In this document: piece after piece, positions 1-64,000 of the stretch
Layout of the letters: each line of letters opens with the position of its first letter
How positions within the stretch are numbered: the stretch's first letter is position 1
From: Stentor roeselii
Taxonomy: Eukaryota > Ciliophora > Heterotrichea > Heterotrichida > Stentoridae
DNA length: 64,000 bases
Direction: 5' to 3'
Assembly: GCA_006503475.1 (NCBI GenBank)
Contig: RSEH01000148.1
Span: 56,037-120,036, forward strand
Program-made: the position numbers and the translations under genes
Notes under the pieces: model-generated
Database searches by the model: none
What the model was told of the DNA's origin: nothing
The model's input: the letters and a program-made list of their open reading frames with translations, nothing else

Positions 1-102
1 ATCCTTTTAGCCAAATAAAACTTTTCATTCAACAAACGATTTGGACTTAAAATACTAAAAATCCACATTTTCAATAATCCCACATAATCAAGGTTACAAT
101 AA

Positions 103-1410
103 ATGCAATACCGACTCTTAGACCCAGATTTTGATGACTTTGCAAGCTTCAGCCAAGTAAGGCAAACTTCACTTCGTACAACTGTGATAAGTCAACTGCG
201 AGAAATGGGATTCAGCCAGGAATTCATCGATATTTCGATTTCATACACGAACTCTTATAATATGAATGACCTCCTGGCTTTTATGATCAAGGGAGATAGA
301 GGATGGGAACATGATTTTATTCGTAATTTTTACACAGCTAATGAAATTAATCGATGCGAAATTTGCAAAGATGTTGCTGAAGAACATGCTGATTTCAATG
401 TACCTCCTCCTGTCAATGTACATGAAAGACAGGAGGAGTTTAAGTCTATGCAGGACCGAGTATCAGTTTTATTCTCATCCTTATTATCAGACGATGAAGA
501 AATCCCATCCGAGCGATGCCAGATCTGCCTCTACAGTATAAACATTCCCTACTCCCTTCCCTCCTGTCACCACCATTCATTCTGCGAAGCCTGCATCCGT
601 CAATACCTAGAAGTCCTAATAAACGATTCCAAAGTCCTAAACATAAAATGTCCAGGCAACAAATGCACAAAAGAATTCGAATCCTCAGATATAAACTCCT
701 TAGTTTCTCCTCAAATCTTCGAAAAATTCCTGAAATTCAAATCAAGAAGTGAGCTTCTAAAAGACCCTTCAATAAAATGGTGCATTCGTGCAGACTGTGA
801 AGGTTACGTAAAAGGTGAAGAAAGTGAAATTTTAAAAGAATGTCCAATTTGTTCAATGCAAATTTGCCTTAAATGTGGAAAATCCTGGCATCCAAAAAAA
901 AGTTGCGATGAAATGATTGACATGGACTATGAAGCCTGGGCGAAAGGAAGAGAAATCCAGCCATGTCCGAAGTGCCGACATAAAATTGAGAAAGTTGATG
1001 GGTGCAATCATATGACTTGCGCCGTGTGTGGGTATAACTGGTGTTGGCTTTGCAAAGGGAAATACACTTCGAATCATTTTAGTAATTTGAATCCTTTTGG
1101 ATGTCCTAATTTGCAGTCTGGGTATAATACTAGGGAAAATTGGCCTATGTGGAAGATTTATTGTGCTAGGATTAAAGGACTTTGCTTTTGGATTATGCTT
1201 GTTTTGTTTTCACCTGTTATTATTGTATTTGGACCTGCTGTTTACTCGGTTACTATGTTCAATAGGAATAATTATTATAGGGGGTTGTGCTACTTGGTGG
1301 TTTGTGATGTTTCTGTGTTTTTAGGAAGTTTGGCTATTACTCCTATTGGATATGCACTTGGAATTCCTTTTTTCACGGTGTATATGGTTTTGAGATGTAT
1401 CAGGCGATGA
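103..1410 (+). CDS. RBR-type E3 ubiquitin ligase, C-terminally membrane anchored
   Basis: 435 aa. RBR ligases pass ubiquitin from an E2 to a RING2 cysteine and then to the substrate. Visible order: a UBA-like helical segment near residues 25-66 (REMGFSQEFI), RING1 from about 138 (CQICLYSI...CHHHSFCEAC), an IBR domain around 225-270, and RING2 from about 287 (CPKCRHKIEKVDGCNHMTC). Cys306 in HMTC is the expected catalytic residue and is present. Two hydrophobic stretches at about 360-385 and 397-432 are probable membrane anchors, as in RNF144/RNF19-type RBRs, so it probably works on a membrane surface. The frame ends in TGA followed directly by TAA. The start follows AATAAATG. The family is certain; substrate and membrane are unknown. 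Confidence 0.93.
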   Translation: MQYRLLDPDFDDFASFSQVRQTSLRTTVISQLREMGFSQEFIDISISYTNSYNMNDLLAFMIKGDRGWEHDFIRNFYTANEINRCEICKDVAEEHADFNVPPPVNVHERQEEFKSMQDRVSVLFSSLLSDDEEIPSERCQICLYSINIPYSLPSCHHHSFCEACIRQYLEVLINDSKVLNIKCPGNKCTKEFESSDINSLVSPQIFEKFLKFKSRSELLKDPSIKWCIRADCEGYVKGEESEILKECPICSMQICLKCGKSWHPKKSCDEMIDMDYEAWAKGREIQPCPKCRHKIEKVDGCNHMTCAVCGYNWCWLCKGKYTSNHFSNLNPFGCPNLQSGYNTRENWPMWKIYCARIKGLCFWIMLVLFSPVIIVFGPAVYSVTMFNRNNYYRGLCYLVVCDVSVFLGSLAITPIGYALGIPFFTVYMVLRCIRR

Positions 1411-1507
1411 TAACTAGTAATTCTTTAATTATTCATTTCAAAGGTATAACGAAAATTTTCAATTACTACAGAATTCACCTAAATTTCCTTCTCTATCCAT
1501 TAATCTC

Positions 1508-1518
1508 TATAAATCATG
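1508..1518 (+). promoter_or_regulatory. TATAAATCATG start-site element (CorA gene)
   Basis: TATAAATC abuts the ATG of the CorA gene. The same string occurs at the Rab-like gene (6488-6498), and shortened TATAAATG occurs at five other starts. Whether it acts as a core promoter with an extremely short leader or as a translation context is inference. Confidence 0.45.
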
Positions 1519-2721
1519 TTAACCAGCCAAACTGAAGACGCGTGCCGATTCAACCGTTTTTCTCTTGTCACAATCGACCGATGCAATTCGATAACTCCAA
1601 GACGAGCGAATCACGTAATTTCCAAACAGGTGACCGAAATCAAACTTTTCGACCTGAACTTCAAATTTTGCAAAAACCTTTCATTTGAAGAGACTTTAGA
1701 CTTCATCTCTCAAGACCACAGCGAGTCAGATCCTTACGTGTTGATGTTTCTTGGACTTGACGATTCCAGTATAATAAACATTCGAAAACAATACGACTTG
1801 CACCCTATCTTGGATTCTGAATGTTCGAACTCGTGGCTTAACGACAAAGACTCTTTGCTTCAGTTCAATGATTATTTCTTGATCACCATTAACGATGCTG
1901 ACAACTCTGATAGTCTCGAAACTCCTGTTTCGCTTAAAATGATTGTATTCAAAAGTCATATTCTTATCTTTGCTGAAGATGAACTGTTCTGTATCAATAA
2001 AGTTTTTAATAAACTACTCAAGTTCTCACAGTTTCCTTCGAGAAGAGGAAGTAAAAGGGGACAGGACCAGGATAATAAGAAAAATATCACACAGCCTACT
2101 ATTGATATTTGGAATGATAAGGGATGTAGCAAGATTGAATCGATTTTTCATAAAATTCTTGAAGCGATTTATAGAAGACTTGAAAAAATTAGTATTAAGG
2201 AATGTCATAATGCATCGAAATGTATGGAGGACTCAAGTAACTTTGGAATTGAAGGAAGGGTGGATTTTATTATTAATCTCACTTTATCCCAGAAGAACCT
2301 TATCTACCTAGAAGAAGTTGTCAGACCAAAGATGAAACTATTCAGAGACCTGATAAACTGTAATTTTTTTTCAGAGCATTTTCAGTTCTATTTGATAAGC
2401 CTTGAAAGCCGAACAATGGTCCTTGTTCATCAAATCTACAACAACAAGATAATCGTAAAAACAGCAGGTAAGATCTTCACCAAAAGCATAGATAACACCT
2501 TGGCAGACAGCTCAGCAAAATTAAATGATATAACAAAATACTTCTCTTCAATCTCAACGATTTTTCTCCCGATTAACTTAATAGCGGGTCTTTGGGGAAT
2601 GAATGTTCAAGTTCCTTGGTTTGATGTGACGAATGAAGGGCCTTTCAGTGGAATAGTAGTGACAACATTAGCAGTATTTATAACAATCACAGTTTACTGT
2701 AAATCAAAAAGTTGGATGTAA
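1516..2721 (+). CDS. CorA/Mrs2/Alr1-family magnesium channel
   Basis: 401 aa. CorA-family proteins are pentameric Mg2+ channels with a large cytosolic N-terminal funnel and two C-terminal membrane helices. The signature Gly-Met-Asn lies at residues 361-363 (GLWGMN), at the end of the first helix (about 340-360). A second helix spans about 375-395, followed by a short basic tail (CKSKSWM). The acidic N-terminal domain and the long helical middle fit the family, and the length is usual. The frame is open without introns and starts in a TATAAATCATG context. It converges on the RRP15-like gene with 17 bp between stop codons. Plasma membrane versus organelle cannot be told from the sequence; no clear mitochondrial presequence is seen. 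Confidence 0.9.
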   Translation: MLTSQTEDACRFNRFSLVTIDRCNSITPRRANHVISKQVTEIKLFDLNFKFCKNLSFEETLDFISQDHSESDPYVLMFLGLDDSSIINIRKQYDLHPILDSECSNSWLNDKDSLLQFNDYFLITINDADNSDSLETPVSLKMIVFKSHILIFAEDELFCINKVFNKLLKFSQFPSRRGSKRGQDQDNKKNITQPTIDIWNDKGCSKIESIFHKILEAIYRRLEKISIKECHNASKCMEDSSNFGIEGRVDFIINLTLSQKNLIYLEEVVRPKMKLFRDLINCNFFSEHFQFYLISLESRTMVLVHQIYNNKIIVKTAGKIFTKSIDNTLADSSAKLNDITKYFSSISTIFLPINLIAGLWGMNVQVPWFDVTNEGPFSGIVVTTLAVFITITVYCKSKSWM

Positions 2722-2738
2722 ACTAACTATTAATCTAA

Positions 2739-3212
2739 CTATTTAACTTTGTCAACCTTTAAGAAATCTTCACTCAACACATTCCATTTCGGCTTCTCAA
2801 CAGAATAATCAATCATTTTTCTAGTCTCAGTAGTTTCCGTCAATCTTTTTATCCTTCTTTTAAACCTCTCTGAAAGTTTCCGAGCTCCTTCTTTTTGTTT
2901 TTTTTCTTTCTGCTCAAACTGTGCTGCTGAGATTTCATTGAAAATCTTGATGATTCCTTTCAAAGCTATTTTCCTCAACGATTTTTCACGAACAATGTCA
3001 GTGCTTTGTTGATAATTCCTTTTTTTTTCATTCAACTTTTGAAGCTTTTTATGTTTGAGTTCTTTTTTTTTCTTGATTTCTTCAGCAAGCTTCTTTTCAG
3101 GAGTTTTGTATTTGAAGAGGATGGGAGGTTGGTTTTCAGGGATGTTTATGGAGAGGATTTTACTGAATGATGAGAAGAAGGAAGACTCTGCAGGAATCTC
3201 GGTTTCTTCCAT
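2739..3212 (-). CDS. RRP15: RRP15-like 60S ribosome biogenesis factor
   Basis: 157 aa, very Lys-rich. Rrp15 is a nucleolar protein of pre-60S particles needed for processing of 27S pre-rRNA. The sequence has the family layout: an N-terminal FSKILSINIPENQPPIL segment, a basic coiled middle, the hallmark LRKIALKGIIKIFNEIS near residues 83-99 (compare LQRIATRGVVQLFNAV in animals) and a C-terminal PKWNVLSEDFL (compare PGWTILRDDFM). It is shorter than the human protein. The start follows TAAATAATC. It is downstream of, and on the same strand as, the orphan gene at 3342-4034, 129 bp away. The call rests on these two motifs and the overall order. Confidence 0.8.
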   Translation of the reverse strand: MEETEIPAESSFFSSFSKILSINIPENQPPILFKYKTPEKKLAEEIKKKKELKHKKLQKLNEKKRNYQQSTDIVREKSLRKIALKGIIKIFNEISAAQFEQKEKKQKEGARKLSERFKRRIKRLTETTETRKMIDYSVEKPKWNVLSEDFLKVDKVK

Positions 3213-3341
3213 GATTATTTAGAATGAGGAAGTTTTGATGAATAAAGATTTGGATCGATTAATAAATAAGGTTTTTATTCATGATGCAAAAATTCGATGT
3301 TTTAAGACTTTCTTCATATATCTTATTACACTAACCAACCA

Positions 3342-4034
3342 TCAGGTTCTATTAACCACTTTCAAATTCTTATACCACAGATTTCCTTTATTCTTCTCAA
3401 CTTTCGGAATATTTTTCTCAAAGTCTTCAATATCACCTGCAAGAGCAATACACTTAATCTTGCTAGAAACTCTTTCCAAATTCGGTAAACTTCTCTTCCA
3501 AAACTTCACTCCAGTTGAATTCGGACTTTTACAGTCAATTTCTTCTTGTTCATAATTTTTTAAAAGTTTATTCCCAGGGTCGACATCTCTAACAGGTGAC
3601 TCTTGACAACTATTCATAAACTTTTTAATACTTTTCTGAACCTGTAAATTTTTAACAGGGTTTATCTCTTCCCTGACGATTTTTTGTATAGGTTGCAAAA
3701 ACGTGATTTCTTTTCCAGGTTTTTTAAACAATTTATCCTGATTCCCATAAAAAAACTTGAAAAAATTCGAGTTATACCGAACAGAATTTTTCAGTCCTTG
3801 TTGAACAGCTTCTCTATCAGAGAACCTGATACTATCCAGGTCCTGGTCTTTTCTATCATAATTCATAGGAGGTAGTGAACTGCAAAGCTTTCGAGGAGGA
3901 GGGTCTTCGAATCTTCTTACTTGAATCTGTTTTTTTCTTGAAATCATCAGTTTTTCAGTAGCGATCAATGAGTGCTTTACTTGGAAGTGCTCAGGGGAGT
4001 CTGAAGAGACTGCATTGTGATGGAACTTTTGCAT
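3342..4034 (-). CDS. Uncharacterised basic protein
   Basis: 230 aa from the first ATG (MQKFHHNAV...). A longer reading would need a non-ATG start. I do not recognise a domain. It is hydrophilic, rich in Lys, Ser, Pro and Asn, probably largely disordered, with no signal peptide or membrane segment. It ends in TGA, one of the genes showing that TGA is a stop here. Its start codon lies only 13 bp from the start codon of the divergent gene at 4048, so any shared promoter must be extremely short or lie inside coding sequence. Likely a real gene because of its length and its position between tightly packed neighbours; function unknown. Confidence 0.7.
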   Translation of the reverse strand: MQKFHHNAVSSDSPEHFQVKHSLIATEKLMISRKKQIQVRRFEDPPPRKLCSSLPPMNYDRKDQDLDSIRFSDREAVQQGLKNSVRYNSNFFKFFYGNQDKLFKKPGKEITFLQPIQKIVREEINPVKNLQVQKSIKKFMNSCQESPVRDVDPGNKLLKNYEQEEIDCKSPNSTGVKFWKRSLPNLERVSSKIKCIALAGDIEDFEKNIPKVEKNKGNLWYKNLKVVNRT

Positions 4035-4047
4035 TATTAGTTTCAAG

Positions 4048-4812
4048 ATGGATCTTGTAAAACAGTTTCTTGCTGGGTCTGATCCTTCTGAAATCTTGAT
4101 GATGTGGCCGGAACCTGATTGTTCCCAGGGTGTTATCAGGGCGAAAATGAAAAGTTTGATGGAAGACTTTTCACAAAGTAAAAATTTGGTGGTTGAAGTG
4201 GTTGCTAGTCCTTTTTTTTCACTTAGTCTTTGTCCTGGTTTGGTTAAAGTCGCTTTGGAGGGAAACTCTTTGGTATTATTTAGTTAGGAAGTCATTGAAG
4301 CGCTTTTTAAATTTAAGGGGAAACAAGTTTTAGGAAAAGATTTGGGAAAAGTTTTTAATTACTTGACGGTGTGCTCGATTCCTTCTGGTTTTAATACGGT
4401 TAACACGAAGTCGTTGAAACTTGAAAGTGATCGACAAGGTTTAAAGCTAAAGAGAGCAGATAGAGTGAGATACTATTTGTTGAGTTTAGTTATAAACAAC
4501 AGTATCAGTATTCCAAAGGTTTCTGCTTTGAACAACTTGACAATTCCTTACTTTTCATTTATGATCCGGTACTATATGACATACACTGAGCTTCTTCCTT
4601 ACTCTCCGTCACCCGATCGACTTTTAGACTTTCTTAACGGTCTGATGAACTCCGCATCTCCAACATCTCAGCTTTTCGAGTTAATGGAACTAGTTTCACT
4701 TTACACAAGTTTCTCAGAATCCTCTCATTTTGTGCTTGATCTTCTCTCTGCGCATCCAGAGACCCTTCCTTCAAAGCCGCTTGAACTCTGTTCAAAAATA
4801 ATCCTTTCCTAG
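4048..4812 (+). CDS. Uncharacterised protein, two exons split by a 15-nt intron
   Basis: 249 aa after removal of the intron at 4273-4287. Exon 1 (4048-4272) gives 75 codons and exon 2 (4288-4812) gives 174 codons plus a stop. Without splicing the frame ends at the TAG that forms the intron 3' end. The product looks globular and helical (for example VRYYLLSLVINNSISI, PYFSFMIRYYMTY) with no signal peptide and no motif I recognise. It stands head to head with the gene at 3342-4034, with 13 bp between the two ATGs. The next gene downstream is separated by a run of TTTTCAATC repeats. Gene structure is well supported; function unknown. Confidence 0.8.
4273..4287 (+). other. 15-nt intron
   Basis: GTATTATTTAGTTAG, phase 0, with a candidate branch-point A at position 10. 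Retention would stop translation at its final TAG. Removal joins two otherwise separate open frames into one protein. Confidence 0.9.
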
Positions 4813-4860
4813 TAAACCCTTTCATCCTCACCTTAATCTACATCTTTCCAGTCATTTCAT

Positions 4861-4979
4861 TCCTTTCAATCTTTTCAATCCTTTTCAATCTTTTCAATCT
4901 TTTCAATCTTTTCAATCTTTTCAATCTTTTCATTCCTTTTCAATCTTTTCAATCCTTTTCAATCTTTTCAATCTTTTAA
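4861..4979. repeat. TTTTCAATC minisatellite (9-10 nt units)
   Basis: About a dozen units of TTTTCAATC or CTTTTCAATC, with one variant unit (TTTTCATTC). The array fills most of the spacer between the stop at 4812 and the ATG at 5035, so it is in the 5' region of the coiled-coil gene. Its role is unknown; it may simply be slippage-prone sequence. Confidence 0.9.
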
Positions 4980-5034
4980 TCATTAAAATCACAATCTTTT
5001 CCCTAAACCTAAAAAAAATTCAAGAATAATTCAA

Positions 5035-6471
5035 ATGACGAGAAACATTTCTATAAAAACCTCAGATGAAGAAATAGAAAGTCAACTCGATCGTCTGAAC
5101 ATCGCAGTTCAGCAGTTGATGATTGGAATTGAAGTCTCAGCTCAGACACCTCGAAATCCTTCTCAACTTTCATTCGCACATCCTGACTGGATGGACGAAG
5201 ACGAAAGAAGCCAGGAGATTCCAGATCATTTCGAAAAGAAATTCGAAGAAGTTTTGATGCAACTTGACCGTTGTCAGATGCAAAATGAGGACTTTTGGAC
5301 TGAGCAGTCACGAAGACAAGAAACAAGCGGCTCGATTTCAGAAGAATATGTTTTAAAACTGGAAAAGGAAAACATGGAACTTCGTTCGAAAAGTCAATCA
5401 ACTCGGAGTGATTTCACTTTAAACATCAGGAAAAATCCTAGTCTTGAAAATGAGAAAAAAAACTTTGAGGAAAAATTGACGCAACTTGATAAGTTGAATG
5501 AGTCTTATCATCAGAAGCATAATCAAATTATCAAGATTCAGGAAAGTCTTAGGGTCAAGGAAAGGTGGATTGATAAAAAGGAAAAGGAACTCAAGGCTCA
5601 TTGGCAGAACTTTGAGAAGACTAAAGGCGAATGGGAAAAAAACAGGGATCGCACTGAGGGTGTTAGGGAAGTTAAACATAATCGACTTGTTCAGAGTTAT
5701 GATAAAAGTATCTTTGAAGTTACACCCAAACCTGAAGCCCCTCCACCTGAAACTCCTCTTAGTAGAGACCAGGCTATTAAAGCTTTGCAGAATGAATTGC
5801 AGGAACTTGAGGATCAGCTTAAGGTCACTAGTCATAGGGATGAGGCTCAGAAGTTGATTATGAAAATTGATGGCATTAAAAATCGAGTTGCTACTTTAAG
5901 AGGGCAAAAGGCCTTGTTTGAAAGCAACAAGTCATCCCGTCTAATCAGCCACATGATGAAAACCATGGAAAAAGAAGTAAACTACGAAGAAAACAAGCGA
6001 AAGCAGCAACTCGAGCGATTTACAAACAAAAAAAACCCTCTAAGAGCAAGTGCAGATCTAGGAAACCTTAAAAACTTAGGAGGCCTGACAACCATTTCAA
6101 GTCTCACCAACTTAATAACTCAAGACGAAAGTCCACCAAAAAAGCTTGAAACTCGAGAACCGGTCCAAACAACGCGAGCAGGTCTTTCCCGACAATTGGA
6201 TGAAAAGCAAGTCCTTGATTTCCGCAAAAAACTCTTAGAAAAGCGTGAAAAAGAACTAAACAATCGAGAATTAATGCTTCAAGAAACTTGGAATCGAGTA
6301 CCTGGGTCAAAGGAACTTATTGAAATTGTTAACTTGACACTTGCGAAACTCACACAACAGAAAAATGAACTGGACAATGAAAGAGAAGCTTTTGAGAAGG
6401 AAAAAGTTGAAATGTTGAGAATTCGGGATAAATTGAAGGACCAGATGGAAAAAATCAACTTGAATTGTTAG
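5035..6471 (+). CDS. Coiled-coil protein
   Basis: 478 aa. Long heptad-rich helices predominate: about 20-55, 70-125, 145-215, 250-320 and 400-475, rich in Glu, Lys, Gln and Leu. They are separated by short Pro-rich linkers (KPEAPPPETPLSRDQ near 235). No catalytic motif, signal peptide or membrane span is seen. Such proteins are usually structural or scaffolding (cytoskeleton, basal body, vesicle tether), but nothing here chooses among these. The Rab-like gene follows on the same strand 24 bp downstream, so the two might be functionally linked; that is only proximity. Confidence 0.8.
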   Translation: MTRNISIKTSDEEIESQLDRLNIAVQQLMIGIEVSAQTPRNPSQLSFAHPDWMDEDERSQEIPDHFEKKFEEVLMQLDRCQMQNEDFWTEQSRRQETSGSISEEYVLKLEKENMELRSKSQSTRSDFTLNIRKNPSLENEKKNFEEKLTQLDKLNESYHQKHNQIIKIQESLRVKERWIDKKEKELKAHWQNFEKTKGEWEKNRDRTEGVREVKHNRLVQSYDKSIFEVTPKPEAPPPETPLSRDQAIKALQNELQELEDQLKVTSHRDEAQKLIMKIDGIKNRVATLRGQKALFESNKSSRLISHMMKTMEKEVNYEENKRKQQLERFTNKKNPLRASADLGNLKNLGGLTTISSLTNLITQDESPPKKLETREPVQTTRAGLSRQLDEKQVLDFRKKLLEKREKELNNRELMLQETWNRVPGSKELIEIVNLTLAKLTQQKNELDNEREAFEKEKVEMLRIRDKLKDQMEKINLNC

Positions 6472-6487
6472 AGAATAATGAAATCCT

Positions 6488-6498
6488 TATAAATCATG
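6488..6498 (+). promoter_or_regulatory. TATAAATCATG start-site element (Rab-like gene)
   Basis: Identical to the 11-mer at the CorA start, and sitting in a spacer of only 24 bp after the previous stop codon. Any transcription start for this gene must be in or next to it, or inside the upstream gene. Confidence 0.45.
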
Positions 6499-7101
6499 GT
6501 AGATGATGTGAAAAACGTAAAGGTTGTCTTTTTAGGGGAACCTGGGTGTGGAAAAACTAGTATTATCAACAGGTATATCAATGGTACTTTTAACCCTGAT
6601 CAGGAGAGTACTATTGGAGCTAATTATTTTAGTAAAACTGTAGAAGTCAACTCGGTTTGGATTAAACTTAACTTGTGGGATATTGCGGGAAAGGATAGAT
6701 ATGAAGGACTTGCCACTCTCTACGCTAAAAATGCTGAAGCTTACGTATTGGTCTGTCAATGCACACAAGAATCAGCAGCTGACTCAATAGAAAGATTTTA
6801 TAACAAGTACATCAAAGAGAATATAAAAAAAGACACACAACTTTTTGTTGTGGTGAATAAAATCGACTTAAACACTTCTGAGAATTCTCTAAATCTAATC
6901 CTTGCCAAAGCAGATGAACTTCATATCTCAGTTTTTCAAGTTTCGTCAAAAGATGGGATCGGAATCGAGGACATGTTTCAAAAATTGCAAGAAAAGATTA
7001 GGAGAAATTCAGCAGCTATATCAAGAAGAAGTATTAATCTAACAACATCGTCTAAACATTCAGTTAATTTGCATGACAAAAAGAAATGTTGCTCAGGATA
7101 A
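6496..7101 (+). CDS. Rab-like small GTPase with Gln-to-Lys change in switch II
   Basis: 201 aa. Rab GTPases recruit effectors to membranes when GTP-bound. Seen: P-loop GEPGCGKTS (residues 14-22), switch I ESTIGANYF with the conserved Thr39, switch II WDIAGKDRYEGL (61-72), guanine motif NKID (121-124), a VSSKDG motif corresponding to SAK, and a C-terminal CCSG suited to geranylgeranylation. Two switch II positions differ from the canonical WDTAGQE: Thr is Ile63 and the catalytic Gln is Lys66. In Rabs the Gln positions the attacking water, so intrinsic hydrolysis should be weak and the protein may stay GTP-loaded or use a different GAP mechanism. Subfamily uncertain. Confidence 0.92.
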   Translation: MVDDVKNVKVVFLGEPGCGKTSIINRYINGTFNPDQESTIGANYFSKTVEVNSVWIKLNLWDIAGKDRYEGLATLYAKNAEAYVLVCQCTQESAADSIERFYNKYIKENIKKDTQLFVVVNKIDLNTSENSLNLILAKADELHISVFQVSSKDGIGIEDMFQKLQEKIRRNSAAISRRSINLTTSSKHSVNLHDKKKCCSG

Positions 7102-7452
7102 TGTAAAATAATATTTATGTTAGAATTAAAAGTTAAACTTATGATTTTGAAGAGGTATGTTTAATGAGGTGAATATTTATTTTTGTAAGATTTGTTTTTA
7201 TTTTGTTGATATTCAATTATACTGCTGGATAATGTTGGAGATGCTTTATTGTTTGATTAATTTATTGAGAAATAAATACTAGTGATTATTTTAGTGATGA
7301 TATTACAATAAGATTATATTAAAATTATCAAATTACCATATTAGTGGATTTATTGGGTTAACTTCATTAACTTGTATTTAATAAATCTAAAGTTCATCAT
7401 TTTATGGTTTTAAAGCCAATTAAAATTCAAAATCAATCGTAAGTTGAATCTT
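7102..7452. other. Intergenic, AT-rich
   Basis: Lies between the convergent ends of the Rab-like gene and RICTOR. I see no open frame, tRNA-like arms or repeats in it. Confidence 0.6.
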
Positions 7453-10400
7453 CTATTGATACCTAAACATATCCAATTCTCCAAAGTTATCGACTCTATA
7501 AACTCTCTCCAGCAACTTATGAATAACCCTTCTAGTCTGCAATTTAAAAGAATACCCACTCAAAATGACAGAAACAACATGAAAAAGTTTCAAATTCTGA
7601 AAAACTTTAGGCGAAGTGATCCTAACAGTCCTCAAAAAGTTTTCACTTTCACTTTTATCAACAACAGTTCCCAACCTACAAATATGTTCTAAGACCTGCT
7701 TTTCCTGCAGATCCAACGAAACAGATTCAACAACATCTTCTAAATTCCTACAAAGCGGATGATAAATCTTCTGTTCTTTACCTTCAATATGAAAAAACCT
7801 TTGAGGAATACAAGGAACTGCAACAACATTCAAAAAATCTCCTTCATTACAAACCCATCCCCTTTTAGCCAGTTCAATTCTTCCACAATTCGTTCTAGCA
7901 ATTAAAGAAATGACCTGAAAAGCAGTTCCTCTCAATGAAAGAGTTTCAGACTTCTCCGCGATTTTCAAGATATTCTTCAAAATGTCCTTCTGCAGCAGGT
8001 AACAAGTTCCATCTTCACTTGCGCCAACATGTCCAAGAGCCCAAAGCCAGGCCCTTCTTTGAGCGACTTGATTTTCTTCTAAAATTCCTTTTCCGTACTT
8101 TTCAATTAATCCAGTTTCTATCAACTTTTGGAAACCTTTCGTTGTTTTACTCAATTCGCCGAAAAAATGTCCTGGAGGGTGCACTGCGGAAGAGCCTTGT
8201 GGCAAAACAAGAACTCGGAATCGGACTGATTCTAGTTTTAAGTCTTTTGTTGAGGAGAAAGTGAAAAAAACACCGTCATTTTCAGAAATTTCACTGTCTG
8301 GGTCTAGTTTACACATTATCCAAAATGGGTGGGTTGTTTGGTTTCCTTGAAAATTTATGAAATTTCCTGCGATTTTTAAACTGGCGGCGATGTACTCGGA
8401 GGAGGAGCAGAGGAAGTTGCTTGTGTAGCATGTTATAAAGGTTTCTTCTTTGTAGACCTCGAGAGCGGAGTCGAATTCGAATATCTTGTCGCCGCATTTG
8501 ACGGCTACGATGAAGGACAGGTTAGAAATCCATGAAATTTCCTGTTTTTCATGATTTTGAAAAATTTTCGGTGGCCTAAGTGTCAAAGCAAACATTTTTT
8601 TCTGGTTCTGAAGACTTTTCACCATTTTCGACTCAACATCCCGTGCATATTCAACATTTCCATCCCTATCCCATGCATGAATCTCTGAATTGATCAAGTC
8701 AAGTTCCTCCAAAAAATCAAATCCAGCATCAGTTGTTAAAATTTTCAAATAAATCGACTTATCCTTAATCTTCAACAAATTGGGAGGTCGAGTTTCCACA
8801 AGTTTATCAAGATTTCCCTTATATTGGCATATCTCATTGATAACATTCAAAGCAGATTTCAATATATCCTCATCATGAATAAACAAAAGCGTCGGCAACT
8901 CATCAATCGCCCATCGCAAGTCCTGCATACCAGCCCTAAAAATAACTTGAATCTGTTGAATTGCCTTGATTTTCACTATTTTTGACCTTGCCTGAAGACA
9001 AAAATTCAAAAAATGCTGACAAATCCTCTCTCGGTAGTCAAGAACTGTCAACAAGACCAGTGATAAATGACTGACTTCTGAGAGTTTCTCTAGTTTTGAA
9101 GTAAGGTTAAAAGGACGGAGTAACTTTCGCCCTGCCCGGGTGTTGATAAAGAGTCCAAGCCACTTCAGGTATTCTCTCGTCATCGTCGTGCGGAGGTTCT
9201 CAGGAGATAAGACCCGGCCTTCATTTGAAGGACTTTCTTTCAGTTCTTCTTCGATCAGGTCTATCATTTCACGCAAAAAAGGCTTCCTGACCACGAAAAA
9301 ACTTTCTTGGTAGTCCTTTACGAGAAGATGTTTACTCTTGGTACTTAGAAGGAATTTTATTAGAGTTCCTCCGATTTTCGCTCTTAAGAAGTTCTTTGGT
9401 TCCCATTCAAGGTTTGTGAAGAGACCTTTGGAAGCTGTGAAGTAAACTAGAAGAGACTTTAGGAATTTTTGGGTCCTTGAATCGGTTAAACGGGACCCTG
9501 AGGATAGAGGACCTGATAACAACTCGTAAATCGCTTCCCATTCCCATTTGTTTGGGTCTTTGCTGATTGATTGGGTCTTGTATACTGTAGAGAAGAAAAT
9601 TGAGTCGTCCATTGAATCGCAGAGGTGCTTTTGGTAGATTCGGCTTAGGAGGGAACTTGGTGGAGTTGTCGCTCCTGGGTTTTCTGATGATATGAAATGG
9701 ATTGAACTTGTTAGAAGGCTTTCTTCGTTACGGTCTTTTTTTATTCGGCAGGAACTGTCCATGTCAGCAACCAATTCCGCAGCCTTACCTTCAGTATTAA
9801 TCCCAAGATGAACAGGACAAATAGGACAATTCGGAAGTAATTTAGGTCCTAAAACCGTAATAATCTTCAACAACTTTCTAGCCCTCTGCAAAATCCTAAC
9901 ATTCGGATCCACCGAAAGTGAAATAAGTGCTTTAAACAACCCACAATGCAAAAGTGCCTGTATAAGTATAGCCAAATAATTAATCATCAAATCAAAGCAT
10001 CTCGACTGTAAATCGACAGAAATTCCTAAAATCTCTAAAAGCGTATCTAAAATTCCTTCTTTAACCCCAGCCTTTCCCGGTCTAACCAAAGTGCTAATAA
10101 GTGCCTGCATTCCATTCGAAGTTAAAAAAATAAGTCCAGCCCAGCTTCTCGACATAAGAACCAAATGTCTTCTTGCCAAATTAATTAAAATTTCCAAGTC
10201 CTTTTCACTAACACTCGGTGAAGAGTCAGTGAAAACAGCGAAAATCTTTAAAATTTCAGCACCTTCTTTAATAGCAGTTCTTGAATTGCCTTCATTTAAA
10301 AGGTAGCAAAAAGTAAAGACGATATTTTCAGATAAAGCCTGAGGTGTGTTGATATCAAGCAAGGCAGTGACAAGTGTCCTCATTCCGCCACTCCAAACAA

Positions 10401-10902
10401 CGACTACCGGGTTTTCAATGCTCAGAGTCCTCAAAGCTTCGACTGCCATTTTTTTGAATTCGTCTGATTCGCTTTCACTGATCGCGACTAAAGAATTTGT
10501 AAGACTTTTAGGAAAAGATGCAGAGTCTAACTCGAGCCAAACCCTCAGAAGTTTAAAAGACTCGACACGTTCACGACTTTTTCCTTCAAGTTCCAATGAC
10601 CGGACTAAAAAATGCTCAATGTGTTGAGAGGATAGTGATTGTAAGCAAGTTTTACTTACAAGTAAATAGCGATAGGCTCGAATCGCTATTGCTCGGATTT
10701 CTGACTCGACGTGTAGGAGAAAAGGACGGAGTAAAGAGAAGAGATGGGGAAGAAGGACTAGATGATCTGGACTTTTTTGATTCAGGTGCTCGATTCGAGG
10801 GATTATGAACGGCAGAGGGTTGCTTGGAAGGTTCTCGCTTTGAAGAGACTGAAGGTCCTGAAATGCTGAGACTGTTTCAATGGATTTTATTGTGTTCTTC
10901 AT
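7453..10902 (-). CDS. RICTOR: RICTOR / Pianissimo, TORC2 scaffold subunit
   Basis: 1149 aa, close in size to Dictyostelium Pianissimo. RICTOR defines TOR complex 2, which phosphorylates hydrophobic motifs of AGC kinases. Seen: N-terminal armadillo-like region, residues about 20-370, with family landmarks EIRAIAIRAYRYLL, FPKSLTNSLVAISESE and SRSWAGLIFL followed by MINYLAILIQALLHCGLF; a middle region about 600-780 (WLGLFINTRAGRKLL, LRWAIDELPTLLFIHDED); and the RICTOR-V region about 945-1010 (RRAWLWALGHVG, LSLRGTAFQVISLIART, ELAKRGW). The long C-terminal tail of animal RICTOR is absent. The gene lies 23 bp downstream of the WD40-channel gene on the same strand. Family call is firm. Confidence 0.93.
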   Translation of the reverse strand: MKNTIKSIETVSAFQDLQSLQSENLPSNPLPFIIPRIEHLNQKSPDHLVLLPHLFSLLRPFLLHVESEIRAIAIRAYRYLLVSKTCLQSLSSQHIEHFLVRSLELEGKSRERVESFKLLRVWLELDSASFPKSLTNSLVAISESESDEFKKMAVEALRTLSIENPVVVVWSGGMRTLVTALLDINTPQALSENIVFTFCYLLNEGNSRTAIKEGAEILKIFAVFTDSSPSVSEKDLEILINLARRHLVLMSRSWAGLIFLTSNGMQALISTLVRPGKAGVKEGILDTLLEILGISVDLQSRCFDLMINYLAILIQALLHCGLFKALISLSVDPNVRILQRARKLLKIITVLGPKLLPNCPICPVHLGINTEGKAAELVADMDSSCRIKKDRNEESLLTSSIHFISSENPGATTPPSSLLSRIYQKHLCDSMDDSIFFSTVYKTQSISKDPNKWEWEAIYELLSGPLSSGSRLTDSRTQKFLKSLLVYFTASKGLFTNLEWEPKNFLRAKIGGTLIKFLLSTKSKHLLVKDYQESFFVVRKPFLREMIDLIEEELKESPSNEGRVLSPENLRTTMTREYLKWLGLFINTRAGRKLLRPFNLTSKLEKLSEVSHLSLVLLTVLDYRERICQHFLNFCLQARSKIVKIKAIQQIQVIFRAGMQDLRWAIDELPTLLFIHDEDILKSALNVINEICQYKGNLDKLVETRPPNLLKIKDKSIYLKILTTDAGFDFLEELDLINSEIHAWDRDGNVEYARDVESKMVKSLQNQKKMFALTLRPPKIFQNHEKQEISWISNLSFIVAVKCGDKIFEFDSALEVYKEETFITCYTSNFLCSSSEYIAASLKIAGNFINFQGNQTTHPFWIMCKLDPDSEISENDGVFFTFSSTKDLKLESVRFRVLVLPQGSSAVHPPGHFFGELSKTTKGFQKLIETGLIEKYGKGILEENQVAQRRAWLWALGHVGASEDGTCYLLQKDILKNILKIAEKSETLSLRGTAFQVISLIARTNCGRIELAKRGWVCNEGDFLNVVAVPCIPQRFFHIEGKEQKIYHPLCRNLEDVVESVSLDLQEKQVLEHICRLGTVVDKSESENFLRTVRITSPKVFQNLKLFHVVSVILSGYSFKLQTRRVIHKLLERVYRVDNFGELDMFRYQ

Positions 10903-10925
10903 ATTTAGTAGATTGAGGATTATTT

Positions 10926-13900
10926 TTACTTTTTTGACAATGAACGATTCAGCTCCATTAGGCTCAAATGGGCGAAGTTGCTGTTAGATGAGATTTCATT
11001 TAAAGATTTTTGGTACTCTTTGTGATTTCCTGTTAGTTTCTCGTTGATTTCTTTAATGAAACTTTTAACTTTCTTGATTTTGTAACGAAAGTCCTCGTTG
11101 TTTTCAACAGAAGCGGCAGTTTCACAGAGAAAAAAGTACTTTTTTATGTTTTGGCCTCGTTTCCAGACCATCATGATTTCCACGTCTATCAACATATTGG
11201 TCAACTCGATGCTGTCGGCTTGGCTGCTGTTTTCTCTGACCCTTGCATAAGTGTCAGACATGATACTGATGATTAAGTTAAGCATCACGATGTTGTTTAA
11301 AAAAGTGACTAAAAAGTAAGCAAGCCAATGCAATTTCGAGAACCCTTCACTATTCGAATCTCCTAAATCATACAAATAAGCAGAAGTCAAATAATCAAAA
11401 TAATCCCCACTTCCATCTAAAGCTTGAAAAACCAACCCGAAGCCAACAGTTGAATAAGCGAAAATCATGAAAAAAGGGTAAATGTCGCTTAAAACGTTAC
11501 TTAGCAAGTTGATGTAGTACCGGGTGTTTGAAAACAGGCGGAAAATACTGATACCGCGAAACCAGCTGAAAAACATCACGAATCCGAAGAGTTCACGACT
11601 TGATTCACCTGCCCAGGTCATCACACAAAAGCTGAGCATGACGAAAAAGTTGACCTGCTCTAAAAGGTTCTTTAAACTCTTGAAGTAAGTTTTACTTCTC
11701 GATAAAATCTGGGAAACTTCATAAAGAAACAACAGAGAATTTATCACAAAAGCACCGACTAACAAGCCACTTTTCTCATAAGTCGCATATAATGAAAGTA
11801 AGGTCAGATAAACCATCTGAAAAAAAGTCTCGAAATACAAAAATTTCCTTAAAATCAGCCACTTTTCATTCAAAAGGATTTGAATAATCCTGCAGTTAAA
11901 CACTTCAGAGTTTTCACAATTAAGAAGTGAAAGTAAAAACTCGATACTTGAATTACTTCCTACTTCCAAGCTGATCCCAACAAAACTCTGAGAATATTTC
12001 ACTGCTTGACGTAAGTCTCCATCTTTAAAGTTAATTGAAACCTTGCTGAAGACAGAAGGAAAGGTCTGGACTATTGGCAAGTCAATTCCAGAACTACAGA
12101 ACTTCGGCAAGTTGTAGTCAAAGTCTTGAATGAACAGGTTGTAAAACTTGTGAACGTTTTGACTTGGAGAGTTATTTAACTCGGTCAAGCAATTTTCAAG
12201 ATTTTTTAAAATAAACGGGTTTTGTTTAGAACGCGTTGCAAGACCTTTGTAAATCGACCTGATGCACTGAGGAAAATTCCGAGCGATGCTGATGCTTAAC
12301 GGCGAGTGACTTTCACGTGACAAGACCATCGGCCCGTCTGTTGAGATGTCTTTTAAAAGCGCTTCGTGATTGTTGAAATAAGCGTAAAAGTGAAGAACGT
12401 TCAACTCCTGAGGAAGGATCAGCCAAGAACTCCAGTTTGACTGGTACTCGAATTTTTCACCTATTGATAGCACGTAAGTCATGAAGTCGTTTAAAGTTGA
12501 GTGCCCACCTACTGCTGATAAACTTGTCTTGTTGAAGGGATTTGGAAGGAAATATAAGGAATCGATTTCATGTAGAAAAATGATTGACTCGTCTTCATTC
12601 AATAAAAGCTTTTTTACTGAATATTTAGTTCGAAGTCGTGTTTTTACCTCGAAATTTTCTAATGAAAATATCATTGTTTGGTCTGAATGACTTGATAAAA
12701 AAACTGTTTCTTTTTCTTTTAAAAAGTGAAAAAAATGCACTGAAAAATTTAAGAGTTTTCTGATTTTTGAACCAGTTTCAATGTCCCATACAAAAGAGAC
12801 TGCTTGTAAGTCACTTGAAAATAGATATCTTTGGTTTGGGTCTTGAAAAATCACTGAGACTTTAGTGAAGTGTCCTGAAAAAACTTGAACTTTTCGACTG
12901 TTGTCAACTAGGTCTATTAGTTTTATATCGCCGTTGTACTCTGAGAACCCGATGCGACTTTGTAACAAGGTCAAAGCGCAGAATGTGTCTTTTCTTGGAT
13001 AAGACCTGATAATTGACAAATCAGGATAATTGAACACTGATATCAACCCTTCCTGATAAACTGCGAAAGACAAGCCACAGGTAGAGACCTCAGTCGGCAA
13101 AAACTCTTCTTTTCTCAAAAACTTTCCATTCACCTCTAAAAAAAACATGTGATTTTCCTTATCCAGAAAAATAACCGCATCTGTTAACCCATAACAACTT
13201 CTAACAAAAAAAGGTAAAACCACTTCAATCTTAATCTCCAGACTTTCAATAATTCTCAATCGAGTCTCGCCATCAAATTCTCCAAAGACTGCCAAATTTT
13301 CACCTAATCTTGAAAAACAAGAGACTTTGAAAGAATCAGTGAAAACTTCTGCTTCTTCCTCAACTTTCTCTGATTTGATGACAAGAAGTGAGTTGTTATC
13401 CAGGACAGCAAAGATAGTTGATTCACTATCAACGTAATGAGTGACAATCCTTTCTTCACACTTGGCTAGAACAGTAGTTCTAAGTGATTCCAAACTAGTT
13501 TTAATGATTTTTTTATCATTTGCGATTGAAACAGCGAATGCCTGAGAGACCCAGATATTATTGATTCCCCTATCATGAATCTGTCGATCACATCGACTGT
13601 AATCTGCCAGGTTCCACACATAAATACTTTCATTTTCATTAGAAACTAAGAACTTTCCATCAAAACTAAATTGAACAATATAAGAACTATAACAACAGTC
13701 AAGTTTTTTTATCTCTGAATTTGTTTGAAGGTCGAAAAGAATGATAAGCCCTTCATACCCCAGACTTGCAACGTATCTCAAGTCCTGGCTTAAGTCAACT
13801 GCTCGGACTTTGTCCTCGTGTTCATATAAAATCCGATGGTTCACCTCTATCAGGTCTGAAAGACTCCACAAGCGGATTGACTTGTCATCGGACCCGGAGA

Positions 13901-14249
13901 CTAGAAAGTCTTTTCTCAGACGAAGACAAGTTACTTTTTCTGAATGACCTGAAAATGTTTCTAAATGAAGCAAATCTGGAAGGGATAACTTTTGGATTGA
14001 ATCACTTTGACCTAGGAAGACTGAGGATGAGGAAGAGTCGAAGGAGGATGAAGGTCGCTGGTCTGATAAGGATTTTATTATTTTATTGTCGCAGAGGCTA
14101 AATAGTGAAAGAGAGGTACTTGATGCTAACAGGATTAATGATGAGGAAATTGTTTTGATGAATTCTATTGATGGTGGGATTGAGTAGGATTTTGGTAAAG
14201 TTGAACTGAATTCTTGAAGGATGTTTGAAATTGTACTGTCTAAATCCAT
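10926..14249 (-). CDS. WD40 propeller fused to TRP-like six-helix cation channel
   Basis: 1107 aa. The N-terminal half is WD40 repeats; visible blades include GHSEKVTCL...SGSDDKSIRLW (about 95-125), the HEDKVRAVDLSQDLRYVAS blade and SSDLQAVSFVWDIETG (about 480-495). A helical, ankyrin-like linker with NHEALLKDIS and SHSPLSISIARNFPQCI follows. From W797 there are about six hydrophobic helices with TRP/polycystin character: LRKFLYFETFFQMVYLTL, FVINSLLFLYEVSQIL, VNFFVMLSFCVMTW, a Phe- and Arg-containing S4-like segment, a pore loop near YLTSAYLYDLGDS, and a final helix FLNNIVMLNLIISIMSDTY. WD40-channel fusions are a ciliate type of channel as far as I recall. Ion selectivity and ligand are unknown. 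Confidence 0.85.
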   Translation of the reverse strand: MDLDSTISNILQEFSSTLPKSYSIPPSIEFIKTISSSLILLASSTSLSLFSLCDNKIIKSLSDQRPSSSFDSSSSSVFLGQSDSIQKLSLPDLLHLETFSGHSEKVTCLRLRKDFLVSGSDDKSIRLWSLSDLIEVNHRILYEHEDKVRAVDLSQDLRYVASLGYEGLIILFDLQTNSEIKKLDCCYSSYIVQFSFDGKFLVSNENESIYVWNLADYSRCDRQIHDRGINNIWVSQAFAVSIANDKKIIKTSLESLRTTVLAKCEERIVTHYVDSESTIFAVLDNNSLLVIKSEKVEEEAEVFTDSFKVSCFSRLGENLAVFGEFDGETRLRIIESLEIKIEVVLPFFVRSCYGLTDAVIFLDKENHMFFLEVNGKFLRKEEFLPTEVSTCGLSFAVYQEGLISVFNYPDLSIIRSYPRKDTFCALTLLQSRIGFSEYNGDIKLIDLVDNSRKVQVFSGHFTKVSVIFQDPNQRYLFSSDLQAVSFVWDIETGSKIRKLLNFSVHFFHFLKEKETVFLSSHSDQTMIFSLENFEVKTRLRTKYSVKKLLLNEDESIIFLHEIDSLYFLPNPFNKTSLSAVGGHSTLNDFMTYVLSIGEKFEYQSNWSSWLILPQELNVLHFYAYFNNHEALLKDISTDGPMVLSRESHSPLSISIARNFPQCIRSIYKGLATRSKQNPFILKNLENCLTELNNSPSQNVHKFYNLFIQDFDYNLPKFCSSGIDLPIVQTFPSVFSKVSINFKDGDLRQAVKYSQSFVGISLEVGSNSSIEFLLSLLNCENSEVFNCRIIQILLNEKWLILRKFLYFETFFQMVYLTLLSLYATYEKSGLLVGAFVINSLLFLYEVSQILSRSKTYFKSLKNLLEQVNFFVMLSFCVMTWAGESSRELFGFVMFFSWFRGISIFRLFSNTRYYINLLSNVLSDIYPFFMIFAYSTVGFGLVFQALDGSGDYFDYLTSAYLYDLGDSNSEGFSKLHWLAYFLVTFLNNIVMLNLIISIMSDTYARVRENSSQADSIELTNMLIDVEIMMVWKRGQNIKKYFFLCETAASVENNEDFRYKIKKVKSFIKEINEKLTGNHKEYQKSLNEISSNSNFAHLSLMELNRSLSKK

Positions 14250-14617
14250 TTATTTGAGGGTTGGTTATTTGGGTGGTATTTAAATTAAGATAAGAGGTTT
14301 TTATGGGCTTTTGGTTTAAGTTAGTTTATATTTGGGTTATGATACTTTCTCTAAATATTCGATCAATTGAATTGTATGGAAGTTTATGATTATAAAGAGG
14401 TTATAATTTTCTTTAAAAGAATTAAGTAGAGTAAATCATTTGTTTTTAATGATATCTGGAAATAGATTTACTCTAAAAACACAAAAATCAGAGAGGTGAA
14501 AAAAGCACTCAATTCAATTAACTCTTCTTTAAATACAATTATTTATTCAGATTATAAAGATGAACCTTGAAATTTATTCCAGATTATTTTAGGGAATAAT
14601 AGTAAAGCACCCCCATA
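14250..14617. other. Intergenic, AT-rich
   Basis: Shared 5' region of the divergent WD40-channel gene (minus) and the small orphan ORF at 14618 (plus). No RNA gene, repeat or further ORF seen. Confidence 0.5.
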
Positions 14618-14932
14618 ATGAGAGAAATAGGTTTATATGGCTTACTCTTCGGCATTAAAAAGACTGTCAAAAAGTTCGGATACGATGAAAATGAACTCAA
14701 ACAATTAATACTTGAAGCTTTTGATGACCCTTTTATACGAGCCTATAGAGAAGTCGTGAAGGCTTCTTTAATTCAGGTAGGTATAAAAGAAACTTCAAGA
14801 ACCTTTAGGATTTCATTGGAATCATTAAAGATATTTATGAATGAAAATAATATCGTGCTGGCTGATAATTGTATGGCTTTTTTACATTATGAGGAATGGT
14901 TTTTATGTGAAATTTCATCGATATGCGAATAG
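14618..14932 (+). CDS. Small orphan protein with possible helix-turn-helix
   Basis: 104 aa, isolated between two long non-coding stretches. I do not recognise it. The segment near residues 50-72 (VKASLIQVGIKETSRTFRI, then SLESLKIFM) has the spacing of a helix-turn-helix like those at the front of transposase-type proteins, but there is no catalytic domain and no flanking inverted repeats that I can see. It could be a small real gene or a fragment of an old element. The ATG is the first in the frame; the stop is TAG. Confidence 0.45.
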   Translation: MREIGLYGLLFGIKKTVKKFGYDENELKQLILEAFDDPFIRAYREVVKASLIQVGIKETSRTFRISLESLKIFMNENNIVLADNCMAFLHYEEWFLCEISSICE

Positions 14933-16206
14933 AAGTTAGATTAAGTTAGCTTTATTATTATTCTTATGCATGTTTACTAAGAATTAGTAATTTTTTATTC
15001 TAGATGTTTCAAACGAATAACATTTTTTTTATTCCTCTTTTTTGCTTGAGTTTTGATTTTAGGTAATGATTAACTATTAAAGATTATTTTCATCTCTTAA
15101 AATCTTCAGCATGTTTTATTTCTTTGATTGACAATCATTGAATTTCCTTTGAAATTTGATGGGTTTTCAGAAATTATAGGAAAATAATTACAGTTTGATT
15201 AGAAACTATTATATTTTTTCAAAAAGATTAGTGTGTAAATTAAGACTTAGCTTACTTACTCAGATTTGAAGTTTAATAGTTTGATGCTCTCTTTTGTTCT
15301 GCTTTTTATTAATAAAATTTACTGTTCGGGATTCAGGTAGCCGATTTAACTTAACCTAAGAATAAAAATGAATTTCATACCCTTGTTGAATTGGCGTCTA
15401 GTAGTGGAGTGAACTTATAAATTAGTTACTTCTAAGTGTGATATTGTTTGAGATGTGTAGATCTTCATTGTTTTAATTTGATCATATTACACCTTGCTTA
15501 AAGTGATAATCATCATCAAATATAATTATTTTAAATCATCATCCAGGTGAATTATATTATAAAACTTTAATTTTTCAATTATCTTGTGATATTTTCAGAG
15601 TGGATTTAATATAATAGGAATCGAAATAATCTAATAAAAGGATTAAAAAATTTTTATATATGAACAATAGTTTATGCTATATCAATATCCAAATTAAAAA
15701 TAGATCTTGTTCGAATATAATTATTAGATTTAATTTACTTCCCAATCCAGATTATATTCTCTATAATTTTTATTCAACATATTATCAAGGCTATTACTAC
15801 AACTATTTAGAGTTTTCATGATTGTATTGATTTTTGTAAAGAAGTATTTGGCCTCACCTTGACGATACTATTTCCCTTAACTTATCAGATTGTTACCTAA
15901 AAATAAACCCTGAAATATCTTATCTCTTTTTTAAACTATCAGTATAAGCCATAAAATAAATCACAAAACACATTATAACTACATAAATACCATTCATATC
16001 AATTATATCAAATATATTAAAAACTTTCCAAATAAAATAAACTCCTCTTCAAAACAAAAAAACATAAAATACTTCCTCCAAATCCAAAAGTTTCATTCAT
16101 AAAAAATCCTTAAAACACTCAACAAAAATAAAAAAATCCAAATCTCTAAATCTAAATTCTCTTAAATCTCCAATCAACTACTAATAAGAATTTCTAGAGA
16201 ACCAAG
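14933..16206. other. Long intergenic region, AT-rich
   Basis: About 1.27 kb without a supported gene. I searched for tRNA A/B-box pairs, long frames on both strands and tandem repeats and found none convincing. A GTTCGGGATTC string near 15333 is superficially B-box-like but has no partner arms. The right end becomes A/C-rich and leads into the gene at 16207. Confidence 0.5.
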
Positions 16207-16650
16207 ATGCAAAGTCCATTAAAACTCCGCAGTCAGTATAAATGCGAGTCCCCAAGCGAAGTAGTCTACAAGCCAATCTTCCAAGTCTGCATTCGCGAGC
16301 GTAAATCAGAGAAGCTTCTAATAAAGCCCAAATCTCCAAGCACGTCTCCATCACACCAAACGATTCAAAATTCAGTTCCCCAGGCGGAAAACCCTCGACC
16401 ACGTCCTCAATCCTCAAACATAAGCGAGTCTTTTCAGAGGTCTCCATTAAAAAAGGACTTTCGTCCTCAGTCTTGTAAGCTGAATCCAGTAATCACTTCA
16501 ACTTTGAGTTCTTCTTACCGTCGCAGTACAAAAGTGTACATTACTAACAGCGACATCAGTACTTTTTTACGTAAAAAGAAAATCCAAATGAGCAGAAATA
16601 TTTTCATCACAGGGAGGAACTGTCTTCGGCCGTTTAGCCGAAATATTTAA
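16207..16650 (+). CDS. Uncharacterised Ser/Pro-rich protein
   Basis: 147 aa, probably disordered in its central part (KSPSTSPSHQTIQNSVPQ, ENPRPRPQSS, ESFQRSPLKKDF), with several SP sites next to basic residues that could be proline-directed kinase sites. The C terminus is basic (STFLRKKKIQMSRNIF). No known domain. It ends 23 bp before the eS10 gene on the same strand. An overlapping minus frame (16181-16447) exists but is shorter and less plausible. Probable real gene, function unknown. Confidence 0.6.
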   Translation: MQSPLKLRSQYKCESPSEVVYKPIFQVCIRERKSEKLLIKPKSPSTSPSHQTIQNSVPQAENPRPRPQSSNISESFQRSPLKKDFRPQSCKLNPVITSTLSSSYRRSTKVYITNSDISTFLRKKKIQMSRNIFITGRNCLRPFSRNI

Positions 16651-16668
16651 GTAATCTAGTCCAGGACA

Positions 16669-16676
16669 TATAAATG
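16669..16676 (+). promoter_or_regulatory. TATAAATG start-site element (eS10 gene)
   Basis: TATAA joined directly to the ATG of a highly expressed ribosomal-protein gene, within a 23-bp spacer. One of five exact copies of this 8-mer at start codons in the window. Confidence 0.45.
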
Positions 16677-17039
16677 GTGCTAATTTCAAAGGAAGAAAGA
16701 CAGCAGATTTACCAGTACCTGCTGAAAGAAGGCACTCTAGTCGTCAAGAAAGACGTAGGACTGCCGAAACATCAGGACATTAATGTTTCCAATTTGAAAG
16801 TAATGATGCTGTGTAAGACTTTGAAGTCCAAAGGGCTTTTGGTTGAAAGATTCAATTGGCAATACTATTATTTCAATCTTAATGAAGATGGCATTAGAGC
16901 CATGTGTGAAAACTTAGGACTGCCAACTAATATCAGGCCTGACTATTACAAAGCACCTGCTGTCAAGAGACCTGTCACTGAGGGAAATGAAGGAAGGAGA
17001 GGCTTTGGAAGGGGAAGAGGAAGACCTAAGGATGAGTAA
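16674..17039 (+). CDS. RPS10: Small-subunit ribosomal protein eS10
   Basis: 121 aa. eS10 sits on the head of the 40S subunit near the mRNA entry. The S10/plectin winged-helix domain covers residues 1-95 with the family landmarks YQYLLKEGTLVVKKDVGLPKH, NLKVMMLCKTLKSKGLLVE, FNWQYYYFNLNEDGI and LGLPTNIRPDYYK. A Gly/Arg-rich tail (RRGFGRGRGRPKDE) follows, as in other eukaryotes. Slightly shorter than animal eS10. No intron is visible. The start lies in a TATAAATG context. Confidence 0.96.
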   Translation: MVLISKEERQQIYQYLLKEGTLVVKKDVGLPKHQDINVSNLKVMMLCKTLKSKGLLVERFNWQYYYFNLNEDGIRAMCENLGLPTNIRPDYYKAPAVKRPVTEGNEGRRGFGRGRGRPKDE

Positions 17040-17065
17040 TAGAATAGGTTTTCAAGGATAAGGAA

Positions 17066-17363
17066 TTAGTTATTTTTTTCGAAGTACTTTCTTTTTGCTA
17101 TTTTTACCAGGGATAAAGGAAAAATCCAGGATTCGTCTTGGTTGTTTACTGAAGAGATCTCATAAAATGAATAGACTCTTAGTTTTTTGTGGCTTCTTTT
17201 CCAAATATCATGCACTTCTTTTTTTAAAATCCAAGACTCTTCCTCATCTCTAACTTTCAAGATATCCGCGATTTCATATTTCATATTATTTAACCCGACA
17301 AGTTCAAAGCCGTTTGATGACAAAACTTTTCCAATATCAAAAACCTTCTAAAATTCTCGACAT
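17066..17363 (-). CDS. Small orphan protein, frame broken by a probable 1-nt indel
   Basis: The clear frame runs to a stop at 17066 and contains an internal Met (MKYEIADILK) at 17284. The first plausible ATG upstream is at 17361-17363 (MSRILEGF), but that frame hits TGA after eight codons. Its reading changes to the downstream frame if one base of the A5 run at 17339-17343 (T5 in the coding sense) is not counted. No 15-nt intron fits here. The protein would be about 98 aa, charged and aromatic (EESWILKKEVHDIWKRSHKKL), with no known domain. It starts 7 bp after the stop of the upstream same-strand gene. Alternatives: start at 17284 (72 aa), or a decayed gene. Confidence 0.45.
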
Positions 17364-17370
17364 AATACGA

Positions 17371-18351
17371 TTAATTATTACTTTCCTTACACATACAACA
17401 AAACAATCTTCTAAAGCATCCAACACTTTTCTCTCCATTATTAGCACCAGGTCCATTTTTCGCATTAAGAAGTTCCACAGATTCACTGGCTTCACTACCT
17501 TGAGAAATAGAAGAAGTGTGAACATTAATAACACTAATCGAGTTCCACTTCGCACTTTCATTCAAATTCTGCGATACCAAATCTCCTTCAACCCTCCAAT
17601 CACTCGAGACACTTAAATCTTTGTTTTCATTAAAATTATCTCTAACATCAGGAGAACTGAAAGAAAACTCGCTTGGATTAGCGACTTTAACAGGAGACTC
17701 ATCAATAATCATCTGTTTCAAAGTCTGTTCCTTGAACCCTGATGTTTTATTCACTTTTGAACTATTTCCTCTAATAAACTTTTTTAGATATTTTTGAGTT
17801 TCTCTTGCTATTGTCAGTAGTTTGAAAGCGATTTGGTCAGTTTTGCTGAATTGATCCAGAGTCGACCCTTCAATGACTGCTTTTAAGTAAGTGCTGAGAT
17901 AAACAATGTCTGTTGAACACTCTTGTTCCACTGTGATGTCGCCGCTTGACACGTTTTTGCACTCGATCGTGTCTTGCGAGTCGTTTTTGCAGGGATTTGT
18001 TTGAATCAAGGTAGAAACGATTTGACTTATTTGAGAAATTTTCTCGGATTTCTCTTGTTTCAGCTTTTCTTCGAAGTTCTATTCGGCCGTTACTGAAACT
18101 TGCTCTTGAGTGCTTTTTAAGTCGTTTTCCCATTGCTTGCGACTCTCGTCTAGGTAAGTTTGCATGTCTTGGACCTGCTTTTTTAGTTTCAGTGTTGAAA
18201 GAACTACTCGGGCTTTGCGTTGGTCGGACTTTCGCCGGATTTCTAGAAATTTTGATTTGTTCCGGCTTTTTATTTGGTCTATTTGTCGCTTGGCTTCAAT
18301 GATTTGACGTTTTAAGGAGTCGATAACTGCGAGTTCTACTTCTTCTGCCAT
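17371..18351 (-). CDS. Coiled-coil protein with Cys-rich C terminus, two exons
   Basis: 321 aa after removal of the 15-nt intron at 18079-18093. Exon 1 (86 codons) and the start of exon 2 form a continuous basic coiled coil (VIDSLKRQIIEAKRQIDQIK through EEKLKQEKSEKISQISQIV). The middle is Ser/Asn-rich and likely disordered. The extreme C terminus CFRRLFCCMCKESNN has four cysteines next to basic residues, which would suit palmitoylation and membrane attachment; that is inference. Function unknown. The start codon is 129 bp from the divergent Nup188-like gene. Confidence 0.8.
18079..18093 (-). other. 15-nt intron
   Basis: GTAACGGCCGAATAG on the minus strand, phase 0. It is unusually GC-rich for an intron here and is the only one of the seven without an A at position 10. 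Retention gives an in-frame TAG. Confidence 0.88.
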
Positions 18352-18475
18352 AAATAAGAGAAATATAAAGATTACTAAAAATATAAATAATATCTTAATG
18401 ATAAAAGTCTCAATATAATACTTTCAAAAGTCTTCTTTAATCCAACCTTCCCTTCAAGTATCTTCTAAATGGCGC

Positions 18476-18483
18476 TATAAATG
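18476..18483 (+). promoter_or_regulatory. TATAAATG start-site element (Nup188-like gene)
   Basis: TATAA directly joined to the ATG of the 1,874-codon gene. Confidence 0.45.
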
Positions 18484-21400
18484 TCAGGAGATCTCGACTA
18501 TACCAACTCCTTTCGTGAAAGCAACTCAGAGATCCTCAACATAATCAAGCACGGTTCCTACAAACAAGACGAGACCTGGATTCGCGAGATCCTTGAAGAC
18601 CGAGGAGTCAAATCAAAGATCCAGAAAATGCTTGACTACTACTCAAAACCGAACGATTCTTCTAAAAAGCGACTTGAAAGCGGTTCTTTAAAGTTACTGA
18701 ACCTCTACCCTCTTACAACAATGTTAAAAACTTTCATCCTTCACTTATCAGAGAAGCTGAAACTCGATGAAGAACTTGCATTTCGACTCATTGAGTTATT
18801 TTTCACGACTCACCCGCATATTCTAGAAAAAGTGAAAAATTCTGAATCAGAAGAGAGTCGAAAAGAACTGTCTTCGATGACTAAGCCGTTGATTCTTCTT
18901 TACTATAAAGAAAGAATAAACCTTGTGAAGTCGGTGACGTCTTTAGTGATGAACACGACAAATGAGAACAACCCTTGTCAAAGGGTTTTCATGGAGTATC
19001 TAGAAACGACTTTTGACAGAATAAAACTTATTGACTTGGCTTGGAAACAATTCGTTGAAGTCTGTTCAAAGGACATCCCGTCGTCACTTTACAGTCCAAA
19101 CGAACGTGAAGAGTGGTACTTGCAAGTGCTTGAAGAACAGAAATGTTTATTAGAACTTCTGATTTTCTGTAATTACACCGAAGCTCACCCCACTGCAAGC
19201 AACTACCTCACCTATCTGGACCAGTACCTAAAGCAAGGTTTCAAAGGAAGTTTGAAAATCATTGAAAAAGATCTTCATATCTCAGCTTATCGTCAACAAC
19301 AACAGAAAATCATTGAAGAAATCGGAGATCTTTGCCTTTTTCACCTTCTTAGCTCTATAAAACTTGACATTTTCAATGAAAGAGGCGCGATTCCAGAGTT
19401 TGATGAAAATCGCAACCCTTATAACCTGTTGTCTGATCAGGAATTCTCCCCGAAGCTTCAAAGGTACTTTGTGACTTTAAGAGATAATTCTGAATTTCTT
19501 GACACGGAACACTTGGGGCCTGTGTTGGTCTCTTGGATCGCTTTGCTCATCTGGGCACGGGGCATTCCCAGTGATCGCATCAAGGCCGACCTTGACACGA
19601 AAGTCTTGGAAGAACTTGCAGGTCATTTTTATGTTTTGGAGTTTTTACATGATTTGACGAAAAGAGCTCCTTTTCAGACGGCTTCTGAAGGACTTTCTTG
19701 TGCTTTGAAGTACATTTTGATGACTCTTATCTCGAAGATTCATTCTACTCTTAGTATTGAAAATTCTAAGAATTATTCACTTTTGGTTAAAACTACTTCT
19801 TCGTGTTTGGAGTCTTTTGGAAGTAATGAGACTTTAAAGCACTTCTGGAAACATGACTTTAACTATAAAAACGGACTTTACCTTATGTTGGACTTGCTTA
19901 GTCAGAAGTACCCTAATGATGCTGATGATTTTTTGAGGTTTGTTTATGTTTTGACTGGTGATACCAGTTGTGGATTCGCGAAACAAATTGTGGATTATTT
20001 GTCGAATTTGCATTATTTTACTGTTTCTGTTGGAAAGGACTGCTTTGAACAGGTGAGTCAGAATAAATGGGTGAGTGTCTGTGAATTGAGCAGTACACAG
20101 ATTGTGATTCCGAAAGGAACTGAAATACTTAAAATGGAACCAACGCAGAGGAATCAGTTTTTAGTCACTTGGAAGATCAGGTATTCCCTGTGGCCTGTTC
20201 TTTTTAGCTATTGGGAAAGTAATTTGCAAAGAATGAAGCAAGGACATAGTCTGAATGATGGGGATATGAGGATGTTTGCTGGGTATCTTGATATTTTGTG
20301 CAAACTTATCATTCTTGACCCGCGGCTTTCTTCAGTTTTAGAAGAAAATGGACTTAGGCAGCTGGCCAATGTGAATATGGAGATGAGCGGCATGTCTCGT
20401 CGTTCAGAAGTCCCAAACATGATAATCACAACATACTTACTTGAGACTTTCATCGAGTTATCAAGGATGAACTCTCCCTCACTTAACACCCTATCCAGCA
20501 TATTAGAATCCTTGAAGTTCATTTACTCCTTCGAGACCGAAAACCTTGACAACAACCCAGTGCGACTGGCTTTTCGACAAGTCTTCCTGGACAGACACGG
20601 ATACGGAGGTCCAAACTCACCTCATCCTTTATTCCTAAGCCTAAACAAGTTAAGAGTAACTGAAAAATCACTTGAAAACTACTCCGTGACTTATTCAATG
20701 TTAGAATTTTGCAATAGTATCTTCTCAGAAGACACCTGCATGCGGGTATTTCCCTTATCTTCTAGTATTTTAAGTGAAAGTCTCAAGTACAGCCTGTCTG
20801 AAGTCCCTCCAGAGGTCTTTCAAATGTCAGGTCTTTACAAATGGCGAAATTCTCATTTATTGCTATCTTTAATTCATACTTTACTGAACAAGTGCTTCCA
20901 GTTCTTGACGAGTTCCTTAACACCCTGCGCTTACATCGAACTTCTTACGAATCAACTGAACAAAGTCGCGATTTCTGGACTTTTAGAGACAGTTCTTCAC
21001 GTCGGGGTTCATATGTCTGAGTTCAACGAAGTCAGTTTCATTAACTTGCACGCTTCTCAAACAGATGACTTCGAAGAGACTGCTTTAATCCTAGTGGTCG
21101 TTACCAGTGCTTTAAAAGTACTTCAAAAGGTTTTAGACATTGTTTTATTTGCCTGTGAAAATAAAAGTATTTCGATTAACTTACAAGCGACGAATGATGT
21201 TTATCGTCTTATTTTTTCTAATTCTTCTGGAGAGGAACTTCCTTTGGTTTCTGCACTGATGAGTTATGTGCCTTTCTACGCTGACCGAGCAATGCCTGAG
21301 GACAGAGACGATGAGAATCTAGCAGTGCTTGCCTTGAGATGCTTAACTAAAATCGTATTGATCTGGAGCAAGTCAGGGCAGAAGAACTCTTTGGACTACT

Positions 21401-24105
21401 ACACCACCGGCAACCTCCAAGAACTGCGTAAGCAGTTCTTCAAGTGCTTTGAAAAATGCTTTGTCGATAAAAATTCAAGTATCCCTCATCCAATCCGTCA
21501 TTTAATCAGCAGCTCATTTCTTGAATTTATCATCATCGCTATTCCTACTCAGAAAAACTTTATTACTGGAATTTTAAACACTCCTGGAGTTATCGAACAA
21601 GTTTCCAGAAATTTCATGTTTTTAAGAAACCTTCCAAGAGAAAGTATCAGTTCAGAGCCACTTGTGACTTACTTCGAACTTGTTTATTTCATAGAGCAAC
21701 TAGTTGTAGAGTCTAAAAAGTACAGTTCTTTAGTAGTAAGTATCTTTCAAGAAGCTGGAGTTTTTAGCAAGGCTGTTGAAACTGCGAAGATTTTATTTGT
21801 GAATAAGAAAAACTTTGCAGGATTTGAAGTTTGTGTTGTTGAGCAATGTTTTGCCTCGATATTTAGAATTTTGACTCTTTATGTTCAGCAGAACCAGGGA
21901 CAGGCAAAACAAGAGATAATGAAAATAGTGTTTAATTCAGATATTTTGAATATCTTTTGGCAGGTGACAGGAAGAATTTTTTCAAATGAAAGCAGTGTGA
22001 ACAAGATAAAGGACATTGAAAGGTACTCAGTCGACCTCGGCTTGCCACTCAACACAAACGAATTCATCGTGATGCAGTCACATTCAGACCCAGCTTGGAA
22101 GTTATTCCAAAGCAACCCTCACCAATACGGAAAAAACTTAAAATACAATTATTTACGTCTTCAAATCCTTCTTTCAAGCCACGAGGTTCCTCTAGCTCTA
22201 ATAAAAGAACATGTAAAAGCTTTCAAAATCTTAAACCTCGAACTTTCTCTCGTTGACTCTCAATATGTGGCACTTTCCAGCTTTCGAACACTTCTCGCTT
22301 ATTCCAGTTCTTTTGGAATTTCCAGAAAACTTAACAGCGCCTTGCATCGAGAACTCGGCCAGAGCTGTTCTTATCCACTTTTAATGAGTGGCGAAAGTTC
22401 TTTCGAAGCTAGTGTCAAAGAAGTCTTCGAACTTCTTCAAATCATTGTTGAACGGACCTGGAATTCAATAAAAGCTGAGAAAAACTTGATACACCCTGAT
22501 GTGATTTGTTGTTTAGACAAGAAATTCGAGATTTTGTTTTACTCTTTTTCTTTTATTATTCATATTTCAGCTGTTAAAATGCAAAGTCCTGCTGATGGTG
22601 TTCCAAGAGACCGAATGAAAAAATTAGCGACTAGGATTTTATCTGAACTTCTTGATTTTTTAAATCAGGCTCGACAGTTGACAGTGGAAATGATCAGTTT
22701 TTTACATAGTTTTTTGAGTTACTTCGCGAAAACTGAGCAGTTTGAGTCTACCCCTGATGAAAGTTTTTATGGATTGATTGTTCATTTGAGTCGTTTTATC
22801 CAACACGATTCTTCCCTTTTACATTTCTTGGTTTCTTGCCTGGAGTACACTTTAAACTTAAGTGACCGTTTCGAATACGTTAATCTTTTCAGGTCACTTC
22901 AATGCAACCGAGTCATTATCGAGAAACTGGCAGATGATAAATGTTCTGAAATTGAATGTTTATTCATTCTTCGCTTTTTAATGTCCTTCTGCAAGACTGC
23001 TCCAGGTGCGAAGTACGTGTTAAGCCTTCGTCTTTTCCCAGCTCTTTCCAACTGCAAGTTACTAAGACAAGGGTACTCTGAATACGAAGGTCGAAAACGA
23101 AGTCCTAATCATGTCTTATGGTGTTGGGTGATGAATTTATTAGTGCAGATCTCAGAAGTCTCCTCAAATGACCAGATTTCCATTTCTCAGGTCCTCAGCT
23201 TTGTCAGTGAGTTCAACGTCAGGGTTTCTTCCGTCTTCGAATTCAATTTTCTGAAAGACTCAGGCCAGATCTTCGGGCAGAAACAATTTTCTTTAGCGTA
23301 TTTAGAAGAACTCGAAGTCAGCCTTGCACTTCTCGTCAAACTCGTCGACGCTATCGGTTATCTCAAGAAAAACGACCAGGAAAAACTAGAATACTGGATT
23401 TCTGTAGTTTCTGTCAATTGTTTAAGGATTTTTAATGTGAAAACTGATATTTTACATTGTTTTCCACCAGTTACTGAAGTTGACTTACAGAATTCCACTA
23501 ATTTCAATGAACAAAAAATGGTCGCAGCTCCTGTCTGGGAAGAAGGATTCGTTAAGAGAAATATTTTTGACCCTGCTCCACGAGTGAGTCTTGACAACAG
23601 GCAGAAGAAAAGTGCGAGTATCAGTGTTTATTTGTATAAAGTTCAAAATATGTTGAATTTGATCTTGGAAAACATTTTGACTGTTGTCGTGAACTACTTC
23701 CAGATGAGTAAATGTCTGCCAAATATCGACCCTGCTAATCTCGTGGGTGCCAGCAAGTTTTTACTGTCGAACTTCAGCCTGGTCTCGAGCAATCCACAGA
23801 TATTTGACGCGATTGACAAGAAATGTGTAGAAGTTTACTCAGAACCTGAATATAGCTCTATGAATGGAGGGTTGAATTCTAGATATGAGGTGAACAACAA
23901 GCGATTTTTAATGACTTGTAAGAAGAACTTCGAGATGGTTTTTTACGTGATAATGAAATTCGATCTTAATAAAGTCCCTGACCTGAAGAGCCAATGTTTT
24001 ACTTTGATCAAAGACTGGATTAAACTTACTGACCAAGGCCATATGAAAGGTGAACTGAAAGACCATTACTTGGCTTATATTTTAGATCAACTAAATACTT
24101 ATTAA
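18481..24105 (+). CDS. NUP188: Nup188-like inner-ring nucleoporin
   Basis: 1874 aa, uninterrupted. Nup188 and Nup192/205 are giant alpha-solenoids of the inner ring of the nuclear pore. Nearly the whole protein is helical repeats without signal or membrane segments, in the right size range. An insertion at about 530-580 with beta character (IVIPKGTEILKMEPTQRN, then FLVTWKIRYSLWPVLFSYW) resembles the SH3-like domain that marks Nup188 and is absent from Nup192/205. N-terminal landmarks such as LVSWIALLIWARG fit the family. The stop codon overlaps that of the convergent PTEN gene. Nup205 is the main alternative. Confidence 0.7.
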   Translation: MSGDLDYTNSFRESNSEILNIIKHGSYKQDETWIREILEDRGVKSKIQKMLDYYSKPNDSSKKRLESGSLKLLNLYPLTTMLKTFILHLSEKLKLDEELAFRLIELFFTTHPHILEKVKNSESEESRKELSSMTKPLILLYYKERINLVKSVTSLVMNTTNENNPCQRVFMEYLETTFDRIKLIDLAWKQFVEVCSKDIPSSLYSPNEREEWYLQVLEEQKCLLELLIFCNYTEAHPTASNYLTYLDQYLKQGFKGSLKIIEKDLHISAYRQQQQKIIEEIGDLCLFHLLSSIKLDIFNERGAIPEFDENRNPYNLLSDQEFSPKLQRYFVTLRDNSEFLDTEHLGPVLVSWIALLIWARGIPSDRIKADLDTKVLEELAGHFYVLEFLHDLTKRAPFQTASEGLSCALKYILMTLISKIHSTLSIENSKNYSLLVKTTSSCLESFGSNETLKHFWKHDFNYKNGLYLMLDLLSQKYPNDADDFLRFVYVLTGDTSCGFAKQIVDYLSNLHYFTVSVGKDCFEQVSQNKWVSVCELSSTQIVIPKGTEILKMEPTQRNQFLVTWKIRYSLWPVLFSYWESNLQRMKQGHSLNDGDMRMFAGYLDILCKLIILDPRLSSVLEENGLRQLANVNMEMSGMSRRSEVPNMIITTYLLETFIELSRMNSPSLNTLSSILESLKFIYSFETENLDNNPVRLAFRQVFLDRHGYGGPNSPHPLFLSLNKLRVTEKSLENYSVTYSMLEFCNSIFSEDTCMRVFPLSSSILSESLKYSLSEVPPEVFQMSGLYKWRNSHLLLSLIHTLLNKCFQFLTSSLTPCAYIELLTNQLNKVAISGLLETVLHVGVHMSEFNEVSFINLHASQTDDFEETALILVVVTSALKVLQKVLDIVLFACENKSISINLQATNDVYRLIFSNSSGEELPLVSALMSYVPFYADRAMPEDRDDENLAVLALRCLTKIVLIWSKSGQKNSLDYYTTGNLQELRKQFFKCFEKCFVDKNSSIPHPIRHLISSSFLEFIIIAIPTQKNFITGILNTPGVIEQVSRNFMFLRNLPRESISSEPLVTYFELVYFIEQLVVESKKYSSLVVSIFQEAGVFSKAVETAKILFVNKKNFAGFEVCVVEQCFASIFRILTLYVQQNQGQAKQEIMKIVFNSDILNIFWQVTGRIFSNESSVNKIKDIERYSVDLGLPLNTNEFIVMQSHSDPAWKLFQSNPHQYGKNLKYNYLRLQILLSSHEVPLALIKEHVKAFKILNLELSLVDSQYVALSSFRTLLAYSSSFGISRKLNSALHRELGQSCSYPLLMSGESSFEASVKEVFELLQIIVERTWNSIKAEKNLIHPDVICCLDKKFEILFYSFSFIIHISAVKMQSPADGVPRDRMKKLATRILSELLDFLNQARQLTVEMISFLHSFLSYFAKTEQFESTPDESFYGLIVHLSRFIQHDSSLLHFLVSCLEYTLNLSDRFEYVNLFRSLQCNRVIIEKLADDKCSEIECLFILRFLMSFCKTAPGAKYVLSLRLFPALSNCKLLRQGYSEYEGRKRSPNHVLWCWVMNLLVQISEVSSNDQISISQVLSFVSEFNVRVSSVFEFNFLKDSGQIFGQKQFSLAYLEELEVSLALLVKLVDAIGYLKKNDQEKLEYWISVVSVNCLRIFNVKTDILHCFPPVTEVDLQNSTNFNEQKMVAAPVWEEGFVKRNIFDPAPRVSLDNRQKKSASISVYLYKVQNMLNLILENILTVVVNYFQMSKCLPNIDPANLVGASKFLLSNFSLVSSNPQIFDAIDKKCVEVYSEPEYSSMNGGLNSRYEVNNKRFLMTCKKNFEMVFYVIMKFDLNKVPDLKSQCFTLIKDWIKLTDQGHMKGELKDHYLAYILDQLNTY

Positions 24106-25352
24106 AGCTTATCTTGCAAGTACCCAAATAAAATCACTGAAACTTTCGGGTCTGTCTTACTTTTAAACTTGTCAAGTTCGTCATGTCGAAGTTCAACTCC
24201 TACTTGTTGACTATTACTTACTTTAGGAAGATCTCTCGACATACTCGAGGTTTCAACGAAAAAATAAGTATTGACCCAAAATGAAAATTTCATCTTTTCA
24301 CTTACAAAGGACACGTTAATGTCCTCAGCGCCGATCACGTCTTCTTCAAACACATATTGTTCAAAGTCTTTTTGAAATCGCACTGGAATGACTGTTCCTT
24401 GCCAGAGGACCTCATCTCCAAGTTTCGAGATGCAGATTTTTGCAGGTTCTTCTTTTGTTTCTTCTCGAATCGGCCCGATGTTGAGTTGGACCAGAGCCAC
24501 TTTTCGGTCGAGTTTATTTTTTAGCTTTTGAAGGCCGTGAGTGCTTTTCAGGATCCCTGGAAGCTTTTTGATGAAAACGTCGCCTAGGTTTTCTTTGAGG
24601 AAACGGTAAAAGTAACTGATGTATCTTATTTGGCTTTTTATTGTCACTCCTTTGCCGTTGTAGGTCCTGCGGATTCCGTATTCTCGCATTGCGTCTATGT
24701 CGTTGAAGCCTTGGGTGAAGACGAGGTATGCGCAGATCATTAAACCGGTTCTTCCTTTACCTGCCTTGCAGTGAACGGCTATCACGTTGTCTTCGTGCTG
24801 GGCTAGGTAGAGATAAGCGTCTACGCAAAACTCGAGCATCATTATTAGGTCTGTTGGGTTGTGGTCTTTCATTGGGAAGTAACTCACTGAACCGTTGAAT
24901 AGTGAGGAGTGATAGTATCGGTTTCTTTCTACACACAAGTTGTAAATTCGATAATGAGTGGGATGATATGAGTTCATAAAGGATATTGTATCTTCTCGTG
25001 AGTTCCGATAGCAGGACTCCAGGCCTTTTGAAGGAAATCCCATTGCGATTACTCTTTTCGTAATGTAGGCCAAGTCTAAATCAAACTGATCATTAATAAA
25101 CCTTTTTTTTTTACGTGAAACTAAAGACTTCATTGTATTCCTCGAAAACTTTACAGTAGAACTATCAAAATAGTGATTCATTCTATGATAAACAGCTTCT
25201 TCCGAAAAATCATCAATTTTTATATCAGAGTTCATATATGGAAGCAACTTTTTAAGGTTCTCAAATCGATCCGCTTCTAATCGTGATGACCTGAGCTGCA
25301 ATTCACGGTCTCTCTCTTTAGCAGCCTTTTTTTGATCATTTGAGTTTCCCAT
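24102..25352 (-). CDS. PTEN: PTEN, PIP3 3-phosphatase
   Basis: 416 aa (human PTEN is 403). PTEN removes the 3-phosphate from PIP3, opposing PI3K. The phosphatase domain spans about 70-255 and carries the exact PTEN active-site loop HCKAGKGRTG at 194-203 (Cys195, Lys196, Lys199, Arg201); both lysines distinguish PTEN from protein phosphatases. A C2-like domain follows (about 260-395, FEQYVFEEDVIGAEDINVSF). The N-terminal extension of about 65 residues begins MGNSNDQKKAAKERDREL, a possible N-myristoylation site followed by basic residues, which would place it on membranes. It is divergent from the AGC kinase (150 bp) and shares its stop site with the Nup188-like gene. Confidence 0.95.
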   Translation of the reverse strand: MGNSNDQKKAAKERDRELQLRSSRLEADRFENLKKLLPYMNSDIKIDDFSEEAVYHRMNHYFDSSTVKFSRNTMKSLVSRKKKRFINDQFDLDLAYITKRVIAMGFPSKGLESCYRNSREDTISFMNSYHPTHYRIYNLCVERNRYYHSSLFNGSVSYFPMKDHNPTDLIMMLEFCVDAYLYLAQHEDNVIAVHCKAGKGRTGLMICAYLVFTQGFNDIDAMREYGIRRTYNGKGVTIKSQIRYISYFYRFLKENLGDVFIKKLPGILKSTHGLQKLKNKLDRKVALVQLNIGPIREETKEEPAKICISKLGDEVLWQGTVIPVRFQKDFEQYVFEEDVIGAEDINVSFVSEKMKFSFWVNTYFFVETSSMSRDLPKVSNSQQVGVELRHDELDKFKSKTDPKVSVILFGYLQDKL

Positions 25353-25502
25353 TATAGTCGTGTTTTCACCCCTAAATAAAAAATAACAGTATTCCAGAGT
25401 TAATATTCGATGATATTCGACCTAATTCATTAAAATAAAATAAGATCTTAACACCCTAAATGCATAGTCATCTAAACTTTCCTTGGATTACCTTAAACAA
25501 AA

Positions 25503-26951
25503 ATGGGAAATTCTCCCAAAGGATGTCAAGAAATTTCAATTAAACAAATCACGGTGCGAAAATCCTCATCAAGTCAGGTACTTTCAATTTCACACCAATC
25601 AAAAGTAAGTGCTTTGCAACTAGAAGTGAAGCAAAAGTTCAGCTTGTCGCGGTCATTCTACCTCTTCTCCGGAGTCTCCGAGATGGTTGACTTTCTCTTA
25701 ACAATCCCATCAGCAATGATGACTTTCCTTCAAAACAACGACATTTTAACCATAAACGACATTCAAGAAGTCTCATCTGTTGAAATAGTTGACTTATTCG
25801 AACCAATGAAAATAATCGGAAAAGGAGGGTTTTCCGAGGTGGTCTTAGCAAGAAAAAAAGACACCGGCGAGCTTTTTGCAGTCAAATCGATAGAAAAATC
25901 AAGTCTTTTCAGTGAAAACCGCCTGCCTCAAATAGTGTCGGAAAAGGACATCTTGAAAGCTGCGGATCACCCGTTTATCGTTAAACTTTGCATGGCTTTC
26001 CAAACTAAGCATAAAGTTCACCTTGTGATGGAGTTCTGTCCTGGAGGAGAACTCTTTTTTCATTTGCAAAATGTGAAAAGACTCACGGAAGAACAGGCGA
26101 TTTTTTACTTCTCTGAAATTTTGCTGGCACTTGAATATCTGCATCGAAATGATATTGTTTATCGGGACTTGAAACCGGAAAATGTTTTGGTTGACTATGA
26201 TGGACATGTCAAACTTATTGATTTTGGACTCTCGAAACAGGGATTGAGTAAGGATGGAGTCACTTTTAGCTTTTGTGGGTCTCCGGAGTATATGACTCCT
26301 GAAGTGCTTAATGGCGTTTCTCATGGAAGAGCTGTCGACTTTTATGGACTTGGAGCTTTGTTGTATGAGATGTTGGTTGGGATTCCTCCTTTTTATGATA
26401 AGAGTCACGCTCAGATGGAATGGAATATTTTGAACTCAAGGCCTGAGTTTCCTAAAGGACTTTCGAAGACATGCAAAGACCTTCTCACAAAATTACTTGA
26501 TAAAGATCCCGAAAAAAGACTAGGATATTCGACCGGAATTGAAGAAATAAAAAATCATGCCTGGTGCAAAAACTGTGACTGGAATAAGTACAATAAAAAG
26601 AAAATTAAGCCTCCATTGATGCCAAGATTAAGAACATCTAATTTTCCAAAAGAATTCACAAACCTTCCAGTATTTCCAGACATGCTAAAAGACCAAAACG
26701 AAGAAGAAGGTTACATGATCCAGAACTTCGACTTCAACACTCCAGTAAAAAGACGAAGAAAAAAAGTACTAAGCATAATTCCCGAAGTGCACGAGTCCCT
26801 CACAGAAGTTTCTTCAAAGAAAACCGAAGAAAAGCCATTAAAATACGAAGAGTTTTCAGAAGAAAGTTACGTTTATTCCAACAGCCTTGAAAGCGAGACT
26901 TCAATCCAAATCAATGAAATCCCGTCATTCACTCCAAGGTTTTTTAATTAG
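25503..26951 (+). CDS. AGC-family Ser/Thr protein kinase (Akt/S6K/PKC-like tail)
   Basis: 482 aa. The kinase domain spans about 103-355: Gly loop GKGGFSEV, Lys128 (FAVKSIEK), YRDLKPEN with Asp222, DFG at 240-242, activation loop SFCGSPEYMTPE. The VYRDLKPEN and FCG-PEY motifs mark AGC kinases. The C-tail has an apparent hydrophobic motif IQNFDF (406-411), in which Asp410 occupies the usual phospho-Ser/Thr position, as in PRK-type kinases. The first 100 residues look like a small folded domain of unknown type. The protein begins MGNSPKGC, a possible myristoylation signal like that of neighbouring PTEN. A Ser- and Glu-rich tail follows. Not assignable to a named subfamily. Confidence 0.9.
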   Translation: MGNSPKGCQEISIKQITVRKSSSSQVLSISHQSKVSALQLEVKQKFSLSRSFYLFSGVSEMVDFLLTIPSAMMTFLQNNDILTINDIQEVSSVEIVDLFEPMKIIGKGGFSEVVLARKKDTGELFAVKSIEKSSLFSENRLPQIVSEKDILKAADHPFIVKLCMAFQTKHKVHLVMEFCPGGELFFHLQNVKRLTEEQAIFYFSEILLALEYLHRNDIVYRDLKPENVLVDYDGHVKLIDFGLSKQGLSKDGVTFSFCGSPEYMTPEVLNGVSHGRAVDFYGLGALLYEMLVGIPPFYDKSHAQMEWNILNSRPEFPKGLSKTCKDLLTKLLDKDPEKRLGYSTGIEEIKNHAWCKNCDWNKYNKKKIKPPLMPRLRTSNFPKEFTNLPVFPDMLKDQNEEEGYMIQNFDFNTPVKRRRKKVLSIIPEVHESLTEVSSKKTEEKPLKYEEFSEESYVYSNSLESETSIQINEIPSFTPRFFN

Positions 26952-26965
26952 GTGCTTTAATATAA

Positions 26966-27631
26966 TTATTTATTTCTCACTAAATTCCTGATTTTCGCTA
27001 TCACCTTCTCAGGAGAGTTCGAAGAATGAAGACAAAAACTTTTATTTTTCGACCTTTTCGCTGAAGGCTTCGGAGGACTAAGTAAAAATGAGACTTCTTT
27101 CACTGGAGATGAAAATTTACTAGATTCACTTGTAAGTCTGAAATGTGATGAAAAGACAGGAGGAGGGGAAAAATCTTTCTTTTCCTGAAATTTTAACCTG
27201 CTGCTTCTGCCAATTTTTAACATTTCGCTTTTTCTGGCTGAGCTTTCAATTTCAGATCGAGAAAGACTGTCAGAAGACTTTTTTTTAAGTCTCGTTTTCC
27301 TGTTTTCAGTGATTTGGTCAAGTCTTCCGAAAAGCTCAAAACTTTCTTCTTTTGAAAGTTTTCTTTCAATTTTTAAATTTTCAGCTTCTTTTTCTTTTTT
27401 CTCCAGCGAAAATCGAGATTTCATGCTTTTTGGAGGAGACTTTGAAGTGGAACCTCGACCAGTCGCTGAAGGTTTTGGGGTTGTTTTGATCGGGTGAATA
27501 GAAAAGCCGGTTTCGAAAGAGTGACCTTGGGAGCCTGAAACACTTGATGAGTGAATCGTTGAAGGAATCGAGTGACTTGGCGTGAGAAGGTCTTCTTCAT
27601 GACTGTTTTTATTTTCAGGCAATTTTAGCAT
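26966..27631 (-). CDS. Uncharacterised Ser/Lys-rich protein
   Basis: 221 aa, low complexity, strongly Ser-, Lys- and Pro-rich, with many SP/TP and basic-Ser sites (STSKSPPKSMKSRFSLEKK, KKSSDSLSRSEIESSARKS) and a short charged helix around 85-120. No domain, signal peptide or membrane span. Probably disordered and phosphorylated. It is convergent with the AGC kinase (14 bp between stops); any substrate relation is only speculation. The start is in TATAAATG context, which supports the chosen ATG. Confidence 0.65.
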   Translation of the reverse strand: MLKLPENKNSHEEDLLTPSHSIPSTIHSSSVSGSQGHSFETGFSIHPIKTTPKPSATGRGSTSKSPPKSMKSRFSLEKKEKEAENLKIERKLSKEESFELFGRLDQITENRKTRLKKKSSDSLSRSEIESSARKSEMLKIGRSSRLKFQEKKDFSPPPVFSSHFRLTSESSKFSSPVKEVSFLLSPPKPSAKRSKNKSFCLHSSNSPEKVIAKIRNLVRNK

Positions 27632-27636
27632 TTATA
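27629..27636 (-). promoter_or_regulatory. TATAAATG start-site element
   Basis: Exact minus-strand copy at the ATG of the Ser/Lys-rich protein gene. Confidence 0.45.
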
Positions 27637-27680
27637 CGATTCTAAGTTTCTAACAGTTATTCACTGAAGAGTAACTAAGA

Positions 27681-27709
27681 AGTATTCAAGTATTCAAGTA
27701 TTCAAATAT
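27681..27709. repeat. AGTATTCA short tandem repeat
   Basis: Three perfect 8-nt units plus a degenerate fourth in the 193-bp spacer between two minus-strand genes. Confidence 0.8.
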
Positions 27710-27824
27710 TTCAAAGCGAAAAAGTTGAATATTCAAAGATTGAGAATTTTAACTAGTTCTATTAAAAATATTGAATAAAGAAAAATGATATTTCAAGAGT
27801 TTTTAACTGCTAATTATTCTAATC

Positions 27825-28997
27825 CTAATTTTTCTTCTTCCCCAGGCCTTTCTTTTTAACAGAAAAAACATGAATGTCCAGTTCTTCCGTGATTTCTCGA
27901 ATACTGAAGTAAACCAAATGCACATAACTAAAAAAAGCAAAAACAATCATTCCCAGTAACAAAAAATACTCATTTACAATAAAAACTCCGAAAGAGTGTA
28001 AGAAACTATTGCAAATAATCCCCGAAAGAACAAAAAAATTATTCCAATTCAAAGGAACATAATCCTCATCTAAAACATGAGCAATTTGCAAAAAAGCGAT
28101 TTCTCTTGCAAAGCAAAGTCCAAAGCAAGCCATAAGTTCCTTCGCAGCATTTTGAGCAAGATTCGCAGGAGAGATCCAAAGCGCAGTCAAGTAACAAGCA
28201 ATAAAAAACCCGAAAGTTCCAAAACCATAGCAAATTCCTTGTAACTTTTTCTTTGACTTGCTTAAAACCGTGTAGATGCTGATTAAGACTTACTTGTAAA
28301 TAACGAGCAAAGACGATAAAAAGATCATCAAAAAACAAATGACGTCTTTGTAGACCACTCCCTGGAAGTAGTTGTTTGAATAGTACTCTGGAGTGGTAAA
28401 GTAAAACAAAAATGATAGAAAACCGAGAAGAAGGCAACCGTCTGAAGCTGCACTTATGAATGGGAATATCAAGGAACCTGTGTAGGTCTCTTCCCAGGTT
28501 GTAAAGTAAAAAGGCATTGAACCCACCACCCAGTAGAGCAAGGCGTATCGGGAAGACATCAGCACGTTCGCGAAGTAACTCGTTGTTATTCCTACGTTTA
28601 AAGCGTCTACTTGGTGGTCGAACATCAAACCCAGTGGGGATGCTGTTCCTGTCCTTCTTGCTTGCTTCCCGTCGATGTTGTCGAGGATTAACCAGGACAT
28701 GTATAAAAAAGAAGAAAGTAAAATAGTCTGATCAGGAAGACGACATTCGTAACTTACCCCACAATGATAAAAAGTCAGTAAATAAAGTGTGACCATCATC
28801 AAATGACCCGTAAAGGTTATCTAATTCTAAAATACAAAGTTCGCGCTAAATATATGTTACGAGACCCACATCGGGAAAAAGTTCACAAGGTACCCTGCTA
28901 AAGGACTAAGTACGTATTTATACGAGGCTGAGCAATCCTGGCCAATATACACGTAACTGTGAAGTTTTTCAGAGTTTAAGAAGTACTTTTTAACCAT
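27825..28997 (-). CDS. CDP-alcohol phosphotransferase (choline/ethanolamine type), four exons
   Basis: 375 aa after removal of three 15-nt introns; the exons of 137, 10, 527 and 454 nt sum to a whole number of codons. The enzyme transfers phosphocholine or phosphoethanolamine from the CDP form to diacylglycerol, the last step of the Kennedy pathway, in ER/Golgi membranes. Seen: the CEPT1-like N-terminal FPMWVSANFITFTGHLMM, and the catalytic DG-x2-AR-x8-G-x3-D-x3-D motif as DGKQARRTGTASPLGLMFDH followed by QVDALN. About ten hydrophobic helices follow. The size matches CEPT1/EPT1. Substrate choice cannot be decided. It begins 13 bp after the stop of the TBC gene on the same strand. Confidence 0.93.
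28279..28293 (-). other. 15-nt intron
   Basis: GTAAGTCTTAATCAG, phase 2, A at position 10. The only one of the seven ending in CAG. Retention gives TAA at its second in-frame codon. Confidence 0.92.
28821..28835 (-). other. 15-nt intron flanking a 10-nt exon
   Basis: GTATTTTAGAATTAG, phase 0, A at position 10. Separated from the next intron upstream by only ten coding bases. Confidence 0.9.
28836..28845 (-). other. 10-nt microexon
   Basis: CGCGAACTTT between two 15-nt introns. With the last two bases of exon 1 it encodes Ser-Ala-Asn-Phe of the conserved membrane-entry motif (PMWVSANFITF), so its inclusion is required for a family-like sequence. Confidence 0.88.
28846..28860 (-). other. 15-nt intron flanking a 10-nt exon
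   Basis: GTAACATATATTTAG, phase 2, A at position 10. Retention gives an immediate TAA. Confidence 0.9.
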
Positions 28998-29010
28998 TAT
29001 TTATCTAAAT

Positions 29011-30015
29011 TTATATAAAATTATCATGTAAACTCTGGAAAGTCTCGAAATTCTCTGATAAACATGAAATTCCTTCATCATTTATTAATCGGAGTTCAGC
29101 GATTTGGATAAACCTTTTCCAAGTTAATTTTTCTTCAGTTTCTAGAGTTTTTAGAAATAAATAAGATGATTTTAATGAATTTTGACGAATTGGTTTGAGT
29201 AAGTCGAGAATTTTAACAGGATTAGAAGTTTCCATGAGTTTCTTTTCAAGTCTAGCTAAAATTTCAACACAAACCTGATAAAAAACTTTCCACTTGACTT
29301 TAAAAAACTTGTTTAAAAAGCAATGAGAATTCTGTAAATTAAGCAAAGTAGTAAACAAAGTGATACACCATTCAGTAATAAACATCTGAGGAATGACTCC
29401 ACATTGCATTAAGTGTTCATTGAGAGCTGGCAAATGTTCCATCATTAAAAACTCGACAATATGAGAATGTTTTTCAAGTCCCGGCAGTTGAGGAAGGAAG
29501 TTTTGGACGAGGTCGTAATTATAAACAAGTTTTAGAAAGAGCCAAAAGGTGTCAGACTCGCTACAATGAAAAAGCAAGCAAGCAACGATGTAGTTCATTC
29601 CTTGAACGTATCCTAAGTCAGGGTTATATCTGGAAATCGCGTATAAAACTCGCTTTAACACCTCAGAACCACCGCCTTTTGAGAAATAAGAGTTTTCTAA
29701 GAAGGTTCTTGGAACGTCTAAGTCGATTTGTGCCATGCTTGGAAGAAGAGCTTCTTTTTCGTAGTTTACTTTTAAGACGGTCTCGTAATAAGCACTTGAT
29801 TCGTAGGGGACTCCTGATAAACTGCACCACTTTTTGCCGTATCTGCAGGATTCTTCGCTTTTTTCTAATGTGAAGAGGCTTAGAGACCTTCTCATTATTG
29901 AGTGATTTTTGTTGCATGTGCACTGAGGGTAATGCTTCATTTGATTATAATTGTGAAGTTTCGATATTAATTTTGTGAAAAACACAAGAAAGCTAAAAAA
30001 TGAGTGATTCAACAT
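29011..30015 (-). CDS. TBC-domain Rab GTPase-activating protein
   Basis: 334 aa from the ATG at 30015. TBC proteins supply an Arg and a Gln finger that complete the Rab active site. Both are present: Arg103 in IDLDVPRTF and Gln138 in LGYVQGMN, followed by the conserved helices LLFHCSESDTFWLFLKLV, YNYDLVQNFLPQLPGLEKHS and CGVIPQMFITEWCITLFTTL. The protein is a compact single-domain TBC. The first 25 residues are hydrophobic and unlike other TBC starts; the next ATG (29940, MKHYPQ) has a TATAATCAAATG context and may be the true start. Target Rab unknown. Confidence 0.92.
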   Translation of the reverse strand: MLNHSFFSFLVFFTKLISKLHNYNQMKHYPQCTCNKNHSIMRRSLSLFTLEKSEESCRYGKKWCSLSGVPYESSAYYETVLKVNYEKEALLPSMAQIDLDVPRTFLENSYFSKGGGSEVLKRVLYAISRYNPDLGYVQGMNYIVACLLFHCSESDTFWLFLKLVYNYDLVQNFLPQLPGLEKHSHIVEFLMMEHLPALNEHLMQCGVIPQMFITEWCITLFTTLLNLQNSHCFLNKFFKVKWKVFYQVCVEILARLEKKLMETSNPVKILDLLKPIRQNSLKSSYLFLKTLETEEKLTWKRFIQIAELRLINDEGISCLSENFETFQSLHDNFI

Positions 30016-30603
30016 CAAATGAATTTTAATTTTCGAAGAGCTACAAGTAACAAGATTAGAAGAGAAACTCAGTTATTAAGTCAATAAAAGTTATTTAGTA
30101 AGGAAAAGAAATTAAAGTCCCAATTCATTACAAGGGATGGATTTATCAGTATTTGATTAATTAAATGCTATGATATGGCTAAATCTTTAGGTGAATATAC
30201 TATTATTTATGTTTTATGTCTTTGCTAACATATACACTTAAGTCATCCTGCTCTAAATCATTGAAGAACTTGAATAAATAATTTAATGAAAAGGACTCTA
30301 AATAAAGATTATTCGGCTAATTGAATAAAAGAGAAATTTCATCATTTCGACTATCTTTGTTATATAAACATTCAATAGGTGACTCTTCAAATTTTTTAGT
30401 ATTTCAATATTTAGAGTAGAATGATGGTAAATTAAGATTAAATCTTCAGGCTTGCAGGGTTACTATTTTGGTCTTTACGATAAATTTGGGTTAGTTGATT
30501 TTTCTTAATATTATCCATCAAACTATAGGATAAATTTTTATACTATCGACTTGAAAAAGATGCGATTGCTTTAATTTCAAGAATCTGGCTTATTTCAATA
30601 AAA
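30016..30603. other. Intergenic, AT-rich
   Basis: About 590 bp upstream of the TBC gene. No RNA gene, repeat or coding frame that I can support. Confidence 0.5.
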
Positions 30604-30828
30604 TCAAGAGATTAAGGTATGGCTTTTAATTATAAATAAGGGCAAATTCAATAGATTATCTAAAGTTCTAACCATATTTGTTGAATCTAAAAATTCTTCC
30701 TGTTGATAATTAAAAATCTCCTTTTTTTCCCTTATAATCGATTCAAACTCCTTCCTCATAAAAAACATCCATTCACCCTTCCAAACCCAATAAAATAATT
30801 TTCTATCAAATTTAAAACACTCAAACAT
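30604..30828 (-). CDS. Possible small orphan protein
   Basis: 74 aa from the first ATG (MFECFKFDRKLFYWVW...); the frame continues upstream without an ATG. Aromatic and charged, with no signal or domain. It is head to head with the SABATH methyltransferase, 21 bp between ATGs. It may be a real small gene or a chance frame in AT-rich DNA; the Trp- and Glu-rich composition is mildly in favour. Its stop is TGA. Confidence 0.3.
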   Translation of the reverse strand: MFECFKFDRKLFYWVWKGEWMFFMRKEFESIIREKKEIFNYQQEEFLDSTNMVRTLDNLLNLPLFIIKSHTLIS

Positions 30829-30849
30829 CCGAAACAATTTCAGCCATAA

Positions 30850-31845
30850 ATGGCTTTCCAAGAGCTCGCATTAAAAGACTACAACTTCAACTCATACTGG
30901 CAAAGAGTAGAAAACCTGAAATGTAGCGACTTCTTCCTATCATCAACCGAGCCCCTCTTCCAAACTTCCCTAATCCGAATCGGTGACTTCGGTTGTTCAG
31001 AAGGTGCGAATTCAATAAGTTTCTTCAACAAAGTACTATCATCCTTGAAATCCAAACAAGAACTTCCATCAATCTTAATCACTCACTGCGACCTTCCCGA
31101 AAACAACTGGACTTCCTTGAACCAAACATTAATATCAAGCAAAGACTCTTATCTCTCTCACAGTTCAGCCTTTTCCTCAACAATCGGCCGTTCTTTTTTC
31201 AGTCAGCTCTTCCCGAAGGACTACCTGGACATAAGTTACTCAGCTTTCAGCTTTCATTACTTGTCAAAGCCTGGAGAAAGGCCACCTGGCGATTCAGGTC
31301 TTTACCATTCCGGTGTGCAAAAACAAGGAATTATTGACATGAGTCATTTAATTCTTACTAGAATTGAAGAGCTTAGGCCTGGTGGAGTCTTTTTTGGAAT
31401 AGTTGGAGCTCAGGGAATTGAAAAGCCGGTTGTCACAGAAGCTACTTTAAATGAGGTTTTTGGAAAAATGATTGAACGGGCACTGATTAGTCCTGAGGAA
31501 ATTGGGTCGATTGAATGGAATACTTGCTTGTTGGATGAAAGTGAATGGAGAGTTATTTTGGAACAAGTTAAGAATAAAGCTGAAGTCGTTCATTTCAATA
31601 TTCAGAAAAGTGTTTGTCCTTATTATACGGAATATTTGGAGGATCAGGACTTGGAGAAATATGTGAATGGACTTTCTGGGTTTTACTTTGTGTTACTTCA
31701 GCATGTCATTAGGAAGTGCTTGAAAAGTGAGAATAAGGATGAGATTATGAAGGAATTTCATTTGGAAATTAAAAATGCTATCAGGAATCATGTCGCTGAG
31801 ACCTTTATGGACATCGCGATTGTCGTGATTAAGAAGAATAGCTAA
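30850..31845 (+). CDS. SABATH-family SAM-dependent carboxyl methyltransferase
   Basis: 331 aa. SABATH enzymes methylate small-molecule carboxylates (salicylate, jasmonate, farnesoate type) or ring nitrogens using SAM. Family landmarks: SAM-binding IGDFGCSEGANS (43-54), HCDLPENNW, GRSFFSQLFPKDYLDISYS then AFSFHYLS, and ELRPGGVFFGIVGAQG. The size is typical. These enzymes are best known in plants and are also found in some protists and bacteria. Substrate cannot be inferred. The start context is CATAAATGG. Confidence 0.85.
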   Translation: MAFQELALKDYNFNSYWQRVENLKCSDFFLSSTEPLFQTSLIRIGDFGCSEGANSISFFNKVLSSLKSKQELPSILITHCDLPENNWTSLNQTLISSKDSYLSHSSAFSSTIGRSFFSQLFPKDYLDISYSAFSFHYLSKPGERPPGDSGLYHSGVQKQGIIDMSHLILTRIEELRPGGVFFGIVGAQGIEKPVVTEATLNEVFGKMIERALISPEEIGSIEWNTCLLDESEWRVILEQVKNKAEVVHFNIQKSVCPYYTEYLEDQDLEKYVNGLSGFYFVLLQHVIRKCLKSENKDEIMKEFHLEIKNAIRNHVAETFMDIAIVVIKKNS

Positions 31846-31886
31846 TTAGGTTTATGATTTAATTCCTCATTCAAGAGTTCACCATT

Positions 31887-31903
31887 AAAAAAAAAAAAAA
31901 AAA
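31887..31903 (+). repeat. A17 homopolymer
   Basis: Seventeen A in the 115-bp spacer between the convergent SABATH and PKA-like genes. Prone to length error in assemblies. Confidence 0.9.
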
Positions 31904-31960
31904 CCATTGATTTAAATCACAGATATCTGAAACCATCTCTTTAAATTAAATAAAAAAAAA

Positions 31961-32911
31961 CTACCAGTTTTCAAAAGGATCTTCAACTAAAGGCCCTTCA
32001 TCACTAGTATCAGATTCAGGGTACTTAAAAAAATTAGAAGTATCTCCCTGAAACTTAACATTAGGAAGATACGGCATAGGGACCATCTGAAACTCAAGTA
32101 ATTCCCACTCAACATCCCTAAAAAACATATGTCTTTTAATATCCTGGACCCCTCTCTTCATATTTCCATACCGTTTACTCAAGTCACTAACCAGCAGATG
32201 CTTGACAAGACTCTTAGCATTAGAGTCAAAACCTTTCGGAAACTTGACTTTTCCATTCAAAACATTTGAATAAACCACCATCGGGTCAGGGTCATGAAAA
32301 GGGTCGATTCCTGTGATCATTTCATAGATGATGACTCCGAAGCTCCACCAGTCAACTGCCGTTCCATAAGGAAGATTTCTGATGATTTCAGGAGCCATGT
32401 ATTCAGCTGTTCCACAAAAGGTCTGAGTTCGATGAGAAATGACTTTTGCTAGTCCAAAGTCTGTAAGTTTAAGGTAACCATTTGGACGGATTAAAAGGTT
32501 CTCAGGCTTCAGGTCACGGTAAACTATTGACTTGCTGTGAAGGTGGGAAAGGGTCAGAACTATCTGAGATGATAATAGAGAGGAATGGGCTAGTGATAGA
32601 CCTTTGTTCAGCTTTATGTATGTGAATAAATCACCTCCTGAGATAAACTCAAGAGCGAAATAAAGGAATATTTCATCTTGAGAGTAACCCAGAAGACGTA
32701 CTATGAATGGGTGGTTCAGGGATTTCATTATTTCTAACTCTGAGTGAACGTGGTCGACTTGTTTTGAGTTTATTAGGTGACTTTTTTTCATTGCTTTTAA
32801 TGCGAAAAATACGGATGTTGAACGACTTCTGGCGATTTTCACCCGTCCATACCCTCCTCTTCCAATAGTATGAAAGACTTCAACATCCTCAATCCTGAAT
32901 CTTAGAGTCAT
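31961..32911 (-). CDS. PKA-like AGC protein kinase catalytic subunit
   Basis: 316 aa, almost only a kinase domain plus a short AGC tail, as in PKA catalytic subunits. Gly loop GRGGYGRV (17-24), Lys39, YRDLKPEN with Asp133, TDFGLAK with Asp151, activation loop Thr164 in TFCGTAEYMAPE, then VDWWSFGVIIYEM. The tail has the FKYPESD segment and ends DPFENW, so an aromatic F-x-x-W sits at the very C terminus, where PKA has FTEF to fill its own PIF pocket. PKA, PKG or an orphan AGC are all possible; no cyclic-nucleotide domain is present. Its ATG is 12 bp from that of the divergent gene at 32924. Confidence 0.9.
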   Translation of the reverse strand: MTLRFRIEDVEVFHTIGRGGYGRVKIARSRSTSVFFALKAMKKSHLINSKQVDHVHSELEIMKSLNHPFIVRLLGYSQDEIFLYFALEFISGGDLFTYIKLNKGLSLAHSSLLSSQIVLTLSHLHSKSIVYRDLKPENLLIRPNGYLKLTDFGLAKVISHRTQTFCGTAEYMAPEIIRNLPYGTAVDWWSFGVIIYEMITGIDPFHDPDPMVVYSNVLNGKVKFPKGFDSNAKSLVKHLLVSDLSKRYGNMKRGVQDIKRHMFFRDVEWELLEFQMVPMPYLPNVKFQGDTSNFFKYPESDTSDEGPLVEDPFENW

Positions 32912-32923
32912 TATTCTTTTATT

Positions 32924-33640
32924 ATGAATAAAAATCTCAAAGCAAAAAACGTAACATCAAGTAAAAACTCTCGGAAGCCTTCAGTAAAAGTCATAACAAA
33001 GACATTCGACCGAGATTCCTCAAAAGCCTTAAGAAAAGGGACTCCTCCATCAGGCCAAGTCCTTCGAACATCAGCGAAAGACTCTCCAGTAAACATCGAA
33101 AGTATCGACCTTTCCTCCGAGCAGGACTTCGACGCTCTTCAAATCGCGCAGGCGACTTCTTCATTAAAACTCCAGCTGCTTCAATCTTTGCAGGTCTTCA
33201 AAACGGCGAATAATGATTACATGAGTCAAAACTGGGAACTTCGCAGTGAAGTCGACACTTTTCAAAAGGACTTCATGACTGTCAAGGTCGAAGTCGAAGG
33301 CTTGCTCTGGGAAAGTGCGAAGTCGAAAGAAGGACTCAGCAGAATGAAGGGGATTATTGAAACTCCGAAGACTCGCACCCAAGGACCTGAAATTTTAGAT
33401 ATTGATTTGAGCTCTGTAAAGGAAAATGATGAGGAAACACTTTTGAATGCTTTGAAAAAATTGCAGATTCAGGTTGAAGGGATTAGGGAAAAAATTGAAA
33501 GTAATGAAAGTCAGCTTAAGACTAAGGAATCGGAAAATAGCGAACTTAGATCTGCTGTTTTTAAGTTAAGGGATAGCATTTTAGCTACACCGGATTTGGT
33601 TGGGGATACTGCTAAGAATAGCTGTTGTGGCGTTTTTTAA
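32924..33640 (+). CDS. Coiled-coil protein with possible C-terminal lipidation
   Basis: 238 aa. A basic Ser-rich start (SSKNSRKPSVKVITK), then predicted coiled coil around 80-125 and 165-225. It ends SCCGVF; the last four residues CGVF have the C-a-a-X shape with Phe last, which would favour geranylgeranylation, and the paired cysteines could also be palmitoylated. No enzyme motif. It shares a 12-bp spacer with the PKA-like kinase. Function unknown. Confidence 0.75.
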   Translation: MNKNLKAKNVTSSKNSRKPSVKVITKTFDRDSSKALRKGTPPSGQVLRTSAKDSPVNIESIDLSSEQDFDALQIAQATSSLKLQLLQSLQVFKTANNDYMSQNWELRSEVDTFQKDFMTVKVEVEGLLWESAKSKEGLSRMKGIIETPKTRTQGPEILDIDLSSVKENDEETLLNALKKLQIQVEGIREKIESNESQLKTKESENSELRSAVFKLRDSILATPDLVGDTAKNSCCGVF

Positions 33641-33813
33641 TTAGAATTATTGGTATTAATGGATAGAATTTTAGGGAATTTTATTTAGGGTTTGAAGTTG
33701 ATTTGGATAATTTTTACACGAAAGAATGATGATTAGGTTGAGATCTTTGACGAACAGATGAGAACTTAACAAAGAAAATAAAATTTTTGATATTTATGAA
33801 TTGACCAAATAAT

Positions 33814-34323
33814 TTAATTAAATTTGATTTTTTTGGCGGAATAAGGGCTGTGATCTAGTTTTTGCTTTTCCATTTTCTTCTGAGCCAATCTCGAACTTCT
33901 TCGAAGGCAGCTACTCTTGGCAGAATTCATCATTTTCAGATCAGTTTGACTTAAGGATTCAAATTTTTCGTTTTGAATTGGGGTTTCGAGAACTGATTTC
34001 TGAAATATTTCATTCAAGTCGTAAGACGGAGGAGATGGAGGACAATCAGTATCCGAAACATCTTCTTTCAAGAAAACACTTTCCTTCTTCATATGTCGAG
34101 AAATCAAATCATTAAGCCTAAAATATTCTGCAAGTGGGAAATTCAATCTAAAATTCAAATCACAATATCGAGTCTTATTAAGTTCCTTTCTTTCATTTTC
34201 CTTGCATTCATTATTGATCAAACCTTTCGTTTCAGTGATATTTCCTTTATTTTCTTTTTTGGCCGCTTCTTTCTTATTCATTCCCCTTTTTTCAAATCTT
34301 GGGGCCTGACTTTTTGCCTTCAT
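33814..34323 (-). CDS. Uncharacterised basic protein
   Basis: 169 aa, Lys/Glu-rich, likely disordered. The N-terminal third is basic (KKEAAKKENKGN). The middle has CPPSPPSYDL. The C terminus is strongly basic (SCLRRSSRLAQKKMEKQK, SAKKIKFN) and could act as a nuclear localisation signal. No domain recognised. Confidence 0.6.
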   Translation of the reverse strand: MKAKSQAPRFEKRGMNKKEAAKKENKGNITETKGLINNECKENERKELNKTRYCDLNFRLNFPLAEYFRLNDLISRHMKKESVFLKEDVSDTDCPPSPPSYDLNEIFQKSVLETPIQNEKFESLSQTDLKMMNSAKSSCLRRSSRLAQKKMEKQKLDHSPYSAKKIKFN

Positions 34324-34813
34324 ACTAAAAAATATGAAAATTTTCTAATTTTTGATAATCTTCTTATTAGAAAAATAATCTGCTTGAGGAAAATCTTTTC
34401 AATAAAGCTTTCGATTATTTATGCAAATTAAGATCAGGAGAATAATAAAAGGAGCTATTTAAGAGATTGCAATCAATTCAGTTGATAAAAAGACTGAAAA
34501 ATTCTCTGTATGCAGAATGAAAATGAATCATTTTTCTTGTTCAGTAGAATATTTTTCTGAGATTTAGGGTACTGGGTTTTCTTAGTCTACACAAAGCATG
34601 AGATACTCATGATTTGTCATCTGCTTATTTATTTTTTGTTTAATAAAATCTTAAAGCTGAGGAATTGGTTAGCTTATTGATTGATACTTGAATCTTGAAC
34701 TTTTTCAATTGTTTTTTCAGTAATTTCGGTATAGACTCACAGTTTGTCCTTTCTAATTGTTTTGTGAAAAGAATCAAAAAAAGATAATTTTCTAAATACT
34801 TAAGTCTAAAAAA
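34324..34813. other. Intergenic, AT-rich
   Basis: About 490 bp between two minus-strand genes. Nothing recognisable seen. Confidence 0.5.
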
Positions 34814-37800
34814 CTACTTAATTTCATCAACAACGTCTTTTTCCTCAATAATCTTCACCTTGTATTTGTCCCTAGCCTTGATATAAATTTTCTTCAGTTC
34901 ACTAAAAAAATGGAACAATGAAATCAAATAATTAAAAATGAGTCCTGCCAAAACGATTCCAAAAACAATGTTATGAAAAATCACAGATTTAATCTTTCTT
35001 CCAGAGATACTCGAGTAGAGCAACATTAAAAAGATGCTTAAAAAGTTAAATTCTTGTTCAATCGATAAAAAAAGCACAGATTTCTCTTTAAAAGGTTTGA
35101 AATAAGCTAAAAACCAAAGAGTAATCATTGAAAAAAGTAAGTTTAACACAATCTGAGCAACTCCTGAAATATTTAAAAATACTTGAGTGACTAAAAACTG
35201 CTGCCTTCTCAAAATAAACAAAAAATAGTAAAAAGTACTAAAAAATCCTCTGTCATTTTTAAATTCATCAAAGAATTCCCCATATTTTTTTAGAAATTTT
35301 TCATTTCCATCAACAATTTTCTGATAATTTTTATAATTCATGAGAAAAATCAACAAAGATGTAAAAGAAAATCCAACCTAATTAAAAATTACAAGAAAAA
35401 CACCAGAAAGGGCTAAATTTACATAAAATTCTTCTTCAGAATGACTGAAATTCTAGCTAAAACTTACAGATTTCAAGAAAAAAACAGCAAAAAATCCGAT
35501 ATCCAGAAAAGATTGGATCCAAAACCTAATAAAAACATTAAATTTGAATTTCTTCAAAACATTAGACAATTTTTGAAGAAGTTTCCCTGTTGATAACCTT
35601 TTAAGAATAATTAGAAAAGGCCAACTTATCAGAAAACCTGCTAAAAGTGCAACAAGAGATCCAGAGTTAATCAAAAAGACTGAACTTTCAATCTCGATCT
35701 TTTGGGCTCCTTTATAAGCAGGAGAAGATGAAGAAGGGCTCATTACTAATTCGAAAGGGTTTGGGCAAAGTTTTAAGAGTCCGAGTGAGTTTAAAAGATC
35801 GATTGAGTATTTGTCTTGAAAGTAATCAGCGACTGGAATGTAACTGAAGAGTTGAATCGACCCTAGCAAGAGCCAGGCTGGGGAAGGATTCGAAACTAGA
35901 GACATTCCAAGAGAAGTAGCAACTATTATTATCAGCCAAATCTGAAAACCTTTATAAGACCCTTTGCTGTTTTCATCCTGATTCAGGTCTACTTCCTTTA
36001 AATCAGCAGAAAAACGTTTTTTTAACAGTTTTTTGTTTTTTTCACTGTAAATTTCTAGTAAAAACCTTAAAAAAACTTTCGCATTTTTCGGTATATCTTC
36101 ATTTATTTTCAGCTTCAAATAATAAACTCTTCTAGTTTTTCTTATCAGGATATATGAAAAATTTAAAGAATCACTGAATGAAAGTTCTAAATCTTCACGA
36201 TGAAGATATTCTAAAAGAGCTTCTTCAAATTCCACTTTAATCAGGTTTTGCGAGTTCGTCGAAAGATTCACTGAAAAGTTACTTTGAACACAAGTCCCTT
36301 GAACCTCAACAAATCCTTTCAAACAAACACAAGACCCTTCACTAGGACCCTGATTTTCTGGGCACTGTTCACAAGAGACTAAAACTCCTGATTGTCTGAC
36401 TTCCAGAAGCCAATCATTGCAAAAACATCTGGAATTTTTCAAGAAACTATTTGAATCTTTGCATTTAGAGCAAGTTTTCGCTTCTGAGCAAGACTCGCAT
36501 TCGGCTAAGCAAGGCTCGCATTGAAGTTTACTTGAAAGGAAAAAACCTTTTGGGCATTTGCATTTTCCATCAATGATAACTGCTGAGTCATCAAGGCACT
36601 TTGAACATGAAAAGGAATTTGTGCAAGTTTTGCATTCATTTAAACACTTTTTACATGTTTTCTGTGAACCTGATTCGAAATATCCTGATTTGCAAAAACA
36701 TTTTCCTTTTATTAGAGTTTTGGAGATGTCAGAACAACTTAAACAAAAGGATTTGGAAGAACATGTTTCACATTCTTTTGAACATTTATGGCATGAAAAA
36801 CTGGAAATTGAAGAAAATTCGTAATAGCCTGATGGGCAGATGCATCGGCCGTTTAGTAAAAGGGCATTTTTGTCTGAACAAGTCAGACAAGATGAGCTGT
36901 TTTCACATGTTTTGCATTCAGTTAAGCATTTTTCGCAGTTTGTTTCGAGTTTAAAATAACCTTCATTGCAAAGACATTTACCTTCTTGAATATAGGTGTT
37001 ATCACTTTTACAAGTTTCACAGGATGAATAGTTATCACATGTTTTACATTCAGTAGCACAAGGTTTGCAAGAATCTACATCTGTTAGTAAACTAGTACTA
37101 TAAAAACCATTGTCGCACTCGCATTTCCCATTCTTTAGATTACTATCAATGGCTAAGCATTTAGTACATTCATATATATTTTCGCAATCTAAGCAGTCTA
37201 AGTTACACTCACCTTGCCCACCATCAGTGAAGTAACATCCAGATCTTTTTTTATCATGGCCATTCACACCCAAGCATGTGCAGACACCTGGAATGGTAAA
37301 TTCGCAGCTATTACTTGAACACAAACACTTGATTTTCATATTCCCCTTACAGGGTAAATCTCCTTGGCAGCTTATACCAAACGAGTCTGTTGATAAATCA
37401 TCAACCTTTGAGCCACACCCAATTCCGAGATCAGGAATTATGAAACCAGGATTGCAAGGATCGCAATCTCCTATCAAGCAGTTAGTGCTTTCACTATTAT
37501 AGAGGTATGCAATTGTATTTTCAGAAATCATATAAAGTGCGAAATACCCAACAAATCCTTTGAATCCACTAAAGTTCTCAGATTCTGAAGCTGAGAATTT
37601 AGTTCCGAGAAAATATTCTGTGAATGAAGACGGAAATTCAGAAATGGTTATTTGATATGAAGATAATAATTCAATATCTTCATTTAAGCTGTTTATTGAA
37701 ATCTTGATACTTGGAGCACTGAAAAGTATCTCAAATGTTAGAAGAGCCCAGATTCCTAAATAAGTATTACCAACTTCAAAAAAAATATTTTCTTGATTGC

Positions 37801-38206
37801 AGTTGCAAAAGGTTACGATTTGATCTTGGATTATAATAACACATATTGATTTCGATAATTTATCATGATAAATCTGCATGCTCATAGTTGAACTATATAC
37901 TGAATAAAGTAATGAATTTGTATTCCCGTCTAATGATTTAACCCAAAATACAAGTTTAAAGTCATTTGGATGCACAAAATCGCTAACTACATCAGAATTC
38001 GCAACAGAAACCATAGATTCTTCAGAAAGATATACACCTCTATCAGTGAATATAGAATCTTTTACGTCATCATCAATTGAGAGACCATTCACACCATGAT
38101 TTTGATTTTCTGAGTAATCTTTGATTATTTTTCCATGGTTTTTGTAGAACCTATACTCAATAAACGCAGCGTAGCTCAAGAACATCAGAATTAGCTTCCA
38201 AGACAT
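34814..38206 (-). CDS. LamG-like and furin-like Cys-repeat multi-pass membrane protein, three exons
   Basis: 1120 aa after removal of two 15-nt introns (exons of 913, 20 and 187 codons). A hydrophobic signal sequence (WKLILMFLSYAAF) leads into a LamG/concanavalin-like domain, about residues 75-245. Cys-rich furin/EGF-like repeats follow at about 250-660, with a period near 48 residues and the pattern C-x2-C-x3-C-x2-C-x5-C-x2-C plus a later C-x-C-x2-G. After a beta-rich stretch there are about eight membrane helices (770-1095), including NPSPAWLLLGSIQLFSYIPV, and a charged cytosolic tail (KVKIIEEKDVVDEIK). This architecture is typical of large ciliate surface-protein families. Probably a cell-surface or ciliary membrane protein; ligand unknown. 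Confidence 0.85.
35378..35392 (-). other. 15-nt intron
   Basis: GTAATTTTTAATTAG, phase 0, A at position 10. It joins the 20-codon exon to the last exon. Confidence 0.9.
35453..35467 (-). other. 15-nt intron
   Basis: GTAAGTTTTAGCTAG, phase 0, A at position 10. Its TAG would end the protein before the last membrane helices if retained. Confidence 0.9.
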
Positions 38207-38211
38207 TTATA
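38204..38211 (-). promoter_or_regulatory. TATAAATG start-site element
   Basis: Exact copy at the ATG of the LamG/furin-repeat membrane protein gene. Confidence 0.45.
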
Positions 38212-39666
38212 TTCAAATAATCAAATTTGAATTAAATCAACAGGCTTGTGAGTTTATTCTAGCTAGATATATGAAGAATTTACAATTTTTAACTTGAGGC
38301 CTGAATGTTATAAGTTATAGGGTTGATTCTGTTTATGATGTTGATTATTTTGATAATTTTTAATCATCATACCTTAGTAAGACTAAAAATCTTTAGAAAA
38401 CTAATTAGGAAGCCAATATTTAATACTTTAAACTCTAACAATTCAATAAAAGAATTGAAATTGAGACCTTTTTCATTTCTTATCTCTCTGAATTTGCATA
38501 AGATTTAAAAGTCCTTATTTATTAGTTCAAAAAAAAAAAATTCAATAATTAAACCCAGATTAATCATTTAAAAAATCTAACTTTAATTGTTTTATAGTTA
38601 AACTTTAGAATAGATAAGAAACGTTTTCTTTCATCTATAAGAAAGGTTTTCATAATATCTAATTTAAGTACAATAATAAAAAGTAGACTATCAAAGAATC
38701 GAACCTTTGAAAATGGATTTATTATTTACAGACAAATACTTTCTCAAGATACAAAACAAAAGAAGCTTGAATATTACCTAAAGCTTCTCAAGACAATAAA
38801 GATAGTGTAAGAATTCTGAGATTACAAGAGTAAACTACGAACTCAATGATTTATTTAAAAGGGATGGATAAATGTATAAAATTCAGTTATATTTAATAAT
38901 TTCATATAAATATGCAACTAGAAGCATCTTAATTACAATATTTATTAGAAGGGAATGGATAAATGTATAAATTCAGTTATATTTAATAATTTAATATAAA
39001 TGTGCAACTATAAGCATGATAATCACAATATTTATTCATAAATTTTTCATTATATTAATTGGATTCAGGATTGAAATATAATGAATGAGTTATTTTCTGA
39101 ATTTGAATTAACATCATAGCATTTAGGTTTAATAACCTGAGACGCTTTATTATGAATTCTACTCGAAATATCCTTCATTAATAAGAGCCAAATAATTTCA
39201 TAAAAGCTTATAGTCGAATTTTTAGGCTTTATGATACGTTAAATTTAGTTTTACTTTAAAACGACCCTATAAATTTGATAACTTTTATTCAAATATTTAT
39301 GAAAAGCCCTTAAAAATCTTACCTCAAATGGAATAATTTTTTCAAATTCAATAACCTGAAAAATGATATAAAATCAATCGATTTAATAATTCTATTTAAA
39401 AGTGAATTTATATAAACTCAAGCAATAAAATATTCAAACCTAATAATTTATAATAAAGCTATTATTTTTTTCATCCTTTTAAGTTGTTATCCTAAATTAA
39501 CTTTATCTAATAGATAGAATAGAAAGATCGTTTGGAATCATTCTGATAAACTATTGACTTCTTTGTTCAATTTATATATTTAGTATTAATTTGCATAAAA
39601 TTGTGAAATTTTTACACAAGAACACTTAATCGTGGTAAAATGAATTTAGTATGAAAATAATTGTTA
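38207..39666. other. Long AT-rich intergenic region
   Basis: About 1.46 kb between the two large Cys-rich membrane protein genes. It contains the 90-bp tandem duplication listed separately; no coding frame, tRNA or inverted repeat that I can support. Confidence 0.5.
38851..39030. repeat. 90-bp direct tandem duplication
   Basis: Two adjacent copies (38851-38940 and 38941-39030) aligned end to end, sharing GGATAAATGTATAA, ATTCAGTTATATTTAATAAT and TGCAACTA blocks, with about a dozen differences. A third copy seems to begin (TTTATT) after 39030. Non-coding. Confidence 0.88.
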
Positions 39667-42600
39667 TTAATTATTTCTATCTTCATCTGTCTTCGATATG
39701 CAGCGAGCCTTTGTCAAAATAAATTTGACAAGTTTTTTGAGTGGCTTAATAATAAAGACGTCTACTAGGAATATATTGACAATAAAACTAACAATTATGC
39801 AAATAATCCACGCTTTATTGATTACTGAGTTGAATGCAGTTGACGTTTTAGAAATTATGTAAAAACAGTATATTGAAGCTATAATATAGAAGACTAACAT
39901 TATAACTGATATGCAGACTTTACAATATTCGTGAGATCTGTTGTCTTTTAGCCTTTCAATTAAATTGATTAAAAGCTCAAATACTGTTATAATTGCCTCT
40001 GTTATTAGAATAACCACAATATTAAATGATGTTAAGTTATTTTTGAGTATGTTTTCAAAATCTTCAGGACTTTTTTTTCTATATTGATAATCATATATCA
40101 GTATATCCAAGAAAATTTGAAGTATAAAGATAAAGTAATGTTTAGTAATTTGAATAAAGATATCCTTCTTTGTCCTATAAATTTTGTAAACAAAAATTGA
40201 TTGGCAGTACCATCTAAAGAACCGTTTCATTTTTGATCTTAGATGGGGTCGTGGAAAATTCCTTCCAGGATCATTTTTATTCTCCTCACCAAGATTAGCA
40301 TATGAAATTTCACCAGTATCTCCCGATTGTTTAATAGGATAAACTCTAGAATAGGTTACAGGTTTAATCCTTGCATTATTAGTTCCTTTTATAGTAATAT
40401 ATAATAAAGTAATCAAAAACATACCACTCAAAGAGATAACAATTAGAAATCCAGCAGAAGTTAATGTCTTTTCATTTAAACCTCCAGAAGCATGCTCTTG
40501 GAATGAATATGTTGCAGATGTTTCGAGTTCGAAAACCCCAAAATAAAATGTGGTTAAATGGTTACAGGTACAGATCACTGAATTTTTCAGTACTTTCTTC
40601 TTGATACAACCTTTAATGCTCCAATTTTTTAAAGTTTCATTCAAAAATAAGCAGTCTTTTGTCTTGAAATCGTTTTCATGAAATTTTATAGGTATTTCAA
40701 TTTCAATTAGGTAGTCTTTCAATTGAACTGTTATTTTTTCATTTGAAGTTAAGTTGAAAATACTCAAAGACACAAGGTCACTTGATGAATTTCCAAGAGG
40801 GTCACTTAAGTAATGAGAAGTCGAAATCCCATACTTAAAGATATCATCATCTGAATTGAAAATCTGATCTGGCAGACTAACCGACAAATTATCCGTTTTT
40901 TCATAATATCCTTCAAACTGAATACTGTTCCCAACAAAGATTCTTGAATTAAATATCTCATTTTCAAAGAAAGTAGATTCATTCGCATTCATTCTCTTCA
41001 TAGCCAATTTAACAGCATCATCATTAATTTGTGAAAATTCCCCAATAATCCCCTGATTATAACTCAATAAATTTTGGTCAATCCGAATAATATTCGCTAA
41101 AATCTCTAATATTCGACCAGTCATTTCCTTAGAAAGTCCCAAATCTTGAGCTTTTTCAATTAACTCCTTTAAAACATCAGAAGTTTTTTGATAATTTTCA
41201 CTTGTAAGTCCTTCATCATCAGAAAAATTTGTTTTCAAAGCAGGGTTCGCAGTAAGATGTTCCATCAAATTAATAACTTGACTCGCCATCAAATCAGAAA
41301 AGCCACTTAATTGCAAAAATTCATCAATATACCCTAAAGACCAATCAAAGATCTCCTGAAACTTTTCCAGTTCATCACTCTTGCCTTGAAAGGTTCCAGA
41401 TTCAAAAAATTCCCTTTCTAAAGTAGAAGCTATAATATTTGAAATAATTTGAGGAATACGAGAAATCGGCTCAACTTTTCGGTTTTTTTCGAAAAAGTTC
41501 CAGATTTGTGAAAAAGATGATTTTTGGACATGGATTGCTTTGCTCAACTCGCTGAAATCTCCTAGACTGTCAAAAACTCTGCAGATAATTGTTTGGTTCT
41601 GACCTGTCCAGGAAAAAGTTGAGTAGAATGAAGAGAATTTACTTGATATTAAGATATAAGATGAGAAAGGACTTTGAGAAATGAACATGTATTCCAGAGG
41701 TAGGTCTGGATCTTCCCAGTTTTCGGCTTTTAAGGAAACTTCGGTGACTAGTTCTTGGATTATAAAAGGGCTGTATGAGAAAGTTCCTGGCTTTGGTGGC
41801 GAATTGACTTCGAATTCAGACAAATATTGGACTTTCGTGTTTTTTTCAGTAAGCACCTCGACTGTCAAAGTGTAAGACCCTGGAGGTAATCCCAGTGAGC
41901 TTGGAGATAACATTATGTTAGAGTCTGATATAATCTCTTGGGATAAGTGATTGATTGACCATGATAATGATTGGATAGGAACAGAATTTTGGAATAAACA
42001 TTCTAATATTGTAATTTCCATTAATGGTATTTTTTTTATATAGGATTTAGTCGTTTTTTCTATGATTTTAACTACAGGGACATTTTCTTCAATAAGATTT
42101 CCTGATAATTTAAAAATTTCTGATGAATTATAAATTCTTGATATAACCTTAAGAGTAATTTCATAAGTGTTTTTTGAGTGTAAATTGTAAGATGATATAT
42201 ATAGAATGGAGGAATTGTTTTTTAATTCAAACTTACAAGGTTGTGAGTCTAGTTGACATGTCCATTCAAATAGCAAGTCATACTTGTTATTAATATTATT
42301 CGGGTCAAAACTCTCCGAAGCATCTATTTCAAGATCTTGTAAAGAAGTAACAGTACCATTCATTTTATCAACAATAATCACAGGTTTTTCTACAATCATG
42401 ACAACTTCAACAATCGATTGAGAGATTTCCACTCCATAAGACTTGATAACCAATGAAAAATTATAAATTCCAGGACTGTAAGTAAAAGGTTCAATCACAA
42501 GTGAAGAGCAAAGACTTGAATTTCCAATACTTTTATTATCATTCCCAGTTTCTCTCCATTCACATTGAAAATTTTTAGATTTACTGTATAATTGGATGCT

Positions 42601-45600
42601 TTCTATTCCAACTTCACAGATCTTGGAAGGGATGCAAGATGTGACACTTATGAGGCCAATATCAATTTTCTGAGAAGTATGAATACTAACATTTTTGTTA
42701 CTGTAGTCAACGGTTCCAAAGTAAGTTTCGACTTTCAGGTTGATTTGAATGATGATGTTTTCAAAAATATTTATAAGTTCGATTTCAATTAAACAATTAC
42801 TTTTGATTTGAAACAGAAAAATCGGGGTCAAAGTCCAGGTGCACAATAGAGGATTTGAGTAGCCTCCTGTTGATTGAGTACCACTTACGTTCAATTTTTC
42901 ATTTATTCCTTGTTTATAGTAAAAAATATCATCAGTGTCAATTTTTGCTACAGGAGTAGGTCTTTTTGATTCTTCAATTAGTTGGAAATTTAGGCTTGGA
43001 ATCATGAAATACTCGCATTCTTTGTCTTCAGATTTAAGATTGTTAGTAAAAAAAGTCAGGTTTTGATAAAATATAAAGTTTCTGGTTCCGAGAATTAAAT
43101 GAAATTCGTTTTTTTCTTTTCCTCTCGTTTCTGAAAAATCAACTCCAAGGATTATGAATTTGTTTATTATGTGATCAGATATTCGAAAGCTTTTAGAAAA
43201 GGTCAAAGTTGAATTGATTCTAATAATGATCTTTGAAAAATCATCTATGATTAATATTTCAAAATCTTCTTTTTTCAACCATCGTTCACATGGCACACAC
43301 TGTGCCCGGTGCAAAAAATAGTTTTCGCTGCACCTGCAAATATTATCAATAATTTCATATTTACAGACACAAAAAGTATCAGGATAGGTATCTCCTATTA
43401 AGCATTCTTCACAACTTATAGAGCTTTTACACTTTTTGCATCCTTGATAGCAATCTCTGCATTTTACTCCATCAAAATAAGTGGATTCAGGACATAAGCA
43501 ATTATCTTGAATAGAAACAAAAGAATCTTTACATTCAGTGCATGATGCTTTATTTTCACAACTAAGGCATTGTATCATACACATCGAACAAAAAGAATCT
43601 CCTTTTAAATCAATTCTGTAAAATCCAGGTAAACAGCCACAGCCAGGGTTATCTGAAGGAATTAAAGAATCATCCTTGCACACCAAACAGGTCCTTCCAT
43701 TATCACAAGATAAACAATCTGGATGGCAAGTTTTGCATTCTTCTATAAGGAAATCTTTATTCGCACAATTAATACAGTCTCTGTAATACCCTTGAGCACA
43801 TGCACTACAAAAATTTTCATTTAAACATACTCCACATCTGATATCACATGTCTCGCACTTCCATTCATTTAGGAAATATCCATCATTGCATTTCTGACAA
43901 TTTACCGGATTTCTGCAACTTAGACAATTTGAAGGACATTCTGAGCATTGACCAGAATTTGAAAAAAATGAGGGAAGGCAGCTATGACAATAAGTTTGAC
44001 TCAGGCAAGATGGACAGTCAGGTAAGCATTTTACGCATTTACCTGAATCAAGGTAAAATGTAGGAGAACAATAGAGACAATAACTTGAGTTGTAACACGA
44101 TTCACAATTATCAGGACAACTAAAACACTCTCCAGATTCTTCATAAAATGTCTTTAAACATTCGCTACAGAAAGAAAAGTTGATACAGATTAAGCAGTTT
44201 AAAGGGCAATCCAAGCATAGACCGTTATTTAAGTATTGAGAAACTCTGCATTCAAGACAAGTTCCTAGATTTGAACATTCTAAACATTGAGATGAACAAG
44301 AAATGCATTCTCCAGAGTCAAGGAAAAAGCCATTCCAGCATGCACTGCAATATGTATTATTTTCATAAATTTCACATTCAGGAATCTGTCGAAAGCACCA
44401 GCCTTCTACTAAATTAAAACCTTCTTCACATGCTATGCATCGGCTTAGGTCGTAGCAGAATAAACAGTTTGGAGAGCAGTTGATGCAGTTCCCATCTTCA
44501 AAAAAGTAACTTATTTTGCATGAAAGGCAGTAATCAATTTTTGAGCAGGCCCAGCAACTCTCAGGACAAGCTGTACATTGGCCATCAGAGACAAAATACC
44601 CACTATCACAAAAGATGCAAAGGGTAGAAGAATGGCAGGAGAGGCAGTTTGAAGAGCATTTAAGACACTCAGATGCCGAAATATAAAATCTTTCCTTGCA
44701 TCGAATGCAAAACGTTTGACTCTGGCAAATCTCACAGTTCGAATTACACTCAAGACAAATCCCGTTTTCTAAATAAAAAGAATCTTCACATTCTTTGCAA
44801 ATTCCTGAATCTCTGCAGATCTTGCAGTCAGACAAGCACTTCAGGCATCTTCCACCTTCCAAGTAATAATTTTCGTAGCATTCGAAGCATTTTTTGTCAC
44901 TTTCACAGAATTTGCAGCCCGTTGGGCAATTAAAACATTTTCCAAGGGCTAAAAATGAACTTTCGTTGCAAGCAACACAGGTTAGCTGATCGATGCACTT
45001 TTTACAGTTAGAAGTGCATTTCATGCATAAACCATTACTAAGTAAATAGCTGGGTTTGCAACTACTGCATAAATCTGGAGATTTGCAGGTTATGCAGTTA
45101 GGAAGGCACTTTAAACACTTTCCTAGATTTAAATAGTGCTGATCTTCACATTCAACGCAGAAATATTGATTTTGGCAGATTTTGCAGTTTTTTGAGCATT
45201 TTGTACACTTACCTGAATCTTCGAAATAGTTAACATTGCATAAATAACAAGTGTTTGCATTTTTACAAAATGCACAATTTTCAGAACATTTTAAACAGTT
45301 TCCACTATCGATGTAATATTCAGTATTACAGAAATCGCAAGATGCTTGACTTGAACAGCTCCAGCAATTATCAGGACATCTAAAGCACTGTCCAGAATTT
45401 AGGAAATAGTATGGGCTACAATCTGTACAAGTTAGTAGATTATTACACATAATACAATTCGCAGCACATTCAAAACATTTACCACCAAGTTGATAAAATA
45501 AGTTAGAGCAAGTAGTGCAGGTATCTAATCCAGCACAAATTAGGCAGTTCGATTCGCACTTAAAACATTTTCCTAAATCCAAATAAAGTCCATTCTCGCA

Positions 45601-46674
45601 TTCCAAACATCCTCCAGAACTGTCACACTTACTACATCCTGAAGCACAAGACAAGCAGGAGCCAGATGAAGCATAAAATGGGTTTGCACAGGTGCTGCAT
45701 GAACTTTTGATTTGACACTTCTTACAACTGTCATCATCTTGGCAACTGATGCAAAGTCCAGAGTCTAAATAAAAAAAATTTCCGTAACAAGAGGAGCAAA
45801 AATTTTCACTTGAACAACTCGCACATCCGGCTGAGCACTTAAAACATCTTCCAGCATTCAAAAAATACTCTCCAGTTTCACATTCAGTGCATATATCGAA
45901 GTTAGAGCACTTCAAACACCCTTTAGAGCATGACAAGCATCGTCCTGAGTCTAAAAAGTAATAATTTTGATAACAAGTTTTGCAAAAAACACCATCTAAA
46001 CAGTCTAAACAAGGCCAAACACAGTCATAACACAGCCCATTACTCAGGAAAAAACCCTGATCACAGACATTGCATTCAGTATCTGAGCAGCTCAAACAGG
46101 ACTTAAAGCAAAGTTTACATGACAAAGAACAACTAGCATATCCTACTAGAGACCTCCAGGGTTTTACACTATCAGAGATTAGAATCGATGACAACTCTTT
46201 AAAGATTAGAACCCTTATTTTGACCTGAGAGAATTTCGAATTACTCGAGATTACTTTTATCAAAAAATTTAACATGAAAAGGTTATCTTGACTAATCACT
46301 CCTATTATTGAAGATGACTCAGAGTCAAAACATTCGTGATAAGAAATTTCTTGATGGCTTCCAGGGTTTATTATAACTAAACCATCTAAACCATCTTCAT
46401 TTATAAGACCGAGGCTGGAATAGTTTTCACAGACTTCTGAATTGTTGGAGAATTTAAATTGGAATGAATCAAAATAAGACTCACTTAAAAACATGATTTC
46501 TTTTAGCTTTGACTCACTCAAGTCTAAACAGCTATCAAAGCAGGATATTTCAAAGTCAGCAATTTTTTGTGTAAGGCGTAATTGAAATTTTGAAGTCTTT
46601 AGGCTAGATCTTAGTTTAGCATCAACTTTCAAAGGTATTGCGAGCAGCGCAGCGACTATAAGCAAGAAAAACAT
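39667..46674 (-). CDS. Giant Cys-repeat / REJ / GPS membrane protein, polycystin-1-like
   Basis: 2335 aa. A signal peptide (FFLLIVAALLAIPLKVDA) is followed by a short N-terminal domain, then about 26 regular 30-residue repeats (about 180-970) of the form C-x2-C-x3-C-x2-C-x5-C-x2-C ending in a Gly, with a few irregular repeats to about 1130. A beta-rich REJ/PKD-like region (about 1370-1700, with IDASESFDPNN) follows. A GPS motif CTCNHLTTF with the expected cleavage point between Leu2040 and Thr2041 precedes a membrane helix near 2060-2090 and four more near the C terminus. Order REJ-GPS-helices resembles polycystin-1 and sperm REJ receptors, but I see no PLAT domain and only about five helices. 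Likely an autoproteolysed surface receptor. Confidence 0.85.
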   Translation of the reverse strand: MFFLLIVAALLAIPLKVDAKLRSSLKTSKFQLRLTQKIADFEISCFDSCLDLSESKLKEIMFLSESYFDSFQFKFSNNSEVCENYSSLGLINEDGLDGLVIINPGSHQEISYHECFDSESSSIIGVISQDNLFMLNFLIKVISSNSKFSQVKIRVLIFKELSSILISDSVKPWRSLVGYASCSLSCKLCFKSCLSCSDTECNVCDQGFFLSNGLCYDCVWPCLDCLDGVFCKTCYQNYYFLDSGRCLSCSKGCLKCSNFDICTECETGEYFLNAGRCFKCSAGCASCSSENFCSSCYGNFFYLDSGLCISCQDDDSCKKCQIKSSCSTCANPFYASSGSCLSCASGCSKCDSSGGCLECENGLYLDLGKCFKCESNCLICAGLDTCTTCSNLFYQLGGKCFECAANCIMCNNLLTCTDCSPYYFLNSGQCFRCPDNCWSCSSQASCDFCNTEYYIDSGNCLKCSENCAFCKNANTCYLCNVNYFEDSGKCTKCSKNCKICQNQYFCVECEDQHYLNLGKCLKCLPNCITCKSPDLCSSCKPSYLLSNGLCMKCTSNCKKCIDQLTCVACNESSFLALGKCFNCPTGCKFCESDKKCFECYENYYLEGGRCLKCLSDCKICRDSGICKECEDSFYLENGICLECNSNCEICQSQTFCIRCKERFYISASECLKCSSNCLSCHSSTLCIFCDSGYFVSDGQCTACPESCWACSKIDYCLSCKISYFFEDGNCINCSPNCLFCYDLSRCIACEEGFNLVEGWCFRQIPECEIYENNTYCSACWNGFFLDSGECISCSSQCLECSNLGTCLECRVSQYLNNGLCLDCPLNCLICINFSFCSECLKTFYEESGECFSCPDNCESCYNSSYCLYCSPTFYLDSGKCVKCLPDCPSCLSQTYCHSCLPSFFSNSGQCSECPSNCLSCRNPVNCQKCNDGYFLNEWKCETCDIRCGVCLNENFCSACAQGYYRDCINCANKDFLIEECKTCHPDCLSCDNGRTCLVCKDDSLIPSDNPGCGCLPGFYRIDLKGDSFCSMCMIQCLSCENKASCTECKDSFVSIQDNCLCPESTYFDGVKCRDCYQGCKKCKSSISCEECLIGDTYPDTFCVCKYEIIDNICRCSENYFLHRAQCVPCERWLKKEDFEILIIDDFSKIIIRINSTLTFSKSFRISDHIINKFIILGVDFSETRGKEKNEFHLILGTRNFIFYQNLTFFTNNLKSEDKECEYFMIPSLNFQLIEESKRPTPVAKIDTDDIFYYKQGINEKLNVSGTQSTGGYSNPLLCTWTLTPIFLFQIKSNCLIEIELINIFENIIIQINLKVETYFGTVDYSNKNVSIHTSQKIDIGLISVTSCIPSKICEVGIESIQLYSKSKNFQCEWRETGNDNKSIGNSSLCSSLVIEPFTYSPGIYNFSLVIKSYGVEISQSIVEVVMIVEKPVIIVDKMNGTVTSLQDLEIDASESFDPNNINNKYDLLFEWTCQLDSQPCKFELKNNSSILYISSYNLHSKNTYEITLKVISRIYNSSEIFKLSGNLIEENVPVVKIIEKTTKSYIKKIPLMEITILECLFQNSVPIQSLSWSINHLSQEIISDSNIMLSPSSLGLPPGSYTLTVEVLTEKNTKVQYLSEFEVNSPPKPGTFSYSPFIIQELVTEVSLKAENWEDPDLPLEYMFISQSPFSSYILISSKFSSFYSTFSWTGQNQTIICRVFDSLGDFSELSKAIHVQKSSFSQIWNFFEKNRKVEPISRIPQIISNIIASTLEREFFESGTFQGKSDELEKFQEIFDWSLGYIDEFLQLSGFSDLMASQVINLMEHLTANPALKTNFSDDEGLTSENYQKTSDVLKELIEKAQDLGLSKEMTGRILEILANIIRIDQNLLSYNQGIIGEFSQINDDAVKLAMKRMNANESTFFENEIFNSRIFVGNSIQFEGYYEKTDNLSVSLPDQIFNSDDDIFKYGISTSHYLSDPLGNSSSDLVSLSIFNLTSNEKITVQLKDYLIEIEIPIKFHENDFKTKDCLFLNETLKNWSIKGCIKKKVLKNSVICTCNHLTTFYFGVFELETSATYSFQEHASGGLNEKTLTSAGFLIVISLSGMFLITLLYITIKGTNNARIKPVTYSRVYPIKQSGDTGEISYANLGEENKNDPGRNFPRPHLRSKMKRFFRWYCQSIFVYKIYRTKKDIFIQITKHYFIFILQIFLDILIYDYQYRKKSPEDFENILKNNLTSFNIVVILITEAIITVFELLINLIERLKDNRSHEYCKVCISVIMLVFYIIASIYCFYIISKTSTAFNSVINKAWIICIIVSFIVNIFLVDVFIIKPLKKLVKFILTKARCISKTDEDRNN

Positions 46675-46679
46675 TTATA
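46672..46679 (-). promoter_or_regulatory. TATAAATG start-site element
   Basis: Exact copy at the ATG of the 2,335-codon gene. Confidence 0.45.
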
Positions 46680-46957
46680 AAGGATCTAAATTTAAATATG
46701 AAAAGTCTATAAAATGATAAAAAAAGCAGGATTAAACCCTTGTATTTTAAGATTTATTAGAAAACGAAAATTTATTATCTAATGACTATATTCCGATAAT
46801 TAACCTTATTATACTATTGTGTAAAAATTTTCCAAGTAAAAACATTTGATATTTACTCCAAGTAATTTATTTACTAAGAATTTCTTCAAGAGCCTAATAA
46901 ATAAGGATCCCATAAATCATCATATTAAAATACCCTAAAATTACTTATATTATCCTA

Positions 46958-49900
46958 TTAATTTTTATATTTTTTCTTAGTTGGTACTTTAGGCTTCTTA
47001 TTTTGTAAATTTTCATTCGGTTTCTTTAACTCTTCATTTTTTTCTTTTGATATTTTATTTTTGAATATAACTTCAACTGAAACAAAATTCTTTAGTAGAA
47101 GCTGAACTGGAAACATATTAGAAATTTGAGAACTTAATTCAATAAAGTCAAAACTCCAGTAGTTTTCGTTTTTAAAATACTCGTTGATAGGAGTATCTTC
47201 AGCTATATTAGCAGTAAGCAATCGGCATGCGATTCTTCTCAAAACTTTATGCGATTCATTGAAAGCTCGATCTTTATTCTTCAAAATATAATTTGCTCCT
47301 TCGGAGTTTGGCCCTTTATATATGCTGCTTAGATCATTGTAAAATTTATTGATAAGTCCTTCTGCATCAAGTTGAGGATCAATGGAATTTCGAAAGTTGT
47401 CTTTTATGAGTGATCTATAATCATCATAAATATCATATTCTATCTTTTCAAAATAGGAAATATATTTTTTCAAAGAAATTTGTGAAGACAATTTTGTGAG
47501 GTAATGGTTTGCTTTAGTTTCTGATAATAATATCTCTAAATTTAAGTCTATATCCCCTTCGAGCCCTTTTTCGTAAACAGAGTTTAACATTTTTCCCATG
47601 ATTGAATAAAGTTCGTTGAGAATTGCCTTTTCTCGATGCAAATTTTTTAAGTTTGATAGTTCATTAGAGAACTCAGTAATGTCACTTTCATTAAGATTTT
47701 CCTGAGGAATGACTCTTCTTATTTTACTAATAATACCTGAATAGTTACTTCTAGTGTTGAAAATTTCAAATTGATATTGGATTATATCCATAGAATCAAC
47801 TTTAATCGTTTTTGAATTCGCAATTTGGTAATCCATGTTTGATTTAAACTTATGATAGTCATAAACTATATTTCCTTGTTCATTATTTTCAATATCCCTA
47901 ATAGCACAGATAGAAGATATTTCTTTTAGTTCATCAGAGTCAATTTTTATTATGTCATTTTCAGTTAAATCTGATAACAATACAAAAGTTTCATTTTCAA
48001 AATCATTTTCATAATCATTTTCAAATAATGTTGCTTTTATCTTGTTTTGAATTTTACTAAGAGTCATTAAAGCTGCGGCTAGGTATCGTCCATCAGAATA
48101 ATTATCATCATCAACCAAGAAATAAGAAAGAGGTGAAGATTTTGTTAGTGAAACTTTTTCGAGAGGTTCATCATGAAAAATCAACTTCTTGGGTAGAAGA
48201 TCCCAACTTTTTTCAAATTCTTCGAAGTCTTTTTCTGAAATTTTATCTTTTATTACCTCTTCAATTTTTTTCTGAGCTGCAAGTTTTCTTGAAATAGTAA
48301 ATGAAAATTCTTTTATCATGGTTCTTGCAAATTTAAGAATTGGCCAAAAATGAACTAAACTAATGCATTCATCATAATTTTCAATATAAATCTGAATGAT
48401 TTTCATATTACAATCGAACTCAAGTAGTTTGAATGATTGACTAAAATCATTCCATGAACTGATTGCTTCTTCTTGCAAAAGATTCTTCAAAGGACATTCA
48501 TTTTCTTGAAACTGATCAAAATTATAAATTTCTTTTAAAAATCCTGTTTGGTCGATTTTGTTGAAAAAGTTTCTCTTATAAGAGTCTATTAAACTTGAAA
48601 AGTTCTTACCATTCAATCTTGTTTCGAAATTCTTTTCAAAATCTTTCCTGATTTCATTTGTAGTTGGTTCTTTTTTGCAAATGTTTAGAGATTCAATCAA
48701 TTTGAAAAGTGAAGCAAAAATCCAAAAGTAAAGATTTTCTTCATTCTGAAAGTGGTGAAGTTCTTGATAATCAAAGTTAATTGAATCCTCGATAATTACT
48801 TTAAAATTATCAATATCAGTTTTATACAATTCTGATAGTATGTTTTTTTCTACCACATTACTTATATTGCAGAAATAAAATATAGAATGAACACTAAAGT
48901 CTAAGATATAACTAGTTGATATAAATTTTAGGTCTCTAGGAGCTGATTTCATAGGTTTATGTTGATATAATGTGAATCCAGGTTCTTCTCTTTGGATTTC
49001 CACTTCATATTGATCTTTTAGATATTTTTTTGCATTCAAGTCATCAATAAATTGAAAATCTTTGATTTGATTCTGGTTAGCTATAGTTAGCTCTAATTTA
49101 GATTTACACATTGGACAAATACTTATATGTTTTTGCCCACCAAATTTATTAACAATATGCAAATATTTGCATGGTTTCTTGCAAATGAATGCTCCTCCTA
49201 AATAATTTTTTGATGAATAATTTGTGCTCTTTAAAAGTTCATAGTTCAATAATGAATACTTTAAGTCGTCTTCAATCTTACTTTGTTTTCCTCCAATAAT
49301 AAAATACTTATTAATTCTTGATACTATCTGACTGTCTGGCCCCTGTGAATTATTAAATATTAAGCTTGATAAAGGATTCCTAAATTGTTGAAATGAAATA
49401 GCTATTAATGATGAAAATGCTATTGCCAGTGCCTTGTAATAGTCATCAGTTTTTGTCTCTGAATTCAAATGTAATAATGTTTTTTCAGGAAAATTGAAAA
49501 TTAAATAGTAAACAAGTTTTTCGTATATATTTCCGAAATTGCTGAGAATAGTCTTTTTATTTGTCTCATACCATTCTTTATAGGAACAAAAATTTTCATC
49601 AAAAACATATTTTCTGTAAACTTCATTAATAAGTACTAACCCAAAATTGATTCTAAATAAATAATTATTTGAAGTTTCTAACATTTTATTAATTCCATTA
49701 CAATCTAAATCTTTTATTTTGAGAAATTTAGTTGAAATTTCCTCATAAAAATTTACATCTCGAAGAGGATAAGGAAAAATATAAAATTCTGAAATTTCTT
49801 GTATATCTTTTAGATCCCTGGACCAATTATATTGTATTTTTTTGAGCATTGTACTCAATTTTGACAAGTTACCTTTATTCACTGAAATAAGCTCTCTTAC

Positions 49901-52900
49901 TAAGTAGAGTTCAATATTATAAATTGATGGTTTACTATGATTTTCAACCTTTTTTAAAATATTGATAAAATGTTTAATAAAAGTTTCCTCATTTGCTTCA
50001 AGACCAGAATCATTTGATTGAGAAACAATAAATTTTGTGAATTTCTTTAAGTAATGCTGAAACCAGCCAGTCATAATTATGAGTTTTATATTTCTCTCAT
50101 TATAATTAACATTTTGATGCAAATTACATAATAGTTTCATATAAATATCAATAAATCTGTTAAGAGTTTCTTCATCATATTTATCATCATCATATTTATC
50201 ATCATCATCATATTTATCATCATCCTCATTCATTCCAATTTGAGTTATTTCACTAGTCAATAATACTGAAAATTTATTATATAATTGGTATTCACCAAAT
50301 AGTTTTGCTAAGTCTATTAAGTATGTATTTTGTAAATTACTAATGCTGAAAGAGTTAAAATTTTCATTTATTAGAACCGTAATTTTTGCTTTTTTCGCAA
50401 ACTTTTTGAGAATCGGTTTAGAATAATAGTATAAATTTCCAAAATTGATATTTTCATAAATCACTCTTAAAAAATACGCATCTTCATTTATAAGAAGCAC
50501 CCTTAAATAATATGCCTTGAATCTAAGAGTCATAATATCATCTGAGTCAAGTTTTCTTAAAAATTTTTGACAAAATTCATGATTAAACAAAAATCTAAAA
50601 GTAGGATCATTTTGTTCTAAAGTAAATTTAAGTATATTTCTATCATCTAATTTTGTGAGTTCTTCATAAAATCCTAAAATTCTAATTCCCCAAAAATTGC
50701 TTTTTGTATTTTTGTTGTAAAATTCTAAGTCTTGAAGTAAATCTTTCAGTAAACTTTTCAATAAAGATATCTTTCTTGAATAATTTTTAAGGTTTTTTAT
50801 ATTTTCTATGTCTTCTATCGAAGGTAGAATATTTTTTGAAAGTTCTGTTAAAAAATCAAAAAGCTTTTTATTCTCGAATGATATCATGCTGTGCTTTAGC
50901 TCATTGTATAAGTTTAATATTTTGTTAAAATTAATAATCTGCTCTTTAAGAGAAAATAGGGTTTCGACCCTATTACCAATATCTTTTTTACACAAGAATT
51001 CTTCAATGAGTTGAAAAATACATTTAAAGTTTTTATTATTTTGGCCATTTTCCAAAAATAAAATTTTTATATAATCATGAATCAAGTGTTTTTGTAAACC
51101 ATTATCCTGATGCAAGTCATTAATCATTTGATGAAAAACGTTTGTCTTTGTATTTTCTAGAATTTCTTCAATACTACCATTTTTTTGTTGTAATTTTACC
51201 AAATCTTCGTAAATAAATGGAATCAGTAATTCTCCATAAAACCTGAGCTCGGTGCTGCAAGGTGTTATCTGTATCATAAGTTGATCCATTCTGGATTTTT
51301 TGAAAATTTCAATCCATATTGTCTTAAATTTTCTATATTTATCAAAGTTCAAAATCTGTGATAGTGCACCCATTTTTTCGCAAAAAACAATTATTTTTGT
51401 AAATTCAATCAATAAAAGCTCAAATAAATAATTCTTTAAAGCATCTTTAATAGATACTGCACTGCAGATTATATTTTCACTATAAAAAAGAGAAGCCCTC
51501 CAGTCAATTTTCATATTTGATAATAATTTATTAAGTGAATCAAATATCTTTTCTTGAAAGGCATCAATAAGCTGCTTGTCATTTATTATATGTTTTTGAA
51601 TATTATTTTTGTATTCTAATATTTCATCTTTTGAGTATTGGCTTGATTGATAAATAAAAATATCAAAAGTTTTTTCACAAATTTCTTTTATATTTTCCTC
51701 GAACTTGAAATGATTGTTTTGTTTGAAATCCTCAAAAGTTTTTAATTGAAAAATTTCTTCTGCAATTTTACATGGTTTTGAGCATAAATCTTCAAACATT
51801 TTATATTTCCAGTCCTTATAAATCGATAAAGGCATCCGATTTCTATCATTTCTAGCCATTCTTATTAATATTATAAAAGATTTCAAGCTTTGCATTAAAT
51901 CGGATTTATTTGTTTCGAAAGACTCATCAATCAAGTTCACAATAAAGAATAGATGCTGCTTTTCTTCAGAATAATTTAATTCTAAAATGTATAATTTCTT
52001 TGATTTGCTCTTTATGAAAGAATTTATACTTTTTTTAAAACTAGCTTCATTGCTAAAACTATTGCATTTTTCTATTTGATAATTTTTACTCTCATTTCTT
52101 AAAACAGATTCAATATTTGTTGGATCATAAGTTACTGTTATTATTTTCCAAGATTTATCATTAAGTCCAGTTAAAAAAAATGAAAAAGTTTGATTGTGCA
52201 AATCTTGCCATTTCCTTACAGTTTTTCCATGATTATCATTATTATTCGAATTCATTTTCTTCAAAAAAAGAATATCCATACTTGAGTTTTCTATCAAGAA
52301 ATTTTTGCATGATTGTAGAGTATCTTCTTGATTTAATTTTATTATGAGATTTATTGATTCTTCTGAATAACAAGGAAATACAATTACAGGGCTTATTTTA
52401 TTTGTTTTTTTATTTGTGTTAACTATTTTTTCAATCCATTCTTTAATCTTTTTAGCATTTTCTTTGAAATAACTTAATAAAACTTCTTCATGAGTAATGT
52501 AATGTTTTTCAAAGCGGTTTAAAAATGGGGGATCTATTGATTTCAGTACTTCTTCATTTTCTTTGAAATCACTTAATAAAACTTCTTCAAGAGTAATGTA
52601 ATGTTTTTCAAAGCGGTTTAAAAATGGGGGATCTATTGATTTCAGTACTTCTTCATTTTCTTCTATTAAGACTATTGCTTTGAAATCATCATGAACTAAG
52701 TATTTTCTATTAGACTTTCCATTTAATGATATATAACAAGATTTCTTAGAGTTTTCAGTGAATGAAAAATTCTGATTGAAAAGATTATATAAAGAAGAAT
52801 AAACAGATTCTATATTCACAAGAATAATTTGTGCTCCTTTTTGAATAGACACAATTATATCTGACAAGAGAGAGAGTTTCTTTTTACTTTCACTGGCATC

Positions 52901-55900
52901 TTCCTTAAAAGTGCTTCCAATGATTAATTTTAAACCAGGAAGACATTTTTTTATGAAAGTTTCATGCAGTAATTTAGAGATATCTTTAGGGCAAATAATC
53001 ATAAGGTATCTTGAATATTTTTCATTTAAGTTTTCTTTAATCAAATCGTACACATCAAAACTTTTTGGAGAAATCTTAAATATTTCGATGTATTGATTTT
53101 TTACATAATTTTTTGTTTGTTTGAGACCATTAAAATTTTTTTGAAGTGATTTGCTGACAATTTCCTCAAACTTGATTTCATTATTTGCCTTTTTTGTGTA
53201 TCCTATGTATTTAATCATATTGTAAAAATCTCTTAGTCCATAGAAATTTGAGCAATAACTGCTGATATTATGATCATTCATAATCCCTAGGTAAAGTGCC
53301 ACCAATTTAGTAATATCATCTAAAGGGATTTCGACTTTCAGTGATTTGAATAATTCAGTGGCTGTTACTTCAAGATCGTCTTTATTTGGATTAGGTCTTG
53401 ATAAATATAAAACTCTATTTATTTTAGATGCATCAAGACGTGTATTCGAAATGGCGATAAAACCTACTCGACAATTTTCTGCTTCAAGTAATCGATGCAA
53501 AACTTTCAGTGGATTATTTCTGGAATTTTCAGCTAGTCCGATTTCATCAAAAAGAATAACAGGAAAGGAATGTTTATCAAATTTAAGAGATTCTTCAGCT
53601 TTTTCAAAGATTTCTTGAATTTCTTCAGATGTGCAAGAATCTGAGCCTTGGAAAGTAAAAGGAGTTATTTTTGGAAAAGTACTCAAAAAGTTATCGTTTT
53701 TTTCAGATTGAGTAAAACTCGAAAAAACAACTTGAGTTGCTAATGTTTTGCTGCAGCCAGGTTTTCCACAGATAAATACTGGAATTTTATTCATAATGCA
53801 AGGGACAATTGCAAAAATATTTTCCTTAAGAGACTGATTCAATGAAATGCCTTCAGGAACTCTCATTCGAAGAATTAGATCTAGTTGTTCTAGTTCAATA
53901 AGAGATTTTATATGATCACTAGTAATTTCTTTCTTGAAATCCTTCAACACTTTAACTATAATTTCAATTAATTTGTCCCTAGCATTAAAACTTGAAATAC
54001 GAAGGTAGTAAGAATGGAGTAAGGCTAGCATACTAGAGCTAATTTGAGAGATATCAGAACTCTTAATTAATTCCTCTTTATATTTATAGTCTTCATTCGG
54101 ATTTTTTAATGGAAATTCTTTTCTTTTTTCTCTATAATCTCGAAACCAGGAATTTAACTGAATAAATCTGTTAACATCTCGAAGACTTACACTGCTGATA
54201 TCGCTCTCTAATTTAAAGTATTGATGAATATTGAAAATTAATTCAACAAACAATTTTTTTTCTTCTATTTCTGTTCTATTGAGTATCTTTTCAATATAAT
54301 CTTTCATATCATTGCATCCGAGTATTCCGAAATCCCAAACAAATTCTATTGCTTTGTCTGGAAGTGGTTTGACTAAATGAACTAAAATCTTCTTGAATTC
54401 TTTTTGCTCCTTTTTAGGTATTCCAACATTTTCATCATAAATAGGAACTTGTTTTATTCTATATGGATTGCATGCTCCAACAAAGATTAAATTATTGCAA
54501 ATTTTTATTTTTTCGAATTTTCTATCACAAAAAATGTTAATAATTTTTCCTACCAATTCAGACGTGTTAAACTCATCAAAAAATAACCAAACTCTTTGAT
54601 TGGGATCTTGTTTAGCTTTTTTATTCGCTTCTTTAAGTTTAGTTTTAATTATATTGATAGTAGTCCCCGAGTGAATATATAAAATGTAAAGAGTTTCCAT
54701 AAGTATTTCTTCTATAAAAAATCTTACAAGAGCTGTTTTCCCGCATCCAGTTTCTCCCATGATAATAACAGGAATACCAGAAATGCCTCTAAGGTAAATT
54801 AAGTTCATTTTTAAGAAATTGTCAGGAGTAAGCACATAGTTCGAATTTAGAAGTTTTTGTTTTCTTTTGTCAATTTCAAAATTATCTTTTAAATTCTTTG
54901 ATGAGTATTTTATATAAAAATTAAATAGCTTTAACAATAATTCCGAACTAGGCATACAAGAATATTCAGGAATATTTTGTCTAGTTGCTTGAAATAACTC
55001 TATAATTCTATCTATCGAATAATATAATGGAATTGTTTGTCCTTGAATAATAAATTCTTGGAGTGCTATTAATTCTTTTAGATCATCAGGAATATCTTTT
55101 GCTTTTCTATAAATTGTCATGAAATCACCACTTTCTATAAATAATATATTGTAATGATTGGAATTTTCCCATTTGATGCAATGATTTTGTAATTCCTTAT
55201 CTTCAATATTCAAAGCCTCGTTATATTGACTTTGATAAATATTATCAATACACCTGGTTGTGAACTCATTTGTTGTTTCAATTATACTTTTAATTATGTT
55301 TTTTCTTGTATTTTTTACCATATCAAATAAAAAAGTACCTCTGTATTCTTTCATGGTTTCTCTTAAACACTCAGCTGAAAAAGGGCTAGATTCAAAGTTT
55401 TTTATTAGAGACATTAATATCTTAATAAAATTTGTTAATTGGTGAAAATTTGGATTGTTTTTCAAACTTCCAGTAAAATTATTCTCAAGAAGATTAAAGA
55501 TTTCTTGATCAGTCAAAGGTAAGCCTGATAAACTGTTATAATTCAAATCTGTATTGTTAATTGTGCCATTCTTATAGCATTCAATATATTTCGAAATGTA
55601 TTTAATATCCGAAGAAATTCGAAAATCATTTAATATAAATTCTTTAATTTCTTTATGATTAGGAAGTAATTTCAAAAATGAAAATGATTCTAAAAGTTTA
55701 TTTTGGTAAGAATTTGCAATTTCTATAAACATTCTTGAGTCTCCCAACAAAAATATATAATCATCTGTATAGTAAATCCCGAATATTGTTAGTGAAAAAA
55801 ATAGTTGGTCAAAAAGCTCAGCATCATCAACAAAGCTTACTTGCAGATGAAAATTCCTATATTTTTCTGATGAAACTTCTTTGAATTTTAAACCGATTTC

Positions 55901-58900
55901 ATCAATTTTACTAATTCCTGATAAATCAACTTCGCATACATCAAGTGCTTCTTTACATTCTGATTTTATAAAAAATGATTTTCCCAGGCCTGAACTCTTT
56001 GATGTTACTAAAACTATATTTACTGGAATAGCTTTTATGATTTCCTTGATATCATTATCACTCAAAAAGGAAAAAGGGTAGATTCTTTCTATCCTTTCTT
56101 TTGGAATAGTGTATCGTAGTCCATTGACTAATTTGCTTGATATATCTTTTGTAATTATAGCCAAGCAAAATTCTTTTTCAACATCCCTTGGATAATTAAA
56201 CTCTTGAATTATTTGATTTTCAAGTTTTACTTGCACCTCAAATGGAAGATTTTCAGGATAAACTAAAGTGTGAATTCTTGATTCATTATCCAAAAAGCAC
56301 CTATTCAAAAAACATTCCATTCCTTCAACTGAAGAAGAATAATATGCAAAGGCTATGAGATTAGCTGAAGGAATAAACTGACTGTAAATAGCATATATTG
56401 AAAGAATGCCTTTATGATATTCTTTAGTTTCAACTAGGATTAGTTTTTTGTTCGGTTTATGTTTAGTTTCAATTTTAATTTGAGGGAATCTGATACTCAC
56501 GTTTTTTGAATTTAAGTTTTCTAATTCATTTTTTATTATATCTAGTCTCTCACCTATGGACGCAGGAATATTTTTTTTTTCATTTTCATTATTTTTTGGG
56601 ATTTCTTTTTGCATATAGGCAAGAATTGGGACTATTTGATTAAAACTTTCACGTGATTTTAAGAATATAAAGTCATCTGCTATAAAAATTCTGAAGCTAT
56701 TAAAGTAGTTCATATAATAGTTTTTATTCAGATTTGATTCATAAAATTTCTTCCAATTTTCTACTAACTTTGAATTTTTTTCTTTACACTTTTTTAGCTT
56801 TTCTATATTTCCATTTATTATTTCGAATTCTTGACGAGATTCCAATTCCGTTTTATGCAAAGACTGATCTAAAATATTCACGTTATCTATATATTCATTC
56901 AAGCATTCGGCAAAATTATTGAAACATTCAAGTTCCTTTTCTTGATAGCTTTGATTTAAAATTGCTGTTTCTTTCAGGACCTGCAGCATTTCTAGGTCAA
57001 TAGGACCTATTAATTCTTTGTCTTTTAAAATATTCAACTCGATTCCAAATTTATCATCTAGTTTTATCACTTTGAAAACTGAATGGGATATGATTTTTTT
57101 AATTTTTTCAATTTTTACCTGCTCTTGGTCAAAAATTGATTTTTTGTATTCTTTTAAAACCTCAACCATTTCTTGACAAAAAATCAAATCTTCAATAAAA
57201 GTAGCATAATCTTTTCTTAAGAGATGCAAAATCATAGAAAATAATTGTTGAATATCTGGACATTTTTCTTTTATATGGCTTAAAAATTTCCAAACTTTTA
57301 AAAATTTACTAATGAGCTCTATGGTAAGTTTTGTATTTTCGGTTTTTTGATAGCACTCTAACCAAAAGTAAATTTCATCGTCTTGAATAGTATCAATAAA
57401 ATAGAAAATTTTATCTGATTCAAGAGAACAAAAAAAAAGTGATAGATACTCAATATCATCAAGATCCCTGCTTTTTGAGAAATTTTCAGATTCTAATTCG
57501 ATTAAACCTTGAAATTCAAGATCTTTTTCATTCGGGAATCTAGATGTTAATTCACCAAAATTCAATGGTAATTTAAGATTTTTTAACGCGAAAGTTATAC
57601 TATTTGTTAAATTAGAAATTGCATATGATTTTCTGTAGTTATACAAAATTTCATTAATTTCATGGAGTTGAAAATAATTTGGTAAATATTTTTTTAAAGA
57701 TTTTGACTCCCTTTCAATACTTTTTTTATCAGTCAAATATCGAAATATTTGCTTTAATTCATTACCTTCTTCTTCCTTTTGATTGGATTTTACTTGAAAA
57801 TTCTTTACTAAATATTTAAATTTATCTTTAATACTAATAGATTCCGTCTGGTCATCATAATTAAAATAAATAATCGCTACTGATTTTAATTCTGTATTTT
57901 TATATAGATTTAATGGTTTGTTAAATATTTCAGGAATCAGATCATCAGAAAATCTGTATTCCCAGAGTGAATTGTGCATTTTCTCAAACTCTTGTATACC
58001 TTTGATCAAATATTCCTTATTACTATTGAATAAATTAAATTTAAAGAGCATTACTTTCAAGTTTTTAAGATTCACATAAAATTTTTCAAATCTATTTTTT
58101 AAATCATCAAGTGTCTTGAGAAATTCAGAAAAAGTATTTTCATCTTCTATCATTAATTTTATAATATTATAATAAGATTTTTCTGCTTTTCCATTAAGTC
58201 TGTATATTTTGAAAATTTCTTTCAAAACTAAAGTATTTGATTGAATTAATTGTATATGATTTTTAAAAAAAAACATTATTTCGTTATTCATATCATTACT
58301 CGATTTGACTGCTTCAAGTACATCTTTAAATTCATATCGACTACCTTTTAAATATAAAAAAATTGAAACCTTTGAGTAAGAATATCTACATTTTGAATAT
58401 ATATAAACTTGATTTAATAAGTTTTCTGAAGAATCATTTCTGTTTTTGTATACTTCCTCAACTTTTAATTTCAAATTTTTCTTGTCTTTTGAGTATTCAT
58501 TTGGATCTGGCAGAAAACTGATAAATCTTTTATAAAATGCTTTTTTCATTCCGGATAATTTAAAATTATCAATTAATTGAGTCAATTCAATTAAAAAAAG
58601 AGGACTATTTATAATCTGATTAACAATTGTAATAGATAATTTTTTTGCTATTTCATGATCTATTTCAAATAGCCAATTATCTGTAGATTCAAGAACTTTT
58701 TGATAAAGTGAGAAATCCCATTTAGATTGTTTTATATCGATAGAGCATTTATGAAATACCCAAGATTTGAAGCATATTTCTATGTCAAGGTTAAGCAAGT
58801 TTATAATTGTCAGACTCTCTTTAAACGATCTAAGTTTTAATATTTTCAAAAAAATTTCATTTATTTTTATCTGTTCAAAGAATTTATCTTTACTCAATTT

Positions 58901-61369
58901 CACTATAATTTCTTCTATTATTGTTAAATCTTCAAGAATGATATTTGCATCATTGCATAAATGATCATTCAAAAACCTAATCAAGCAATATTTATCAAAC
59001 AATTTATGGGAATTTTTTATGTTTATATTGAATATATCTATGAACTCATTTATACTTTTATTTTTCACTGCTAGTTTTTCTAAACGTTTTGATAGAGCAT
59101 TTCTTATCAATGATTTGTTATCAGTAATTTCATAATATTTTAGTGATATTGATGTAATTTTCACAAGATTTTTACTTATTTTAATAATCATAATTAGAAG
59201 AGTTTTACTTTCTTTCCCTGATAGATTTAAAATTATTTCTGTAATTAAGTCGAAATCACTATCTGAAATAAACAATTTTTTTTTTTTTAATTCTTCAATT
59301 AAATATTGAATCAATAACTTAAGAGTAGAAGTATCTTCAATTGATTTGAAGATTTTTAGTATGCTTTCATTAACTCTGTATTCTAACATGATAATTTTTG
59401 CCATTCCAATTAAGAATTGTTTATATAAGCACAGCTCTTTTAATTTAATAATTATATTTTGTTCATATCCCAAAAAGAAACCAATCATTTTAAGACCTTG
59501 ATGAAATTGTTCAGCAAACGGAAAAATGTCACTAAAAGATATTAATATAATTATAGTGCAAAAAGAATCGATTGTAAATTCAGGGTAAGTATCTAAAATT
59601 TTCTCAATTGTAATAATAATTTCATCATTATTTTCTAAGTTGCTTCGATCATTTAATACAATCTTAAAATTCTTGACAAGAAAATAAAGATTGTTAATAT
59701 AACCATAATCTAATAATTCTTTGGAGAACATATTCAACTGCTTATAAATTGTTAATTGTTCATTCAGTGATTTGTACATTATTTTTTTAAAGCTAATATT
59801 GAACAAAAACATGCATATATCGTTTCCTGAATTTATAAGTTTATTATATTTATCAGTTATATTTTCCATTTTTAATTTTGTATCTATATGTATGGTAAAT
59901 TCTAAGTTTCTCTTTAAATTGCACCAGCATAATACTTGTGTTATATTTCCTGAAGAAATATTTTTCTGATTTAATTTATCAACAATTACCTTACTGTGAA
60001 TATTCTTTATATATATTTTCTCCAATGAAAAATCTTGACTAATGCTAATGATAAAATATATAAGAGTTTCTTTTATATTCAAGGCAACATTTCTTGGTAT
60101 CATATTATTTTCACTAATCGTTATTGAACTACATGAAGGAGAATCCTTAAGATAAACATTTTTGGAATAATTATTACAATAATTCAAAAGCGATTTTAAA
60201 TATACTTCAATTTTATGACTTTGCCACAAGCCAAAAACTCCAAGACATGGAATAAGGTCACTAGTTATATTATTTCTGTCATAGTAGTAGATAACCATTA
60301 GTGGATCTAGTTCTGGGAGTGGAATTATCTTCGAATAAATAAAATATTGTTCTTGATTACTTTCTGAATCTAAAATATAATCAAGTTTAATTTCTTTGGA
60401 AAGATTTCCACGAGCACATTTAATCAAGTAATCAAGATAAAGTGAAAAATCATATTTTATTTGTTCTAAATCCTTATAAAAGTGATTGAAGAAATCTATT
60501 CTCCATATTAGATTTGAATTTTGAAAAGAATCGATTGAATATAAATTTTCAAGATTTATACCAGTATAATAATAAGGCTGATTTTCTATAATTTCTTTTA
60601 GCTCATCTAATTCCTTTTTCAATATTGGATTGTCTATTTGATATCTATCATCTATTATATTATGTTTTTGTAATTTTTCACCATAAATTTCTGATTGTAT
60701 ATATCCTTTAGGTGTTTCTTTAATCATTCGACTAATAGATACGCTATCGAAAGAGAAAAAGTTCTTGATAAACACAAAAGAATTGAAAATTTCATCAAAT
60801 GATTTTTTTTCACAATTTTCTTCTTGAAAATAGATTAATATCTTTAGTCCTTTTTCTGGATATAATTCATAAACTATCATACCATAAATATCATAATTAT
60901 TTTCAATGATAGGTCTTATTTTTATAAAATTTTTTGCTTCTTCTGTAATTGTGAATCGTCCCATCATAAAATCTTGAATTATAAACATGATATGTTCTAA
61001 ATTAGGAATTTCTTCAATTATTTTGTAGGCTGATTTCATTAAATATACCTTCCATGTTGGATAAACCTCCCTAAAGATATCAGGTTGCAGCAAATGGTTT
61101 GACTCCAGTATAGACTTATCAACTAAAAGTTCCGCACCGACTAGAATCATTGCCTTTTGATCGAAGTAATACCTACCATTAAGTCTCACTTGAGAAATAT
61201 TGCTTTTAATCTTTTCTAATTCCTCAGTTCTTTTTTCTTCAAGAGATTCTGTTGCCAAATTTTCTAATTTTTCGTTCTTTATTTCTTCCTGGAATTCTTC
61301 AACTACATTTGGTAAACGCCGGATTCTTATCATGAAAGAGTCTCCTACATACCAATCTTGTCCAGACAT
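46958..61369 (-). CDS. RNF213/mysterin-like giant AAA+ protein with modified RZ finger
   Basis: 4803 aa (human RNF213 about 5200). RNF213 has a dynein-like AAA+ ring and ubiquitin-ligase activity through an RZ finger. Seen: long helical N-terminal arm; a P-loop-like SSGLGKS (Lys1797); GETGCGKT (2205-2212) with Walker B LFFDEF; GKPGCSKT (2535-2542) with Walker B VILFDEIG. These pair with the two active AAA modules of RNF213. The family motif DPPFLNRFEKHYI occurs twice in a 33-residue tandem duplication. A C-terminal zinc finger has C4063-x3-C4067-x17-C4085-x2-C4088, the RZ spacing, but Phe instead of the catalytic Cys. No RING cluster is visible. Asp-rich DDDKYDDDDKYDDDKYD comes from a simple repeat. 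Base composition is more AT-rich than the left genes. Confidence 0.88.
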   Translation of the reverse strand: MSGQDWYVGDSFMIRIRRLPNVVEEFQEEIKNEKLENLATESLEEKRTEELEKIKSNISQVRLNGRYYFDQKAMILVGAELLVDKSILESNHLLQPDIFREVYPTWKVYLMKSAYKIIEEIPNLEHIMFIIQDFMMGRFTITEEAKNFIKIRPIIENNYDIYGMIVYELYPEKGLKILIYFQEENCEKKSFDEIFNSFVFIKNFFSFDSVSISRMIKETPKGYIQSEIYGEKLQKHNIIDDRYQIDNPILKKELDELKEIIENQPYYYTGINLENLYSIDSFQNSNLIWRIDFFNHFYKDLEQIKYDFSLYLDYLIKCARGNLSKEIKLDYILDSESNQEQYFIYSKIIPLPELDPLMVIYYYDRNNITSDLIPCLGVFGLWQSHKIEVYLKSLLNYCNNYSKNVYLKDSPSCSSITISENNMIPRNVALNIKETLIYFIISISQDFSLEKIYIKNIHSKVIVDKLNQKNISSGNITQVLCWCNLKRNLEFTIHIDTKLKMENITDKYNKLINSGNDICMFLFNISFKKIMYKSLNEQLTIYKQLNMFSKELLDYGYINNLYFLVKNFKIVLNDRSNLENNDEIIITIEKILDTYPEFTIDSFCTIIILISFSDIFPFAEQFHQGLKMIGFFLGYEQNIIIKLKELCLYKQFLIGMAKIIMLEYRVNESILKIFKSIEDTSTLKLLIQYLIEELKKKKLFISDSDFDLITEIILNLSGKESKTLLIMIIKISKNLVKITSISLKYYEITDNKSLIRNALSKRLEKLAVKNKSINEFIDIFNINIKNSHKLFDKYCLIRFLNDHLCNDANIILEDLTIIEEIIVKLSKDKFFEQIKINEIFLKILKLRSFKESLTIINLLNLDIEICFKSWVFHKCSIDIKQSKWDFSLYQKVLESTDNWLFEIDHEIAKKLSITIVNQIINSPLFLIELTQLIDNFKLSGMKKAFYKRFISFLPDPNEYSKDKKNLKLKVEEVYKNRNDSSENLLNQVYIYSKCRYSYSKVSIFLYLKGSRYEFKDVLEAVKSSNDMNNEIMFFFKNHIQLIQSNTLVLKEIFKIYRLNGKAEKSYYNIIKLMIEDENTFSEFLKTLDDLKNRFEKFYVNLKNLKVMLFKFNLFNSNKEYLIKGIQEFEKMHNSLWEYRFSDDLIPEIFNKPLNLYKNTELKSVAIIYFNYDDQTESISIKDKFKYLVKNFQVKSNQKEEEGNELKQIFRYLTDKKSIERESKSLKKYLPNYFQLHEINEILYNYRKSYAISNLTNSITFALKNLKLPLNFGELTSRFPNEKDLEFQGLIELESENFSKSRDLDDIEYLSLFFCSLESDKIFYFIDTIQDDEIYFWLECYQKTENTKLTIELISKFLKVWKFLSHIKEKCPDIQQLFSMILHLLRKDYATFIEDLIFCQEMVEVLKEYKKSIFDQEQVKIEKIKKIISHSVFKVIKLDDKFGIELNILKDKELIGPIDLEMLQVLKETAILNQSYQEKELECFNNFAECLNEYIDNVNILDQSLHKTELESRQEFEIINGNIEKLKKCKEKNSKLVENWKKFYESNLNKNYYMNYFNSFRIFIADDFIFLKSRESFNQIVPILAYMQKEIPKNNENEKKNIPASIGERLDIIKNELENLNSKNVSIRFPQIKIETKHKPNKKLILVETKEYHKGILSIYAIYSQFIPSANLIAFAYYSSSVEGMECFLNRCFLDNESRIHTLVYPENLPFEVQVKLENQIIQEFNYPRDVEKEFCLAIITKDISSKLVNGLRYTIPKERIERIYPFSFLSDNDIKEIIKAIPVNIVLVTSKSSGLGKSFFIKSECKEALDVCEVDLSGISKIDEIGLKFKEVSSEKYRNFHLQVSFVDDAELFDQLFFSLTIFGIYYTDDYIFLLGDSRMFIEIANSYQNKLLESFSFLKLLPNHKEIKEFILNDFRISSDIKYISKYIECYKNGTINNTDLNYNSLSGLPLTDQEIFNLLENNFTGSLKNNPNFHQLTNFIKILMSLIKNFESSPFSAECLRETMKEYRGTFLFDMVKNTRKNIIKSIIETTNEFTTRCIDNIYQSQYNEALNIEDKELQNHCIKWENSNHYNILFIESGDFMTIYRKAKDIPDDLKELIALQEFIIQGQTIPLYYSIDRIIELFQATRQNIPEYSCMPSSELLLKLFNFYIKYSSKNLKDNFEIDKRKQKLLNSNYVLTPDNFLKMNLIYLRGISGIPVIIMGETGCGKTALVRFFIEEILMETLYILYIHSGTTINIIKTKLKEANKKAKQDPNQRVWLFFDEFNTSELVGKIINIFCDRKFEKIKICNNLIFVGACNPYRIKQVPIYDENVGIPKKEQKEFKKILVHLVKPLPDKAIEFVWDFGILGCNDMKDYIEKILNRTEIEEKKLFVELIFNIHQYFKLESDISSVSLRDVNRFIQLNSWFRDYREKRKEFPLKNPNEDYKYKEELIKSSDISQISSSMLALLHSYYLRISSFNARDKLIEIIVKVLKDFKKEITSDHIKSLIELEQLDLILRMRVPEGISLNQSLKENIFAIVPCIMNKIPVFICGKPGCSKTLATQVVFSSFTQSEKNDNFLSTFPKITPFTFQGSDSCTSEEIQEIFEKAEESLKFDKHSFPVILFDEIGLAENSRNNPLKVLHRLLEAENCRVGFIAISNTRLDASKINRVLYLSRPNPNKDDLEVTATELFKSLKVEIPLDDITKLVALYLGIMNDHNISSYCSNFYGLRDFYNMIKYIGYTKKANNEIKFEEIVSKSLQKNFNGLKQTKNYVKNQYIEIFKISPKSFDVYDLIKENLNEKYSRYLMIICPKDISKLLHETFIKKCLPGLKLIIGSTFKEDASESKKKLSLLSDIIVSIQKGAQIILVNIESVYSSLYNLFNQNFSFTENSKKSCYISLNGKSNRKYLVHDDFKAIVLIEENEEVLKSIDPPFLNRFEKHYITLEEVLLSDFKENEEVLKSIDPPFLNRFEKHYITHEEVLLSYFKENAKKIKEWIEKIVNTNKKTNKISPVIVFPCYSEESINLIIKLNQEDTLQSCKNFLIENSSMDILFLKKMNSNNNDNHGKTVRKWQDLHNQTFSFFLTGLNDKSWKIITVTYDPTNIESVLRNESKNYQIEKCNSFSNEASFKKSINSFIKSKSKKLYILELNYSEEKQHLFFIVNLIDESFETNKSDLMQSLKSFIILIRMARNDRNRMPLSIYKDWKYKMFEDLCSKPCKIAEEIFQLKTFEDFKQNNHFKFEENIKEICEKTFDIFIYQSSQYSKDEILEYKNNIQKHIINDKQLIDAFQEKIFDSLNKLLSNMKIDWRASLFYSENIICSAVSIKDALKNYLFELLLIEFTKIIVFCEKMGALSQILNFDKYRKFKTIWIEIFKKSRMDQLMIQITPCSTELRFYGELLIPFIYEDLVKLQQKNGSIEEILENTKTNVFHQMINDLHQDNGLQKHLIHDYIKILFLENGQNNKNFKCIFQLIEEFLCKKDIGNRVETLFSLKEQIINFNKILNLYNELKHSMISFENKKLFDFLTELSKNILPSIEDIENIKNLKNYSRKISLLKSLLKDLLQDLEFYNKNTKSNFWGIRILGFYEELTKLDDRNILKFTLEQNDPTFRFLFNHEFCQKFLRKLDSDDIMTLRFKAYYLRVLLINEDAYFLRVIYENINFGNLYYYSKPILKKFAKKAKITVLINENFNSFSISNLQNTYLIDLAKLFGEYQLYNKFSVLLTSEITQIGMNEDDDKYDDDDKYDDDKYDEETLNRFIDIYMKLLCNLHQNVNYNERNIKLIIMTGWFQHYLKKFTKFIVSQSNDSGLEANEETFIKHFINILKKVENHSKPSIYNIELYLVRELISVNKGNLSKLSTMLKKIQYNWSRDLKDIQEISEFYIFPYPLRDVNFYEEISTKFLKIKDLDCNGINKMLETSNNYLFRINFGLVLINEVYRKYVFDENFCSYKEWYETNKKTILSNFGNIYEKLVYYLIFNFPEKTLLHLNSETKTDDYYKALAIAFSSLIAISFQQFRNPLSSLIFNNSQGPDSQIVSRINKYFIIGGKQSKIEDDLKYSLLNYELLKSTNYSSKNYLGGAFICKKPCKYLHIVNKFGGQKHISICPMCKSKLELTIANQNQIKDFQFIDDLNAKKYLKDQYEVEIQREEPGFTLYQHKPMKSAPRDLKFISTSYILDFSVHSIFYFCNISNVVEKNILSELYKTDIDNFKVIIEDSINFDYQELHHFQNEENLYFWIFASLFKLIESLNICKKEPTTNEIRKDFEKNFETRLNGKNFSSLIDSYKRNFFNKIDQTGFLKEIYNFDQFQENECPLKNLLQEEAISSWNDFSQSFKLLEFDCNMKIIQIYIENYDECISLVHFWPILKFARTMIKEFSFTISRKLAAQKKIEEVIKDKISEKDFEEFEKSWDLLPKKLIFHDEPLEKVSLTKSSPLSYFLVDDDNYSDGRYLAAALMTLSKIQNKIKATLFENDYENDFENETFVLLSDLTENDIIKIDSDELKEISSICAIRDIENNEQGNIVYDYHKFKSNMDYQIANSKTIKVDSMDIIQYQFEIFNTRSNYSGIISKIRRVIPQENLNESDITEFSNELSNLKNLHREKAILNELYSIMGKMLNSVYEKGLEGDIDLNLEILLSETKANHYLTKLSSQISLKKYISYFEKIEYDIYDDYRSLIKDNFRNSIDPQLDAEGLINKFYNDLSSIYKGPNSEGANYILKNKDRAFNESHKVLRRIACRLLTANIAEDTPINEYFKNENYWSFDFIELSSQISNMFPVQLLLKNFVSVEVIFKNKISKEKNEELKKPNENLQNKKPKVPTKKKYKN
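50170..50230. repeat. In-frame (ATC)n/ATATTT simple repeat
   Basis: Trinucleotide-type repeat within the RNF213-like gene encoding Asp runs interrupted by Lys-Tyr. Probably a loop of variable length. Confidence 0.9.
52462..52659. repeat. 99-bp in-frame tandem duplication in the RNF213-like gene
   Basis: Two head-to-tail copies (52462-52560 and 52561-52659) differ at only two positions that I can find. Each encodes 33 residues beginning ENEEVLKSIDPPFLNRFEKH. Confidence 0.93.
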
Positions 61370-63923
61370 TTTATAATATAACCATTTCTCTCAGGAAATT
61401 TTAAATTTTTAATCAATTTGACGAAAAACCCTTTATTCTAAATATCTGAAGGCTAATTAATAAATTTAATAGCTAATTTAGGTTATTTTAATTTTTGTCT
61501 ATCTATTCGGTATTGATTTTGTTGGTTGATTTCTTCAGGAAAAAAAGTTAGTTTTTTAAAATATAAAGAAATAGTTTAAATTTTAAAATCACGACAAAGA
61601 AAAAAATGGAATTGCTTATTCCTAGATTTTTTGTAAAGTAATCAAAAGATAGCAAAGCTAAGTTTTGAAGGAAAGTCTTACATCTTAAAGCATAACTAAT
61701 ATCAAATTCCTTTGTATATTTGAGTTCAATATAAATTAATATACTACTAATACTTTATTGACTAAAAAATACTGCTAATTTCATAATCAAAGTTTTTATG
61801 TTAAAACATATAATATTTACTAAAATTCATATATATAAACTGCCTTATTTACCAATTTATTAAGGCAGTAGTTAGGTCCAAAAGTCTATGTTTAGGGTAT
61901 TCTATTTAAGAAAAATGATATAAATTATAGATAGATTTGTCTTGTAATTACAATTAATCTAAGATATATCACTAAATATATTAAAATTAATAAGATTAAA
62001 TTAGTCCTTATATCAGTGCCATCCATCTTAATTCAAACTATTTATACTATATTTCGAAAATTGACCAATGATAATTTTTAAGAATATATATCATATTGAT
62101 TATCAATTGATATGATTTTCAATTTATTTTAAATGATAAAAAAAACAATATTTAATAGAAAATTCGCAGTAATAAATATACCTACAGTCTAAACCTACTA
62201 TAAGTGATACTAGAGTGGTATTCTAACCATTTACAGATAATATTTTTGTATACACTAATACAAAACTCTCATCTTATCAAAAGATGATATGAATCTGAAC
62301 TACTAGAGCTTTAAATTTGCTTGAATTGATAAACTCAAAGTAAATATCACAGATTTTAATGATAATTCCCTGCTCACATTTCGTATGGAAAAAATGATTT
62401 TTTGAGACTAATTTAGATGGAGGTTATTTAGAAATAGATAAAATAAGAATTCTAATTAAGTTTCCTCTTGAATTTTGCAGAAAATCCTGTATTGTCAATT
62501 AAAATTAGAAAATCTTTTATTTCTGTTCATTAAATTTGAATATACTATTATAATACATCCTATAGTTAATTTATTTAAATTACACTTTGTGGACTTAGAT
62601 AATGCTTGGTATAAAGTAAATAATTGCTATTAATTATGCTTTAATTATATTATTTTAGATGATTAATTTTTAACTAATTTTCACAAACAAGATCGAGGAA
62701 TTATTTTATTACAATGTGAATTTTAATGATTTTAAAATACTTCATCAGTTTAGATTATTAATCAACTCTTCAGCATCCAAATTTTTATAAACAAGATCAA
62801 CCCAAAAAAAATTGTACTTAATAGATAATCAAATAAAAATATTTGGATAATTCATCATATGAAATCTCATTTTTACGTATTTCACAAGCGATTTTATGGA
62901 TTCTTTGATATTTGAAAGGTATAAAAATTTCCTTTGGTCATATCAAGAGAAGCTGAACAGAAATCTTCGAATACAGATTAAAGATGAAAAAATTATGATA
63001 CTTTTGGTTTGGATTGAATTCTGATGGTTAAATCTTGTGAAAATGAATTACTTTTTAGCATTTATTATAAGTAAATGAAAGTCTTTGATTATTAGACTCA
63101 ACATAATATATAGTAAGAAAACTCAAAAACCTCAATATAACAATTGTATATAGTAGTTAATTTGATTTTGTTTTTTTTTTGTGTGTTGAATTCTAATAAC
63201 TTTAATTTTCAAGCTATTACATAAAAATAAGGCTATACGCCATGCCTAGCAGGACCTTTGTCACTGCTCTTCAGAATTTCACTTGACAATATTAATCAGT
63301 GGGAGGCCATAGAACAGCCTGACTATGATATTTGTATTAATACTTTATATGATATAGAAAATTTTAAAGCTATCTCCATTACTGAAAGTATACCAAAATT
63401 TAATAGTTTCAAGCCCTTTTTGAATGATAACGAAAGAGCAGTGGTTAAATGCCTGAGCATGCATAACTATATTACTAATTAAGATTTTTCTGCATAAAAA
63501 ATGAACATCATCAATTTCAATTATAATTAGCTGAGCATTATTTGATAGTTCCAAATTCTTTTTTGATGATACCATCTCACTGATAATCCTAAACAGCGAA
63601 AGTTAATCTAATATAGCTTAATGTGCTATAATCTATTGATATTCATTTGCTATATAAAATTTAAATAGAAAAAATACACCTCAACTTTTTCCATAGTTAT
63701 CGATATGACAATCCTATATAACTCAGGAAAACTTAAATTGAATTCGCTTAGACTAAAATAAATTTTATTTACTTTTTAAATACTTTAAATTACTCATTTG
63801 TATTATTAGAAACAGTTTTTATTTATTGCCATAAATTTAATATAATTTCTAAGTGATTAATACGAGAAATAATGATATATTAAATTCAGATCTTTTCAAA
63901 GCTCCTAAAAGATTATAAAATTA
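61370..63923. other. Subtelomeric AT-rich region
   Basis: About 2.55 kb between the last gene and the telomere. No supported gene. It contains a 9-bp perfect inverted repeat (61839-61847 / 61861-61869) and a coding-like patch around 63231-63482 that is open without an ATG (SLLFRISLDNINQWEAIEQP...). No tRNA or satellite found. Confidence 0.6.
61839..61869. repeat. Short inverted repeat (hairpin)
   Basis: ACTGCCTTA / TAAGGCAGT, 9-bp perfect stem with a 13-nt loop, in the AT-rich subtelomere. Its GC-containing stem stands out from the surroundings. Role unknown. Confidence 0.6.
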
Positions 63924-64000
63924 TTAGGGTGTTAGGGTGTTAGGGTGTTAGGGTGTTAGGGTGTTAGGGTGTTAGGGTGTTAGGGTGTTAGGGTGTTAGG
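63924..64000 (+). repeat. Telomere, (TTAGGGTG)n
   Basis: About 9.6 perfect 8-nt units to the end of the window, G-rich strand running 5'->3' outward as expected for a right chromosome end. Equivalent to CCCTAACA, the heterotrich (Blepharisma) telomere unit as I recall it. There is no telomere at the left end of the window. Confidence 0.97.

Follow-up and report, generated by a model that had tools for sequence, protein, structure and literature searches.

In the very compact genome analysed here, many start codons are directly preceded by an AT-rich element, ATAA, which probably, though with considerable room for doubt, acts as the initiator of the core promoter, with RNA starting in or beside it and with leaders approximately 0 to 15 nt long. 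The element was followed in a window of 64 kb (the whole stretch of DNA under analysis), which forms part of a 44.4 Mb genome, and in a larger set made up of the window and 25 further 10-kb stretches (314 kb; 169 ORF starts). Starts were assigned mechanically as the first ATG of ORFs of at least 120 aa and introns were ignored, a procedure that yields some false starts and overlooks genes whose first exon is short, such as that at 4048-4812 of the window. Intron type and genetic code place the host among the Stentor-like heterotrich ciliates. The standard code was deduced from long ORFs, with TAA, TAG and TGA terminating 103, 47 and 19 of the 169 ORFs, respectively, while position 10 is an A in 27 of 28 candidate 15-nt introns, matching the 15-nt introns with a branch A at this position described in PMC9505925. 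No recognised telomere repeat was found in the first or last 120 bases of contig C1.

Ten copies of TATAAATG occur in the window, and five of them coincide with ORF starts, as had been claimed in the preliminary description. On the plus strand, the copy at 16669..16676 lies 23 bp beyond the stop codon of the tandem ORF that precedes it and begins an S10/plectin-domain (ribosomal protein S10-like) ORF (16674-17039), while that at 18476..18483 begins an ORF of 1874 aa (18481-24105) without a Pfam family. On the minus strand, the copies are found at 27629..27636 (ORF 26966-27631, likewise without a Pfam family), 38204..38211 (ORF 35453-38206; 917 aa) and 46672..46679 (ORF 39667-46674; 2335 aa). 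The remaining five copies (16237, 38995, 46398, 50485 and 59047) are situated away from called starts. Dinucleotide shuffles of the window contain a mean of 5.3 copies, with ten or more in 6 of 100 shuffles; the raw number is unremarkable, and it is the placement at starts that stands out. The two reported sites of TATAAATCATG are also present, at the starts of a CorA-like ORF (1508..1518, +; ORF 1516-2721; 401 aa) and a Ras-family ORF (6488..6498, +; ORF 6496-7101; 201 aa), the latter 24 bp past the upstream stop. The near matches listed with them were all recovered. These comprise AATAAATG (AATAA before the ATG) at an IBR/RING ORF (98..105, +; ORF 103-1410) and a WD40 ORF (14247..14254, -; ORF 10926-14249), CATAAATG (CATAA before the ATG) at a methyltransferase-like ORF (30845..30852, +; ORF 30850-31845), TATAAAATG (TATAAA before the ATG) at an ORF of 4803 aa (61367..61375, -; ORF 46958-61369), and TATAATG (CTATA before the ATG) at an ORF beginning MGNS (25350..25356, -; ORF 24102-25352), the last two ORFs having been named RNF213-like and PTEN in that description. 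Counted by eye, TATA or ATAA falls within 7 bases of the ATG at 13 of the 24 called starts in the window, so that the estimate of about half of the genes was a fair one.

Across the 314 kb, ATAA directly precedes the ATG at 38 of the 169 starts, where a first-order Markov model predicts 2.3; among noncoding ATGs it precedes 36 of 2323. The excess over AT-richness that had been proposed is thus borne out. The exact words TATAA and AATAA account for 16 and 17 starts, respectively, and TATA or ATAA occurs within 7 nt of the ATG at 68/169 starts but at only 150/2365 (6 %) of noncoding ATGs. Chance in AT-rich DNA, with which the raw number of TATAAATG copies in the window (about twice expectation and no more) would agree, is rejected by this placement at starts, far above both noncoding ATGs and the composition model, and its probability is practically negligible. 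Selection for an in-frame stop right before the ATG, blocking N-terminal extension from upstream initiation, would accommodate the in-frame TAA of TATAAATG and the occurrence of TAA at -3 in 46/169 starts. However, TAG is found at -3 in two of these starts and TGA in none, and ORFs of at least 100 aa are opened by 42/126 ATGs after ATAA, compared to 2/110 after TAG and 1/341 after TGA. As TAG and TGA are not enriched, such selection is rejected as a general cause and must be considered very improbable. The same measure gives 10/172 for TAA preceded by C, G or T. An ATG with TAA in frame at -3 is not an internal codon of that frame, and of such ATGs, called starts make up 38/126 after ATAA but 8/176 after TAA preceded by one of these three bases (p 9e-10). 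In-frame internal ATGs (0/1152 preceded by ATAA) form an unfair control, since TAA is impossible in frame. The tubulin-family genes (17 read out of 23 matches in the genome) are at about the genome average for the element and not above it, with ATAA before the ATG in 2/17 and TATA or ATAA within -7 in 6/17.

The element is sharply phased to the start codon, with TATAA at -5 in 16 of the 169 starts, at -4 in three and at -6 in one. This phase is tighter than would be expected of a promoter element with variable leaders, and as such counts against an initiator. It keeps alive the second of the two readings originally offered, namely a translation-initiation context in which the ribosome would read AUAA before the AUG much as it does a Kozak sequence elsewhere, and which is silent on where transcription starts. 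The wider start context, A-rich at -4, -2 and -1 with a mild G at +4, is of the kind that such a reading would predict, and where the leader is a few nucleotides long, a role in translation could act jointly with an initiator role. The usual start context rule calls for a purine at -3, whereas the base at this position in 126 starts is T in 44 %, A in 40 %, G in 9 % and C in 7 %, about half purine. A translation context is further at odds with the sliding of the element between -4 and -7 in the histone genes, and leaves unexplained the TATA and CCAAT boxes that lie upstream of their start codons at distances resembling those from a transcription start. On this evidence it is a possible but rather unlikely explanation.

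The histone genes provide an indication of where transcription may begin. Twenty-one of 31 histone-family matches were read, and 14 of these were taken as H3, H2A or H2B on the basis of their N-termini; seven were left out of the counts, five (L071-L075) that look like another histone-fold family, one (L078) with no start and one (L103) that is unclear. Relative to the ATG, TATAAA is located between -25 and -36 in 10/14 core histone genes, at -31 to -33 in eight of them, compared to 2/169 starts generally (Fisher p 7e-12), and an eleventh gene has TATATA at -35. Most of the core histone genes read thus have TATA-box promoters with a narrow TATAAA position. CCAAT or ATTGG occurs between -66 and -80 in 8/14, and TATA or ATAA at -7 to -1 in 13/14. 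One histone gene (L080) has both its TATA-like box and its proximal element displaced outwards by 2 to 3 bp. TATA and CCAAT boxes at such distances from the transcription start site (TSS) are the usual eukaryotic arrangement, and their occurrence at these distances from the ATG suggests that the TSS lies near the ATG. A single gene encodes the TATA-binding protein (TBP), with both TBP repeats and a best E value of 9e-82 to a solved TBP, and phenylalanine occupies the positions that we take to be those of the DNA-intercalating residues. By sequence, this TBP is canonical and, given its close kinship to solved TBPs and these phenylalanines, it is predicted to bind TATA.

Genome-wide, the word ATAAATG has TATAAAAG at a distance of 31-32 bp upstream of its ATG in 8/42 matches, compared to 2.7 expected if the distribution were flat (p 0.005; p 0.04 once the two histone genes already seen are removed). 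For TATAAAAGC before ATGG, no significant peak was found genome-wide (8/51 at 31-33 bp, 4.9 expected; p 0.12). Counts against reversed strings, such as 5650 copies of TATAAATG in the genome versus 3259, were set aside as evidence because a spacing variant, TATAA+2+ATG, is also in excess (4288 versus 2470); the corresponding values are 2584 versus 2272 for TATAA+1, 3207 versus 2494 for TATAA+3 and 18981 versus 21436 for TATAAATH. Coding frames like TAT AAN NAT G probably contribute to these counts. The reversed string is likewise a poor control for TATAAATCATG, with 82 genome-wide sites versus 12. Of 20 sites read from these 82, five open an ORF of at least 100 aa, and one more an ORF of 96 aa, compared to 1314/9325 (14 %) of all ATGs. 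While both window sites of TATAAATCATG stand, these counts lead us to reject a strong separate class, and speak weakly for a genome-wide class of any kind.

Gene spacing also bears on the length of the leaders. The smallest 25 of 77 tandem gaps measure 2 to 27 bp, and divergent start codons are separated by 6 to 13 bp in 4/31 cases, with one more such gap of 13 bp in the window. The latter (4032..4050) separates ORF 3342-4034 (-) from a plus-strand frame at 4048-4812, which contains one 15-nt intron and is absent from the mechanical ORF list. At 32909..32926, the start codons of ORFs 31961-32911 (-) and 32924-33640 (+) are 12 bp apart, a space too small for two ordinary leaders. ATAA precedes the ATG in 15/62 divergent and 17/77 tandem genes, and thus belongs to the gene downstream of it. 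NATAAA hexamers look like poly(A) signals, and a signal of the upstream gene (AATAAA or TATAAA) might overlap the next start where genes are packed. With tandem gaps down to a few bp, ATAA is most frequent at gaps under 60 bp (10/30), compared to 2/23 at 60-250 bp and 5/24 above 250 bp. However, both the divergent genes and the tandem genes more than 250 bp from their neighbour carry it, and as the divergent genes do so, a poly(A) signal of the neighbour is rejected and scarcely probable. The uneven share across tandem gap sizes also counts against an initiator.

A promoter element situated downstream of the TSS, within a leader some 10 to 20 nt long, has a precedent in Pseudokeronopsis, where similar cases in Strombidium and Nyctotherus are cited by the authors (PMC8899921). 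A second, weak A/T rise at -15 to -10, and the moderate enrichment of AATAA at -12 and -13 (starts constitute 6/17 and 6/28 of such ATGs, respectively), are compatible with this arrangement. Leaders of this length hardly fit divergent ATGs 6 to 13 bp apart, however, unless transcripts overlap in coding sequence, and a downstream position is therefore considered improbable. Depletion of upstream ATGs is in the direction expected of short leaders but is not significant, with 5 ATGs versus 43 permuted triplets between -12 and -4 (p 0.09) and 13 versus 74 between -20 and -6 (p 0.19), relative to 96 versus 348 further out.

Between the two original readings, the positions of the histone TATA and CCAAT boxes and the tiny intergenic gaps thus favour the promoter, and give an initiator at the ATG partial support. 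RNA polymerase II would begin within or just beside ATAA, often preceded by T or A, so that the ATG would stand where other eukaryotes have their transcription start, with a leader that we infer to be roughly 0 to 15 nt. The core histone genes would supplement it with a TATA box at approximately -32 and, in many cases, a CCAAT box at approximately -66 to -80 relative to the ATG, while most other genes, in which no TATA box is visible, would have the ATG-proximal element alone. More tentatively, most mRNAs may be nearly leaderless, with promoter distances set by the start codon, the ATG-fused WATAA serving as both initiator and translation start and a single palindromic TTATAA firing in both directions between back-to-back genes (CAT-TTATAA-ATG; 6 bp). 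The word CATTTATAAATG, common to divergent pairs, occurs at 35 sites. If transcription does begin at the element, this would provide a simple rule for calling genuine start codons in such genomes, and would raise the question of how translation proceeds without scanning on mRNAs whose leaders comprise a few bases.

AT-rich elements adjoining the start codon are also found in Giardia intestinalis, which has an AT-rich initiator at this position and where transcription of the core histone genes starts between 1 and 27 nt upstream of the ATG (PMC1872034). The start sites are mapped in Giardia, whereas those proposed here are deduced from the DNA; furthermore, the Giardia histone genes use the him element in place of the TATA and CCAAT boxes observed here, and its TBP is substituted at three of four key phenylalanines, unlike the canonical TBP of this genome (PMC1872034). 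In Spironucleus salmonicida, at least three As precede the ATG in 33 % of genes, which according to the authors are probably part of an Inr, and TATA-like motifs occur at an AT peak at -60 to -20 (PMC3916229). The word before the ATG is AAA in that organism (PMC3916229), whereas in this unrelated one it is ATAA, position -3 being occupied by T or A, and the histone TATA box is narrowly placed. Among the ciliates, Pseudokeronopsis also has an AT-rich element near its start codons, located between the TSS and the start codon of most genes and tied by the authors to transcription initiation; however, its motif, WnAWTWn, spans 15 nt, occurs on nanochromosomes and lies downstream of the TSS, and a phase to the ATG is not described in the available portions of that report (PMC8899921). 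Very short leaders are known from Halteria grandinella (18 nt on average) and Paramecium (median 19 nt), and a TATA-like motif near the start codon is common to Halteria and the present genome (PMC7858049, PMC5485702). The TSS of Halteria averages 17 bp downstream of this motif, which, summed with the leader, places the motif approximately 35 bp from the ATG of genes carried on nanochromosomes (PMC7858049); by this measure, the histone spacing observed here could also correspond to leaders 10 to 15 nt long. An element fused to the ATG is not described for either ciliate in the available portions of these reports (PMC7858049, PMC5485702). Finally, the 3' UTRs of heterotrichs, the same ciliate group by intron type, are very short or absent, with a median of 21 to 23 nt (PMC4967479). 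Untranslated ends are shortened in both cases, at the 3' end there and, if the initiator reading is correct, at the 5' end here, and the element would then represent the 5' counterpart to this near-loss of 3' UTRs.

At all of the coordinates at which the preliminary description had placed the motif, re-examination of the sequence recovered it. With ten copies in the window against 5.3 in shuffled sequences, the count of TATAAATG is not unusual; it is the placement of the motif, rather than its raw count, that is unusual. The 44.4 Mb genome holding the window is assembled in 522 contigs, and twenty-five 10-kb stretches from other contigs served as a test set, with non-overlapping ORFs of at least 120 aa providing, together with the window, 169 usable starts in 314 kb. 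TATAA and AATAA directly abut the ATG of 16 and 17 of these starts, respectively, and any ATAA abuts 38/169, where 2.3 would be expected under a Markov model of the sequence upstream, bearing out the claim of an excess beyond that expected from AT-richness. By comparison, ATAA directly precedes 36/2323 noncoding ATGs, 27/2054 out-of-frame ATGs within genes and 11/2213 antisense ones. TATA or ATAA lies wholly inside the seven bases before the ATG in 68/169 starts, as opposed to 150/2365 noncoding ATGs.

A stop codon as the selected feature was considered using a control restricted to ATGs with an in-frame TAA at -3, which is the cleanest available since such ATGs cannot be internal codons of their own frame. 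Called starts make up 38/126 of these ATGs where A precedes the TAA, and 8/176 where C, G or T does (2/34, 1/38 and 5/104, respectively; p = 9e-10). Only 2/110 ATGs following TAG and 1/341 following TGA open a long ORF, while ORFs of at least 100 aa are opened by 18/37 ATGs after TATAA, 19/53 after AATAA, 3/16 after CATAA and 2/20 after GATAA. The bias towards A before TAA, along with the rarity of starts after TAG and TGA, thus identifies ATAA itself as the signal, T or A being the preferred preceding base, and selection of the stop codon was rejected. A poly(A) signal of the preceding gene would be restricted to tandem genes, yet ATAA abuts the ATG of 15/62 divergent starts, as it does in 17/77 tandem starts and 6/30 with no called neighbour in the stretch. 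Among tandem genes the distribution by gap is uneven (10/30 below 60 bp, 2/23 at 60 to 250 bp and 5/24 beyond). The ATAA fused to the start codon belongs to the downstream gene.

Intergenic gaps are frequently very short. The 25 smallest of the 77 tandem gaps span 2 to 27 bp, and 4/31 divergent ATG-to-ATG gaps measure 6 to 13 bp, with a fifth divergent pair, which probably includes a false ORF, overlapping by 12 bp. In the window, called starts at 32911 (minus strand) and 32924 (plus strand) are 12 bp apart, and those at 4034 (minus) and 4048 (plus), when a 15-nt intron is allowed for, 13 bp. One of the short divergent gaps, of 9 bp in another stretch of the genome (L001), has Pfam support on both sides (ion channel; MORN repeats). 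The 6-bp gap in stretch L018 consists of TTATAA, a word that reads identically on both strands, so that TATAA abuts both start codons. The palindromic 12-mer CATTTATAAATG occurs at 35 genome sites (including L018:2901-2912), compared with 12 for the reversed string. Among the 21 of these 35 sites that were read, ORFs of at least 100 aa flank both sides in four (L018, L035, L042 and L044), one side in eleven and neither in six. As a Pfam-supported protein occurs on one side in two of the four double cases and on both sides in none, it is likely, short of proven, that at some sites CATTTATAAATG serves two divergent start codons.

The standard code gives long ORFs in the window. A scan for short GTA..(T/C)AG segments of 12 to 30 nt whose removal restores a blocked frame yielded 28 candidates of 15 nt, none of 16 nt and at most five at each other length, with A at position 10 in 27/28 of the 15-nt candidates. 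In Stentor, introns measure 15 to 16 nt, and most of the 15-nt ones have their branch A at position 10 (PMC9505925); we take the 15-nt introns and standard code to denote a Stentor-like heterotrich ciliate. One such intron (4273-4287; GTATTATTTAGTTAG) splits a gene-like plus-strand frame of 249 aa at 4048-4812, which the mechanical ORF lists miss. Tandem repeats of the TTTTCAATC type cover approximately 120 bases (about 4860-4980) shortly upstream of an ORF at 5035. GC content is mostly 0.30-0.40 before position 46000 (falling to 0.27 at 14-16 kb and to 0.24 at 38-40 kb) and 0.22-0.29 per 2 kb at 46000-64000, spanning a 4803-aa ORF (46958-61369) and beyond.

The starts of core histone genes are sure, since their N-termini are known. 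Twenty-one of 31 histone-family matches were read, of which fourteen were taken as H3, H2B or H2A. In 10/14 of these the ATG is preceded by TATAAA at -25 to -36, as opposed to 2/169 general starts (p = 7e-12); the box lies at -31 to -33 in 8/14, and one further gene carries TATATA at -35. CCAAT or ATTGG is present at -66 to -80 in 8/14, and TATA or ATAA within -7 to -1 in 13/14. In the usual eukaryotic layout, the transcription start is preceded by a TATA box at about 30 bp and a CCAAT box at about 60 to 100 bp. The histone boxes stand at these distances, but from the ATG, an arrangement best explained by a transcription start that coincides, or nearly coincides, with the start codon. A single, ordinary TBP gene was found. 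Outside the histones, TATAAAAG upstream of ATAAATG is in slight excess at 31-32 bp (8/42 versus 2.7 expected), and TATAAAAGC upstream of ATGG has no significant peak (8/51 at 31-33 bp versus 4.9 expected). TATA boxes therefore appear confined to a minority of genes, with the ATG-proximal element as the common part. GTATCCATATCTA, possibly a histone-specific regulatory element, is found at about -55 in the H2A genes of stretches L082 (minus strand), L083 and L084 (two exact and one near copy) and at -18 in the L077 H2B gene. An ATCAC that runs into A-rich DNA is common to the H3 genes of L067, L068 and L070 (minus strand), where it stands at -59 to -65, between the CCAAT and TATA boxes.

The ATG-proximal element would, on balance, be an initiator, with transcription starting at the ATG or close beside it. 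This is favoured by the histone TATA and CCAAT positions and by the short gaps, which leave no room for leaders. A pure translation context, with ATAA read at translation start, would fit the sharp -5 phase in the general set, but the same promoter positions argue against it, as do the near-equal frequencies of T and A at -3 and an element that slides between -4 and -7 among the histones; both of the latter favour an initiator, and the translational alternative is considered rather unlikely. An initiator and a translation context can coexist in a leader just a few bases long. That a promoter element sits within a leader of somewhat greater length is improbable. Upstream ATGs, whose depletion would mark out the leader, are scarcer nearest the ATG, but not significantly so. 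The distance from histone TATA box to element is 26 to 29 bp (20 bp in L085), and that from box to ATG is nearly as constant; L080 alone separates the two spacings, its TATA-like box and element both being shifted by 2 to 3 bp.

In Giardia, histone transcripts begin 1 to 27 nt upstream of the ATG (PMC1872034). In Spironucleus AAA precedes the ATG in 33% of genes and, in its authors' view, probably forms part of the initiator (PMC3916229). Among ciliates, the median leader length is 19 nt in Paramecium (PMC5485702), Halteria combines leaders of close to 18 nt with a TATA-like motif (PMC7858049), and Pseudokeronopsis has an AT-rich element between transcription start and start codon (PMC8899921), with similar elements in Strombidium and Nyctotherus as cited therein. 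Heterotrich 3' UTRs are the shortest that the authors of one study found in the literature (PMC4967479), and intergenic and untranslated regions are short in Blepharisma stoltei (PMC9942806). For Stentor and other heterotrichs, no start-codon element or mapped starts were recognised among the top-ranked matches in one collection of open-access literature. This kind of element is thus already known, and what is new here, as far as the literature was searched, is the ATAA fused to the ATG together with histone TATA and CCAAT boxes whose spacing is set relative to the ATG.
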